DNA of 64,000 nucleotides from Boletus sp. NGJ (taxonomy: Eukaryota; Basidiomycota; Agaricomycetes; Boletales; Boletaceae). This document shows, piece by piece, positions 1-64,000 of this stretch. Every line of letters begins with the position of its first letter. Within the stretch, counting starts at the first letter, position 1. The position numbers were made by a program, and so were the translations under genes. Where the stretch lies: NCBI GenBank assembly GCA_019096195.1, contig JAGTXK010000178.1, forward strand, positions 62,001-126,000, read 5' to 3'. The notes under the pieces are model-generated. The model saw only the letters and a program-made list of their open reading frames with translations. It ran no database searches and was not told where the DNA came from.

Positions 1-1216
1 GCTGTTCAAAGACATCGAGCGATCTGGGTGCCCCGGTGGGCGAAGCACCAGTGCGTCTCGGTCTAGGACAATAGCCTCGTTGAGGTCCTCTATCGCCCCG
101 AGCTGCTTGTACCGATCGAAGAGATCACCTGCGAGGTTGTTCAATGCCATTGAGCGATCTGGGTGCCCCAGTGGGCGAAGCGCCAGTGCGCCTCGGTTAA
201 GGATAATGGCCTCGTTGAGGTCCTCTATCGCCCCGAGCTGCTTGTACCGATCGAAGAGATCAACTGCGAGGTTGTTCAAAGACATTGAGTGATCTGGGTG
301 CCCCGGTGGGCGAAGCGCCAGTGCGCCTCGGTTAAGGACAATAGCCTCGTTAAGGTCCTCTATCGCCCCGAGCTGCTTGTACCGATTGGAGAGATAAACT
401 GCGAGGTTGTTCAAAGACGCTGACCGATATGGGTGCCCTGGTGGGCAAAGGACCAGTGCGTCTCGGTTGAGGACAATAGCCTCGTTGAGATCCTCGATCG
501 CCCCGAGCTGCTTGTACCGATCGAAGAGATAAACTGCGAGGTTGTTCAAAGACATTGAGTGATCTGGGTGCCCCGGTGGGCGAAGCGCCAGTGCGCCTCG
601 GTTAAGGACAATGGCCTCGTCGAGGTCCTCTATCGCCCCGAGCTGCTTGTACCGATGGGAGAGATAAACTGCGAGGTTGTTCAAAGACGCTGACCGATAT
701 GGGTGCCCCACTGGGTGAAGCACCAGCGCGTCTCGGTTGAGGACAATAGCCTCGTTGAGATCCTCGATCACCCCGAGCTGCCTGTACCGATGGGAGAGAT
801 GAACTGCGAGGTTGTTCAAAGACATCGAGCGATCTGGGTGCCCTATTGGGTGCAGCACCAGTGCGCCTCGGTTAAGGACAATGGCCTCGTCGAGGTCCTC
901 TATCGCCCCGAGCTGCTTGTACCGATTGGAGAGATCACCTGCGAGGTTGTTCAAAGAGCTTGACCGATCTGGGTGCCCCGGTGGGCGAAGCGCCAGTGCA
1001 GCTCGATCAAGGACAATGACGTCGTTGAGGTCCGTTATCGCCCCGAGCTGGTTATAACGATCGCTTAGATGAATTCCGAGCAGATCCAAGGAGAGATGGA
1101 GCTTGGGATGACCGGGTGGGCAAAGTTCTAGTGCTTCGCGATCGAGAACGATCGCCTCGTCGATGTATTTGATCCCACCTCCTTCCTGAAACTTGGCAGC
1201 AAGTGATTCCGAGCGT
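1..1216. repeat. 135-bp tandem repeats coding the TPR units
   Basis: Unit starts recur exactly every 135 bp, at 1, 136, 271, 406, 541, 676, 811 and 946, with a degenerate ninth at 1081. Units at 271 and 541 are nearly identical to each other, and so are those at 406 and 676. A 270-bp two-unit block has therefore been duplicated inside the array. Confidence 0.85.
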
Positions 1217-1248
1217 GAATGCAACTGATCAACTGGCAGGTACATCAT
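1..1248 (-). CDS. TPR-repeat part of a TPR-CHAT protein (copy 1, cut by the left edge)
   Basis: One minus-strand frame is open from 1248 to the window edge and reads as at least eight near-identical 45-residue tetratricopeptide units (YKQLGAIEDLNEAIVL, then RPPGHPDRS and SLNNLA). A less regular segment precedes them (EMMYLPVDQLHSR, GGIKYIDEAIVLDRE). TPR arrays bind other proteins; in this fungal family the C-terminus is usually a CHAT (caspase-like) peptidase domain, which here would lie left of the window. The second copy at 19.8-22.8 kb does carry CHAT. I chose ATG 1248, but similarity to copy 2 continues upstream to about 1445 in shifted frames, so an upstream exon is likely. The TPR frame is unbroken, unlike copy 2. 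Confidence 0.75.
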   Translation of the reverse strand, partial: MMYLPVDQLHSRSESLAAKFQEGGGIKYIDEAIVLDREALELCPPGHPKLHLSLDLLGIHLSDRYNQLGAITDLNDVIVLDRAALALRPPGHPDRSSSLNNLAGDLSNRYKQLGAIEDLDEAIVLNRGALVLHPIGHPDRSMSLNNLAVHLSHRYRQLGVIEDLNEAIVLNRDALVLHPVGHPYRSASLNNLAVYLSHRYKQLGAIEDLDEAIVLNRGALALRPPGHPDHSMSLNNLAVYLFDRYKQLGAIEDLNEAIVLNRDALVLCPPGHPYRSASLNNLAVYLSNRYKQLGAIEDLNEAIVLNRGALALRPPGHPDHSMSLNNLAVDLFDRYKQLGAIEDLNEAIILNRGALALRPLGHPDRSMALNNLAGDLFDRYKQLGAIEDLNEAIVLDRDALVLRPPGHPDRSMSLNS

Positions 1249-1581
1249 TTCACTGCTGTCCGCGCTGGTAGAAAGAGACAAGTACCTTTTGAATCCATCT
1301 GATCTGACCGAACTTGATTCGACATCGTGGTATGGGAAAACGCTGGAATGTTGTGTGAGCGGGCCAGGTCCAAAAAGGCAACAATGCACAGGTTCTACTG
1401 CAATGGATTATTTGTCGGGGCAAATCCGGCTCTCGAAAAACCGACTGCACACTCTGAATGAACCACTTGTTCACTCAATGGAAACCTCCTCGCGGTCTCA
1501 TCCTTATTCACGGATTGCGGAATGTCGTGGATAAGTCTCAGTGTCTAGGACGGGGGTGTGAGAAAGGGTATGCACACACTA
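1249..1581. other. Upstream flank of TPR-CHAT copy 1
   Basis: From about 1249 to 1445 this matches, in inverse orientation, the sequence at 19,785-19,985 upstream of the second TPR-CHAT copy. It probably holds the first coding exon or exons of the gene; the frames do not join without a splice. Nothing was recognised from 1446 to 1581. Confidence 0.5.
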
Positions 1582-2370
1582 CTATAGCGTACCTGCCTTG
1601 AAAACGTATACATCCCCATCCTTGACCGTCCATCGTCCCATCGTCCGCATCATTGTCGGTTCGTCTCCATGATTTGGGTGGTAGAAAGAGGGTTTGTACG
1701 TCGAGATGGACTGCGTGGAGGACCGGAAGTAGGGGAGGACGTCCTGGGTGGTGGGAGTGTGAAGACCGTCAACAAGCACACTTTAAGAGGGGGGACGTAC
1801 CTCGAACACGACGCCAACCTGTACCACCCCATCTGGGGTAACGGTGGTCCGCATCCCCGTGCTCGTGCCCGTCTGGTACAACGCCGCCAATAAAATCTCA
1901 CGTCCCACCTCCGAAACACTTCATGTACGACGTCTTCAAGCGCCGAGAGTGGGATAAAGTGGTGCGTGGTGGCAATGGGGGAAAAGAGGGGGTGGCCGAG
2001 GTGGGATTCGAGTTGGATATCGAGAGTGGGGAAGACGAGGAGAGACTCTTGGGGGTGGAACTTGGGTGCAGCGGGCCCAGACGAGGCATGTTAGCAGGAT
2101 CCCAAATGCCAACGACGAGCACGGGACGGGTAATTAAAAGGACGAGGGACAAGATGGGAAGTTGGACCTACGCCACCAAAAAAGCTCACCTCCCGACCGT
2201 TGAATAAAAAAACCGGTGACCAAACGCCAATCCTCGACTCGGTGAACCCTTGCCAGTTTGGAATCACTGTGAATTCGGGGTCGGGCAGGGGCGGGTTTGG
2301 CGCATGTTGAATCCACGATAGCTTCGGACGTCGAGACGACTCCGAGGACCAGCCTCGGCCATCCAAGCAT
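1582..2370 (-). CDS. PIG-H/Gpi15-like subunit of GPI-GlcNAc transferase, with a frame break
   Basis: Read on the minus strand with introns near 2189-2061 and 1800-1744, the product shows PIG-H domain features: ESLLVFPTLDIQLESHLG, then FIPLSALEDVVHEVF, then VGVVFEDVLPYF. PIG-H is part of the ER complex that adds GlcNAc to phosphatidylinositol, the first step of GPI-anchor synthesis. The frame is not continuous. RRWDVRFY lies in one frame and LLAALYQTGTSTGM in another, as if one T were missing near 1887-1893 (family expectation FYLAAL). A second possible slip lies in exon 1, where GFTES and VEDWRLV are in different frames. Either this is a pseudogene or the sequence carries indel errors; such a gene is normally essential. 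The start (2370 or 2366) is uncertain. Confidence 0.6.
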
Positions 2371-4145
2371 ACTTACGATACGATACCCGAATGTCTCGCC
2401 TCAAGGCAGTGTTATATGTACGAAAAGAAAAGATGCGAGTCCGTTTTCAACTTATCAACGACACGACTGTACTGCGCTTACATATGATGCTATGATGCCA
2501 ATCGACACAACGTACATACTCCACCACGGGCACCGCCGCATGATCCATCAAACGTACATATTTATTGCTACCCTCATAACGGTAATTCCATTTACTGTAA
2601 CACCGGGCAGTGACCTTACACTAGCGCTCCCGAACAAGCCGGACCCGCCTCTAGAATCTAGATGTCAACGTTCTTTGATCAAGCTTGGGCTGATTGCTAT
2701 TCAGGTATAGTACGATAGTCTCGGCTCGTATATGAGTACAGGTATGTCAGTTTGACGATGACAATCTGCCGTGTCTGGCGGCGGAAAATACTGAGACGAG
2801 CGGACGAACAGGACTGGATCAGATCGCTCTGTACGGGCGAACCGAACTAGCTAGGTGGGGTGCAGATATGGATATGGATCGTACACATGATTGGTATGTC
2901 AATGGGCTTACAACCATCGGTCCTTGGTTTGTACAGTCACGCACATGGCGGCCAAACTTTATCATCGAATTACAACGTGGTGTCGCGGGGTGACGTGACG
3001 GGCCCGTCGGAATGTCTGTCTGGGAACGGTGCGTACTATGGATCCTCGTGCTCACATTGCGCAATGTCAACAATGGCTCTTAGATTCAACCGTTCGTTCG
3101 TACATATGTATGCAGGTACGAGGAAATTCTGTCCCGGGTGACATGCGCCCCAGAACGCAGATGACTCGCAGCACGCACATACACATGCACACGTCCACTG
3201 GGAGGAATATAATCAGCGTCACTGTAATCGCACGGCCTGCCCAGGTACTATCCCAACTCTGAATAACTCTCTGCCGGTGTCTCCGAACTTGAAGGAGTAG
3301 TGATCCGCGACACATTAATAACGGGATGAGATGAGTATCCACCGGAGCGCTCTCATTTGGGGATAATAACGTACACGGCGTGCCTTGCCAAAAGACTCAT
3401 CACTCTCCACAGTTTTGGCCACCCTTTATCTTTTTTTTTATGTATAAAAAAAGATCAACTTGTCGTCGGGATATATATCCAACTGTTACCGTACCGTACC
3501 GGCAAAAATATACCACTACGGTGCCGACTGTGACAGTACTCTTGGTCGTTAAGCCTCGGGTACGCACGGCACGCACTAGACCGCTTTCGGGCTAAGTCGG
3601 GCGAACGTCCGCTCGCTGGACACTGCAACACGTTAAATAAATTGCATAGCAGGGACCGGCCGATGCTCGCCCCCAAGGTCCAAGGGACGCTATGCTGAAC
3701 AGGTTTGGCCTCGGGTGCGGTACGGTTAGGCTTGATGACCTGAGCTGTGTCTTGAGGTTTGAGCGAATTGGAGTTGTCGGATTAGACGTCGTACAGGTGT
3801 TGAGCGAACAAGTCTGTGTCAAAAGGTCAAGAACAGGAAGCACGACAGTGTCACAATGGACGAAAGAAGCCCACGATGTATCGCACACAGACATGGCTGC
3901 GCCATTTACCCAAAATTCATGAACCAAATGACCAGTGCTATCGCAACTGCGGACTGCGCATCATGCCAAAACTTATCATGAACATGTCTCATCTCGGGAC
4001 AGAACTGCATCCTGCTTAGGAAGTGAGACACACGGACTGGATGCGAGGCTACACGCTGGCGTTTCAGATGCATGTCTATTTGCAAAGGAGGAGGTAGACA
4101 CGAGCGTAAAATTAAAGAGCACCAGGGGCTCAAACGACCGGCATC
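2371..4145. other. No recognised gene
   Basis: Short open frames occur on both strands, but none shows family motifs, coherent splicing or biased composition. A 25-base T-rich/A-rich stem-loop sits near 3427-3452. I see no RNA gene or repeat array here. Confidence 0.5.
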
Positions 4146-4464
4146 TTAGACGGCTGCTTTCCCCGGCGTCTTGTCTTGTTCGGGGTTGAGGAATACCTGG
4201 ATGGCGGTTCCACTGAGCGACACGAGGGGTGGAAGAGAGGAGGCGCACCTGTTGACCACCCAAGCCGTCCTCCCACTTTTGGTATCTGAGCGCAGTGACG
4301 CCTCGTTTCTCTGCACCGACCCGCTCCGTCTCCTTCATCGACTGGCGAACAGCCCGTGCGGTGATTTGAGCGTACTTGTTGTACCTGCGATGATGGCGTC
4401 AACGGGGTATCAATCGCCGGGTGCATTGAACGTACGTGAAGACACCTCGCCAAGTGGTGCTCAT
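4146..4464 (-). CDS. ATP15: Mitochondrial ATP synthase subunit epsilon
   Basis: Three exons (4464-4436, 4384-4249, 4196-4146) join in frame into about 71 residues: MSTTWRGVFT, then YNKYAQITARAVRQSMK, AEKRGVTALRYQKWEDG, ending VFLNPEQDKTPGKAAV. Both introns are GT-AG and about 50 nt. The tiny size, the YNKYAQ-x-AR motif and the conserved basic middle identify the small F1 epsilon subunit of the mitochondrial ATP synthase central stalk (equal to Atp15, not bacterial epsilon). It lies head to head with the Rab gene, with start codons 152 bp apart. The GLGGQQ stretch at the second splice is slightly longer than usual, so the donor could be a few codons off. Confidence 0.85.
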
Positions 4465-4616
4465 GATGTTGTAGTTTTCTGCGTCTGTTGTGTACAAGTG
4501 CAAAAAGTTGAGCGCGGGTCGACTTCCGGAAGAATCCGATTGGGCCACTCTTTGAGGGGTCGACTTCGTCATGGGCCAGAAAGTGTGTTCTCATCGTTTC
4601 TGTCTCTCACATCCAT
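4465..4616. promoter_or_regulatory. Divergent promoter region of ATP15 and the Rab gene
   Basis: Only 152 bp separate the two start codons, so both promoters and 5' leaders must lie here or overlap the genes. No clear TATA box was seen. Confidence 0.4.
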
Positions 4617-5836
<1,220 letters not shown>

Positions 5837-6433
5837 TGTCAAGATGGTCTCCTGGTGAAATAGCGGAAATGGGTTGGCATATGTATAATGCATGCATGCT
5901 GACATGTCTTGTATACTATGTAGAGCGTCGTACATGCCGTTTGCACGGTCACGGAGATGAGAGACGCTATATATATATACGCATCTACATTACAGGGACA
6001 TACGATAGAGGATATATATTATATTATATATATACGATATGCTATGGAATAAGGGATTGTCAATGACACAAGGGGTGTCCTGTTGAGAGGTTGCACAAAA
6101 AAAAATTAGAAAAAGGAATGCGTTTTTGAACGTCGTATATCATACATGCGAGTGACTCGGTGGGGTATCATGTAGACGTGGCAAGTCCATAGTTAATAAA
6201 CATTTTGTGCGATTGGGTGCCGTCAAGGGTGAGGAGGGTGAGCGCGCGGCTCACCAGGCCTTCTTTTCTCATCGTTATCGTCCACGTTGCAAAGGGGAGG
6301 CGAAGAGAGAGGAGAGGAGGGGGGGAAGAGAGCAAGAAACGAAAACGAAACGCAAAAGAAAACAAAGCCAACCCTCCCAACACCCAACCAACTTCCAAAA
6401 AAAAAAAAAAAAAAACCACCATCCCGCCGTCCT
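5837..6433. other. Intergenic, with TA-rich and purine-rich tracts
   Basis: No gene was recognised. It holds an imperfect TA microsatellite (about 5968-6045), a purine-rich stretch (6297-6370) and an A18 tract near 6398-6415. It lies between the 3' ends of the Rab and phosphatase genes. Confidence 0.6.
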
Positions 6434-6958
6434 TTATGACCGCCTCAACGACGCCGCATACTCCTGCAACTGCTGCACGAACCCCACGTTCGGCTCTGCC
6501 GCCCTCCGTCTCGACTTGACATACTGAATCGCCTGCGCCGTCGACCACCCAAACTCGGCGATCAGATAAGCAGCGACGACGGACGTGCTCCGGCTGACGC
6601 CCTCCATGCAATGTACCAGCACGCGCGCATTGGGGTCCATCAGCGCCGCACGCAAAAATGCCGTCGTGTGCGGGAGGTGCGCGGCGAGCTCGCTAAAGGG
6701 GAGGTCGTCGAGGGGGTATTGGGCGCGGTGGGTGGAGAGGTGGGTGGGGAGGGCGACGTAGCCGCGCATGGCGGAGAGGACGTGGGTGATGCCGAGACTG
6801 GCGAGGGCGGTTGGGTTTTCGGCAAAGGCGAGGTCGGAGATGTAGAGACGGGGCATGATTTCGGAGGCGCTGGATGGACGGAGGGGGTAGGGTGTTTGGG
6901 TGATGGGGGAGGCGGGCCATTGGGAGGCGGAGGTGACGGAGGAGGTGACGATGGGCAT
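6434..6958 (-). CDS. Dual-specificity protein phosphatase
   Basis: A single frame of 174 residues from the ATG at 6958. The signature loop HCMEGVSRS (Cys about residue 117) is the catalytic Cys-x5-Arg-Ser of cysteine phosphatases. DDLPFSEL about 32 residues earlier supplies the likely general-acid Asp. IMPRLYISDLAFAENP at the N-terminal side and AAYLIAEFGWSTAQAIQYV after the loop are typical of small DUSPs. The frame is open upstream to 7096, but a GT-AG intron-like segment (gtgagt...ttcacag) sits there, so the upstream part is probably 5' leader with an intron. Substrate unknown. Confidence 0.85.
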   Translation of the reverse strand: MPIVTSSVTSASQWPASPITQTPYPLRPSSASEIMPRLYISDLAFAENPTALASLGITHVLSAMRGYVALPTHLSTHRAQYPLDDLPFSELAAHLPHTTAFLRAALMDPNARVLVHCMEGVSRSTSVVAAYLIAEFGWSTAQAIQYVKSRRRAAEPNVGFVQQLQEYAASLRRS

Positions 6959-7812
6959 GGGTGGTTGTGGTGGAGTGTGACCGGTTGAGAGACTGAGACG
7001 GGTTCTCTGTGAAGGGGTTATATACTTTGTCAGGGAGGGGGAAAGTGATGCAGGGTAAAATACCGCTTCACTCACCATGACAACTTTTTTTGTCAAGCGC
7101 AGTCAAAGGTGGGGACGGGATGATGATGTCGATATGGATATGATTACACTGCGCGTTATATGCGGGCTGGGGAGGCTGGTGCGAGAAAAATTAAAATTGT
7201 GAGACGACCACCGCCCTTTGAGAGTATTGCGATTGGCTAGGGAGATGAAGAAACATGGACCTGTTTTATGAAGACCTCGGAAGTCTGGACGGATCCGCCA
7301 CTCGAGGTCGAGGTGAGGCGAGGGTCCTGGACTGCGAGAGGAGCGGACGTCGGAGGGCGCTGCAAGGGGGGGAAATTGATGGGCCCTCGAAATCCTGAAT
7401 GTGGTCGGTGATGGATCGCAAAGTAACCGGCGACCGAGACTGCGCTGATTTGGTTTGGTTTGGTGTGAATGCTCGTACAGCCTTCAAGGGCTCGCTCCAT
7501 CCTCAAGGCACACCCTCAGAGAGGCGATGCCCAACCCCACCTGCTCCGGCCGTTCTCACTCGCGGAGCCTCGATAATTTTACCGCACGATAAGGGCAGTG
7601 TTGCACTACGTCTGTGTAAGAACGAACATATACCCGAGCCTGGCCACTCCAGGTCTTTTTAATGTACCACCACCATCGAAACTTCATTCCATCAAATGTG
7701 TAAAAAAAAAAAAAAAGGTGACGTGGCAACCCGATGCGAATCACCCCCACTCCTCGGCGCGTCTAGATGAGATCACTAGTGTACTTTGTCATCAGCTGAT
7801 GCATCGGAAAAG
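6959..7812. other. Intergenic region between the phosphatase and eIF4A
   Basis: No gene was recognised. It holds the phosphatase 5' leader with a probable intron (about 7009-7074), an A14 tract near 7700 and the 3' side of eIF4A. Short open frames here have no family features. Confidence 0.5.
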
Positions 7813-9340
7813 TCAGCCGAACTCGACATACGCGACATTCAGAGGCATCTCGTCAATCTGCGTGTTGTAGAATTCTGCCCGTCGTAACCGCACTGTGAGT
7901 CCATGGCGACGCCCATCTAGCCATCGTACTCACGTTCAATATCTCTCAGCATTCTGACATCCTCCGTCGTAACAAAGTTGATGGCAACACCCTTACGGCC
8001 GAACCGTCCACCACGTCCGATACGGTGAATGTAGTTCTCCCGGTTCGTCGGCAGATCGTAGTTGATCACCAGCGACACTTGCTGCACGTCGATTCCACGC
8101 GCCAGCAGGTCCGTCGTGATGAGCACACGAGACGAGCCAGATCGGAACTCCTTCATCAACACCTCCCTTTGTTTCTGCTCCATATCCCCGTGCTACGCAT
8201 GAACCCATCAGCCACATGCGGCGTCGCCTTGCTTGTTCCGTCCACGTACCATGGCAGACACCGTGAATTCCCGCGAGTGCATCTTCTCGGTCAACCAGTC
8301 CACCTTCCGCCTCGTGTTACAGAAGATGACCGCCTGCGTAATCGTCACCGTCTCGTATAGATCGCAGAGCGTGTCCAATTTCCACTCTTCTTTCTCCACC
8401 GCAATGTAGAATTGCTTGATACCTTCGAGCGTCAGTTCGTCCCGCTTCACCAGAATGCGCACAGGATCACGCATGAATTTCTTGGTCACATCCAAGACAT
8501 CCGCCGGCATCGTCGCCGACAGCAAAACGACCTGCGTGTCCTGAGGCAAGAGCTGGAACAGCTCGTAAATCTGGTCCTTGAAGCCTCGGGACAACATCTC
8601 ATCCGCCTCGTCGAGACAGAATATCTTGATATTGTCCGTCCGAAGCGCTCTCCGGTTGATCATGTCGTACACACGTCCAGGCGTGCCGACGACGACCTGA
8701 ACGCCTTCTTGCAACTTGGTTATGTCCTCGCGCACGTTGGTACCACCAACACAGGCATGACACTCGATGTTCATGTAATCCCCGAGTGCGATCACGACTT
8801 TTTGGATTTGCTGTGCAAGTTCACGTGTGGGGGCGAGGATGAGTGCTTGGCAGCTCTTGATGGACAGATCGAGCTGTTGGAGGATGGAGATGGAGAATGT
8901 AGCGGTCTTGCCGGTACCAGATTGGGCCTGGGCGATGACATCGTGCCCCTTTATCACAGGCACGATCGCGCGTTGCTGGATGGCCGAAGGACGCTCGAAA
9001 CTTTGTAAAGTACGACTCGCCTCAATACCCTATTTTTGGAGAAAAAACGAGACAAGGGGGAGATGGAACTTACCCGTAGGCGTAAATACCACGGAGAAGC
9101 TCTGGCTTCAGATCCATGTTATCAAAGCTGATTTGCGAGCACGATCAGACGAGGCTGAAAAAAAAAACGAGATCATGCAGGCGCATGCACGCACTTGTCT
9201 ACGACTTGGTCCCAGTTGGACTCGATCTCGCCCTCGGGGACATCTTGAAGCTGCTCTTCTCTAAAATGCGTGGATTGATGAGGATGGTGAGTACTGGTTG
9301 CACGATGGGTCCATACGCAATCGCTGACTTACGCTGACAT
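7813..9340 (-). CDS. TIF1: Translation initiation factor eIF4A (DEAD-box RNA helicase)
   Basis: Minus-strand exons assemble without frame breaks. They read [54 protein letters not shown], then the helicase core, and end VAYVEFG at 7813. All motifs are visible: QSGTGKT (I), PTRELAQ (Ia), TPGR (Ib), DEAD (II), SAT (III), [13 protein letters not shown] (IV), DLLARGID (V) and [13 protein letters not shown] (VI). eIF4A unwinds mRNA 5' leaders within eIF4F in the cytoplasm. The length (about 396 residues) fits the family. At least five short introns; the first follows only eight coding bases. The start ATG at 9340 is fixed by that intron joining MSA to EEQ. Confidence 0.93.
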
Positions 9341-10172
9341 TGCTTGTGATACGATTCGTTTATCCAAGTGTCGACCTTGTCGTGTCGTCGACGTACGGTT
9401 TGAAAAGAGGATGAGGGATCTAGATTTTTTTTTTTCCTCGTGAACCCTGGCTCCTGGCAAGAACGCCCACCCGCCCAACACCTTCGGAAATTGCCGTCAC
9501 TTGTTCAGACTCCGCGCGCTGTTTACGGGACCGCGTCCTCGCCCAGTCATAACGTTGAATGTCCGCTACTACACTTATTAGCGCACAGCATTGCGGTCAG
9601 ATACATAGCATGGATGGCTGTATCAATATGGAATACCCGTCAGTTCGTGGATCGCTGGAATGAAAAAGGGACGACGACGACATGATCGGAGCATGCTCGT
9701 ACTTGTAACGGCCAGTATTTACGGATGGGAACGATGTGGAGGGGGGACATTGGCCTGGAACTCGAATTCATCAAAATAAAAAGGGGGGGGGGCTCGGTAA
9801 AACGAGTCGAGGCCCGTTGATCGCAACGTTGGCTTGACGCAAAACGATATGTGAGTATCGATTGTAAACCTGTACAGCCTGTAGCCAGACGAACCAGGGG
9901 GTTGTTCCTGCGGGACCGGCGTGTCGCAAAAGTTTTCGATTCTCAGGGTTAACTGCACAAGCCCCGAGCATTCCGGAGAGCAGATCTACACTCTCGTCTC
10001 GTTTTCAGCTGTCGTACCTTCCACATGTACGTCCTGTACACAACTTCCCCGTCGATACAATTTATCGTTTGCGTGCACTATAAACGACCTGTAACCCCCA
10101 TAGCAAGTAACAAAAGAAAATAATGACCAGATAAATAGAGCGTGCAACGTACAAAAGATCGACACTCGAGGC
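9341..10172. other. Intergenic region upstream of eIF4A
   Basis: Contains the eIF4A promoter and 5' leader, with a T10 tract near 9427-9436. Other open frames (for example minus-strand 9719-9958) show no recognisable family. No repeat or RNA gene seen. Confidence 0.5.
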
Positions 10173-12829
10173 TTACAACGTCGCCTCCGAACCCGCCCAT
10201 CCGGCCCCCTTCTCTTCCGCCCAGGTATCGCCCGACCCGCGCCTCCAAGCTGTACCCCCGGCAATCCGCACCTGCACCATCCCCGCCGCCCGTAGACGTT
10301 CCCCCGACGGATTTCGCACATGTCCAACGAGCCTCTTGAGATCCGGCCTCCGATGCGCTAACCACAGCACATCCAACACCCCCAAATTATCCATCGCGGC
10401 TGTAGCTGCATCCGATCCCGAGCCAGTCTCATCCTCTTCCGGCTCCGGCTCGCCCGTCCGCGTCAGGGGAACTAGAAGCACCAACAGCAAACAAGACACA
10501 GACAAGCCCATCATCAACTGCCAGATCCAACACAGCATGCATGGGTATGGTATGACGTGGTGGTTGGGTTAGCCGACCACCTCGTGACGTGTATGTATAG
10601 CAGGAAGCCGGCTAACCGGAACGAGATTGATCTATACGCGCGGAAAAAAAATACATCAACGCTCGTGTCACAAGGGAAACACTGACACAAACTCCGCGGG
10701 TTACAGGTACTCACGTTGAGGCGTGATTGAGCCACAATGACGTTTCACCGTCGCAGATCCCTCCGCGGTAACGTCCGTTCCCGTAAACCCGTTCGCAATG
10801 CTGCGGACCCCTGATAAGAAGATGCTTAGTCACGTACCAAGGTCTTGGAGCTGTGAGAGTGTGACAAACGGGGAAGTCACTGTCGACCGGTCCACGGCGG
10901 CCACGTCCTGCGATACCCCCAATATCTCTGCAAGGTACCTGTTGCATCATCCATGTTCTCAATCAGTGTGCGTTTCTCTTTCGAAAACCGACGTACTCAC
11001 AAGGTGGTATACGAAAAGTATGTGCGGGCATCTGTCGGGGTAGGATTGTAATCACTCGTCTCATTCCAGATGGTTGCGATTCCTGAAACGCCATCGCCCA
11101 CTACAACGTGGACACACTCAAGAGTCAGAAAGACGCAGAATAGAGTGTATCTCGACCTCGTACCCAATCCACAGTCGGATCCCCTGTCGTTCCATCACCA
11201 ACATTCAAGTTGCTCGGCTGCCATTCTTCCCACAGCGTCATCTCGGCGCCGTTGATATTTGGACCACCCGGCACCGTGTTCGTCCCAGAATCGATGACCA
11301 CCATTTGTTGTCGAGAGGACAACGTGCAGCCAAAGTACTGTGCGAACGTGCTGATCGGACGGCGTTGGATGCGTTCTCAGCCATAGAATCAAATCACTCA
11401 CTTGCTCGAGTTCATAATCACGCCCAAAGTGCTCGACTCCACGTTACACACCGAATCGACGATTGGAAACGTGGTGTAGAACAATATGTGCAGACCTTGC
11501 TATACGCGCCATCGTGTCAATTTTCCCCGCGTGCACAATGAACACCACGTGCTCACCCACAACGTCTCTCTAGACTTAAATTGAACTTGGACAGCATTGA
11601 GACTGTTCTTGTCTAGTAAACAAGTCAGCTAGCCCGTCAGACCACACCCGGACACCAACGACGACGCACACATGGGCATCAAGAGCACATCCAATGGATC
11701 TGCCGGATCCACCCCGGAATACCCCGCAAAAAGCTGCAATTCAACCATCCGAATTATGTATCGTGCCAGTGCTCGACACCGTCAACGTGCCACACGTCAC
11801 ATCAAACGTCGCCGCGTTCGCCGTCGTATTACCAATCCCAGAGGTGTCTTTGAGGACGTCGTAGACCATGTTTCCCGATAATCCTAGGACGGTCATTCCC
11901 GCCAACCCGGGCAACAGCCTCGCAACCAAACTCGCGTCGGCTCAATCCACAGCATGGTACTGATTCTCTAACCCCGTGTCCACACCACCATAGCCATCAG
12001 CGAGCCCAGGCATAGCAAGCGCAGTTGCCACCGACACGTTCGCCGTCCCGTTGAACGACTGCAAACTGAGTATCGTGGACGTCGTCACGTGCAGGATGGC
12101 AATCCCACCGAGGTAGAGTGTCACGCAGATCGCACTGAGAAGCGACGACCGAACGACGCGTTGGCGGTAGAGCGTCACGAGGGCAGTACCCAGACCCGCC
12201 CAGCTTGACGAGAGATCGTGTGTTGCCGTGAGGGTTTAGCGGAGGCACAGATTACGCCGGAGCGCGAGACGTTGCGTACACAGGACTGGAATCGCTGCGT
12301 AGCCCTGTGGGACGGTTGGACGAACACGAACGACCGCGAGGATATCCGTATATCAGGACGTGCCTGGGTGAGTGGACGGAAGAGGTGGACGTACGGTGAT
12401 GAAGGTCTGCATGACGATCGTGATCGCCGTGCTCGCAATGTTGCTCGTCTTCTTGAGCGGGAGAACCAATTGCTTTTCGACATGATGGATGTACAGCGCC
12501 AAGAAGATCACATGCAGGAGGACCAGAAACCCATGGAGAATGAAACACAACACGGACGCTCGCGTCGACCGGTGTGCTTTCAGCCTCAGGGCCTGGGGGA
12601 ACCACCCCGCACCCGCCATCGACGCGACGGAAGCCGTGGCTTTGCGTGGTGAGCAAGGGACGCGTCGTCCACCGTCGACAAACGCCGGTTGGACAGCAGC
12701 GTCGCCTTCGGCCTCCACGCCACCGACGACACCACAGTGCGGTACTACGTTCCCACTCAACAACAGCGTAGACTCTTTCGGAGACACGTCGCTCTCTCCT
12801 TGCTCAACATCAGCATCCCTATCAGACAT
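10173..12829 (-). CDS. Multi-exon integral membrane protein, function unknown
   Basis: I do not recognise the family. Several minus-strand segments look like exons of one gene. The N-terminal exon (from ATG 12829) starts MSDRDADVEQGESDVSPKE and contains a membrane span (VLCFILHGFLVLLHVIFLA). A second exon (about 12,180-11,950) has a span LLSAICVTLYLGGIAILH followed by Asn-rich NGTANVS. The region to about 11,740 is extracellular-like (TSGIGNTTANAATFDVTCGT). Further exons (11,320-10,720) read GIATIWNETSDYNPT, YLAEILGVSQDVAAVDRS and IANGFTGTDVTAEG. The last exon has a span CLLLVLLVPL and an Arg-rich tail ending GSEATL at 10173. So there are two spans near the N-terminus, a large glycosylatable domain, and one span near the C-terminus. 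Exon joins are approximate. Confidence 0.55.
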
Positions 12830-14484
12830 CTATCACCAACCGACACGAGGCACGAGCGAGGAACGTTTGACTCCAGAGGGAGAAGAGAAACGAAATATGG
12901 GGCGCGTGGGCCCCGCTGGTGGAGGGGCCCTCTATTCATACGGCGGGTTTGATGGGCACGGTCCAGAAGACCCTTTTTTGTTTTCTTCTTTGTTGACTGT
13001 GCAGAAAAACCTATGGTCACTATAAATGATCTGTTTGATGTCGGGCGAAAGTATACCTTGTGTTGGCGTTGAAAAAGCAAACTGCAAGCGATCGAATGAC
13101 TCGATTTCGAGTCATGGCAATGTTTGGAGAGACTTGTAATGATGCTGGGAACTTGCCAGTATGGTCATGGGACAGCGAGCACCGCAGATAGTCGGCCAGT
13201 CATGGCCGTCACGTGAACCGTAGTAAATGGAGGGGTGTGCGAATACGTAGTGGTAGCTGGGCCCTTCTTGATCACATACAGTGAAACTCATGTCGAGATG
13301 ATGTTGGTACTGAGCGTTGATGCAGATGTGACCGTCCATGACGGACTCGGCCAAGTATAGTAGAGCGCGAGATTTGGTCCCACAACATTGACAAATTGTT
13401 GCTTTGAACACTCATGCGAAGACTAAATACACACGGCTAGGTAGGTACAATCAAGCTCAAGTAGCCCGTCAAACCGAAAGCCAAGCGGAAACAGCAGTAC
13501 AATCTTTTACTATAGTACTAGTTGCGGGGTCACCCCGTCACCGTACCAGCACCGGACGACACCACGACGAGCGTCTGCTTCGTCTCGTGTTATTCATTGT
13601 CAACCAAGATCGAACATGCGTGAGGTGAGTGAAACTGGATGTTGCTGCTTGCGCGCCGTCGGCCGGGTTTCCAAGGATGCAGTGAGTCAAATTTGTCCTT
13701 TACTGAACCGTTCACCGACGGCGTCTTCATGTCCTGCGCTCTCTATAAGACCGGCAGATTGTAAAGAAACATGGCTATCCTGTCTTGAGAGACGTCAAGA
13801 ACGATCGGAGGCCCTAGAGTGATGGTGAGGTTACTACTAGACAAGATGGGTTGATACAGCGCAACAAGCAATACTGGTTTTTGAGCCACGTGCAAGATGG
13901 TAGCTGGGGAACGGGGTCATCCTCGATAACGCGGTGTGTGTATGGGCTCAATATTGTCTCTGATGCCTCCCGGACAGGGCAGATCACTCAGGTGGCATCC
14001 ACCGTTGCATGCATCGCTTATGGAGTATGGAACTACGGGAGCATCAGCATCCGAGTCAGTGGAACGGACGAGCGCAGTACCGTACTGAGCTCTCGATATC
14101 GCGCACACCACACATCTAAAACCTACCATCGGTCCGCGACTTACCATGTTACTAACTGGAAGACCGCTTGAGTGCTAACGTACATCTGCAAAGCAGACGA
14201 GTAACGTTATCGCCTCACGACCGTTGAGCAATTCTTTCGCAAGTAGCGAGCCCCCTTTGAGCTCTCTCATTGGCTGATGAGCATCTAACCGATCCCAAAA
14301 AGTTTTTACAGCACAAACCCTGACCTATTCCAAACTGGGTGTCCCAAAGACGCTCGTTTTCGTGTTTTCGGTTTGTAGATGTATTGTACCGAGGAGCCAA
14401 TATACTATCCCGTACGCCCATAACATAAGCGGAGCACTGCCCTCAATAATTTAAAATTTTGCAGGCAAATGGAGGATCCAAACA
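12830..14484. other. No recognised gene
   Basis: Open frames on both strands are short and carry no known motif. Probably intergenic, containing the promoters of the membrane-protein gene (left) and the acyltransferase gene (right). Confidence 0.5.
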
Positions 14485-15764
14485 GTGTCTTTTGCTGCTC
14501 CCCCCATGTGGGGCGTTATTGGTGTCCCAACGACCAAAGCTCCTATCAGTGGTGCGACGTTTGGATCATATGTCCTGCCTCCCTTGGTCTTTTACTTTGT
14601 TATGGCGGTATTGACCATCACGCCACGGACGCGCGCTCTCCGAGTGGCGTGTCTGGTGCTTGTCGCATTGCTAGCATTGCGTGCAACGGTTTCCGTGGAT
14701 ATGTCGCTCAGCTGCTTCAACGAGCGAAAATTCCATAACGATTTGGCGGTGAGTGGTTCTGCGAACAATCATTCTCCTTAGATTGGGACTTAGCTGAATT
14801 CGCTGAATGTCAGATCCCCATGTTAATTATCGTTACCCGTTCCCTCTATTGGGCATTGGGAAAAGAGCCACTTGTGAGACGACCCCGTCCCGCGAACAGC
14901 ACACCTTCAACGCTCGTGGATGCCCTCGATCTTGCCTCGAACTTCCGCGGTTACGGCTGGGACTGGTCCTGCGGAGTGTACATTCCGCGCGACACTCGTC
15001 CGTCCAGCCGCACTGGATTCGTTTTATATGTCACCGCGTCTGCGGCGCTCCATGCATTCATCTGCGGTACATTCCACAGAGCTATTCAATCATTCTCCCC
15101 AGTGGGACTCGGCTCCGTTTCGGGAGGATCTATTTTCGACGAAACCGTACCTCTCCGCGTGCGATACCTCCGATCGAGTATCATCTCCATCATTGGCTGC
15201 TTCGCAACCTACAGCCTCCTCCAGACGTGTTACGATTTGTGCACCGTGCTGGCAATTCTGATTCTTCGACAAGACACCACACAATGGCCCCCCGCCTTTG
15301 ATGCTCCGTGGCTTGCCACGTCGTTAGCTGATTTCTGGGGACGTAGGTGGCACCAGTGGCTTCGCCATATATTCCTCATCGTGGGTTATCCACTTTCTTC
15401 CGTCTTTGGTCGTGTGGGTCTCGTTGTCGGGGCATTCCTCTCCTCCTCAGTGTTCCATCATGTTGGGCTACTTTCGTTGGATACCACGAGTGAACTTTGG
15501 AGGATGCTAATTGGATTTGGAATGATGGCCCCGGTGATCCTCGTGGAGCGGGCATTCAAGCAGTTGATGGGAAGCAAGGTATGTGGGCTGGCAGGATGGG
15601 TTTGGACGATGACTTGGCTTCTCCTGTTGGGAAATACGATCATTGACGGTTTTGTGAGAGCTGGATTGTTCAAGTGCTGCACTTTCATAGATGGCGTGCC
15701 GTCCTTGCGGGCGTTGGTGGAACACCTGGTGATGGATTTAGATACCTGGTTACATACGGTATAG
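14485..15764 (+). CDS. Wax-synthase-like membrane O-acyltransferase, paralogue A
   Basis: Exon 1 (MSFAAPPMWGVIGVPTTKAP to NDLA) is joined by a GT-AG intron (about 14,750-14,814) to a long exon starting IPMLIIVTRSLYWALG and ending WLHTV at 15764. The product has many hydrophobic spans and the motif ADFWGRRWHQWLRHIF with a later SSVFHHVG, which is the active-site region of the wax-synthase/MBOAT-like family (PF13813). Such enzymes move acyl groups to alcohols or to secondary metabolites such as terpenoids; the substrate cannot be told from sequence. It lies in tandem with paralogue B, same strand, about 460 bp apart. Confidence 0.8.
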
Positions 15765-16226
15765 ATATATGACCATCGGATCCACTAGGAACGGGTACAG
15801 TACCAGTAGGATTATATTTCTCGAGTCCTCAGTGTTGCAAATGAAACCTTCGGAGTTCATTTGCGTCGCATGTTTTGATCATATCCATCGATCCACGCTT
15901 TGATTTATGCTTAGGCTCGGTTACGTACTCGGGCGGAACCGTTGTTATGATACTGTCTGTCTGTCTGTCAATCAATCTCAATTCTCATGTAGGCGATGGA
16001 CACCAAGAACCAAGAATTCGAGCGACACAGTTACTCGAATAGCACTATGGAAATGTAGGTACACACTGGCAAGCTCAGATACTAAGCTGTCATGTTCGAG
16101 CGATACCAGTATACATGACTCCGCGATTCTAGACTTACGTTGCTTGCGGCGCCGTTATCCGGTTGCTGACTCTCAAACTTCATTTAAAATTGCAGGACAA
16201 TCCAAAGCGCTCAACGTTCAACCCCC
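15765..16226. other. Spacer between the two tandem acyltransferase genes
   Basis: Holds a TGTCTGTCTGTC microsatellite near 15,954 and probably the promoter of paralogue B. The stretch resembles the 5' side of paralogue A only just before the start codon. Nothing else recognised. Confidence 0.5.
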
Positions 16227-17516
16227 ATGTCCTTTGGGCGCTTGGTTGTGCCGTCTTTGCGGGAGGCTCTTGGTATTCCATCAACTAGGATTCCTATCGA
16301 CGTTACCACGTTGGTATCGTATGTCCTCCCTCCGGTGGTTTGCTACTTCGTGGTAGCGGTGTTGGCTGTCACACCCCACACGCGCGCTGTCCGAATCGGA
16401 TTATGGCCCATCGTCTCGTTGTTAGCGTTCCGTGCCGCACTTTCCGTGGACATGTCACTCGGGAAGACCGAGCGAAAATTCCTCAACGTTGATATGGTGG
16501 CAAGTGTCTATCGGCATTATACCTCTTCAAAGGTCCCTAGACTTACACGGACCTCCCTCCAGCTCTCCATGTGTTCTGTTGCCACCCGTACTCTGGATTG
16601 GACATTGGCGAAAGAACCACTCGTGCGACGTCTCCGTCCTACGAACAGTTCTCCGTCAACCATCATGGACATCTTTGACCTCGTCTCAAACCTTCGTGGC
16701 CACGGTTGGGAGTGGTCACGTGGATTGTACATTCCACGCGAAACACGTCCAGTTAATCGCATAGCATTCGCTTTCTGTACACTTCTGTCTGCAGTTGTAC
16801 ATGCTTTAATATGCGGTGGCTTTCACCGAGCAGTCCTGTCGTTCGCTCCGGTAGGAATCGGGTCCATACCCGACGGATCGTCCATTTTTGATGAAACCCT
16901 TCCTTTCTTGGTGCGATACTTCCGTGCGTCAATTATAACAACTTGTACCGCCTTCGCGATCTACTCCTCCCTGCAAATGGCTTACGACCTGTGCACCATA
17001 CCTGCCGTTCTTTTCCTCGGACAAGACCCCGCTCAATGGCCGCCTGCATTCGACGCTCCATGGCGCGCTACATCACTCGGCGACTTCTGGGGCCGCAGGT
17101 GGCACCAGTGGTTTCGCCACACCTTCCTCCTAGGTGGTTACCCGCTTTCCTTTGTCCTTGGTCGCACCGGCATAGTTTTCGGGGCATTCCTCTCATCGGC
17201 GGTCTTCCACCAGATCGCGATGTGGGCACTCGGTAACCGGGTGGAATTTTGGAATATGCTCGTTGGATTTGGGATGATGGCCCCCGGAATCGTTGCCGAG
17301 CGCGCATTTTATGAGATGACGGGGAGGAGGGTAGGTGGGGTTGCAGGGTGGATCTGGACGATGTCATGGCTTCTCCTGTGGGGGAACGTGATGATCGAAG
17401 GATTCGCAAGAGCGGGCATGTTTGGCTGCTCGAGCTCTATCGACAGCGCATTACCGGTGCGAGTAGTGGTGGAGCAGTGGGTGATAGATTTTGATGCCTG
17501 GTTACATGCCATTTAA
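16227..17516 (+). CDS. Wax-synthase-like membrane O-acyltransferase, paralogue B
   Basis: Closely related to paralogue A throughout: VTTLVSYVLPPVVCYF, ATRTLDWTLAKEPLVRR, GDFWGRRWHQWFRHTF with the catalytic-region His, and SSAVFHQIAMWALG. The frame is open for 429 codons, but bases 16,497-16,562 (66 nt, gtggca...ctccag) sit exactly where paralogue A has its intron and have no counterpart in A's protein. I read them as an intron whose length is a multiple of three. Multi-span membrane enzyme of PF13813 type, substrate unknown. The N-terminus differs from A (MSFGRLVVPSLREALG) and may extend to other starts. Confidence 0.8.
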   Translation: MSFGRLVVPSLREALGIPSTRIPIDVTTLVSYVLPPVVCYFVVAVLAVTPHTRAVRIGLWPIVSLLAFRAALSVDMSLGKTERKFLNVDMVASVYRHYTSSKVPRLTRTSLQLSMCSVATRTLDWTLAKEPLVRRLRPTNSSPSTIMDIFDLVSNLRGHGWEWSRGLYIPRETRPVNRIAFAFCTLLSAVVHALICGGFHRAVLSFAPVGIGSIPDGSSIFDETLPFLVRYFRASIITTCTAFAIYSSLQMAYDLCTIPAVLFLGQDPAQWPPAFDAPWRATSLGDFWGRRWHQWFRHTFLLGGYPLSFVLGRTGIVFGAFLSSAVFHQIAMWALGNRVEFWNMLVGFGMMAPGIVAERAFYEMTGRRVGGVAGWIWTMSWLLLWGNVMIEGFARAGMFGCSSSIDSALPVRVVVEQWVIDFDAWLHAI

Positions 17517-17689
17517 CAAGGAACGGCAACCCCTCCTACGGATTTGTGTTCGTGTAACTTACATACCTACGAGTCTTGATGTGAATCCAGGCGCAAGAGC
17601 ATACAAGTACCTAAGTGGTATCGTTTCAATCAGCGGAAAATGTGAACCAAACATCAAAATTCGCCATCAAACGCTCCATCACCGTCTGT

Positions 17690-18425
17690 CCTGGTGCCGT
17701 TACAGTACCTTCGGTGAAATTCATATGCCCGGATGTCCTAGTGACGAGGCCCACCCTTTCAAGAAATAGGAGTGGATAATCGCCCTGGATGAGGGATAAG
17801 CGGCGGAAAATCTGATGCCATCTACATCCCCAGAAATCACTCAGTTATGTCGCGCGTCGCGGGGCGTCGAATACAGGAGGCCATTGTGCGGGATCTTGTC
17901 CAAAGGCGAGCACAGTGATAATGGTACATGCGTCGTAATACCGCAATCTGGATAAGAGCATAGAGCCCGAAAGACCGAGATGACACTCGATCGGAGGTAT
18001 CGCGCGTAGAATGGGAGGGTTACATCCTCCGAAAAGGGCCACGAGTCCCATTGGAGAAAACGACAGGGTTGTTCTGTGGAGGACGCCGCAGAGGAGGGCA
18101 TGGACAGCCTGCAGGGAAGATTACATAGAATGTAAATCCTCCGCGGCTGGCTAGATGTGTTTCACGCGGAATGTACACCCCGCGTGACCATAGTAATCGC
18201 GCAAGGTTGAGGCGAGGTCGAGGGCATCCAGAATGATTGACTGAAGGCCTTCGCGGGACGCAGGTGTCGCGCGAGCGGCGTTTTCGTTCGTGACCAATCG
18301 AGGGTACGGGTGACTAGGAAGGGAGATACAGTATTCACTACAAAAATGGTGGTGTGGAACTTCCCATTAGGCTTGCCAAGCGATGGCATGACCGCGGTAG
18401 CCGCTGCACGCCAGGCTAACGACTG
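17690..18425 (-). pseudogene. Decayed third copy of the wax-synthase-like gene (paralogue C)
   Basis: On the opposite strand to A and B, fragments in several frames match successive parts of the same protein: SLAWRAAATAVMPSLGKPNGK, VTRTLDWSRTKTPLARHLRP, VHALLCGVLHRTTLSFSPMG, FGQDPAQWPPVFDAPRRAT, then SDFWGCRWHQIF and GDYPLLFLERVGLV. The signature WGRRWHQW has become WGCRWHQI. Stops and frame changes separate the fragments and both ends are missing, so it cannot encode a working enzyme. With A and B it shows local duplication with one inverted, dead copy. Confidence 0.75.
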
Positions 18426-18639
18426 ACAAGGAAAGAGCGCGCGTGGGAAAATACCCTTCTTGAAGTTCCCGTCCACCGACTCGGACAGTCATCATCGACA
18501 TTCTCGACATTTTACTCCATCCCACCTCTCCTACATTCTGCGGTGATGGTGGAATGCAATTGAATCAGGTGAATTGGGATGAGGGTGACCATTCAGAAGT
18601 TTCCAATAGACCGAACGAGTGACTCGTGATAGTACCAAC

Positions 18640-19403
18640 AAAATGGGACACACCAAAAAGTAGTCCTTCACATGATTAGAGCTGTCAAGATAAATCTGGT
18701 TCACATCACGAGAAATAGTGGATGGCGATGGCAACACTGTCCCAGGCCGAAGGAGTGCTACTTCTTGAAGATATAAAGAGTCGTTTACCATATTAAATGG
18801 CCATTTCGAAACGGCACAGCGCATGGCAATGAGAGCCCGATGTTTTGCAGGCGTATATTCAGAGATCGATTTCTCGATTGACTGCTGAGCCTGTCCACCA
18901 GTCACAGTCTTGATATCAACCCCACGACGAGAGTTACAGTCTTCAATGCCTCTTGCAAGGTTTGAAGTCCCATGGCCAGTCTGCATCCATTTGTGAACAT
19001 GAGCATTGTGGCCTCCAGGATCCACTTTGCATATAAAGTGGAACTCAAAAAGTTATGATCGCCATTGGGGCGAGTATGACGCTTGACAATAACGTCGTAA
19101 TGGTCATAGACCGTTGACTTCCATCGCCGCCTTGATTCTGCTGTCAAAATTGTCAAATTTTGAAGTTAGCCCGAGCACATGCTGGTAATGAAGCATACCT
19201 ATGAGTTCATCGTCATCCTTATTCCATGCTTCAGCATCCGTAGTGTTCTCAGTTCGTTTCCCTCGTTTCTTCACAGGTGACACAAGTACAGCTGGCGGAG
19301 ACCGATGAGCCCTTTTGTCGGAGTGGCTGCGAAGATTTTTTGATGGAGAGTTGGGCGGTGTGGAATTCTGGGACAATGCTGGAGGTGAACGAGCACGAAC
19401 CAT
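18640..19403 (-). mobile_element. Fragment of a hAT-type DNA transposase
   Basis: Three minus-strand frames in order look like the N-terminal half of a fungal hAT transposase: a basic, Ser/Pro-rich leader (SPVKKRGKR), a helix-turn-helix-like part (LGLTSKFDNFDSRIKAAMEV), a BED-type zinc-finger-like stretch ending TSNLARGIEDC, then RCAVSKWPFNMVND and PSPSTISRDVNQIY, which resemble the start of the hAT core. The frames are offset and the catalytic and dimerisation regions are absent, so it is a dead, 3'-truncated copy. It lies beside acyltransferase pseudogene C. I found no terminal inverted repeats. Confidence 0.6.
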
Positions 19404-19771
19404 GATGATGACTCTCCCATGTGCTTGGAGGTATGGAAAACCTCAATATACATTATGCGAGGTTTTAAAAAGAATTGTGCCATGAGGAAAGGTACAATAA
19501 TGAAGAAAAAAATAAGCGTAGAATGATAGCGTCAAGATCGAGCTAGACATGCACGGCCTCGCTGGCAGAATGTACACGTGGATCCACCTGTGGATATCCA
19601 CGGATCCTACAGGTAAGCCGACCCCTTACCCGTACCCATCCGGGTCTAAGCACCCACCCCACCCATACCCATACTACCCAGCCCACCACATTACCCACGG
19701 GTGTGACCCGGACGGGTACCCGGACATGCCCTACCCATGCCATACCCTAAACGAGTCTAGTCGTTCAGCGG
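19404..19771. repeat. TACCC/CCCAT-rich degenerate repeat (about 19,615-19,745)
   Basis: The core is a cytosine-rich run of TACCC, ACCC and CCCAT words, with palindromic pieces such as GGGTACCCGG. It lies just upstream of TPR-CHAT copy 2. The stretch before it (19,404-19,614) has no recognised gene. Confidence 0.6.
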
Positions 19772-22700
19772 GTGCAGTCAACCTTTCGAGAGCTGAACTT
19801 CATGTCCGCCCGCCAAAGAGTCCATTGCGGTAGAACCTGTGCATCGTTGCCTTTTTGGACCGCTCACACAACATTTCAATGTTTCCCAATCCACGATATT
19901 GGATCAAGGTTGGCCAGTCCAGATGGATTCAAAAGGTACTTGTTTCTTTCTACCGGTGCGGAGAGCGGTGAAATGATGTACCTGCCAGTCGATCAATTGC
20001 ATTCACGGGCAAAATCCCTTGCTGCCAAGTTTAAGCAAGGAGGGGGGACCAATTACATCGGCGAGGCGATCGTCCTCAATCGCGAAGCAGTAGAACTTTG
20101 CCCACCCGGCCATCCTAAGCGATATATCTCCTTGATATTCATATAAGTATTCGTTATGACCAGCTCGGGGCAATGACGAACCACGAGGAGGCCATCTTGC
20201 TTTGCCGAGAATCACTGGCGCTTTGCACAGCGGAGCACCTGGATCGGTTCATGGCTTTGAACAACCTTGGAGCTCGTCTCACCACTCGGCACAGTCAGCT
20301 CGGAACGATAGACCTCAATGAGGCCATTGCCCTCAGCCGAGCCACACTGGTGCTTTGCCCACTGGTGCACCCACAACGCGCAAAGTCTTTGGGAAACCTT
20401 GCAGTTCATCTCTCCCGTCGGTACAAGAAACTCGAAACGATAGAGGATCCCAATGCGGCCATTGCCCTCGCCCGAGAGGCACTGGTACTTTGCCCACAGG
20501 GCGACCCAGATCGTCCAATGTCTTTGGACAACCTCGCAGCTGATCTCTCCCATCGGTATGAGCAGCTCGGGGCGATAGAGGGTCTCAACGAGGCCATTGT
20601 CTTCGCCCGAGATGCGCTAGCGCTTTGCCCATCGGGGCATCCTCTTCGTTCAACTTCTTTGAACAACCTCGCAGTCCATCTCTCCATACGGTACAAGCAA
20701 CTCGGGGTGATAGAGGACCTCAACGAGGTCATTGTCCTCGACCGACACATTCGCGCTCTGCCCACCAGGGCACCCTATCCAATCAATGTTTCTGAACAAC
20801 CTCGCAGCTTATCTCTCCACTCGGTACAAGCAGTTCGGGGTAATAGAGGACCTCAACGAGGCAATCGTCCTCGGCCGAGCCGCACTGGCGTTTCGCCCAA
20901 TGGGGCACCCAGACCATTCAATGTCTTTGCACAACATCGCAGTTCAACTCTCCACTCGGTACAGCCAGCTCGGGGCGATAGAGGATCTCAACGAGGCTAT
21001 TGTCCTCGCCCGAGATGCGCTAGCGCTTTGCCCATCGGGGCATCCTCTTCGCTCAAGTTCTTTGAATATCACTGCATTTTGTTTGTCGACTCGGTACAAG
21101 CAACTTGGGGCAATAGAGGACCTCAATGAGGCCATTCTCCTCGACCGAGATGCACTGGTGCTTTACCCACTGGGCCACCCAGATCGATCGCGCTCATTGA
21201 ACAATCTTGCAGACCACCTGTGTACTCGGTTCACAACATTGAGTCGGTTACAGAATAAGGAGGAGTTATTCAGTATCTATGCTCAGCTGGCACATCCCCC
21301 TTCAGTGGCGTCGTCCACCGATCTGGCTGCCGCTAGATCATGGACCCGTGTAGCTGAACATTTCCATCATCCCACCATCCTTCTAGCTTATCGAACATCT
21401 CTTCAATTACTCATTCATCTCGTCGCCACTCTACCACCTCTACCTCAACATCGCACTGTCCTCAAGGGTATCACCTCGTCGCTTGCAGTCGACGCGTTCT
21501 CAGCGTGTCTTCGCAATCGCTCTCCTAGAGATGCGGTCGAGCTTCTAGAACAGGGTCGCGGCGTCTTTTGGAGCCAGCTCACTCGACTCCGTTCCCCACT
21601 TGATGATGTCATTGCATCTGACCCGCGAGGAAGGATGTTGGCAGACGAATTCACACAACAGACCCTGCTGATTCGTACTGCCCTTGATTCACCTGGTCCA
21701 GATCAGCATGATCGGGTGTGTCGTCTCAACATTGAATTGCAAATACCCGCGAGTTGCCTGGTCTCTCCCGTTTCCTTCTCCTGCCGCTCTTCCGCAATCT
21801 CCAACAGGCAGCCTGTGAGGGCCCTGTCATCATTGTGAATGCGGGCAAGTATGGCTGTGATGCCCTCGTTGTCCTAGTCGACCGACCAAATCCCATCCAC
21901 ATTCCATTATCAATCACAAAGGAAGGTGTCGGACAACTGTCATCGAGGCTTAGTACGTTGACTGTGCGCGCAAAGTCGATGGACGTGACGAGATCTCGGC
22001 GTCTTTCTGCGGGAACTCTGGGATGAGGTTGTTTCCCCATTGCGAACTTCCTCCAGACGATACTTCCATCTCAATCACGCATCTGGTGGTGCCCCACCAC
22101 CGAGTTCTCTCTTCTTCCCCTCCACGCCGCCGGTCCATACAGGAAGGGCCAACAGAACCTCGCCAATCTCTATATCTCGTCTTATACCCCTACGCTTACC
22201 GCCCTCATTCATGCTAGACGTCACACTCTCACGCATTCTGCATCCAATAGGAAATTCTTCGTTGGTATAGGTCAAGCGAAAGCCATGGGCGAGAATGAAC
22301 TTGTTTCGGTCGGCGCCGAACTGGCCAGCATTAAACAGCGCGTCAATGGGCTCGCCACATTCACGCACATCGAGGGTCAAGAGTCCTGCATCGCCCGGGT
22401 CACGGAGGAACTTGGGAAGAACGAATGGGTGCATCTTGCGTGTCATGGTATCCCAAATCGGAACCAGCCATTCGAGTCCGCGTTCGCTCTCCACGACGGA
22501 CACCTCACGATTGAACGGATCATTCGATGCGAATTAGAGAACCCCGAGTTTGCATATCTCTCGGCGTGTCATACGACTGTCGGGGACGAGGACAGTCTGG
22601 ACGAGGTGATGCATCTCGCGTCGGCGATGCAGTTCGCCGGGTTCCGTTCTGTGATCGGGACGATGTGGGCGGTGGACAATGCTCAGACGAACAAGATCAC

Positions 22701-22815
22701 GTCGGTGTTCTACGACAACATGAAAGACAAGCGTGGTCGTCTGGATTATACCCGTGCTGCGTTCGCGCTGAACAGGACGATGACGATGAAAAAATTGGCG
22801 GGTGTACCAATTTGA
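19772..22815 (+). pseudogene. TPR-CHAT protein gene, copy 2, with several frame breaks
   Basis: Reads as an N-terminal segment (GFKRYLFLSTGAESGEMMYL), about nine 45-residue TPR units, a linker (AAARSWTRVAEHFHHPTILL, AVELLEQGRGVFWSQL) and a CHAT domain. CHAT shows both catalytic-region motifs, WVHLACHG (His) and AYLSACHT (Cys), near the C-terminus. CHAT domains are caspase-like peptidases; with TPRs they form a large, poorly characterised family in mushrooms. Frames shift near 20,110, near 20,752 (inside a TPR unit), near 21,750 and near 22,010-22,110. Few of these look like introns, so the gene is probably dead, or the sequence has indel errors. It is an inverted duplicate of the gene at the left edge. 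Confidence 0.7.
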
Positions 22816-23040
22816 TCAACGGATCTTGTATGTACATCTCGGTGCCTAGTTACATCTTATTCGTTGTCTTGCTCTATCTGGCTAACACTTTCCTTTGCTT
22901 ATATTCTGTAAGCTATCGATGTACCATTTGATCAACATATCTTGTATGTACATGTCGGTGCCTAGTTACATTGTATATCCTCGCTTGCTGTCTTGCTCTG
23001 CCTTGCTAATGCTTTGCTCTGCTCATACTCGCTGTTTCCC
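22803..23040. repeat. Two-copy tandem repeat, unit about 118 bp
   Basis: GTACCA-TTTGATCAAC, CTTGTATGTACAT and CGGTGCCTAGTTACAT recur at 22,803 and 22,921, and both units go on to runs of CTTGCTCT and GCTAA. The first unit overlaps the end of TPR-CHAT copy 2; the second lies in the 3' flank. This probably duplicated the 3' end of the gene. Confidence 0.7.
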
Positions 23041-23523
23041 TGTAGTGCACACTATTTAGTAGCCCACTTCAATACACAGAAGGAAATCACATTCAGATAT
23101 GTGGTCCTCTCCAAAACCGTCAATGGATTTCCGAAGTTCTCCGTAACTTCGTGGCATGCTTCCGCCCTTTTCCAGACTCACCTGCATTAGTTAGTCTTGG
23201 CCTGAGGCCGGGACTGATCATATAACTGATCATCCTCTGGAATCCGAGTCGGTTGGGTTCCCGATACACTCTCAGATCCTACCGCAAGTGAGGTGGTCAC
23301 TGAGCCTGAACGAGCATTCAGTGATTTGTTAGTCACCGGGAAGAAAAGCTCTTTGGGACAAGAACTTGGATGGTCACAGGAAATCTATTTTACAAGTTGC
23401 AGACAAATCCGGTACAGTCCAATACACGAGCCCTGGGGCAAGTAAATATCCAGCAATCCTATCGGCCAATAACATGGATCAAAACAAGAATATCTCAAGA
23501 AAAAAAATCTCGTCACATCTCAT
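23041..23523. other. Intergenic region between TPR-CHAT copy 2 and the DUF4419 gene
   Basis: Two convergent genes flank this stretch. I see no coding potential, repeat or RNA gene in it. Confidence 0.5.
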
Positions 23524-25264
23524 TTAACCCTCACTGTCCATTTCGTCTTCTTCATCATGGGCCACCTTTCGTTTGACGAAATACCACCACGCCGAAACAG
23601 GTCTCACCGTATCCCTCAACCCGTTTCGAAACAACTCCGTCTTCTCCGTCGAACAAATCTGCGCCCCCACCGACCCCGCAAGCAACATCGTCTCCGTCAT
23701 CTCCCCGTGATCATCCAACGTCACATCCAAGCACGCATACCCGCACGGTACGCCCTGACTCTCGATCGTCGGATACGGAAAGCCGTCCAATGCAAGATAC
23801 GGCGCGCGCTCGCGGACTGTGTAGACCGCAGCAAAGTGGGAAGGGGTCAGTTGAAGCGGATCGGCGGGTCGGAGGAGTTTCTTGGGTTCGTGTTCCCGGA
23901 TCCGTTCTTCGTTGAGCGTGTTGCCTTGCCACTGACCGCGTTCGTTGAAGACACAAAACGCGGTAATCCATCCCGACAACCATTGTGGACCGCTTCCCAA
24001 CTCCCGATGGGCGATCTTGTTCCAAAAATCGAGATTGTCTGGATTGGTGGGGTGATCGTAGGCATTGACGAAACGGGAGAGGATGGGTCGGAGGAGATGG
24101 TACCATGCGATTGTCTGAATGCCGTATTTTTTCAAATGCTCCAGACGGTGAAGAATGGTTTGCCAGTCTTTCTTTTCACCCTCGAGCGTGACCTTGGGGA
24201 TTCCACATCGGAGGCTAAATTTGGACGCAAAGTAATCCTTCATCATGCCCATCATCACGACGCCGCACGTCATTTTATCCACCGGTGTCGTCGTCGTGAA
24301 GTTGGGCATGATCCACTCGCGTAGGGAAGGGTCGGCGATCTGTTCTTCCATCAGTGCCGTCATCTGATGCACCATGGACCCAGTATCCATGGTATACCGA
24401 CTTCCCCCGGATTCGACAACCAACTCGCGTTTCCCTTCGCGGGCGATAAATACCTTGCGAAGCGCCTCTGCGTGCCCATTGACGAAAAAACTGAACTGCG
24501 TCATGATCGCGAGCCAAACGTCATCCGGACGCACGATGAGTCCCCGATGATTATCGTATGCCTCAATGACGGTGCCTACAAACCCGTTTCGTCGGGGTAT
24601 GATGTCCCGCATCGCATCACGGTTGGAAGGGAGGGACGTCTGCAAGAGTTGGCTGCAGAACTCACTTTTCTCGGGGGCGACGGCGTGGAGGAGGACGAGC
24701 GAAGGGACCTCATCCGACCGCACTTGCAACCGGTCGTACTCTGTGAACGATTCCGCAAGGTGGGGAGTAGGGTAGAACGAGATCGGATGCAATGGCACCA
24801 ACGGTGGTGAGGGTGCTGGTGTCGGTATTGATGCCATCTGTCAACAATACACACATAGCGTGTGTGTCATTAGCCTTTTTTCCGCATGAAAACAATACAT
24901 GGAAACTTACCGTCCATGTGCTGCTGGTGCCGCTGGTGGTTTCTGACTCAGAACTAACGACGATCTCGTCTACATGTGCAGCCGGCAGGGGTCGATAAGG
25001 GAATTGAGGTGCCCGGCGTAACTTTTGGAGCCTAGCAGGGCCCCTCCAGGTAGGTATGGAATGCGCGCTAGGGACTCCAAGTGACGTGGCGTCGCTTCCT
25101 GTATCAGAACTCAAGACGGCGGAGACGGCGTCCTCGGTGAATCTGCTCCCAGAAGGATGTTGGTAAAATGCATGAGCACGACCGGCAGTTGGAGAACTGA
25201 GGGGCGACTTTGAGGGCAAGGTTGGTTCCGAGCGGTCCCGCGCACCGGACACTCTGCGGAACAT
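23524..25264 (-). CDS. DUF4419-domain protein
   Basis: Two exons. Exon 1 (25,264-24,911, 118 codons) starts MFRRVSGARDRSEPTLP and is Ser/Thr/Pro-rich and probably disordered. A 73-nt GT-AG intron (24,910-24,838) joins it in frame to exon 2 (24,837-23,524, 437 codons), which carries the domain. Diagnostic stretches are RPDDVWLAIMTQFSFFVNGH, REGKRELVVESGG, TTPVDKMTCGVVMMGMMKDYF and GIPKVTLEGEKKDWQ. DUF4419 (PF14388) is a common fungal domain of unknown function. The protein ends in an acidic tail (DEEDEMDSEG). Exon 2 alone also begins with ATG, so a shorter product is possible. No signal peptide or membrane span. It is the last intact host gene before the transposon island. Confidence 0.85.
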
Positions 25265-25496
25265 GATCGGGTCTGCCAACGGGCGGTCGTAGGGCGGGTT
25301 GGACTAGAATCTGCCGTTAATACTGAGACAAGATTAGCCTACACGGCAGTACCGCGGTGGAAGTCCACTGCGCGGTGATACCACCAGTGAGCCGAGGTGT
25401 GGCATAAAATTGGCCCATATGACGGATCGTGGTGATCGACAAATAGGCGACGTTCGACTAGCTTCCAGACAAAGATTCGTGTGTCATGCATGTCAC

Positions 25497-25560
25497 ATCG
25501 GGGGTACCGTGAACCTCTTATAAACCCCTTATAAACCCATTATATACTGCGCGTTTTGTG
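25497..25560 (+). repeat. Left terminal inverted repeat of the composite transposon
   Basis: Starts ATCGGGGGTACC, then TGAACCTCTTATAAACC, followed by a short direct repeat of CTTATAAACCC. It is inverted relative to 49,923-49,934. The first 12 bases are identical between the ends and the rest is degenerate. Confidence 0.6.
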
Positions 25561-27560
25561 TATTTTGCATAAAGTCATATAAGCCCTTAAAAAGGTAGGT
25601 CACATGCACAATCTGCGACCGATCAGACAATCTTGTCGCATGTGCAACACTATTGCACATATTGTAGATATTTGTCAGCCTGATTCGTACCGCAAACGGC
25701 CTGACCGCATACATGGGTTTATAACGGTAGGTTCGTTTGTCAGAAGTATATCTACAGTATGGCACTTGCCATGAGTCACCAATACCATTCCTGATCCCAA
25801 ACATAGTAAATCAATTTTTTTGGGGCACAGGACAATAAAAATTGTATTAGTACTCAACAAATGGCTATAATAGATAGCTTTGTTTATGCTGAAATGATGG
25901 AATAGCTTGGTGTGAAGCAACTTGTGTTAAGGTATTGATACAACATGGAATAGATGAATTCCCTGTGGATTTATATCTTAGTTTTGGGTATTGCCAGTGC
26001 TGGCAAAAGTTGGGCCTCCTGCTGATTTCTGGTTTGCTCATACTGGTTGAGGGCACACATATGGTTGATTCAGTTGCAAAATGTTAATTTCAATTAGACC
26101 ACTATCCACAATCCCAAGTTGTGCCTGCTGTTCTACTAGGTACCATGGGTGGTGCCCACCTGACCCTTTGTACTAGTGCCTGCTTGACCTCCCTCCACAG
26201 TACCCACCTGGTTACCCTCTGGAGTGCTTGCTGAGGTGTGGTCAGTGTGGCACCTTTTAAACGATGCTGCCACCGACAAATCAGTGGCTACTTCATTCGA
26301 GTGATCAACTAAAGCTATTCGTTCAAAGACCTGTCTTTGGACCTGTCAGACGAGTGATTAACTAATTTGAAAGACCACTTACCTGTTCCACAACAACAAC
26401 AGGTCATCTACAAACTTTTTCTCTTTGGGATCCTTGATATCTTTAAACCAATTGATGATATTCTTGTAGAATTGTGCATGATCAAATAGTCCATCCACAA
26501 GCCTCCATGAGCCACAGCTTGAGAGGGCAAACCATAGCTGCAACAGATGATGTCGAATCATGCCTGCAATGAAATGTCCAACATCCACCTGCACTGCTAC
26601 ATATGCAATGGCCCATGGGACCACTTTCTTCATCCCAAGCAGACCTGCTACATCAGTAAATACAGAATTTCATCATAGTGCTCATAGTGCCATACTGTAG
26701 TAGTTTTATAGTAGTCATAGTAGTTTCATAGATAACTCATAGTATTCATAGTGTCATAGTATTGAAAGTGTATTCATAGTATCCATAGTATATTCATAGT
26801 GTTCATAGTATCATAGTATCATAGTATCATGGTATTTCATAGTGTTCATAGTGTTCATAGTGTCATAGTACTGTATTGAAAGTGTATTCATAGTATTCAT
26901 AGCATCATAGTGTCATAGTACCATAGCACTCATAGTACATTCATAGTAGTCATAGTCATAGTAGTAATTTTAAGCTAATCCCAATCCCAATCCCAATCCT
27001 ATTTCTATTCCCAAGTCAAAAGTATACAAAAAGTGTAGGAAAGAGTGTAGTACAGTGTAGCAAAAATGCGCACCAAATGTAGCAAAAGTGTAGCAAACAA
27101 AGTGTAGCAGAGTGTAGTACAGTGTAGTAAACAAAGTGTACCAAAAGTGTAGACCTACACTAAAAAAAAATATCCAAGTCCATTTTCCCACACTCAGTAT
27201 TCAAAAAGCGGACATTGTTTGCCAATGTTCATGCCACCATTCTTATATAAACAAGCCAGACTTCAAAAACTTTCCCACACTCTTTTGTTTCTTGATTTTA
27301 TCCTTCCCTACTTATTACATGAAGTCAACACTTCACTTTGTAAATCATTAGGATTAGGATTGGCATTAGGATTAGGATTGAGACTGGGATTAGGATTAGG
27401 ATTAGGCTTAGAATTAGAATTAATATTTAATTGAATTTGAAATTAAATGGCTTGAAATTGCATTAGAATTAGGATTAGGATTAGGATTAGGATTAGGATT
27501 GCTAAGCCACTATGAAAGCACTATGTATACTATGGCATCACTATGACCACTATAGAAGTA

Positions 27561-29164
27561 CAGTGACCTCCAAAACTGTTGCAATGTCTAACCCTGATGT
27601 GGTGCGTGCAGCGCACCACAAACACCCGTGGGAATTACACTTCGCTTTGGTGGGAACAAACAAGGTACACACTCTTGGCTACAATCCGGCCTCTGGATGA
27701 TGTGATTTGGATCAGAGGCTGTGGAGTTATGTCTATTTCAAAACAGCAATACCATTGCAACAGTTTTGCACCTTTTAGTAGAGAATGTGCAATCTTGTTG
27801 AAATATCATCATAAGTGGCAATGTTTGGTTATACAAACAAAGATACACATACAAATATTTTGTCTGAGTTTGAAATAGTTCACACACTTCTTTATTTCCA
27901 ACCACATCATCATAAGATCCATCTCTTCTACTCAGAAAAACACCATTCTCTCTATGCTTGATGCTGGCCAGTCAGCTCATTCTATTGCTGCCACCACTGG
28001 TCTCCATGCTTCTACCATATCCAGGCTCCACTCCAAAGAGCGTTCTGAGCTTCAGAAGTCTGCTGGAGGTCGCCCATCCAAGCTTTCTCCTATCAATCTT
28101 CGTCATGCCATCCGTCTTATTTCATCTGGAAAGGCAGAAAATGCTGTCCAGGTGACCAAGGCTCTCACCAATGTGGTCAACCAACCCCTCTCTACCTCCA
28201 CAGTATGCACTGGCACTTGAGAAAAACTGGTATGAAGGCTGTGGTAAAGTCTAAACGCCCCCTTCTATCAGCTAGGCACCACAAGGCTCGCTTGGACTTT
28301 GCCTATGCTCATAAGGATTGGACTATAGAGGACTGGAAGAAGGTAGTATGGTCTGATGAGACTAAAATCAATCGCCTAGGGTCAGATGGGTGAAAATGGG
28401 GCTGGAAAAAAGCAGATGAAGGGCTTAATGATAGATTGGTTGAAGGGATCTTGAAGTTTGAAGGAGGTTCTCTCATGATGTGGGGGTGTATGACTTGGCA
28501 GGGAGTTGGCTATGCTACCAAGATTGATGGTAGGATGGATGGAGACCTTTACCTTCAGATTTTGAAGGATGAGCTGCTGAATACTCTGCAGTATTATGGT
28601 CTAGATCCTCCTAACGTGATCTTTCAGCAAGACAATGACCCCAAGCATACTTGCAAAAAGGTGAAAGAGTGGCTTGGAGAGCAGGAGTTTGGGACTATGA
28701 TATGGCCAGCACAGTCTCCTGACCTACAACCCCATTGAACACCTCTGGGGTCACCTCAAAAGAAGGCTAGCAGATCAAGAACAACCTCCTAGTGGAATTC
28801 ATGAGTTATGGGAGAGAGTTCAGGTGGAATGGGAGGGGATACCACTTGAGGAGTGTCAGAAGTTAATTGAAAGCATGCCTAGGAGGGTTGAGGCAGTGCT
28901 CAAGGCAAAAGGAAGGCTATACCAAGTACTAATACCCACTTCATATCAAGAGATGCAAAACTGTTGCAATGGTATTGCTGTTTTGAAATGGACATAACTC
29001 CACTGCCTCTGATCCAAATCACATGATCCAGAGGCCGGACTGTAGCCAAGAGTGTGTACCTTGTTTGTTCCCACCAAAGCGAAGTGTAAGTTCCCACGGG
29101 TGTTTGTGGTGCGCTGCGCGCACCACATCAGGGTTAGACATTGCAACAGTTTTGGAGGTCACTG
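27561..29164 (+). mobile_element. Tc1/mariner transposon 1 (inactive)
   Basis: 1,604 bp bounded by TA at 27,559-27,560 and 29,165-29,166. The ends are inverted repeats of about 210 bp starting CAGTGACCTCCAAAACTG. Each repeat is itself a partial palindrome: CCAAAACTGTTGCAATG at the outer edge recurs inverted at the inner edge. It interrupts MITE copy A; the uninterrupted site is seen in copy B near 49,110. Confidence 0.9.
27954..28930 (+). pseudogene. Tc1-type transposase, broken
   Basis: Reads as a Tc1 transposase: helix-turn-helix start (MLDAGQSAHSIAATTGLHAS, GGRPSKLSP), then LRKTGMKAVVKSKRPLLS, VVWSDETKINRLGSDG (first catalytic Asp), VIFQQDNDPKHTCKKVKEWL (second Asp) and NPIEHLWGHLKRRL (Glu). 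All three DDE residues are still present, but there is a frame change near 28,205, a TGA after GSDG (28,391) and one extra base near 28,731. It is therefore non-functional. Clear relative of the intact transposase at 36,133-37,149. Confidence 0.85.
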
Positions 29165-30527
29165 TACTATGAGCATACTATGAGACTACTATGAGACACT
29201 ATGAGAATACTGTGACCACTATGAAAGTACTATGAGAATACTATGACAGACTAAGGCCACACCATGAACAGACTATGAGACACTGTCATAGTACTATCAA
29301 ACCACTATCTAGTTGGACCCTCACTATGAGCACTATGTTACTATCCAGTACTGTCCAGCACTGGACAGCTAGTCCTGTTTTTACTGATGTACATGTGTGC
29401 AGGTGCATCTTTCTCCATGGTGGTGCTGCTTTGCTTGGCCGTTATAGACTACATCCAGATCCAATTCTTCATTGACAGAGCTTGGCGACATGAATATTAG
29501 TTTCAGCACCTGTTTTTTTTCAATGTCATGAGCCCAGGGAACATGTAATAAAAAATGAAAGAGTACCTTCACAAGTAGGCTTCCTTTGAACAAACCCTCA
29601 GCAGGGTTAGCTGGGTCATATTGGCAATTTTTATACAGGAAGTGTGGCCATGAGTTCGCTGTTATGAAGAATGAAGGGTCCCAATTCTTTATTTTGTCTC
29701 AGTGCCTGAAGGGATCTCAAGTACTCAGTCCCATAGCTTGAAAAGGATGGAATACACACTCAGCTTTATCCCAGTTAAATTCCACAGGACATGTCAATCT
29801 AGTAGTTGCATTATTATAGAGGCCACAGCCTATTTTATCATGGGCTGGGAGTCGGAAGTTGGCATCTGTTAGCCACATCACAATGGTGACTTTGAGCTGG
29901 CAAGCATTATCTGCTCCCTCAGATAGCTGGAGAGCATCATGATCAATGATCAAATTCACCCCCTCCCCTCCACTAAAAATAACTCACTTGCTTGATGACT
30001 TTGTCCAGTTGATCAATGTTGCTCTCATTCAGTACCTAACGTTGAAGATCTGGTATCCACTTCATTAATTTGATGTAAGCCTTGTAAAGACTGTCCTGCC
30101 TGTAGAAATGATTGTCAAGTTAGCTAGCGAAAGTTGGACCAGCCACTTAGGATCACTCACTGCTCACTATGCTGACGAATGCTCCCATCTAAGGCACCTT
30201 GTCGATCTGCCTCACTGATTATATCACTGAGATTGTCTGATAGGGACACTAGCCTTCTAAGAGCTCTTCCATGGTGACATCAGCTACTCACATGATGTCT
30301 AAGTGGAATCCATTACTTGTAGACCATTCACTTACTTACCTAACTGCAGTCCCTTGTGTCTGCACATCCAAGCATTGTAGCTTAGAAATCTGTTGTTGCA
30401 ACAATGCAATTTGAACTTGCAAAGCAGCATTTGAGGGGTCAGTGACCACTGGGACTGCCAGAGTGGATGTCACTTTAGAGATGGTGGCTTGTGTAGCCTG
30501 CACTATAAGGGCAGGGTCAGCTGCCAT

Positions 30528-31071
30528 TGAATGCAAAGATAGAAAATAAAGAATGTGCAGCCAGTGTTGGTTACCATTCTCCATCCTTAATGACCTGCTG
30601 CTGTTTGGTCTGTTATTTAAGGCACATAGCAACCCTGTATGAATAGGTCATATGGCAACAACAGTGTCTTGGTGCATGATCAGAAGTATATAATAACAGG
30701 TAACAATGCAGGTGAACATATGGACTTTGTTTTGTAATTTGGGAGGCTTGCTAGCAGGATATGGCAACAGGTTAGTGATAGAAACTGGGGTCCTCCACTA
30801 TATTCTGTAAGGTGCAATATCATTCACTCATTGCATGGTAAGTGACTGTGTGCAACCATCAGGGTGATTGCACATACAGTACCAACAGCTAGGATGAGGG
30901 TAGCCTGCCAATGATGTTAGATGACAGGGTTAGAATTGGACCCCACTGTCATCTACCCTGCCCTATTCTCCAGAAATATGATTATAGTCCTTCCAAATGT
31001 TGCCTGGGGGGGAATTATAAGTAATGAGTATGCAAGACCTGGTAGACTTACTTCCGACTTGACTTATTACC
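30528..31071. other. Spacer between the DUF6698 and F-box-like genes inside the composite transposon
   Basis: The two cargo genes point away from each other, so this was presumably a divergent promoter. I see no coding sequence or repeat here. Confidence 0.45.
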
Positions 31072-31929
31072 ATGTGCCTCCATTGTCCTCATCTTCCACT
31101 TGAACTTGAATACAAAATATTTCTCTGGCTCCAAAATGAGCCTGATCTCTATCACTATACCCAGGTTGCAAAACGCATCCAAGTCTAATGAGCGTCATGG
31201 ACCATAGTCTATGGGGCGATCAACTAACTTCAGAGTAATAGGCTCCAACCTTACATATGCAACAACATTATGCTGCATGATCAATCAGAGGCACAGAGGT
31301 TTCTCAAATTTCTCTTGAACCACTTGAGCCCCAATGACTATAAGGTGACTGAGCTGTACATGGGTAGATCAATCAACATGAGCACTGTGGCTCTCATGTT
31401 GGCTAAATGCAAAAGGGTCACCAACTTGGTTATATGTTTTCTATACCATCATATTCTGTATGCAACCATGAACCCACTGCATCTTCCGCTATTGGAGTTG
31501 AAGGATTTAAAGGGCTTGTGCATTGGATTAACATCACATTATAGCAGGCGCCTGGTGTCCTTACCAGAGATGGAGGTCCTCAATCACATCACTCACCTCC
31601 ACCTGTTATCTTCAGGGGAAGCATCAACTTCCATGCCAATAGGTTTTGCAGGCCTGACAAACCTAACTCACCTGTTGATCAACTAGGTCACTGGGTGATC
31701 CTATACCCCCCAATTCTTGGACAAACCGACCAGTCTCATGCTCATCCAATGGATAGGTGAGACTCGCTCTCATTCCAATGTTGAGCAGAACCTCAGAGCC
31801 TGGGAGCTTGTGGATCGGTGTATTGTGGTGTTTGACAGATACCTCATGAAGTATCTTAATGCCAATGAAAGTATGTGGACATTCACACAACACATAGTTG
31901 AGTGGATAATTGATAACAAGAGTAAGTAG
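31072..31929 (+). pseudogene. F-box-like protein gene, decayed
   Basis: The start MCLHCPHLPLELEYKIFLWL, then YHYTQVAKRIQV, resembles an F-box-like motif (LPLELxxxIFxW, VAKRIQ). After a break, a 138-codon frame (31,270-31,686) has leucine-rich features (LYMGRSINMSTVALMLAKC, LPEMEVLNHITHLHLLSS, FAGLTNLTHLLIN). A last piece (31,717-31,929) includes LIQWIGETRS, VVFDRYLMKYL and WTFTQHIVEWI. In mushrooms such F-box proteins recruit substrates to SCF ubiquitin ligases. Frame changes and stops between the pieces make it non-functional. It lies divergently from the DUF6698 gene within the composite transposon. Confidence 0.55.
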
Positions 31930-32220
31930 ACTTATCATCCCTGAATTTGATTACCACTGACCAGATTTCAGTAGCTGACACCTTTGCAACTCCTGTGCCA
32001 AAGGAAAAGGTGCAGAGAAATGGAGAAAGCAGCAGCAATGAAGTAGTGGAAGAATAGATGGTCAGGCACAGATGGAGAGTGTGTCCTTGTGAGCAGTAAT
32101 AGAGTGGAGTGAGAACAAGAGACATACTATAATTCCAAGTCTCCATCACTTATAGAACATACCAGCAAAACTTGCAGATTGTTGTGAGCAGATAAGAGAA
32201 TGAAATGAAATGGAAACTGG

Positions 32221-32882
32221 ACACCTCAATGAGTCTTTAACCCCATTGTCACTTGATTCGCAGTGGTGATGGGGTGACTCAATGGATACAAAGTCCAAGA
32301 GTGCTCTTGGTGTGACACAAAGTCAGTCACTGAGAAGGGTTGAGTAGCACAAAGCCAGCTCAGAGGGGGAAAAATGGCATTGAGATGTAAACTTGATCTT
32401 TAATGAGCAAGGTGGCAGGCTGGGGGTTGGCAATAGGGCGCAATGGCAGGGGGGAGTGAAGGCAGTTCACGAGGCAGGTGGAGAGGCACAAGGTGTGAGG
32501 AGGGGTGTGGGAGTGCTAAAGTAATCTGGTAGTATGAACTTTGCATCTCGCATCCCATTGTGTTGAGTAATCTGCCAGCATAACCTTCAAGCTCACCCTC
32601 CACCCTCCTTCATCACACCCTCTTTCCCTTCCCTTCCCTCACCCTTCTCAAGCACCCCCCAGAGTCATCACTCAACAATGACCTCCTGTCAATCAAGTAA
32701 CTGGCACGCCCGCTGAGTACCTTGCAAGCTACCCTCTTCCGAGTTGGCTTTATGCTGCTCAATCCTTCTTGGTGACTGACTTTATGTCGCACTGAGAGCA
32801 CTCTTGGACTTTGTGTTCATTGAGTCACCCCTATCACCACTGCAGATTGAGTGACAGTGGAGTTAAAGACTCATTGGAGTGT
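32221..32882. mobile_element. MITE with about 150-bp terminal inverted repeats
   Basis: The left end (ACACCTCAATGAGTC, TTGTCACTTGATTC, CAAAGTCCAAGAGTGCTCT) is repeated inverted at the right end up to 32,882. The matching arms run about 140-150 bp. No coding capacity, and I did not find a clear target duplication. Confidence 0.75.
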
Positions 32883-33089
32883 TCTCTTGTTTCTTACCTT
32901 TCCATTTCTTACCCTTGCCTTTCATTTCAACATCCCTCCCTATCACCCTTGGTGATAAGCTGGTGGCATCCAGATTAAATGTTGGTATGTGCCCTGCTCC
33001 CCATTCTCTCACTGATCTCTAGTCTCTAGCCAGGGTTCTATTTCATAATGACCACAGTGCTCTCTCGTTTCAGGCCTCAATCCTGACCC

Positions 33090-35547
33090 TTGATCTGTGA
33101 GTCCTGCCACCTCACTTGTGCAGTTCAGCATGATGTTTACAGGGTACCCTTAGCTATGCTAATCTGTCTCAACATCAATGCTTTAGCCTGTCAGAGCAAT
33201 GGACTGATGGTATACACCTCACCCAACATGTTATTTGTTCCCGAGCCCCACAATGAGGAAGAGAAAGTCTGTGCCCAGGCAGACAGTCGTTTTGGAACCA
33301 TGGACTGTTTTCAGTGGCCCAAAATCTACTGCAGAGAATACGAATACGCTGTCCACATCGCTCAATGTGAACATCACCCTCACCCTGATTCTCTTGCATG
33401 GGCATGGTACATGGTCACCCCTGATGACTTTGAGCTTCTACTCACCACTGCATTTGCTGTTGGGAAATTGAAGCAAGAAAAGGCAGTGGGTGTTGTGTCA
33501 CTATCACACATTGCATCAAAACAATATGCCAAGTGGAAGAAGCACCATGGAGACAAGAAGGATATCATGGCAAAGTTGCTCCAGTCACTGTAGCACACTG
33601 TAATGGTGTTGCTACAACATCCCCTCACATTCCGTGATGCTATCACATTTGTCGCACAAGCTCAGCGGATGTTCCTTAACATATATATGTTTTTGAATTT
33701 TATGGAGGTCATGATGCCTTGCTCCTCCTTCCCCACCAATCCTCACTCTGTCTGTTCAGACTGGATGGGGTGTTTCACTCAAGACTCAACAGTTTGCAAC
33801 CAGCTATTCTGTGTGGGAGTCCCTGTGTGGCTTGTCCACCTCAATTTTACTATTACAGATCAAACCATCATCAAAAGGCCCATAACATTTACCTTCCCCG
33901 ATCACATCATCTGTGCCATATACTTCTATCATGGTGGTGGAGGACTGAGCTGGCATGTTTACTTGCACCAATATTATATGGGCCACACAAATCCTTCCCC
34001 AACCACCCTGCTGAGCTCCACACCGACTACCTCTAATGTTGGCAAGGCACCAACTCACACTCAGATCAGGAAAGCCGAGTAGAAGCACCACAATTGTCAG
34101 CAGCAAAGGCAATTCAATAAGTGGGATGATATTTCGCATACTAGTCCTCTGTGCTAAATCACTTTCAGGTGGTGGAACTGGTGGGCATAACAAGTGGGAG
34201 GAGCTGCATGTCCCTGAGATGCCCATACCTTTGCACATTTGGAAGAATGCAATAAAGCGGGTGGACAAGGACCTGGCTAGGGTGAAGTTGGGGTTGGTTG
34301 ACCAGGGTTATCATGTGCCTGAGCCTGCCCTCCTTATCACAGGCCAAACACCTGAACAATGTCAACTATATCTGACAAACTGACTCGCAGTTCAACCATA
34401 CTGGATCACCCAGCTTGAGCACTGCTCCCCCATCAATTCCCTGCACCACAGCTGTGGAGGGAATTCCTTCATAGCATGCCCCCTAAGGACAAGCTCAAGG
34501 CTGCAGTCTCGTCATCTGGTAATGTGAAGAATTTGAGGAAGTCCTGCAAGCTGGCAGCATATGAAATATTTGGTGAGGAAGGGGCAGCCTATACACAAAG
34601 TTCAAGCTGGGTGCCAGACACCAGGGTTGATTGGAGAGGAAAAGATATTCCCATCCCCTTCCTCATCAACCCTCTATCTCATTTGATCCATGCTGTATTG
34701 TAGGAGCTGTATGAGATTGGGTTCCACTACAAGCTTCATGCGCTCAACTAGGCCATGGTTCCCCACCTCTGGGTGAATTATCACACCAAGTGTGTTTTGT
34801 TACTTCATTGCATCTTTCTGGGCACTGCAGGTCTCATTATATGGTCTGAACCTGACAAAATACCACTAACTCCAGAAGGCATTCTGATTACTCGGACGTC
34901 CAGATAACACCTAGCAGGTGTCCGCCCTAGTCCAGATCTTCTGGAGTTGGTACTCTGAAATATTGATCCCAAAGCACTGTCATATCATTTAGCAGAATGC
35001 CGGTATTGGTGATACACTTTACTACATTTTCACTAGCTACATTTTCCCTGACACTTATTGAGGTATGAGTGTGCCTCATCCTATACTATATAAACCCCCA
35101 TTCCATTTGTGGCACCTCAGTTGCTCTAGCCTGTTCCGGCAGCAGCTGAGGTGAGTTATTTCATATCTAATGTTTCTCTCACTTACCTATCATCGCTCTG
35201 GTCTACTCTGATTTACACTAGCTCTGCCAACCTCCGGAACTCTGAGATTTCAGATTTTCTAACAGAACTGTTGCCAAAAAAGTTGGGGGACCTGGGGTTA
35301 ACAGATACTTTTGCTGACAACAAGGTTGTACTTTGAATCTTTTCTTTGCTCCTCGCTGCATGGCCTGATGCCCACCCTTCCCTTTCCACCTTCACTACTG
35401 CAATGGAACTTTACAAGGACAAAAATGACACCAAAGTCTACAAGGTGATGTCATGGGCATGTTTTTTCTATGTACAGACATTCTTCAACCATTTTGACAG
35501 ACCCCCCCTTCTCCTGCATGCCTTCCCTCTTGAATATCACGAGTAGT
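33090..35547 (+). pseudogene. Uncharacterised mushroom transposon-linked family gene, decayed
   Basis: Successive plus-strand fragments follow the order of a large expanded Agaricomycete family I remember only as hypothetical proteins. They are: MLFVPEPHNEEEKVCAQADS with LAWAWYMVTPDDFELLL and AVGVVSLSHIASKQYAKW; HPLTFRDAITFVAQAQRMFL with DWMGCFTQDSTVCNQLFCVG and VPVWLVHLNFTI; NKWEELHVPEMPIPLHIWKN with VPEPALLITGQTPEQCQLYL; KLAAYEIFGEE with SSWVPDTRVDWRGKDIP; DLGLTDTFADNK; and VMSWACFFYVQTFFNHF. The fragments are split by several stops and frame changes, so it is dead. No catalytic motif is visible and no function is known. It lies between the F-box-like gene and the Plavaka transposase gene on the same strand as both. 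Confidence 0.6.
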
Positions 35548-35901
35548 TTCTTGTCCCTGCCCTCACTCCTTTCCCTCCCCCACCCCATTCCTGTGCTTGT
35601 TTTTTCTTTCATGGTATATTCATATAACTCTCCTAATTTGTTTTATGTCATACAAATATATTTAATGCTTCCCATTTAAACCTCTGCTGGTATTCCATGT
35701 ATCAACTGATGGTTCGGACTAACCACAGGTAACAGCATGCAGGCCAGACATAGGCCTTAACGGTCCAGTGCATGATATGGGAACGTAAAATGACCACTGC
35801 CTATAAGCCACATTCCCTTCTGATCCCAACCATTCTTCCTAGGCTAATAAAAAAATGATGGGTACCTTTTCTTCACTCTTTGGTCCCTTTGCTCACTACT
35901 A
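35548..35901. other. Spacer within the composite transposon
   Basis: T-rich 3' flank of the uncharacterised family gene, ending at the TA where Tc1 transposon 2 inserted. Nothing else seen. Confidence 0.45.
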
Positions 35902-37500
35902 CAGTGGCTCAAAAAAGTGTCCCAATGTTTGGCTATTTTGCAAAGACTTGACATTTGCAAAAGAACCAAAAGGTATTAGCCCTAACCCTTGCTGGGCCAT
36001 TGATAGCCCTAATCCTTGCCCTGAAGATGAGCCCTTAGTCATATAATTTGGTTGTCATGGCACTGAGATATAGCCATATTAAAGTGACATGTCATTGGGA
36101 CACTTTTTTGAGCAACATTTCTATTCTTCAATTTAGTACTTTGTATGCCCTCCCTTTGCTTTTATCACTGCCTCTAGTCTTCTAGGCATACTCTCTATCA
36201 ATCCTTGACACTCCTCAACCTCTATCTTCCCCCACTCCACTTCAATTCTCTCCCAAAGCTCCCATACTCCTTTTGGTGGTGTTGTATAGCTATTGAGTTT
36301 TTTTTTGAGGATTTGCCAGAGATGTTCAATGGGATTAAGGTCTGGAGATTGTGCTGGCCAGTCAAGAAGCTTGATCCCTTGAGATTCCAGCCACTCCTTG
36401 GCTCTTTTAGAGGTGTGCTTGGGGTCATTATCTTGTTGAAAGATAATGCTCTCTTCAGGAATTCCAGAATTTTCCATGGAAGGAAGCAGATTATCCTCCA
36501 AAATGGAGACATACTGCTCAGCATTCATCCTCCCTTCAACCTCTGCAAGAATCCCCACTCCACTCCAACTCATGCATCCCCAAACCATCAAGGAACCTCC
36601 TCCAAACTTTACTGTTCCCTGAACTTCCTTGTCTTGCAAAGACTTTCCTGCCAATTTCCATACATACTTCCTTCCATCTGACCCAATCCTGTTGATCTTG
36701 GTTTCATCTGACCATATAACCCTAGTCCAGTCCTCCACAGTCCAATGTTGGTGCTTGAGAGCAAAGGCTAGCCTATGTTGCCTATGCTTCACAGACAAGA
36801 GTGGCTTCTTTTTCTTGACTACAGCCTTGAGAGATGCAGACTTGAGAACATTCCTAACAGTTTGAGCAGAGACAGGAGAAGAGAGAGCAGAATTGATGAG
36901 ATGGGTAGCCTGGACAGCATTTTCAACTTTGCCAGAGGTAATACTAGAGACAATTCTCCTTTTATCAGTAGGAGAAAGTTTAGAAGGACATCCTAATTTG
37001 ATGTTTTCCTTGCCTGGGTGGATCTCCTTGATAACCCTGGCCACAGTAGACTTCCCCAGACCAGTTTGGAATGATATTTGCCTAGTAGAAAGGCCAGATT
37101 CAGAGAGAGAAAGAATATTGGCTCTAGCAGAGGAGGGAGTGGATTTCATAATGAAGTAGGGTTGGCTGAATGGTATCTCTGCTCTTTATACCATTTGGAG
37201 TTATGTAAGTGACATAATCAGACAGGGTTGAAGCACAGCATCCATCAGAACCTTATGTTATTTACTAAATGATAGTTGATAATATCAGGGTCAAATAAGT
37301 GTCCCAATGACATATCCTTTTAATATGGCTATAACTCAGTACCATGACAACCAACTCACATGACTAAGGGCTCATCTTCAGGGCAAGGATTAGGGCTATC
37401 AATGGCCCAGCAAGGGTTAGGGCTAATGCCTTTTGGTTCTTTTGCAAATGTCAAGTCTTTGCAAAATAGTCAAACATTGGGACACTTTTTTGAGCCACTG
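35902..37500 (-). mobile_element. Tc1/mariner transposon 2, structurally complete
   Basis: 1,599 bp between TA dinucleotides (35,900-35,901 and 37,501-37,502). Inverted repeats of about 211 bp (35,902-36,112 and 37,290-37,500) begin CAGTGGCTCAAAAAAGTGTC. As in Tc1 transposon 1, each repeat is a partial palindrome: TCAAAAAAGTGTCCCAATG at the outer end recurs inverted at the inner end. CCCTAACCC, a telomere-like word, lies inside both repeats. It contains one uninterrupted transposase gene. Confidence 0.92.
36133..37149 (-). CDS. Tc1-type DD34E transposase
   Basis: An uninterrupted 338-residue frame from ATG 37,149. The N-terminal part has two helix-turn-helix-like segments (SESGLSTRQISFQTGLGKST; CPSKLSPTDKRRI). 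The catalytic core has VIWSDETKINRIGSDGRK (first Asp), GGSLMVWGCMSW, IIFQQDNDPKHTSKRAKEWL (second Asp) and SPDLNPIEHLWQ (Glu). Exactly 34 residues separate the second Asp from the Glu, the Tc1 pattern. It would cut and paste the surrounding element at TA sites. The frame starts and stops just inside the terminal repeats, with no intron. It looks capable of encoding a full-length enzyme, though activity cannot be judged from sequence. Confidence 0.93.
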   Translation of the reverse strand: MKSTPSSARANILSLSESGLSTRQISFQTGLGKSTVARVIKEIHPGKENIKLGCPSKLSPTDKRRIVSSITSGKVENAVQATHLINSALSSPVSAQTVRNVLKSASLKAVVKKKKPLLSVKHRQHRLAFALKHQHWTVEDWTRVIWSDETKINRIGSDGRKYVWKLAGKSLQDKEVQGTVKFGGGSLMVWGCMSWSGVGILAEVEGRMNAEQYVSILEDNLLPSMENSGIPEESIIFQQDNDPKHTSKRAKEWLESQGIKLLDWPAQSPDLNPIEHLWQILKKKLNSYTTPPKGVWELWERIEVEWGKIEVEECQGLIESMPRRLEAVIKAKGGHTKY

Positions 37501-40500
37501 TATGTTCCAGTGTGGAGAGAACTGCCCTCATACCTTCACTTCTCAGAGAGGACTCATGCAGCACTGATCTGCATGTGCAACCTATTGGTCAGACCATGCT
37601 CTGCGTCTTGCAAGGATGAGTACTACCTTTCACCGACCTGAAAAGTGGCCTAGATCTCCAAGTGAGGTGAGTAATGTGACAATATCCACATCTATCAAGT
37701 TGAGCTTATGGACTACAGCCCAATGTCCCATATGTCCAATGTCCAGTATACCAAGATGGAGTGTCTTCCTCCATAAATGCAACCCATCTTAAGAATTAGC
37801 CTGCACCTACCACCAATAACCCTCAAACCAATGCCTCAACCTTGTGCCAGCCTACCATCAGCAACCCCCATGCCCATGCCTCATTCTCACACAACCCACC
37901 AGGCCCGAGAGTCCACAGGATGCCAGCATGGTACTGGGATCAACTTCCAGAGCCGCCCATATCAGCACATGCTCCTCTAGCACCCCCCTCTACCATGTGC
38001 CACATGTTCCTTCATATATTCAACTTGTTCCACACTCAATTCAATCACTTTGGAATCACTCACGAATACCAGCACAGACCAACTCATGACCCAGATGCAT
38101 TCCTCTCCTTGGATGATCTAGCAAACTCAAAGCAAGACCCAACACCGAGCCACCAGCCACCATGCAAGTGAGTGAACTGCCTTGGCCGTGGGCCAACATG
38201 ACCATATGGCACCTAATGACATGGGTCTTAACTGGCAGCCATCAGAAGTCTGCTTCTGAGGTGACAAGGCTGGTGCATGACATCATTCAGGCCCTGGACT
38301 TTAGCACCAACAAGCTCACAGGCTTTGATGCTCATACTGAGACTTGCCATTTAGATGATGCCAAGCAACAAGAGCATGTAGACGACCCATTCAGTCAAGA
38401 CAATTGGAAATGCAGATCTGTGGATATCAAAATACCTACATGGGAGAAAAATCTTGCAGGAAATGGGAAAACGTTCACTATCAAAAGTTTTTATTATTGA
38501 TTATTATTTAATGTTATATATGCTGTATTTGCTGAAGCCTCATCGAAGTCATTTCATCTCACACCTTTTAAAAAGGTAGGATTACTGAATGTTGACTGAT
38601 GGTTTTATTTAACCCCATTCTCAAAGGTCTGGAGGTTGCCATGCACTGGTGAAGAACAGCAAGTGTACGATGAGCTCTACACCTCAAATGTGTAGAATAA
38701 TGCTCAAGATGAGATCATGAAGCAAAGAAGGTCGGACAGTTGCATATTAGAGAGGGTCATAGCCAGGATGATGCTGTGGTCTGACTCTACATGTTTGGCT
38801 GCATTCAGTCATGCATCCACATGGCCAGTTTATCTCTTATTTGAGTATTTGTCCAAATATGTATGCATGCCACTGGAAGGGCAAGCATGCCATCTGATCA
38901 CATTCATTCCCCATATAAGTGTCCATTAACTCATGCCCTGTTCCTAAGATCTTACTGCTGTTTCAGCTCTCTGAGTTCATACACAAATTTATATCAGATC
39001 TATCAAACACAAAGAACAATGCTGAGATGGTAACCCATTTCAAATGAGAACTTATGCATGCTGTGTGGAGGATCCTACTCAACGATGACTTCATTGAAGC
39101 TTACAAAGATGGAATTGTTGTCAAGTGCTTCGACAGCATAACCAGGCAGGTATATATCACTTACTCAGCCAACTATCCTGAGAAGCAAGCTGTATATCTT
39201 CTGGTGTATTTACATTATCTGACAGGCAATCAAGGGTTCTACTTGCTATGATTTGGGACAAAGGAATCTGCCCATGCCTGTGATGTTTAATTCTGAAGTC
39301 AAACTTCCACTGACTTAGGTTTCTGAGTGACTTATCAGCAAGGCTATCACGTGCTCATACTCATTTTCAGCAGAAGGTCCTTGTTGCCTGGTGGGCCATC
39401 TACGAGCTTGGCAAGCTCTTGAAAAGCCTAGTAGTGAAACATATATTGAAGGCTCATTCACTGGTACCCACAATAGTAAGTACCTCATCATAGATTTTGT
39501 ATAGAGAATCTTATGGGCAACCACTAGAATGCCTTTACTGAGTGTCTGTTGCATGTGGGGTTCAACATTTATCCAAGCCTCATGGTCGATGTATTGCATG
39601 AGTTTGATCTGGGGAACCTGAAGTCGTGCCTGCAACACATATTTAGAATCCTCTATAAGATTGATCCTGCTTGTATCAACATATGCAATCAGATGTTTGT
39701 ATATGAAATTATGTAAACCCAAAACTAACACCCTTTGGCATAGATTTGCTGCTGTTCCTCCATTTGGACTGGATACCATTTGCTGCTTCCCAGACAATGT
39801 CACCAATACTAGTCAGTGCCTAGTATGGTACTTTGAGGATGTCCTACAGGTGAGGATTACTTTATGCCTTCCATTCACAGCTAACATTAAGTGTAGTGTT
39901 CCATTCCCATTCTTGAAGGGTTACTGCCACCCATCCATGGGGATGTTGTGGAGACCCTCTTGTTCTGCCTGGCCGAATGGCAAGCATTGGCCAAACTGAG
40001 GCATCATATGGACAATAGCCTTGTACTCCTGCATCAGGTGCTGTGTTGGCTTGGTGCACAAGTGTGGAAATTTCAATATGTTACTAGCACTACATTTCAA
40101 ACCAAAGAACTACCACAAGAAACGGCTCGAAGGGTGAGAAGGGAACTTACTGACTTGCAGTTAGGTCATTAGGGGAAAGCTGTGTGGTCTGAATCAATAC
40201 CAAAGATGTTCAACATCAACACATACAAGTTCCATGCATTGGGGGACTATGGGAAGACCATCTGGTTGTTTGGGATGATAGACTCATATACAACTCAAGT
40301 GGTGGGTGCTCGTTGTATCTTGGATTCACACATAAGTTGATACACCATAGGGTGAACGAGCACACAAGCTGATCAAACAATTTTATGGTGCCTTAAACAA
40401 GAAAGAAGTAGAGGAGTAGTTTGCAAAGCAGGAGAGGCGAAAAACCCACATCATGTGCCAACTCAACCTGGAAAATCTTACACTTGAGGAACTTGAGGAA

Positions 40501-41470
40501 ACTGATCCCTCGCCACTGTTGCATCACACTATGGCTGACACACCAAGGGGAACATATTCAGCCTGCCCATGTTTCTTTTGAAGCACCAGAATGATCCAGC
40601 AATCAAGGTAAAGTGTTCAATTACATTATGATACTACATATTCTGATGTTGGGTATGGTGGGTAAGCCAGACTTTATGCAAGCCCTGAGGAATCATTTAT
40701 TGTCATGGTTGCTTGGCCTTGATTTTGACAGTGATGAGCAGATGTTCACCCCAGAACAGCATAACAATGTGCATCTTGTCAATACTGATGCAGTCGTAGA
40801 GTCTAAAATAATACATGTCAACTATACTACCTATGATGTCCGGCGGGACCATGATACAATACAGATGACCCATGGTGATGTCATGATGACACACTCAAGG
40901 GACGAGAAACACCCTTTCTGGTATGCTCAGCTTATTCACACCTTTCACATCAAGGTGCACTTCTATCCAGGAGGCATCAGTCAGTTGAAGCAGAATATGG
41001 AGGTACTCTGGGTCCATTGGTTTGGTATCAATATGGTTCATAGATGGGGCTTCAAAGAGGGCTGTCTGCCAAAGGTTGGGTATATGCTGGATTGTACTGA
41101 CCATGTACCATTTGGTTTCCTAGATCCATCACTTGTGATCTGTGGGTGCCATTTAATCCCCACCTTTGCTGAAGGCCACACATATGAACTTCTGTGGGTT
41201 GGAGAATCATTGGCAAGGCAACCTGGGAACATGGATGATTGGGCAGCTTTCTATGTCAACATGTGAGTATGATCTTCATGTTCCCTTTAATTAAGAGATA
41301 CTAAAAGAACTAGCTTCATAGACAGAGACATGTTTGCCTGATTCACAGGAATTGGAGTGGGCCACCTTGCTCCAAATATTACCAGCCTCCATGACCCTGC
41401 ACTGTTGATCAAAGATGTCAAGGAACCAGAGGACAATGATGTTGTAATGCAGGGGCTTGATGAAGGTCGG

Positions 41471-41951
41471 TGTTATAATATAGGAAATTTTCAAACTTTT
41501 CATACGCATACTTACTTTTCATTTTCTTCAACTTTCTTATTCATAAGTCACGTAACTGTGCACGTAACCGTGGGAACATATCACATGACAGGTCTAGAAC
41601 CATGACATCATATGACATCACATCTCATGTGATCCACGCATCTTTAATTTCCACTCTTCTCACATAGCCCTATTAATCTCCATCTTACTATATCTAGTAA
41701 TTTATCACACGCACTGCTTGGTCTGTGCACATTCTCCCTATGTATATAAAGTAGCACTTTGACAACTGGAATTCCCAGTCTAATCCATTTGTACTCTTCC
41801 TCCAATAACCTATTAGCTTTGGCCATCGGTCATCGTAGGGTTAGGAATAGTCAGGCCTAAGACTCCCCACCTGATTCGCTCAGCCAGGACTTGTGTAGCC
41901 TGCGAAGCACGTTTGAGCCTTGTGGATTGATTTCTGAAAGGGATCATAACA
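41471..41951 (+). repeat. 5' LTR of the Ty3/gypsy element
   Basis: Begins TGTTATAATATAGG and ends GGGATCATAACA. Contains a TATA-like TATATAAAGTAGC about two-thirds in. Preceded by the target-site copy GTCGG (41,466-41,470). Confidence 0.93.
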
Positions 41952-42561
41952 CTTGGATTAGACTGCTATACACAACGCTCGGACTCCAGAGCTAAGGAGA
42001 TATACACGGGCCCAGCATTTAAGGGACATCTCTAGTATTCACCACTTGACGGTGACAAGAAAAGCACTTGCCAAAATGCTTGAATATATGCTCGTCCGGT
42101 GTCATAAATAAGGATAACATTGCTGCCAGGCATAGTGCACTAGCCCCACTTCTTAGGTGGTTGCCAACTTAAGCGTACGCTGGTTCTACGATAGTGAACC
42201 CAGGTTCTCGTGATCACCTGTGACGTCACGAAGTAACGATAAGGGGATTTATCTCGACTTTCCCCCATGTTACACCTGCTCATAGTAAAGCAGTTATCCT
42301 CCAGTCCCCCATCACTGTTGCCCACCATTTTCAACGATCTTTATTCCGACTCTTACGAAGGAGTAGGGACCCCAGAACCCGATTGTAAGATATTGGGTAG
42401 TAAGGTCCTGAAAGAAGACTGACCAAGGAAAAGGAAAACTTACATCAGAAACTCCGATAAAAGCAGACCCCTTCACCCCTCCTCTGCATTTGCCCTCTAT
42501 CACATCACCTACTTTCGATCCTACCTTCACCCCAAATCCTTCTTGAAACCAAACCCCAGAT

Positions 42562-43692
42562 ATGTCTAGAATCGACATCGATGATCTGGTGCAGAAACTC
42601 GCCAACCTTACCCAGGAACGCAATAAAGACAATATCACAAAGAAAATCGCCAATCCCGGGAAATGGGATGGCACAAGGTCAACCTTCTGCCCATGGTGGA
42701 TTAAGCTCCGTCTCTGGGTCGATGCCCAGACATGGAAAAACAACAAGATCATGGACATTGCAGTCCTCTCATGCCTTGAGGGAAAGGCAGAAAGCTTTGC
42801 TCAGCTAATAATGGAGCACTATCTCGATGAAGAGGCGGTCATCGAGACGGACGCAAATGGAGTCATGCAGCCGGCAAAAGGAGCCAATGCATGGCCAACA
42901 TGGAACAGGTTGCAAGACCAAATAAAGACGCACTTTTGTATTGATACATTAGCACATGAGTCTCTGAGGAAACTCGAGACTTTAAAACAAAATGGTCACC
43001 CGATTGACCTGTTCCTACAAAAATTCAAGATATTGAGGAAAGAGTTGTACATCGACGACCACCACGCAGAAGTTCTACTGAAGAAGGCGGTAGACTTCAA
43101 AATCTATGAAAGGTCACAATTAAATAGTCCGGCTCGAAACTTTGATTACGAGGATCTGGTTATCAATTACAGAGTAATCAGAAGGGCGTTCGAACAGATG
43201 GTAGATGAACGTGGACTGCCCATCCGATCCCAACCTCCTCGATCATCATTTCCTCCTCCTCGTGGGCAGCCCCCACACAATTCTTATCGCCCTACCTATA
43301 TGGCAGTGGGCATGCAACCGGGTCGTGGTGCACCCATGGAAATAGGAGTCCAGCAGGCTGGACCTTTGAAAGAAACAAGGACCTGTTTCCAATGTGGCAA
43401 ACCCGGCCACATAAAACCAAACTGCCCCACGAATCCTTTCAAATGGACTGGTCACCCACCAATGCAGCAACAAATATGGGATTGGAACCAAGGCTCGTAC
43501 GTTGAGCAATCACAGGGAGAACACAAGTATCCCTCGTTTTTTAATGAACCCCAATCCCGTCAATACGCACAACGACCACTCCTGCAACCTCCCATAGCTA
43601 CAGCGGCACCAAATGTAGCAACAAGGGCATACGTTTCTGATGAGGCAGAAGCATATTACAGAGACAAATTTGAAGTGGAGGCCAAAGCCTGA
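42562..43692 (+). CDS. gag region of the Ty3/gypsy element
   Basis: Fossil element part. A 376-codon open frame with a retrotransposon gag-like core and one CCHC zinc knuckle (CFQCGKPGHIKPNC) near the C-terminal third, followed by a Gln/Pro-rich tail. It encodes the nucleocapsid/capsid precursor in this family. Confidence 0.85.
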   Translation: MSRIDIDDLVQKLANLTQERNKDNITKKIANPGKWDGTRSTFCPWWIKLRLWVDAQTWKNNKIMDIAVLSCLEGKAESFAQLIMEHYLDEEAVIETDANGVMQPAKGANAWPTWNRLQDQIKTHFCIDTLAHESLRKLETLKQNGHPIDLFLQKFKILRKELYIDDHHAEVLLKKAVDFKIYERSQLNSPARNFDYEDLVINYRVIRRAFEQMVDERGLPIRSQPPRSSFPPPRGQPPHNSYRPTYMAVGMQPGRGAPMEIGVQQAGPLKETRTCFQCGKPGHIKPNCPTNPFKWTGHPPMQQQIWDWNQGSYVEQSQGEHKYPSFFNEPQSRQYAQRPLLQPPIATAAPNVATRAYVSDEAEAYYRDKFEVEAKA

Positions 43693-43840
43693 GCTGCACA
43701 GGCTTTAAATGGACAGCGCCAATGAGTGAAGAGGGAACTCAGCGGCATGAACAATTTCTTTCTTCTTCTCTTACAACATATACAAGTAGCGACTTTCCTA
43801 TCTCAGATCTTTCTTCTGTCCTACATAATCTACAGTATCA

Positions 43841-46800
43841 ATGAAATCTGCAAGGGCGTCTCAATTGAGCGCGGCACCAGACTTAAGTGTACTTAATTCC
43901 CTCGTAAAACAACAAAAAATATTGCATATCTATAAATCCACAAAGGTTACATTGAACCAAACATCCACACTTTCCTATGGTGGAGAATTCTCACTTGAAA
44001 CCATAGTATCATGCAATGTCAATGGCCAGTGGTCATGTTACCGTTTCCAGTCCCTCCTGGATTCGGGAGCGTCGCATACCTTTATTGATCAGGACTACGT
44101 TAAACATCACAGAATTCCCTTTTATACTATTGATAACCCCATAAAGATACATAACGCTGACGATTCAGAAGGAGCTATTGGACCGATCCGTCATGCGGTA
44201 ACCCTGATAGTGGAAATCAAAGGACACTACGAAGTCATAGACACTTACATATCAAAGTTAGGAACCCATCGCATGATCATTGGTTATGATTGGTTGTATC
44301 GCCACAACCCTGACATCGATTGGGTGAAACAGACAATTACTTTTCCTCGCTGTACATCGTACTGTAAAATTATGGGCTTAGGACCCACTTCTTCTTACGA
44401 ACCAGTTCAACTTTGTACTATAGAAGAAGGACTCAAAGAAAAAGTCCCATTAACTTATCACAAATTTCTAGATGTCTTTTCGGAGAAAGAATCACAAAGA
44501 ATGCCTTTACGAAAACATTGGGATCACACAATCGATCTCAAAGAAGACTTCATCCCAAAGAAAGGACGTGTTATTCCTCTTTCGGACATTGAGATGGAAG
44601 AAGTCAGAACATTCATCGAAAAGGAAGTCAAAAAGGGTTATGTCAAACCCTCAAAATCTCTGCAAACATCTCCTGTCTTCTTTATTCCAAAAAAGGACGG
44701 CAAAAAACGAATGGTTATGAACTACCGATATTTAAATGAAGGAACCATCAAAAACTCCTATCCGCTCCCTCTTATCCCGCAGTTAATTGATCGACTCAAG
44801 AACATGGATTTATTTACAGCTATGGACCTTTGATGGGGATATAACAATGTCTGTATCAAAGAAGGCGACGAATGGAAAGCAGCCTTTGTCACCCCTATTG
44901 GAGCATATGAGCCTACTGTTATGTATTTCGGACTCACGAACTCTCCCCCCATGTTCCAAACTATGATGAACAACATATTTAATGACATGTATGCTGTAGT
45001 CGTCATCTACATTGACAACGTCATGATATTTACATCAAAAAAGACAAAAGAACAACACGAAGAAGTTGTGAAGGAAGTTCTACACCGCTTACGCGAGAAT
45101 GACCTTTATGTAAAACCAGAAAAGTGTACCTTCTTGGCAGAAAAAGTGGACTTTTTGGGAATGGTCATATCTAAAGAGGGGATAGAGATGCAGTTGAAGA
45201 AAGTAGCTGGGGTCATGGATTGGCTGGTTCCTACAAGACTAAAGCAACTCCAAGGCTTCCTTGGACTTTGTAATTATTATAGACAATTCATAGAAGGCTT
45301 CGCACAAATCGCCCAACCCTTGAACGATCTTACCAAGAAAGACGTTCCGTTCAAATGGGGTTCAGAACAACAAGAAGCATTCCCCAACTTAAAAAGAAAA
45401 TTTACAGAAGCACCACTTCTCGCATACCCAAACCACGATCAAGAAATGCGTGTGGAAACTGATGCTTCGGACATCGCCACAGGAGCAGTGCTCTCCACTT
45501 TATGTAATGATGGTAATTGGCGACCAGTTGCCTTTATCTCTCACTCCTTTGACAGCGCAGAACATAATTATCTGATTTACGACAAGGAACTACTTGCAGT
45601 AATTCGCGCCCTAGAAGATTGGCGCCACTATCTAATCGGTCGAGAAAGATTTGAAATCTGGACGGACCACAAGAACTTAGAATATTGGAAGAAGCCTCAA
45701 ATGCTGAGCGGATGTCAAGCACATTGGCATGCGCTTCTCCAAGAATTTAATTATTCCTTCGTATACAAACCTGGATCATCAAATGGAAGAGCTGATGCTC
45801 TATTCCAACGACCAGATCACGGCGATGCAGTTGTAGATCATAACCAAAACGTCACTGTTCTTCCTCCTTCTATTTTTATAAATCATATTTCTCTCTCTTC
45901 GAATCTTATGACAAAAATACAAAAAGAATCTAAAAAATATAACATAGACGCCATAAACAATTTCCTTTTCTATTCTGAACTTAATCTATTCAAAAATGAA
46001 AAAGATCAAATATTCGTCCCCGAACCATTACATACAGAAATCATTACTTTATGTCATGACTCGCCCATCGCAGGACACGGCGGTCATTCCAAAACCATAC
46101 ACACTCTTTCTTGATACTTCTTGTGGCCAGGAGTCACAAAAGATGTAAAAAATTATGTAGATCACTGCCAAGTGTGTGCCCTCATGAAGGGTAAGCAAAA
46201 TGCACCGGCAGGAAAAGTTATTCCTCTACCCACGGCAAAAAGACCATGGGAAGATTTATCGGTAGACTTTATCATAGGCCTACCTCCATCACAATCCTTT
46301 ATGGCTATTTGTGTTGTTGTGGACAGATTCTCTAAAGAAGTTATTTTCATACCTACTTACAATACATGTTCCTCGAAGGACCTTGCCATTTTATTTAGAG
46401 ACCATGTCTGGTCAACACATGGACTCCCTTCTACTCTCATATCAGATCGAGGACCACAGTTCGTTTCTGCTTTCACCCAAGAGCTTTGTAAGCTCCTTGG
46501 AATAAAACAAAAAATCTCTACGGCATACCATCCACAAACAGACGGACAAACCGAGTGCGTTAACAGAGATCTTGAACAGTATCTCCACACGTATGCTGGA
46601 AAGAAACAAAACGAATGGGTCGATTGGTTGAAGTTAGCCCAATTCTCTCACAATAATACCATTACCACGGCTACCGGAGAAATCCCTTTTAAAGTAACAC
46701 GAAACTACGTACCACATATGGGTTTCGAAGGGCACCTCACGGGATTTGCAGACGAAATTGGGCGTAACCATAAGGATATTGAAGAAGTGCTGGAAGCTAC

Positions 46801-47410
46801 ACAAGAGAGGATGATCACCTCTTCTGATAAAAAATGATCAACCGCACCAGAATATTCTATTGGTCAGCAAGTCTGGCTGTCCACAGATAAATTAAAACTT
46901 CTGTATACAGCAAAAAAGCTTACTCAAAAATGGATCGGTCCCTATACTATCACACAGATCCTTCCCAACACTGTAACACTCAAACTCCCGAATTCTGTTC
47001 ACATTCACCCAACTGTGAATATCTCTTGCATCAAACCATACAAGGATACGCTGCCAGGACAGCCTAAATTCCAACCTGACGCAATAGAGATTGACGAAGA
47101 AGGAGAAGAGCAGTTTGAAGTTGATTTCATTGCCGCTTCCAGGATGAAGAAAGGCAAACTAGAATATCTGGTCCACTGGAAGGGTTACGACGATACCGAT
47201 CGTACCTGGGAATCTGAAGAAATTCACATCACTGCACCAGAGGCAGTCAAAGATTTCCATCGTCTTAATCCTTCCGCACCACGCAAGCTTCGTGGTTTAT
47301 CCATTATCAGCATTCGCTTCCCTATTCTACTCCTTATGAAAACTTCACCGAAAATGAAAAAACAACGACTCACCTGGAATTCGAGTCTTAAAGAGGGGGT
47401 AGTGTTATAA
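43841..47410 (+). pseudogene. pol region of the Ty3/gypsy element (protease, RT, RNase H, integrase, chromodomain)
   Basis: Fossil element part, broken. In order: aspartic protease (LLDSGASHTFID, about 44,055), reverse transcriptase (palm motif variant YIDN, about 45,010), RNase H region (TDAS, about 45,460), integrase with zinc-binding and catalytic-core regions (about 46,060-46,840), and a C-terminal chromodomain (YLVHWKGYDDTDRTWE, about 47,165-47,215). The chromodomain places it among the chromoviruses, which target heterochromatin. About four breaks overall. Confidence 0.88.
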
Positions 47411-47894
47411 TATAGGAAATTTTCAAACTTCTCAAATACGCATCACTTACTTTTCATTTTCTTCAACTCTTCTTCTTCATATAGTCACGTGACTGTGCAC
47501 GTGACCGTGGGAACACATCACATGACAGGTCTAGAATCCATGACGTCATATGACATCACACCTCATGTGATCCACGCCTCTTTAATTTCCGCTCTTCTCA
47601 CACAGCCCTATTTAATCTCCGTCTTACCATACTCTAGTAGTTTATCACACGCACTGCCTGGTCCGTGCGCATTCCCTCCTATGTATATAAAGTAGCACTT
47701 TGACGACTGGAATCCCCAGTCTAATCCACTTGTACTCTTCCTCCAATAACCTATTAGCTTTGGCCATCGGTCATCGTAGGGTTAGGAATAGGCACGGCCT
47801 ACAGACTCCCCACCTGATTCGGTCAGCCAGGACTTGTGTAGCCTGCGAAGCACATTCGAGCCTTGTGGATTGGTTTCCGAAAGGGATCATAACA
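47403..47894 (+). repeat. 3' LTR of the Ty3/gypsy element
   Basis: Begins TGTTATAATATAGG and ends GGGATCATAACA, followed by the target-site copy GTCGG (47,895-47,899). It keeps more G and C than the 5' LTR at positions where the two differ. Confidence 0.93.
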
Positions 47895-48095
47895 GTCGGA
47901 CTAACGACCAGAACCATGAAGACTTTTTCAATGAGGAAGTCAGAGATGATGAGAATGGTGGTGACAAAGATGGTGAGGATGATGAGGAGACATGGAGCAA
48001 GGCAAGCAATGATCAGATGAGTGATGGAAACGAAGGGGATGAATGGTCAGTGAGTATAGTCAATTGTCACCTAAGCATATTCCTGACAACAAAGA

Positions 48096-49444
48096 TACCC
48101 CCCTTCTCTAGATGTAGGACTTGGTTGAAGATGAGGAGGTAGGGTCAGTGTAGTCAACCATCACACAGAGCATGTTTCTGGCTACATCAGTAAATACAGG
48201 ATTTCATCATAGTGCTCATAGTGCCATAGTAGTTTCATAGATAACCCATAGTATTCATAGTATCATAGTATTGAAAGTGTATTCATAGTATCCATAGTAT
48301 ATTCATAGTGTGTATAGTATCATAGTATCATAGTACCATAGCATTTCATAGTGTTCATAGTGTTCATAGTATATTCATAGTGTTCATAGTATCATAGTGT
48401 CATAATATCGTAGCATTTCATAGCATTCATAGTACATCCATAGTAGTCATAGTCATAGTAGTAATTTTAAGCTAATCCTAATCCTAATCCTAAATCAAAA
48501 TTATCCAAAAAGTGTAGTCAAAGGTGTAGTCAAATGTTGTACAAAAAGTGTAGGAAAGAGTGTAATACAGTGTAGCAAAAATGCGCACCAAATGTAGCAA
48601 AAGTGTAGCAAACAAAGTGTAGTAAAAAAAAAAGCAAACAAAAGTGTAGCAGAGTTTAGTACAGTGTAGCAAACAAAGTGTACCAAAAGTGTAGACCTAC
48701 ATTCAAAAAATATCTCAAGTCCATTTTCCCACACTCAGTGTTACAAAAGCGGACATTGTTTGCCAATGTTTGTGCCACCATTCTTATATAAACAAGTCAG
48801 ACCTCAAAAACTTTTCCACACTCTCTTGTTTCTTAATTTTATCCTTCTCTACTCATTACATGAAGTCAACACTTTACTTTGTAAATCATTAGAATTGGGA
48901 TAAGGACTGGGATTAAAACTGGGACTGGGATTAGGATTAGAAGATTAGGATTAAATTAGAATTAGAACTAGGATTAGAATTAGTAGAATTAATATTTGAT
49001 TGAATTTGAAATTAGAATTGGCTTGAAATTGGATCAGAATTAGAATGAGAATTAGAATTGCTAAGCCACTATGGAAGCACTATGTATACTATGACATCAC
49101 TATGACCACACTATGAGATACTATGGGAATACTATGACCACTATGAAAGTACTATGAGAATACTATGAGACACTGAGAATACTATGACAGACTATGGCCA
49201 CACTATGAACAGACTATGAGACACTGTCATAGTACTATCAAACCACTATCCAGTTGGACCCTCACTATGAGCATTATGTTACTGTCCAGTACTGTCCAGC
49301 ACTGGACAGTTAGTTCTGTTTTTACTGATGTACAAATACTATATGTATACCCCCCCTTTCTCTAGACATAGGACTTGGATGAGGACAAGGGGGTAGGGTT
49401 GGTGTGGTCAACTGTTACACAGAGCATCATAATGTTCCTGGCTA
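48096..49444. repeat. Pair of about 90-100-bp direct repeats flanking MITE copy B
   Basis: TACCCCCC, TCTCTAGA, TAGGACTTGG, GGTAGGGT, GTCAAC and CACAGAGCAT, then CTGGCTAC, occur in this order at 48,096-48,184 and again at 49,348-49,444. The first copy is broken at GGCTA by the MITE, and the bases after the MITE resemble the continuation of the second copy. So a tandem duplication existed first and the MITE inserted near its junction. Confidence 0.6.
48185..49330. mobile_element. Foldback/MITE element, copy B (uninterrupted)
   Basis: 1,146 bp, flanked by TA (48,183-48,184 and 49,331-49,332), with ends CATCAGTAAAT and TTTTTACTGATG. The same mirrored CATAGT/ACTATG and AATCCT/GGATTA arrays as copy A, in the same orientation, and closely similar throughout. 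It shows the empty site at which Tc1 transposon 1 entered copy A. No coding capacity. Confidence 0.85.
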
Positions 49445-50075
49445 CAATCTATAATATACATCTTCTCTTGGTCACCATTGGCACAGTGAGTGTTGACATT
49501 GTAACTGGGGATTGGATGAAGTGAGGTTGGCCAGGGTCATAGACAGGTGTTCCTCAACCCAGGTAAAGTAAAATAACTTGCATTTTTGGACATATTAGGG
49601 GGGGATGTATATGTGTACTGCCATGTGGAAGTAATAGATGGGTTTGCACATATGTCACACTAGCACACAAAATGTATTTGTTTGGAAGTCCTTATATACC
49701 AATGTAACTACATTTTACTTGTGAGCAGATGAATCATTAGATGTGAATATGATAAGGTCCTAGATGGTCTTACAAGGTCCTTATAAGATTGCAAATTGTT
49801 TTCGCTAATTATGAAGATTTCTCGTGTGCTCGCTTGAATTATAGGGCCTTGCAATCGCTTGCGATCAGTTGGCAATATGTGGCATACGCATGTGAGACTC
49901 CTAGTCTATATAGGGGACTCATGGTACCCCCGATGCATGTGTGAGCGTATGTGAGCCACGAGGAGGTATAAAGTCCCGAACAGTAATGGTGATGCTATTG
50001 ATACATTCTAATCGCGTTTCGGACACTTGGTAGTAAGTAAGTACTGATGGTATACAGAATCAACAAGTAGTGTGT
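49445..50075. other. Right end of the transposon island and adjoining intergenic DNA
   Basis: No gene recognised. The composite transposon ends at 49,934; beyond it the base composition becomes host-like. From 49,935 to 50,075 lies the 3' flank of the alpha/beta hydrolase gene. Confidence 0.5.
49875..49934 (-). repeat. Right terminal inverted repeat of the composite transposon
   Basis: Ends GGTACCCCCGAT. Read on the minus strand it continues TGAGTCCCCTATATAGAC and CTCACATGC, resembling the left end after its perfect 12-base core. Confidence 0.6.
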
Positions 50076-51460
50076 TCAAAGCAAAGATCTTGCGTCACTC
50101 CCAATCAGCCCAAGCACCTCATGCATCGCATCTCCAAGCGCATCCGGTTTCAGTTGCGGAACCTATCCCAAAAGCACCACAAAACATCAACTAAAACACA
50201 AACTACGAGATCCCATGACTCACGAGATGGCCGGACCCCATGACTGTGCGCTCTGTCGATATCCGGTGCTCTGCTGCATCCAAAATCTCGGCCTTTGCCG
50301 TTTTTGATCTGCGTACGAGGCATCGTTACGAAAAAGAAAACGAAAACGAATCCACGTACATGAATTCCTCGTATTCCGCCCAGATGACGTGTACACCTCG
50401 CTTACCACCCTCGTTGAGCGCCGTACAGACCGCAGCGAGCTGCGAAGGCTCGATCGTATGCGCCGGGCACGAGTACAACGGCGCCTCCTCGTCCTTGCGT
50501 AACGTCGGGGTGATGTACGATCCTTGCCCCTCCGAGATCGCCACCTCTTCAAACGCGTGTTCCTATCAAGCGATAATTCGTCGAGCTACACGGTTTTTCC
50601 CGTTGGGCCTACACATACCATATACAGGTCGAGTACTCTCGGGTCCCATCTAACCCAGAGACCCTTTCCACTTGTGGTGAGCCAACGTTTGAGCTCTGTA
50701 CGGGAGGGCCACGTGTCGCGTTTGGCGAGGGCGCCGCGGACATTGGCTGCACCATGGATCGAGCGGAGGTCTATTGGGGACATGAAAGGGAACATGAGCG
50801 TCGGCTCGACAAGGATCAGTGCCCTCGGATACACATGAGCGAACTTGGTCAAGGCGTGTACCCTGCGGTCATTTGTGATCGTGCTCAGAGATCGAGAGGG
50901 AGGATCAGGGGGAGGAAAAGAGTGGCGCACCAAACGGTAGAACTGCCCGAGTGTCCCATACCGACGACGTTGTGTCCTCGAAAGCGTGTTAATGACAAAA
51001 ATGCATTCAGATAGGCAGCGAAGTCCATGGTTGCTGGTGGGACGGATCATCAACGTCGGCGACGCGATGGCTTCCGATGAACGAGGATGGGCACTCACTG
51101 CAGGTTCCATCAAATCCTTGCCGTACACCATTTACTTTGTGTTCGTCGAGTAGACGGCGATTGAGAGTGGCTGCCTCGCCGTGGTTAGGAAAGTCAATCG
51201 ACCATATCTCCCGAATGTCATAGGTGGCGTCCTGGAGGCTGAGAAAGCGGGTGATGGTTGTATGGTATTGTTCTTTATCTATCAAGGGTAACAGGAGATG
51301 GGTCAAACGTAGGTTTTATAGAGGGACGATTGGACTTACACCCCGAGATGCCGTGAGTGAGGATCAAGGTCGCCCCGCCTTGTGAGACGGGGTAACGCAA
51401 CGCAGAACACTTGAGCGAGATAGCGACGCCTCCAAGCGTGGCCGATAAGGGGAAACTCAT
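50076..51460 (-). CDS. Alpha/beta hydrolase
   Basis: Minus-strand exons from ATG 51,460. They read MSFPLSATLGGVAISLKC, ATLILTHGISG (oxyanion-side loop), DIREIWSIDFPNHGEAATLN, MDFAAYLNAFL and VVGMGHSGSST with the nucleophile-elbow GHSG Ser. Next come HVYPRALILVEPTLMF and ANVRGALAKRDTWPSRTELK, WVRWDPRVLDLYM, then SYITPTLRKDEEAPLY. The end is VMGSGHLVPQLKPDALGDAM, with the likely catalytic His in GSGH, stopping at 50,076. This is a soluble serine hydrolase of the AB-hydrolase superfamily; the substrate is not predictable. About seven GT-AG introns are consistent with the reading. The joins around 51,110 and 50,870 are approximate, but the Ser and His regions are both present. Confidence 0.75.
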
Positions 51461-52115
51461 GTCGCTCTGGTAAAATTGATCTAGAAACGCTACCACTCAT
51501 GACTGTGACCCAATATTGTTACTGTAATATGGAGGTGAGTACACGTTTTTCGCTGAGCGTGAACTAAGATGATACCCCCGGAAATTGGATCAAAGTTCCC
51601 GGTAATGAATCAAAGTATAGACGTGCGAAGGAGAACACCGAGGTTGGCGTTTGCTGCAGTCTTTGATGGCGACGACACGTTCACACCCGGGCCGATATTT
51701 AGAGGCAATCTAAATGTAAGAGAAAATACCTCGATTTTGCAGCTCTAGCCTGATACCGGGCTGGCAAGCTATCGAAGTTGGATACACCCATCTCTCGTGA
51801 ATAGGAATGACTAACGAAACCTGGATGCATATGTACAAAGAGATAAATATTCCACATGTCATTACCCTGCGGAGCATGGCGGAGAGGAACAAACATGTAC
51901 ATCTGAATCGCTTCATAATTCCGCCAACTTGGAAAGGGCATACCTAGTCGGTAGCCGATACTGGGAACAAGCCAGACAGGACACGGTTTCCAGCTGCCAT
52001 AACACACCAAACACCTCTTCGTCACCCAACCCTGCAAAGATTCGTCATAGTCGCAGAAAAGATGACAAACAACTGATCTGAAGCTCACCCAGCGATACAT
52101 CGTACCGGTGCTGCT
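51461..52115. other. Spacer between COX16 and the hydrolase gene
   Basis: A 133-codon minus-strand frame (52,100-51,699) starts 16 bp after the COX16 stop but shows no family features and is probably chance. The rest should hold the hydrolase promoter. Confidence 0.45.
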
Positions 52116-52595
52116 TCACTGTTTGGGGGGGAGTTGATCGGGAAACACGTCGGGTCGGGTCGGTGGTACACCCCACTCGGGCACATCTCTCGGCCGGGCA
52201 ATTCTCTTTGGCTCCCATTCTTGCTCACCCATCGCACTCAATTTCTGTGCAACGTGAGATGTACCTCCTGATACGGTAGAGAACCAACACACGCACATAA
52301 TACTCTTCCCGAATGTCAAACTTTTTCTTCGACTTGTCGAGTCCAAGGGCTTCTTCTTGAGATAGCTATGCAGGATGTAACGACGCCGGTGAGGGGAGGT
52401 AGGATGGGTACGGTATCAGCTTACCTGTTTGATTCTCTTGTCCTGCAAGTCATAGCGTATTTGGGTGAACGATTGGAGACCGAAGGAAGCGCCGACCATG
52501 ATGAGTATGAATGGCAGCCCAAATAGCGCAGGATATTGCTTAAGTGTCCTCTGTATTGAAGAAGAACTCAACCGGTTGGATCGAAAGGTCGGCAT
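52116..52595 (-). CDS. COX16: Cytochrome c oxidase assembly protein Cox16
   Basis: Three exons. MPTFRSNRLSSSSIQRTLKQ and the single membrane span (FGLPFILIMVGASFGLQSFT) lead to RYDLQDKRIKQ. The second exon gives LSQEEALGLDKSKKKFDIRE. The last gives MGEQEWEPKRIARPRDVPEW, ending PPKQ at 52,116. About 122 residues. Cox16 is an inner-membrane mitochondrial protein needed to assemble complex IV (Cox1/Cox2 stages). The RYDL..K...Q....E..LGLD......FDIREEYY pattern is diagnostic. ATG 52,595 is preferred over upstream in-frame codons because the family starts just before the span. It is divergent from the adenylosuccinate synthetase gene, with starts 177 bp apart. Confidence 0.9.
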
Positions 52596-54430
<1,835 letters not shown>

Positions 54431-54588
54431 AGGATTAATCTGTGTACCATTTCTCACGCCACATGGAGGCGGAAGTGTGACTATGTTTGTTCACACCCTT
54501 GGTCACTCTCTGTCACGACCTCCGTCACTCGCCCGCCGCCGTAACGACCCCGTCACACCCGCCCTCTTCTGAAGAGTTCTAAGCTGGG

Positions 54589-55704
54589 TTGGATATGAAT
54601 GCGATGGATCCGGTTGTCCACCACAACCCTTCCCAAAGTACTTTGTCCCCCGTCTCGTCCTCGCGCAGACGGGGCTCAAGAGAGAATGAAACACCCGCCC
54701 AGAGACTGAAAAGGGAGAAGGCTGCGGAAAGGCAACGAAGAAAGCGAGAGCGTGACCGTCATGTCAATAACCTGAATGCTGCAATGTCCTACCCACAGCA
54801 GACCGAACCCCCACCTCCCCCACAACCTCAGCCCCCTCAGCCGCCCCCTCCAGCCTTTACCGGTCAGGAGCTCTCCCCGGAGGAAATCGCACGCAGGGAA
54901 CGCGTCCGAGCAGCTGCACGAGAGCGACAGCGAAAACATCGCAGCCTCGTGAAACAGCGCAAAATGAGGGAGCTCGGTCTAGACATGACGAGCGAGATGC
55001 TACCCGGGATCGAAGAGGTTCAGTTTCGCGTGAACGGGCAAAACGAGTATCAAGTGTTGCCACACGAAATGGGGCATCCGCATCCGATGAATCCACAGGA
55101 TCCGTCGTTTCCTCAACCGCCGTTGACGGGTGGGCAGAGTTTTGCGTCGACGTTGTTGTTGTCGTTTTCGTGTACGCCACTGTTGAAGCAGCAGTTGCTC
55201 CGGACGTTGTCCATCACGAGCGAGGACCTCGCTTCGTTGGAGCCCATCATTGCAGATGCGTTCGACCAGTGGGATCACCAGGTACGTCGCTCGCTTTTGC
55301 AGCCTGTCACGACACTCAATCCCACGTGTTGCCAGCGGCGTATGCACTTTGCACAACAAGCTGCTGCAAAGGCGGCTGACGGTTCGATGGCCGGACCGTC
55401 CGGACCCCCTTTCCCAGATATGAACGACCCCTCGGCCAACGGTTTTGGTGAACAACCGCCACCGCACGCCAGTGAATTTCGTGCGCGTTTCCATCGTCCC
55501 CTCGTCGCGCCATCTCCTTTTCGAAATTTCAATCCTGCGGATTCGACCACGGCGACGACGTCTACGCCGACGTCCACACCGGGGTCCGGCCCGCCATCGG
55601 ACCCGATCGATCCACATTTGAGTGGGATGGGAGCTGGAGATGGACGACAAAAGGTGACTGTGGACCCTGACATGGACACGGAAAGTGTCGTTGGACGACC
55701 GTAG
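54589..55704 (+). CDS. Protein with two bZIP-like basic segments and Pro-rich linkers
   Basis: 371-codon frame from ATG 54,589. I do not recognise a named family. Two similar basic segments, PAQRLKREKAAERQRRKRER and EIARRERVRAAARERQRKHR, flank a Pro/Gln-rich stretch (PPPPPQPQPPQPPPP). Both resemble the DNA-contact part of bZIP factors but lack an obvious leucine zipper. The C-terminal half has FASTLLLSFSCTPLLKQQLL and ITSEDLASLEPIIADAFDQW, probably helical, followed by low-complexity Thr/Ser/Pro/Gly sequence. A GT-AG intron may start at GTACGT near 55,279. Likely a nuclear regulator; that is inference from composition only. Confidence 0.65.
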   Translation: MDMNAMDPVVHHNPSQSTLSPVSSSRRRGSRENETPAQRLKREKAAERQRRKRERDRHVNNLNAAMSYPQQTEPPPPPQPQPPQPPPPAFTGQELSPEEIARRERVRAAARERQRKHRSLVKQRKMRELGLDMTSEMLPGIEEVQFRVNGQNEYQVLPHEMGHPHPMNPQDPSFPQPPLTGGQSFASTLLLSFSCTPLLKQQLLRTLSITSEDLASLEPIIADAFDQWDHQVRRSLLQPVTTLNPTCCQRRMHFAQQAAAKAADGSMAGPSGPPFPDMNDPSANGFGEQPPPHASEFRARFHRPLVAPSPFRNFNPADSTTATTSTPTSTPGSGPPSDPIDPHLSGMGAGDGRQKVTVDPDMDTESVVGRP

Positions 55705-56206
55705 CTGCACTGCATAGAACCGTAACTCTATCTCCTCTGCCTCTCCTCTCCCAACATCACATACACGTGTAAATTATTCTGCCCTACCCATCACGCGTTC
55801 TCACTCCTTTCTTTTCATTTTCCGCAAGACGGTTAATGCTTGTGACTCGGACTTGGCAACGCCCCACGATGTGCGTACATTCACTTGGCAGGCCGCTCTG
55901 TATTATTGCCATCGTTGTTACCTCCCTTGTGAATCATATCGAGACGCCGTTAACACGCAGTCTTTCACTCATGTCATGAAGCTGCGTGTTTGCTGTCATC
56001 GAGAAGATGTGGAGACCAGCGGATAGCCTTGCCTTGCATGAGATTGGCAGGAGCAGATCTAATCTTTCATGGGAAGTTCCTGGGGGGGGGACCGCGTTAA
56101 TTTGAGCGGAGATGGAATACCCTGCACACATCATTGGCAGTGTTGCCAAAGGTGGCATCAACTCGTTCAAGTTTTCTTTCATCCCTCTGCGCGTTTTTTG
56201 ACAACC
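55705..56206. other. Intergenic region before LSM14
   Basis: 3' flank of the preceding gene and promoter of LSM14. No coding sequence, RNA gene or repeat recognised. Confidence 0.5.
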
Positions 56207-57755
56207 ATGGCTCTTAGTTTTATCGGGTGTGTCCTCTTTTTTTCCCTTTTCTCTACCATCTACGTTGTCGCTGACGACGTGTACAGAAAACCTATATCGC
56301 TCATCTCTCATTCTGATGTTCGATACCGGGGCATTCTTGCTGGTATTGATCCAGCTGCCTCAACGATCCAGCTTTCGAACGGTAGGCGCTTGCCCGCTCT
56401 TTGTGACCGTCTCACTGACTCGTGTGCCACTTCTAGTATACTCTATGGGTACAGAGTCGCGGAAGTGAGTCCCGTTTGTCCTTTTTGTCTTGTTGATGAA
56501 ACATGTCGGATGTAAAAAATGAGCCTACGCTCGTATGTCCGAGAGCGCATTTACTCGTGTGGATTATTCCGTTGCCTTCCTGCTGACCACCCCATCCCTG
56601 TCCACATGCGTGTCACGTACATTGCTGATTACGTGTGGTGTGGCAGACCTCCCACCGAGTTCATTCCACCAGTCCAAGAACCGTACCAATACATCATCTT
56701 TCGCGCTTCTGAAGTGAAAGATCTCGCTGTGGATGAACCCCCGCCGCGCCGTAGCGTGCACGATGATCCTGCCGTACTAGGGGTGCGTGTCTCTTTGTCT
56801 CCTTAAAGTTTATTGGTATTTGCCCATGTGATGATGTATTACGGATGTAAAAAGGAGTCGAATGACTCGCGTATCCGAGAGCGCATAAAACTCGTGTGGA
56901 TACTTCCGTTGCCTTCCTTCTGACACGTTCATCCCGACCTATGCCTCCCTGACGGTCATGCTGACATGGGGCACACAGGCATCCGCACCCGGCATAGCAC
57001 CACCCCAGTATCCGCCGTATGGTTCTCCATATCAGCAACAAGCGGTCACTCAGCCACCACCTCCACAGCAACCGCCGCCTGTGCCATACCCTCAGCAGTC
57101 ACACATCGTTCCAGAGGTACCCCAACCACCGCAAGTCGCGGCTGTTCCTCTAAACGATGTTCCGAGCACGAGTGCCAACGGACGCCGCCCTACCAACTCT
57201 GTACAAACGGCTGCCGCATCCCTCGAGTCAGTTGAGCGCGCGATCGGAGACTTGCGTGGGACGAACGGGCCCATTGGCAGAGGGGGCCGTCGTGGACATC
57301 ACGGCCATGGACCGACTGTCAAGGGAAATGACCTCAAAGTACCGACGACAGATTTCGATTTCCAGAGTTCCAATGCTCGTTTTGACAAGTCTGCTATTGT
57401 GCCCAAGAAGAGCAAGGACACCTCAGAAGGCGAAGGTGTGCTGTCCGATGGAGGGGCAGATACGCCAAACAAGGAGGAAGACGAGAAAGAACCTGCGTAT
57501 AACCCACAAAGGTCGTTTTTCGATTCGCTATCGTCGTCGACGCTGGCTTTGCCACCGCCTCCGAGGGGGGGCGGTGGACGACGCGGTGGAGGGGGTCGGA
57601 GTCGGAGAGAGGAGGAACGGGAGAAGAATGTGGCGACGTTTGGGGAGCCAGGAGGAGTCGGGTTAATGGGGCCCGGTGCCTACGTGGGTGGATGGGGAGG
57701 GTTTGGTCGGAGGGGCGGACGACCACGCCGGGGTGCGCCTGTGGGTGGTCGCTAG
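56207..57755 (+). CDS. SCD6: LSM14/Scd6-type mRNP protein
   Basis: Starts MALSFIG, spliced to KPISLISHSDVRYRGILAGI then IQLSNVYSMGTESRK, which make the N-terminal LSm14 domain. It continues IPPVQEPYQYIIFRASEVKD, a Pro/Gln-rich linker, an FDF segment (KVPTTDFDFQSSNARFDK), an FFD-like box (YNPQRSFFDSLSSSTL) and a TFG-like box (EKNVATFGEPGG), with RGG-rich stretches (RGGGGRRGGGGRSRR) and an end GRRGGRPRRGAPVGGR. This is the complete domain order of Scd6/LSM14/Trailer hitch, which represses translation and promotes decapping through Dhh1 and Dcp2 in P-bodies. Introns 3 (56,465-56,646, 182 nt) and 4 (56,783-56,978, 196 nt) are unusually long and share sequence; see the snoRNA entries. Confidence 0.92.
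56493..56586 (+). ncRNA. Candidate box C/D snoRNA in LSM14 intron 3
   Basis: C box TTGATGA (56,493-56,499) and D box CTGA (56,583-56,586), about 94 nt apart, inside a 182-nt intron. Immediately upstream of D is TTCCGTTGCCTTCCTG. Its GTTGCCTTCCT can pair over 11 bp, with one G-U, to the 18S rRNA segment AGGAAGGCAGC. Shares CGGATGTAAAAA, TCCGAGAGCGCAT, ACTCGTGTGGAT and TTCCGTTGCCTTCCT with the next intron. The terminal stem is weak. Confidence 0.6.
56828..56923 (+). ncRNA. Candidate box C/D snoRNA in LSM14 intron 4
   Basis: C box GTGATGA (56,828-56,834) and D box CTGA (56,920-56,923), 96 nt, in a 196-nt intron. The guide GTTGCCTTCCTT ends at D and pairs with 18S AAGGAAGGCAGC. The base opposite the fifth position upstream of D is an A, so the expected act is 2'-O-methylation of that A. 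From memory this is the site guided by yeast snR52 and human U83. Clear paralogue of the intron 3 sequence. Confidence 0.62.
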
Positions 57756-58178
57756 TCTCTTTTCTTTTGTTTTTTTGCAAGGCAAGGTGGGACGTCGCAT
57801 TCCAAGCGCATAGGTTCCTTTTTTCTTTCAACGTACGCCATTCATGCTTGTATCCCTTGTCCGAGATGCCATGAGCTTTCAACAGACAAAACTCTAGGTA
57901 CCAGAGCGTTCCATCGGTTTCATGAATGTGATCGATGATCGATGAGAAATTTTGATATCTGAATCCTTGCTCGTACGTTACTATATTACCTATATGCTCT
58001 TTGAAAGTCTACCTCGATGCATCGTGTGCTTTCTTCAATAAACATGCAATAAAATTTCAACATCTTTGGTCATTACTTACCAACGGTAAACTCGGAAAGG
58101 GAATAACTTAACAATAAACGGTGATCCATTTTCGTGTACCTGTATATGCTCCCGCGAGATACGAACAGGATCCATCCG
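57756..58178. other. Intergenic region between convergent LSM14 and amidohydrolase genes
   Basis: 3' flanks of both genes with T-rich stretches. I see no gene or repeat. Confidence 0.5.
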
Positions 58179-60510
58179 TTACTCGAATAGATCAGTCCGC
58201 CCAAACTGTGCCGAGATGACAACGACAGGCTTGCCCTCGAAATCAAACACATCTCCACCTTTGTACGCCACGAGGTCCTGAGGCATGTCTACTATGACGC
58301 CTAGCGCTCTCTCGACGTTGATAGTGGCAAGCGCGAGCGCTGTCATCCGTTCGATGGTCCCATTTGAAGCCAGGGCGAGCTGCGAGCGCGCATTGGCACA
58401 CGTGTGACACATGTTGGACGTCGCGTTGGTCAGACATGCTGTTATCAGATACAAGTAAAGAGCTACATCGACATACCCGAGCGACTTCTCAACGCAGGTT
58501 GCGCGCCTCGAATTCGTCTAATAAACCTACGCCCACCTGGACGCCTGTCGCCAACAACGCAGAGACGAGGGAGTCAGCTGTGAGCGGTAGTCCTGCGAGG
58601 CTGTCGGTCGTATTTCAGATCCCAACATCAAATAAAACAAAGAAACCAGAAGGATGCAGATAAAGATAAACGGAAAGGCTTCGGTTGAGTGACAATGACG
58701 TTGACGCCAGCGTGTGCAATGTCCGTCGCGATGAGATGCCAGTGGGACTCGATCGCACCGGCAAAGGTCATCATCAGCGTTTTGCCTGATTGTGTTTCGT
58801 ATTCTCGTTTCGGGCGTAAGAGGGACGCCATGATGTCTGCGCTATTTACATCGGCGACTAGGGTTGCGGTACCCTAAGAAAGCATCGCGCAAATCAACCA
58901 GACGTTGCGACAACAAAAAAGAAAGAAAGAAAGAAGCAACCTACAGCGCGGACACGGGACAGAATCGTGTCGCTGCGGCTTTGCCGAGTAACATGGCACG
59001 CAAAGCGGCAATCTGCGTGCTGACGCTTTGTGCACTATTCTTTGTGATCACAACATGCACAGCAACGACACTCTGGATGGATCCATTGCTAAGGATATTC
59101 GACACGCCCAAGGAGAACGCCGTCGATGAGCCTTGGACAAAGGATCCCGAGGGTGCCGTCACACCGGCTGTTACCCCCCCTCTGTATGCTAGCCTGGGAA
59201 CGTCCAGTGCGGTGGTTAATGACGCATTCTGTCCGGTGGATACATTGCATAGACTCACGGCGTGTTTCGGCCGCCAAATTGCAGACCGTCAATGGCCCTT
59301 ATAAGGCTGTCTCCAAGAACGGTAGGTGGGTCGCTCACAAGAGGGTTGAACACGATACCATCAGTCGTGCTCGGTTCGAGGCGGATCTCAACCAGACCAA
59401 GGGTTGGGCCATTAATCGTCAAACCGGGGACGATGGAACCACCCTCAAGATTGATGATTGTCGGTCACGAATCTTGCGTGCAGTATCGTATGCTTGCCTG
59501 AAATTCCAGCCTGTGTCCATGCGGGAGATAAAACAAGTGCGTGAGGGATTTTCACCTGTGTTTAATCCGGCATCAATGATGCTCTATCTCCCAATAACCA
59601 CATATCATAACCGACCACAAGCGTGTCTGTTGAATTAGGTTAACCTTGTGGAGGCAACAACTCACTTCATATGCCTCTATCTATTAGGCGGCAGGTTGTG
59701 GTCAAGATGTGATCCATTGAGAGTATAAGGAGGCTCCACAAGCATTGATGAAGGAGAGCGCTCCGTCGTTTCTCGTAACTTGATGATGAACGCCTGTCCA
59801 CCTAACCAGAAAGAAAACAATAACATACCAGGAATCAAACATAATTAGATCATACCAATGTCGTTTGCGCTCCCAGGAAGGATTTGAGCAGTTGTTACAC
59901 CGCCAGAACATGCCGCCTCATAACCGTCGTCGTGCGTATTCAACCCGTCGAGACTGCGTAACCAAGGTGGAATAGGCCCTTTCACGGAGTTTACATCACT
60001 AGCACCTTTCGGCCTGTGAACAAGCAAGATATCAAGCAGGTAAGCGACATGACTTGCCATCGAATTCTGGTGCGCTTCCGACTCCAAGGTGTGAATGGAG
60101 ATCGACAATACCAGGCGTGACCCATGCGCCATTCGCGTCCGCGACTTCAATATCAAGGTCACTTACTTGGCTGGGAGAGACAGAGCCCACTGCTCTAATC
60201 AAACCTTGGAGTAATAACAGGTCACCCTGAATGATCTCAGTTCCATTGTACCCAGACGTCCATATCGTCGCGTTCTTGATCAACATCGGCTTCGCGTTGG
60301 GGAAATAACGATCAGATTCCGAGCGAGCATGAAAGTTCGCTGGAGGGCCAGCGGGGGTCTTGATGTATCTGCACTGGCTGAGGACCTCCGCTCGTCTCGT
60401 TAATTCATCGCTGGAAAGGTGGATTCCGAGCTAGGCCCGTGTCGAGAGGTACAGGACCAAAACAACAGCTATGAGAGTGCACAGTCAAAAGCAACGTGGC
60501 TGTCATCCAG
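58179..60510 (-). CDS. Amidohydrolase-family (metallo-dependent hydrolase) protein
   Basis: Many minus-strand exons give one long protein. The leader has RYFPNAKPMLIKNATIW, then GTEIIQGDLLLLQGLIRAVG, then IVDLHSHLGVGSAPE with the metal-binding HxH. It continues YEAACSGGVTTAQILPGSAN, GGQAFIIKLRETTERSPS, GENPSRTCFISRMDTGWNFR, DSLIRAIDGLQFGGRNTP, AYRGGVTAGVTAPSG, TATLVADVNSADIMASLL, TFAGAIESHWHLIATDIAHA, SALLATGVQVGVGLLDEFEA, and the end ALATINVERALGV then DLVAYKGGDVFDFEGKPVVV. This is the order of the large fungal amidohydrolases with a composite beta domain (PF01979 relatives). The N-terminus near 60,510 is uncertain and may include a membrane or signal segment. One in-frame TGA follows EARNLR unless a splice removes it. 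Substrate unknown. Confidence 0.72.
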
Positions 60511-60962
60511 ACGAGACATGAGCACGACCCTCCCGTGCGTAGTGGATCTCCATCTTGTAACCTGTTGGTCTCTGAGACTCGTGGACAGGTGTGGGGAAGC
60601 GAATTGGTACGAAACCAAGCTGGCTAGTCCGCAGGCTGTGGAAGAGGTCTTAATTTTAGAACGGCCGCCCTCCTTTGAAACCTGCGAATGTCTCTGTACA
60701 AAGTACCGCGAGCTAGACATTAGTATCTATAACCAAGTGGTTTTATCTCAACGGCGCAAAAGTGGTGTCACATGCGAGACACAGACACACGTAACTGATA
60801 TTCGTACTCCGACGAATACTAACCCCCATCAAACCCCATGCTATGCAATTAGGTACAATGTTTGGCGGCCCAACTCGACGGCTCATTGGCTACCAGAATT
60901 CCACTGTAAGTAATACATGGTGCACTGGGAACGATTCCATACCATTTCTCAGGCGCTCACCC
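60511..60962. other. Intergenic region between divergent amidohydrolase and membrane-protein genes
   Basis: Probably holds both promoters. The short open frames here show no family features. Confidence 0.45.
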
Positions 60963-62175
60963 ATGTTACTCTTAAGACCGCTTCCCGGACAAGTCCTGGT
61001 CTATTTCGTGCTGTTCGCCAGCTTCGCTCTTGCTGCGCTCCAAAATACGACTGTTGATGATGCAGTTTTGACTGGCGCCGTGGTACCCCAGTACTTACCC
61101 AACCAGTCAGAATGGAATATAGGCAATACTTGCACAGGGTGTTTCGTCCAGCCAGATCCCTCACTGGCGTACAACGGCACATGGCACGACACCACCTATA
61201 GTCCGAATAACAACTACACACAGACAATCGAGTTTACTTTCACAGGTACGCCCCCGATCTTGCGAAGTCTGATTGCCTTGATGGGAACTCAGTACTGCAG
61301 GCAGTGCTCTCTATATATTTTTCATCATCGCAAACAGTGTTCGCTATGCCACGACACTTACAGATGTCCAATTTGTGCTGGACAATGGAGTCGCTACGAG
61401 CACCTACACGCATGCCCCAGGAACAACAACCAACTACCAGTATAACGTACCTGTTTATGTCAACGAGTCATTGGCTTCTGGCCAGCACAACATGACGATA
61501 CTGCCTGTCAATACGGGGAACAATGTGTTGATTTTGTTCGACTATTTGATTTACAGGTGTGTCCTCTCGTTCTACGGCGGACTATCCTCACGGGTATCCC
61601 GTTAGCACCGATACATCGAGTTCTGCTTCACCATCTGTCCCAGCAGCGTCTAACTCGCCATCTGCCTCAGCAACATCGAACGGAACCCAAGGGACGTCTT
61701 CAGGACCAAATATTGGCGCTATTATTGGCGCAGTGTGCGGGGCTGTTGTACTCGTGATTGGTTGTCTTTTATGTTATCGGAGATATAAGAGACGCGATGG
61801 TGGTCGACTCGAAGAAGGGCCTGCGGTGGAACCGTTTTATACAGCTGTCGAGGCGGGTCCGATATCCCTCGTAGGTAGGACACCACCGATCAAACCGTTG
61901 GAGTCACCTTTGGCCGAGGTAAGCATGCCAACTTGCGATTACATCTGAGAATTACTTAAACTTTGTGTTAGCTGGCGTCTGCAACAAACCCATCTATCAT
62001 AACTCCGCAACCGTCGACCCCGCCTGCCTCTACTATCGCGTTCTCCTCATCCGGTGCTCCACCCAGTGCTGCTCCTAGTATTGTTGAGCAGGTCGAACTG
62101 CTGAGGGCCGAGGTGGCTCGTCTCCGCGATCTGCACGAGGCACCCCCAGAATACTCTTTGGGAGGGACAGATTGA
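60963..62175 (+). CDS. Single-pass, mucin-like membrane protein
   Basis: ATG 60,963 begins a signal peptide (MLLLRPLPGQVLVYFVLFAS). The outer domain has several N-glycosylation sites and reads QYLPNQSEWNIGNTCTGCF, NGTWHDTTYSPNNN, VRYATTLTDVQFVLDNG, YQYNVPVYVNESLASGQHNM and ILPVNTGNNVLILFDYLIY. Then come a Ser/Thr/Pro stalk (SSASPSVPAASNSPSASATS), a membrane span (IGAIIGAVCGAVVLVIGCLL) followed by CYRRYKRR, and a cytoplasmic tail ending VEQVELLRAEVARLRDLHEA (a short coiled coil) and SLGGTD at 62,175. At least three introns. This architecture is common among uncharacterised mushroom cell-surface proteins; a sensor or wall-linked role is only a guess. Confidence 0.7.
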
Positions 62176-62419
62176 TTACCTTACCGACTCTGTACAGCCC
62201 CCGGCCCCGTAACACGTACTGTCGTTCATTGCATGGATTCAACGTTAAACAGTTGTAGTTTAATAGCGTGTTCTCGTATACCATATGCTTACTTTATAAT
62301 TATGGAGGATGAAGCTTGAGCTTCAGGTTACCTAGGTGATATGTGCTGTAGTCTGGTGACCGACGGTTGCCTTATGCAACCTCTTTTAGACGGGCTGGTA
62401 CCAGACTAGCCGTAAGTTA

Positions 62420-63247
62420 CAGCCGTTTGCAAAGCGATGCGGAAAACACATTTGAGAATTCGACTCGTCGGAAACTGCCGGGGTAGGACCCCGAACTCAT
62501 CCAAGCCAAGATGCTGACTCGGACCACCACTAGCCCCACCATGCCAATTCATGCCGTGCCCAACGACACCAAAACACACATTCCTGCCCTTTCTCTTGAT
62601 GGCTACACCGTAAAAGAGATATGTGGGCTTCTTGGCATCAAGAAAACACTTGTATATAAGACTCTTGACTTCTACAGAAGGTTCAGCATTGTCTACAACC
62701 TGCATACATACTCTCGCATTGTCGGGCACCGTTGCATCCTCAGCACAACAGATATTTTATTTATTCAAAATGTGGTTCAACATCACAATACAATTTATCT
62801 TGATGAACTCCAACACCAGTTGTGGGAGAAGTGCAATGTATATGCAACAGTCTCTACTCTTTCCCATGCTCTGAAGTGCCTCCAGCTCACATGAAAAATG
62901 ATATCTTTCTCTGCTGCTGAGTGGAATGACGAGTTGCTGTCATTGATGGAAAATTGCAGTTCTTTGATTTTGACGGACTTCTCTTCCTTTGATGTCGACA
63001 CTTGGCCCTTAGTAGATGCCTTTTTCTTGAGGAGGGAATAGACAGTAAGGAAGATTGTAAATACATGGAGTTCCTTGGATTCACAGGCTGGAGACGGTGG
63101 CAGCATAGTGGATATGGTACAGGTCACAGTCAGTCACAAGTAGCTAATTGCGCACACATAGGCTAGGCACAACCGGGGTCCTACTCTGGCAGTTTCCGAC
63201 GAGTCAAATTCTCAAATATGTTTTCCGCATCGCTTTGCAAACGGCTC
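62420..63247 (+). mobile_element. Non-autonomous TA-target element (Tc1/IS630-like), 828 bp
   Basis: Flanked by TA (62,418-62,419 and 63,248-63,249). Inverted repeats of about 75 bp begin CAGCCGTTTGCAAAGCGATG at the left and GAGCCGTTTGCAAAGCGATG at the right, and continue GTCGGAAACTGCC and AGGACCCCGG. The interior holds only the DNA-binding start of a transposase, so it could move only with help. Confidence 0.85.
62511..62894 (+). CDS. Truncated transposase, helix-turn-helix part only
   Basis: 127 codons. ALSLDGYTVKEICGLLGIKK looks like a helix-turn-helix. The section ILSTTDILFIQNVVQHHNTI, then YLDELQHQLWEKCNVYATVS, is the second DNA-binding part of fungal DDE_3/IS630-like transposases. The frame stops before any catalytic domain. 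Whether it is translated is unknown; it could act as a repressor of related transposons, which is inference. Confidence 0.6.
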   Translation: MLTRTTTSPTMPIHAVPNDTKTHIPALSLDGYTVKEICGLLGIKKTLVYKTLDFYRRFSIVYNLHTYSRIVGHRCILSTTDILFIQNVVQHHNTIYLDELQHQLWEKCNVYATVSTLSHALKCLQLT

Positions 63248-63316
63248 TAATGCAATGAACGACTCAACGTGATGCACACATTTCACTGTTAGTTCCATCT
63301 TCATTTTCAACAGAAC

Positions 63317-64000
63317 AGTAATTTCACCTATGAAGGGTTTTCAGATGTCAACGAGATGTGCATCGACCAGCGAGGATTCGCATATATTGCCCAGGCGGAA
63401 GCAGCAGAATTTCTACAACCACAACAGGTAATCTATAACGAGACCGTCTACCTCACCGAATATAGCGAACACAACGTCACGGTGCACACCACCAGTGGCC
63501 TGACGATCACTACTGATCACGTTTTGTGCACGTTCAGCGTCCGAGTCTTGCAAAATAGCGATGTTGTGTTCCAACCTCCCTTGCCCGAATGGAAAGTCGA
63601 GGCCGTCAACAACATTGAAATGGTTAGCCGTCCGTCGTGATTAGGTCTGGGTACTTGGATACTTACCATGTCTTAGGCTACCTACACGAAGATTTTCCTT
63701 CAATTCAACGAGACCTGGTTCCCGACGGAGGTATGCCCCTCACCACGCTGTAACAATATCTTTTTACCCGGATCTGGTCTTTAGATGGGATTATATGCAG
63801 CCGAGTAAAGAGGAAAGTATCCCATTTGGCAGAGTATTCTTCCCAGGTTCTGGTATCCTCTTGGTCACGGTCACTGTAGTTAAATACCGCGCCTACGAAA
63901 AAAAAAAGATCATTGCGCTCATAGCTCTCTATACGTCGAGCAGCTCACTCTCGCCCAAGTCCAGTCGGAAGTCATGGACGTTCTCCAAACCATGTATCCC
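63317..64000 (+). pseudogene. Polyamine-oxidase-like flavin amine oxidase, truncated, runs off the right edge
   Basis: After an acceptor at 63,316 the frame reads NSNFTYEGFSDVNEMCIDQR, AYIAQAEAAEFLQPQQVIYN, VTVHTTSGLTITTDHVLCTF, VVFQPPLPEWKVEAVNNIEM. A spliced exon follows (ATYTKIFLQFNETWFPTE), then MGLYAAE followed by a stop, RGKYPIWQS, FFPGSGILLVTVT in another frame, and LTLAQVQSEVMDVLQTMYP at the edge. This matches the middle and C-terminal half of fungal FAD-dependent amine/polyamine oxidases. The N-terminal FAD-binding part (GxGxxG) is not found upstream, where a TA-target transposon sits. With the internal stop and frame change it is probably a dead fragment. Confidence 0.65.

Follow-up and report, generated by a model that had tools for sequence, protein, structure and literature searches.

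A probable PlavakaB-like, multi-gene DNA transposon, degenerate and enlarged by later insertions

Plavaka elements and other gene-carrying transposons

Plavaka elements, together with KDZ elements, have been termed understudied (PMC8290104). PlavakaB elements have CATCA..TGATG ends and target duplications of 2–3 bp (PMC12730594, section 3.2.2), and Plavaka families have been reported from the mushroom Marasmius oreades (PMC8290104, PMC9674265). The transposon library of that species reaches ~42 kb, a maximum given for the library with the family unspecified, and long elements therefore do occur (PMC8290104, PMC9674265). In the red alga Chondrus crispus, enlarged families of the related EnSpm/CACTA superfamily hold 4–5 ORFs instead of 1–2 and measure 16–20 kb (PMC6431247). 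Extra genes are also carried by the Starship giant transposons of fungi, whose captain is a tyrosine recombinase (PMC13066641).

We analyzed a 64-kb stretch of Boletus sp. NGJ DNA, hereafter the window, in which a sequence-only reading had proposed a giant 24-kb transposon with cargo genes. We consider it probable that the region holds one Plavaka-type, PlavakaB-like, multi-gene DNA transposon, which measured ~11.9 kb at arrival, was later invaded and is now degenerate; we regard it as an example from a known family that has received little study, not as an element of a new type. It shares with PlavakaB elements the Plavaka domain, the CATC..GATG ends, a candidate 2-bp duplication and the presence of genes besides the transposase, but differs in yielding no TET/JBP match, in having DUF6698 and other genes instead, in being a broken copy, and in the fifth base of its ends, which is G (CATCG) rather than the published A (CATCA), so that 4 of the 5 published end bases match (PMC12730594). 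This last difference counts against the assignment. The ends found here, CATCG..CGATG, are not the TGT..ACA ends described for PlavakaA (PMC12730594).

Like the M. oreades families, the locus represents Plavaka elements in a mushroom genome, and its gene families by themselves suggest a mushroom-forming host. It resembles the C. crispus families in its superfamily relationship and its number of ORFs, but their size is their own, whereas about half of the length here consists of later insertions (PMC6431247). With Starships it has in common the extra genes in a fungal element, but its transposase is of the Plavaka type (PMC13066641). Pfam scans of 48 ORF pieces from the CpG-poor island described below (E thresholds of 1, 1, 1, 0.01 and 0.1, with shorter pieces partly covered) gave 0 matches to tyrosine-recombinase, TET/JBP or F-box families, although a strongly decayed Starship captain could escape such scans.

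Terminal repeats and transposase

The proposed perfect 12-bp inverted ends at 25,497 and 49,934 were borne out: ATCGGGGGTACC has just 2 exact matches in the window, in inverted orientation, at 25497–25508 and 49923–49934. One further matching base per side gives the 13-bp repeat CATCGGGGGTACC, located at 25496–25508 on the plus strand and 49923–49935 on the minus strand, and over 17 bp the two ends are identical at 16 positions, with a single G versus A difference following CC. Directly outside both repeats lies CA (25494–25495 and 49936–49937), possibly the 2-bp target duplication of the element, for which the chance of a match is 1 in 16. That the element is known from one copy, within the window, counts against the PlavakaB-like reading.

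Inverted 13-mers are common in the window (752 exact pairs, many from known repeats), so the length of the end repeat by itself is no proof. In a control with random 600-bp segments from the window (400 pairs drawn, of which 36 were skipped because their members lay within 3 kb of each other), 13 bp was reached by 2 of 364 pairs. The identity and position of the repeat are more distinctive. Of the inverted 13-mer pairs, 694 are separated by more than 1 kb, and among these the CATCGGGGGTACC pair is the only one starting with CATC, a criterion picked after the published PlavakaB ends had been read rather than before the repeat was seen, and it is also the only pair linking 24000–27000 with 48500–51500. 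Farther inside, the local similarity score of the two ends is reached by 165 of 500 shuffles and so does not stand out. The subterminal regions share 7 inverted and 7 direct 8-mers (shuffled mean 1.7, maximum 7, 200 shuffles), and with equal numbers in the two orientations an orientation signal is absent.

A Plavaka-type transposase between the ends, also part of the earlier claim, was confirmed by Pfam. The gene (PF18759) spans 38117–41470 on the plus strand and contains in-frame stops, one frame having 3 (two TGA and one TAG) and a different frame a fourth, TGA. Its best single piece, 38696–38926, matches the profile at 9.1e-6 and 25.6 bits, slightly below the Pfam cut-off of 26.3, and the match above the cut-off was obtained on a typed read-through string in which the stops were bridged (1.2e-14, 54.8 bits, profile positions 81–318 of 325). 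Possession of the PF18759 domain is what places an element in Plavaka in PMC8290104, and by this measure the locus belongs there. A further hallmark of Plavaka transposases is a pair of motifs, C(2)C and H(3–4)H, between the second D and the last E. Together, the CATCG..CGATG ends, the CA flanks and the transposase fit what would be expected of a PlavakaB-like element differing by one base.

An acidic stretch at 47900–48049 on the plus strand is in frame with 41342–41470 across an intervening LTR element. It has no Pfam match and is assigned by frame and position only, as the likely C-terminal tail of the transposase. Because the transposase has stops and its likely tail is split off, the copy is probably now immobile by its own enzyme. 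Pattern searches with the C-terminal piece of the Plavaka protein gave 0 matches in a viral collection and 6 in prokaryote genomes, 0 of them confirmed; as these collections include no fungi, the negative outcomes carry little weight.

Nested insertions and companion genes

Nested element 1 (26651–29389, plus strand) is non-autonomous, has CATCAGTAAA..TTTACTGATG ends and a TA duplication, and itself holds a Tc1-like element (27561–29164, plus strand) with ~220-bp inverted repeats, a TA duplication and a broken transposase with weak DDE_3 and HTH Pfam matches. Nested element 2 (48185–49330, plus strand) has the same ends and a TA duplication, and is 90.8% identical to nested element 1 over 1,059 aligned bases when the Tc1-like part is left out. 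Both (2 of 2) thus have the CATCA..TGATG ends and 2–3 bp duplication of the published PlavakaB type, and smaller relatives of the same superfamily therefore appear to have jumped in. The two form a direct-repeat pair, at 26.6 and 48.2 kb, but we rejected their reading as long terminal repeats, since either copy possesses inverted ends and a TA duplication of its own. Nested element 2 is flanked by a ~100-bp unit, 78% alike, at 48095–48186 and 49347–49446, perhaps an intron or a repeated bit of the tail of the transposase.

A second Tc1-like element (35902–37500, minus strand) has 212-bp inverted repeats, a TA duplication and an open transposase frame of 350 codons at 36136–37185 (DDE_3, 3.5e-19). 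Its CpG observed/expected ratio is 0.00, yet the frame is open, and its lack of CpG may therefore be original rather than the result of decay. The chromo-domain LTR element (41471–47894, plus strand) encodes gag, protease, RT, RNase H, integrase and Chromo Pfam domains; its LTRs (~41471–41951 and 47403–47894) are ~92% alike, in a comparison whose stretches overran the ends by up to 9 bp, and it is flanked by a GTCGG duplication (41466–41470 and 47895–47899). It sits inside an open frame, which resumes beyond it as the acidic stretch. A probable inverted-repeat element at ~32221–32882, with repeats 86.7% alike, has no established target duplication and may thus be native to the larger element.

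Counting duplications once, nested insertions make up 12,581 of the 24,440 bp, including the less certain 32221–32882, which agrees with the earlier estimate that six later insertions explain about half of the length. The remaining 11,859 bp suggest an original size of ~11.9 kb. A single Plavaka-type element with these ends is thus retained from the proposal of a giant 24-kb transposon; the giant size is not, being mostly due to later insertions.

Of the companion genes, that for DUF6698 (PF20414; 26382–29983, minus strand) is split by nested element 1 into pieces at 29720–29983, 29384–29698 and 26382–26669, which match separately at 5e-6, 2.6e-11 and 8.5e-17 and as a joined string at 2.6e-44, in agreement with the earlier reading. 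Its frame carries on across the empty site of nested element 1. Nested element 1 and the LTR element each lie within a frame that resumes beyond them, so the frames of DUF6698 and, likely, the transposase are older than these insertions. A comparison of DUF6698 with solved structures gave 0 matches up to E = 10, and two of its pieces gave 15 and 80 pattern matches, 0 confirmed, in viral and prokaryote collections without fungi. DUF6698 is not mentioned in the literature searched, which leaves out most subscription journals, and among the matches listed from that literature none describes a Plavaka element with DUF6698.

Two further remnants inside the element lack a confident Pfam match. One, at 31228–31926 on the plus strand (open pieces 31228–31683 and 31699–31926), is leucine-rich-looking; it had been called F-box-like, an identity we dropped since no F-box family matched in the 48 pieces and this remnant gave solely a sub-threshold MyTH4 match. 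The other, ORF X, comprises pieces of one or more uncharacterized genes at 33087–35543 on the plus strand (open pieces 33087–33590, 34015–34380, 34419–34700 and 35337–35543), and its pieces run together have no Pfam match. Outside the element, the left neighbor is a DUF4419 frame on the minus strand (23527–24840, 2.6e-109), and the right neighboring frame, 50589–51131, has no Pfam match.

Taking as established the ends, the matching CA, the domains, the nesting, and the greater age of the DUF6698 and likely transposase frames relative to two insertions, we propose the following history. A Plavaka-type (PlavakaB-like, CACTA/EnSpm-related) transposon of ~11.9 kb would have inserted next to the DUF4419 gene, its transposase cutting and joining at the CATCGGGGGTACC ends and leaving the 2-bp CA duplication, by analogy with the family. 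Its original content would have been the transposase, the DUF6698 gene and one or two uncharacterized genes, all DNA between the ends presumably moving as a single unit. Later arrivals would have been the chromo-domain LTR element, both Tc1-like elements, nested elements 1 and 2 with their PlavakaB-type ends, and probably the inverted-repeat element. CpG-directed mutation, perhaps through cytosine methylation or a RIP-like process, may then have stripped most CpG and contributed to the breakdown of the transposase, so that a relic was left. What the companion genes may have done in this history would be conjecture.

Composition of the island and alternative readings

A two-state dinucleotide model that ignores repeats called, blind, one long island (25736–49822) and one short one (62568–63172) in the window. 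The long island begins 240 bp and stops 113 bp inside the inverted ends. Between the ends the CpG observed/expected ratio is 0.31, compared to 1.05 and 1.01 in the flanks; by part it is 0.13 for the DUF6698 and leucine-rich part, 0.19 for ORF X, 0.15 for the Plavaka part, 0.36 and 0.28 for the end parts, and 0.73 for the LTR element. The core parts also show elevated TpG and CpA, which together with the low CpG is consistent with CpG-directed C-to-T change. In Ganoderma sinense, methylated cytosines are reported to be mostly in CpG, with methylation higher in transposons than in genes and with RIP-like change favoring CpG (PMC4457147).

The ends had been said to lie exactly where host-like sequence becomes AT-rich and CpG-poor. 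This holds insofar as the CpG-poor island lies just inside the ends and the left GC drop is close (change point 25404 or 25518 depending on the range, intervals 25375–25532 and 25375–25540), but not as an exact coincidence: the right GC change point, 50092, is outside the element, its longer-range interval (50061–50378) leaves out the end, and the outermost margins retain CpG (ratio 1.16 for 25496–25735 and 0.84 for 49823–49935), with 0 CpG just inside them in 25736–26000 and 1 in 49333–49822. Composition is therefore no marker of the exact ends. The margins may have been unmethylated, or the true boundary may possibly lie elsewhere than at the repeat.

Could the inverted pair be a coincidence, with Plavaka just one of the unrelated transposons heaped up in a silenced, AT-rich island? 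The 752 inverted pairs, the 2 of 364 random segment pairs reaching 13 bp and the CpG-retaining margins speak for this, but the pair at both borders is the sole one of 694 to start with CATC, has matching CA flanks and lies next to a Plavaka transposase, for whose lineage CATC ends have been published (PMC12730594); we regard coincidence as very improbable. Less remote, although still unlikely, is that the pair marks true Plavaka ends and that the block of DUF6698, leucine-rich remnant and ORF X is separate, consisting of other transposons or host genes that entered the same silenced island or became caught in it. Nothing within the 29.4–35.9 kb stretch itself ties it to the transposase, other insertions occurred there, as the inverted-repeat element at 32.2–32.9 kb shows, and an insertion with undetected ends would give the same picture. 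However, searches around the block yielded no additional end pair or duplication, and the block has lost CpG to the same degree as the transposase part.

A variant of the PlavakaB-like reading differs from it solely in the purpose of the genes: the ends bound one Plavaka element, and the companions belong to the family as permanent accessory genes, acting in transposition or escape from silencing, rather than being captured host cargo. To this we give a little less than an even chance. The companion genes are as low in CpG as the transposase part, PlavakaB and other fungal transposons of these lineages carry TET/JBP genes thought to counter silencing (PMC12730594), and the enlarged red algal EnSpm families have 4–5 ORFs (PMC6431247); against it stand the single copy, in which recurrence of the genes does not show, and the 0 TET/JBP matches among the 48 ORF pieces. 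The low CpG shared with the transposase part and the greater age of DUF6698 than nested element 1 support co-residence of the companion genes with the transposase, but calling them captured cargo goes beyond the data, as they could equally be such accessory genes. More specifically, a distinct CATCG-ended Plavaka branch might regularly carry a multi-gene module in which DUF6698 is not encoded by a host gene but serves the transposon, either in its movement or in countering silencing; we think this somewhat unlikely. On that reading, a large share of the DUF6698 family would be carried by transposons. If other copies share the ends and genes, the PlavakaB-like element described here would supply element boundaries, a candidate accessory family in DUF6698 and a relative insertion order; as it stands, one decayed copy supports no claim of active gene movement.

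Elsewhere in the window, the short CpG-poor stretch at 62568–63172 is bracketed by inverted 77-bp repeats, 93.5% alike, at 62417–63250, which is probably another small transposon. Related tandem 135-bp repeats occur at 1–1407 (minus strand), where they encode TPR repeats, and at 20161–22812 (plus strand), with a CHAT domain at 22027–22812; we take these to be TPR/CHAT-type genes. Two adjacent and related MBOAT_2-domain genes lie at 14541–15755 and 16292–17507, followed by a third, inverted stretch related to them at 17771–18314.
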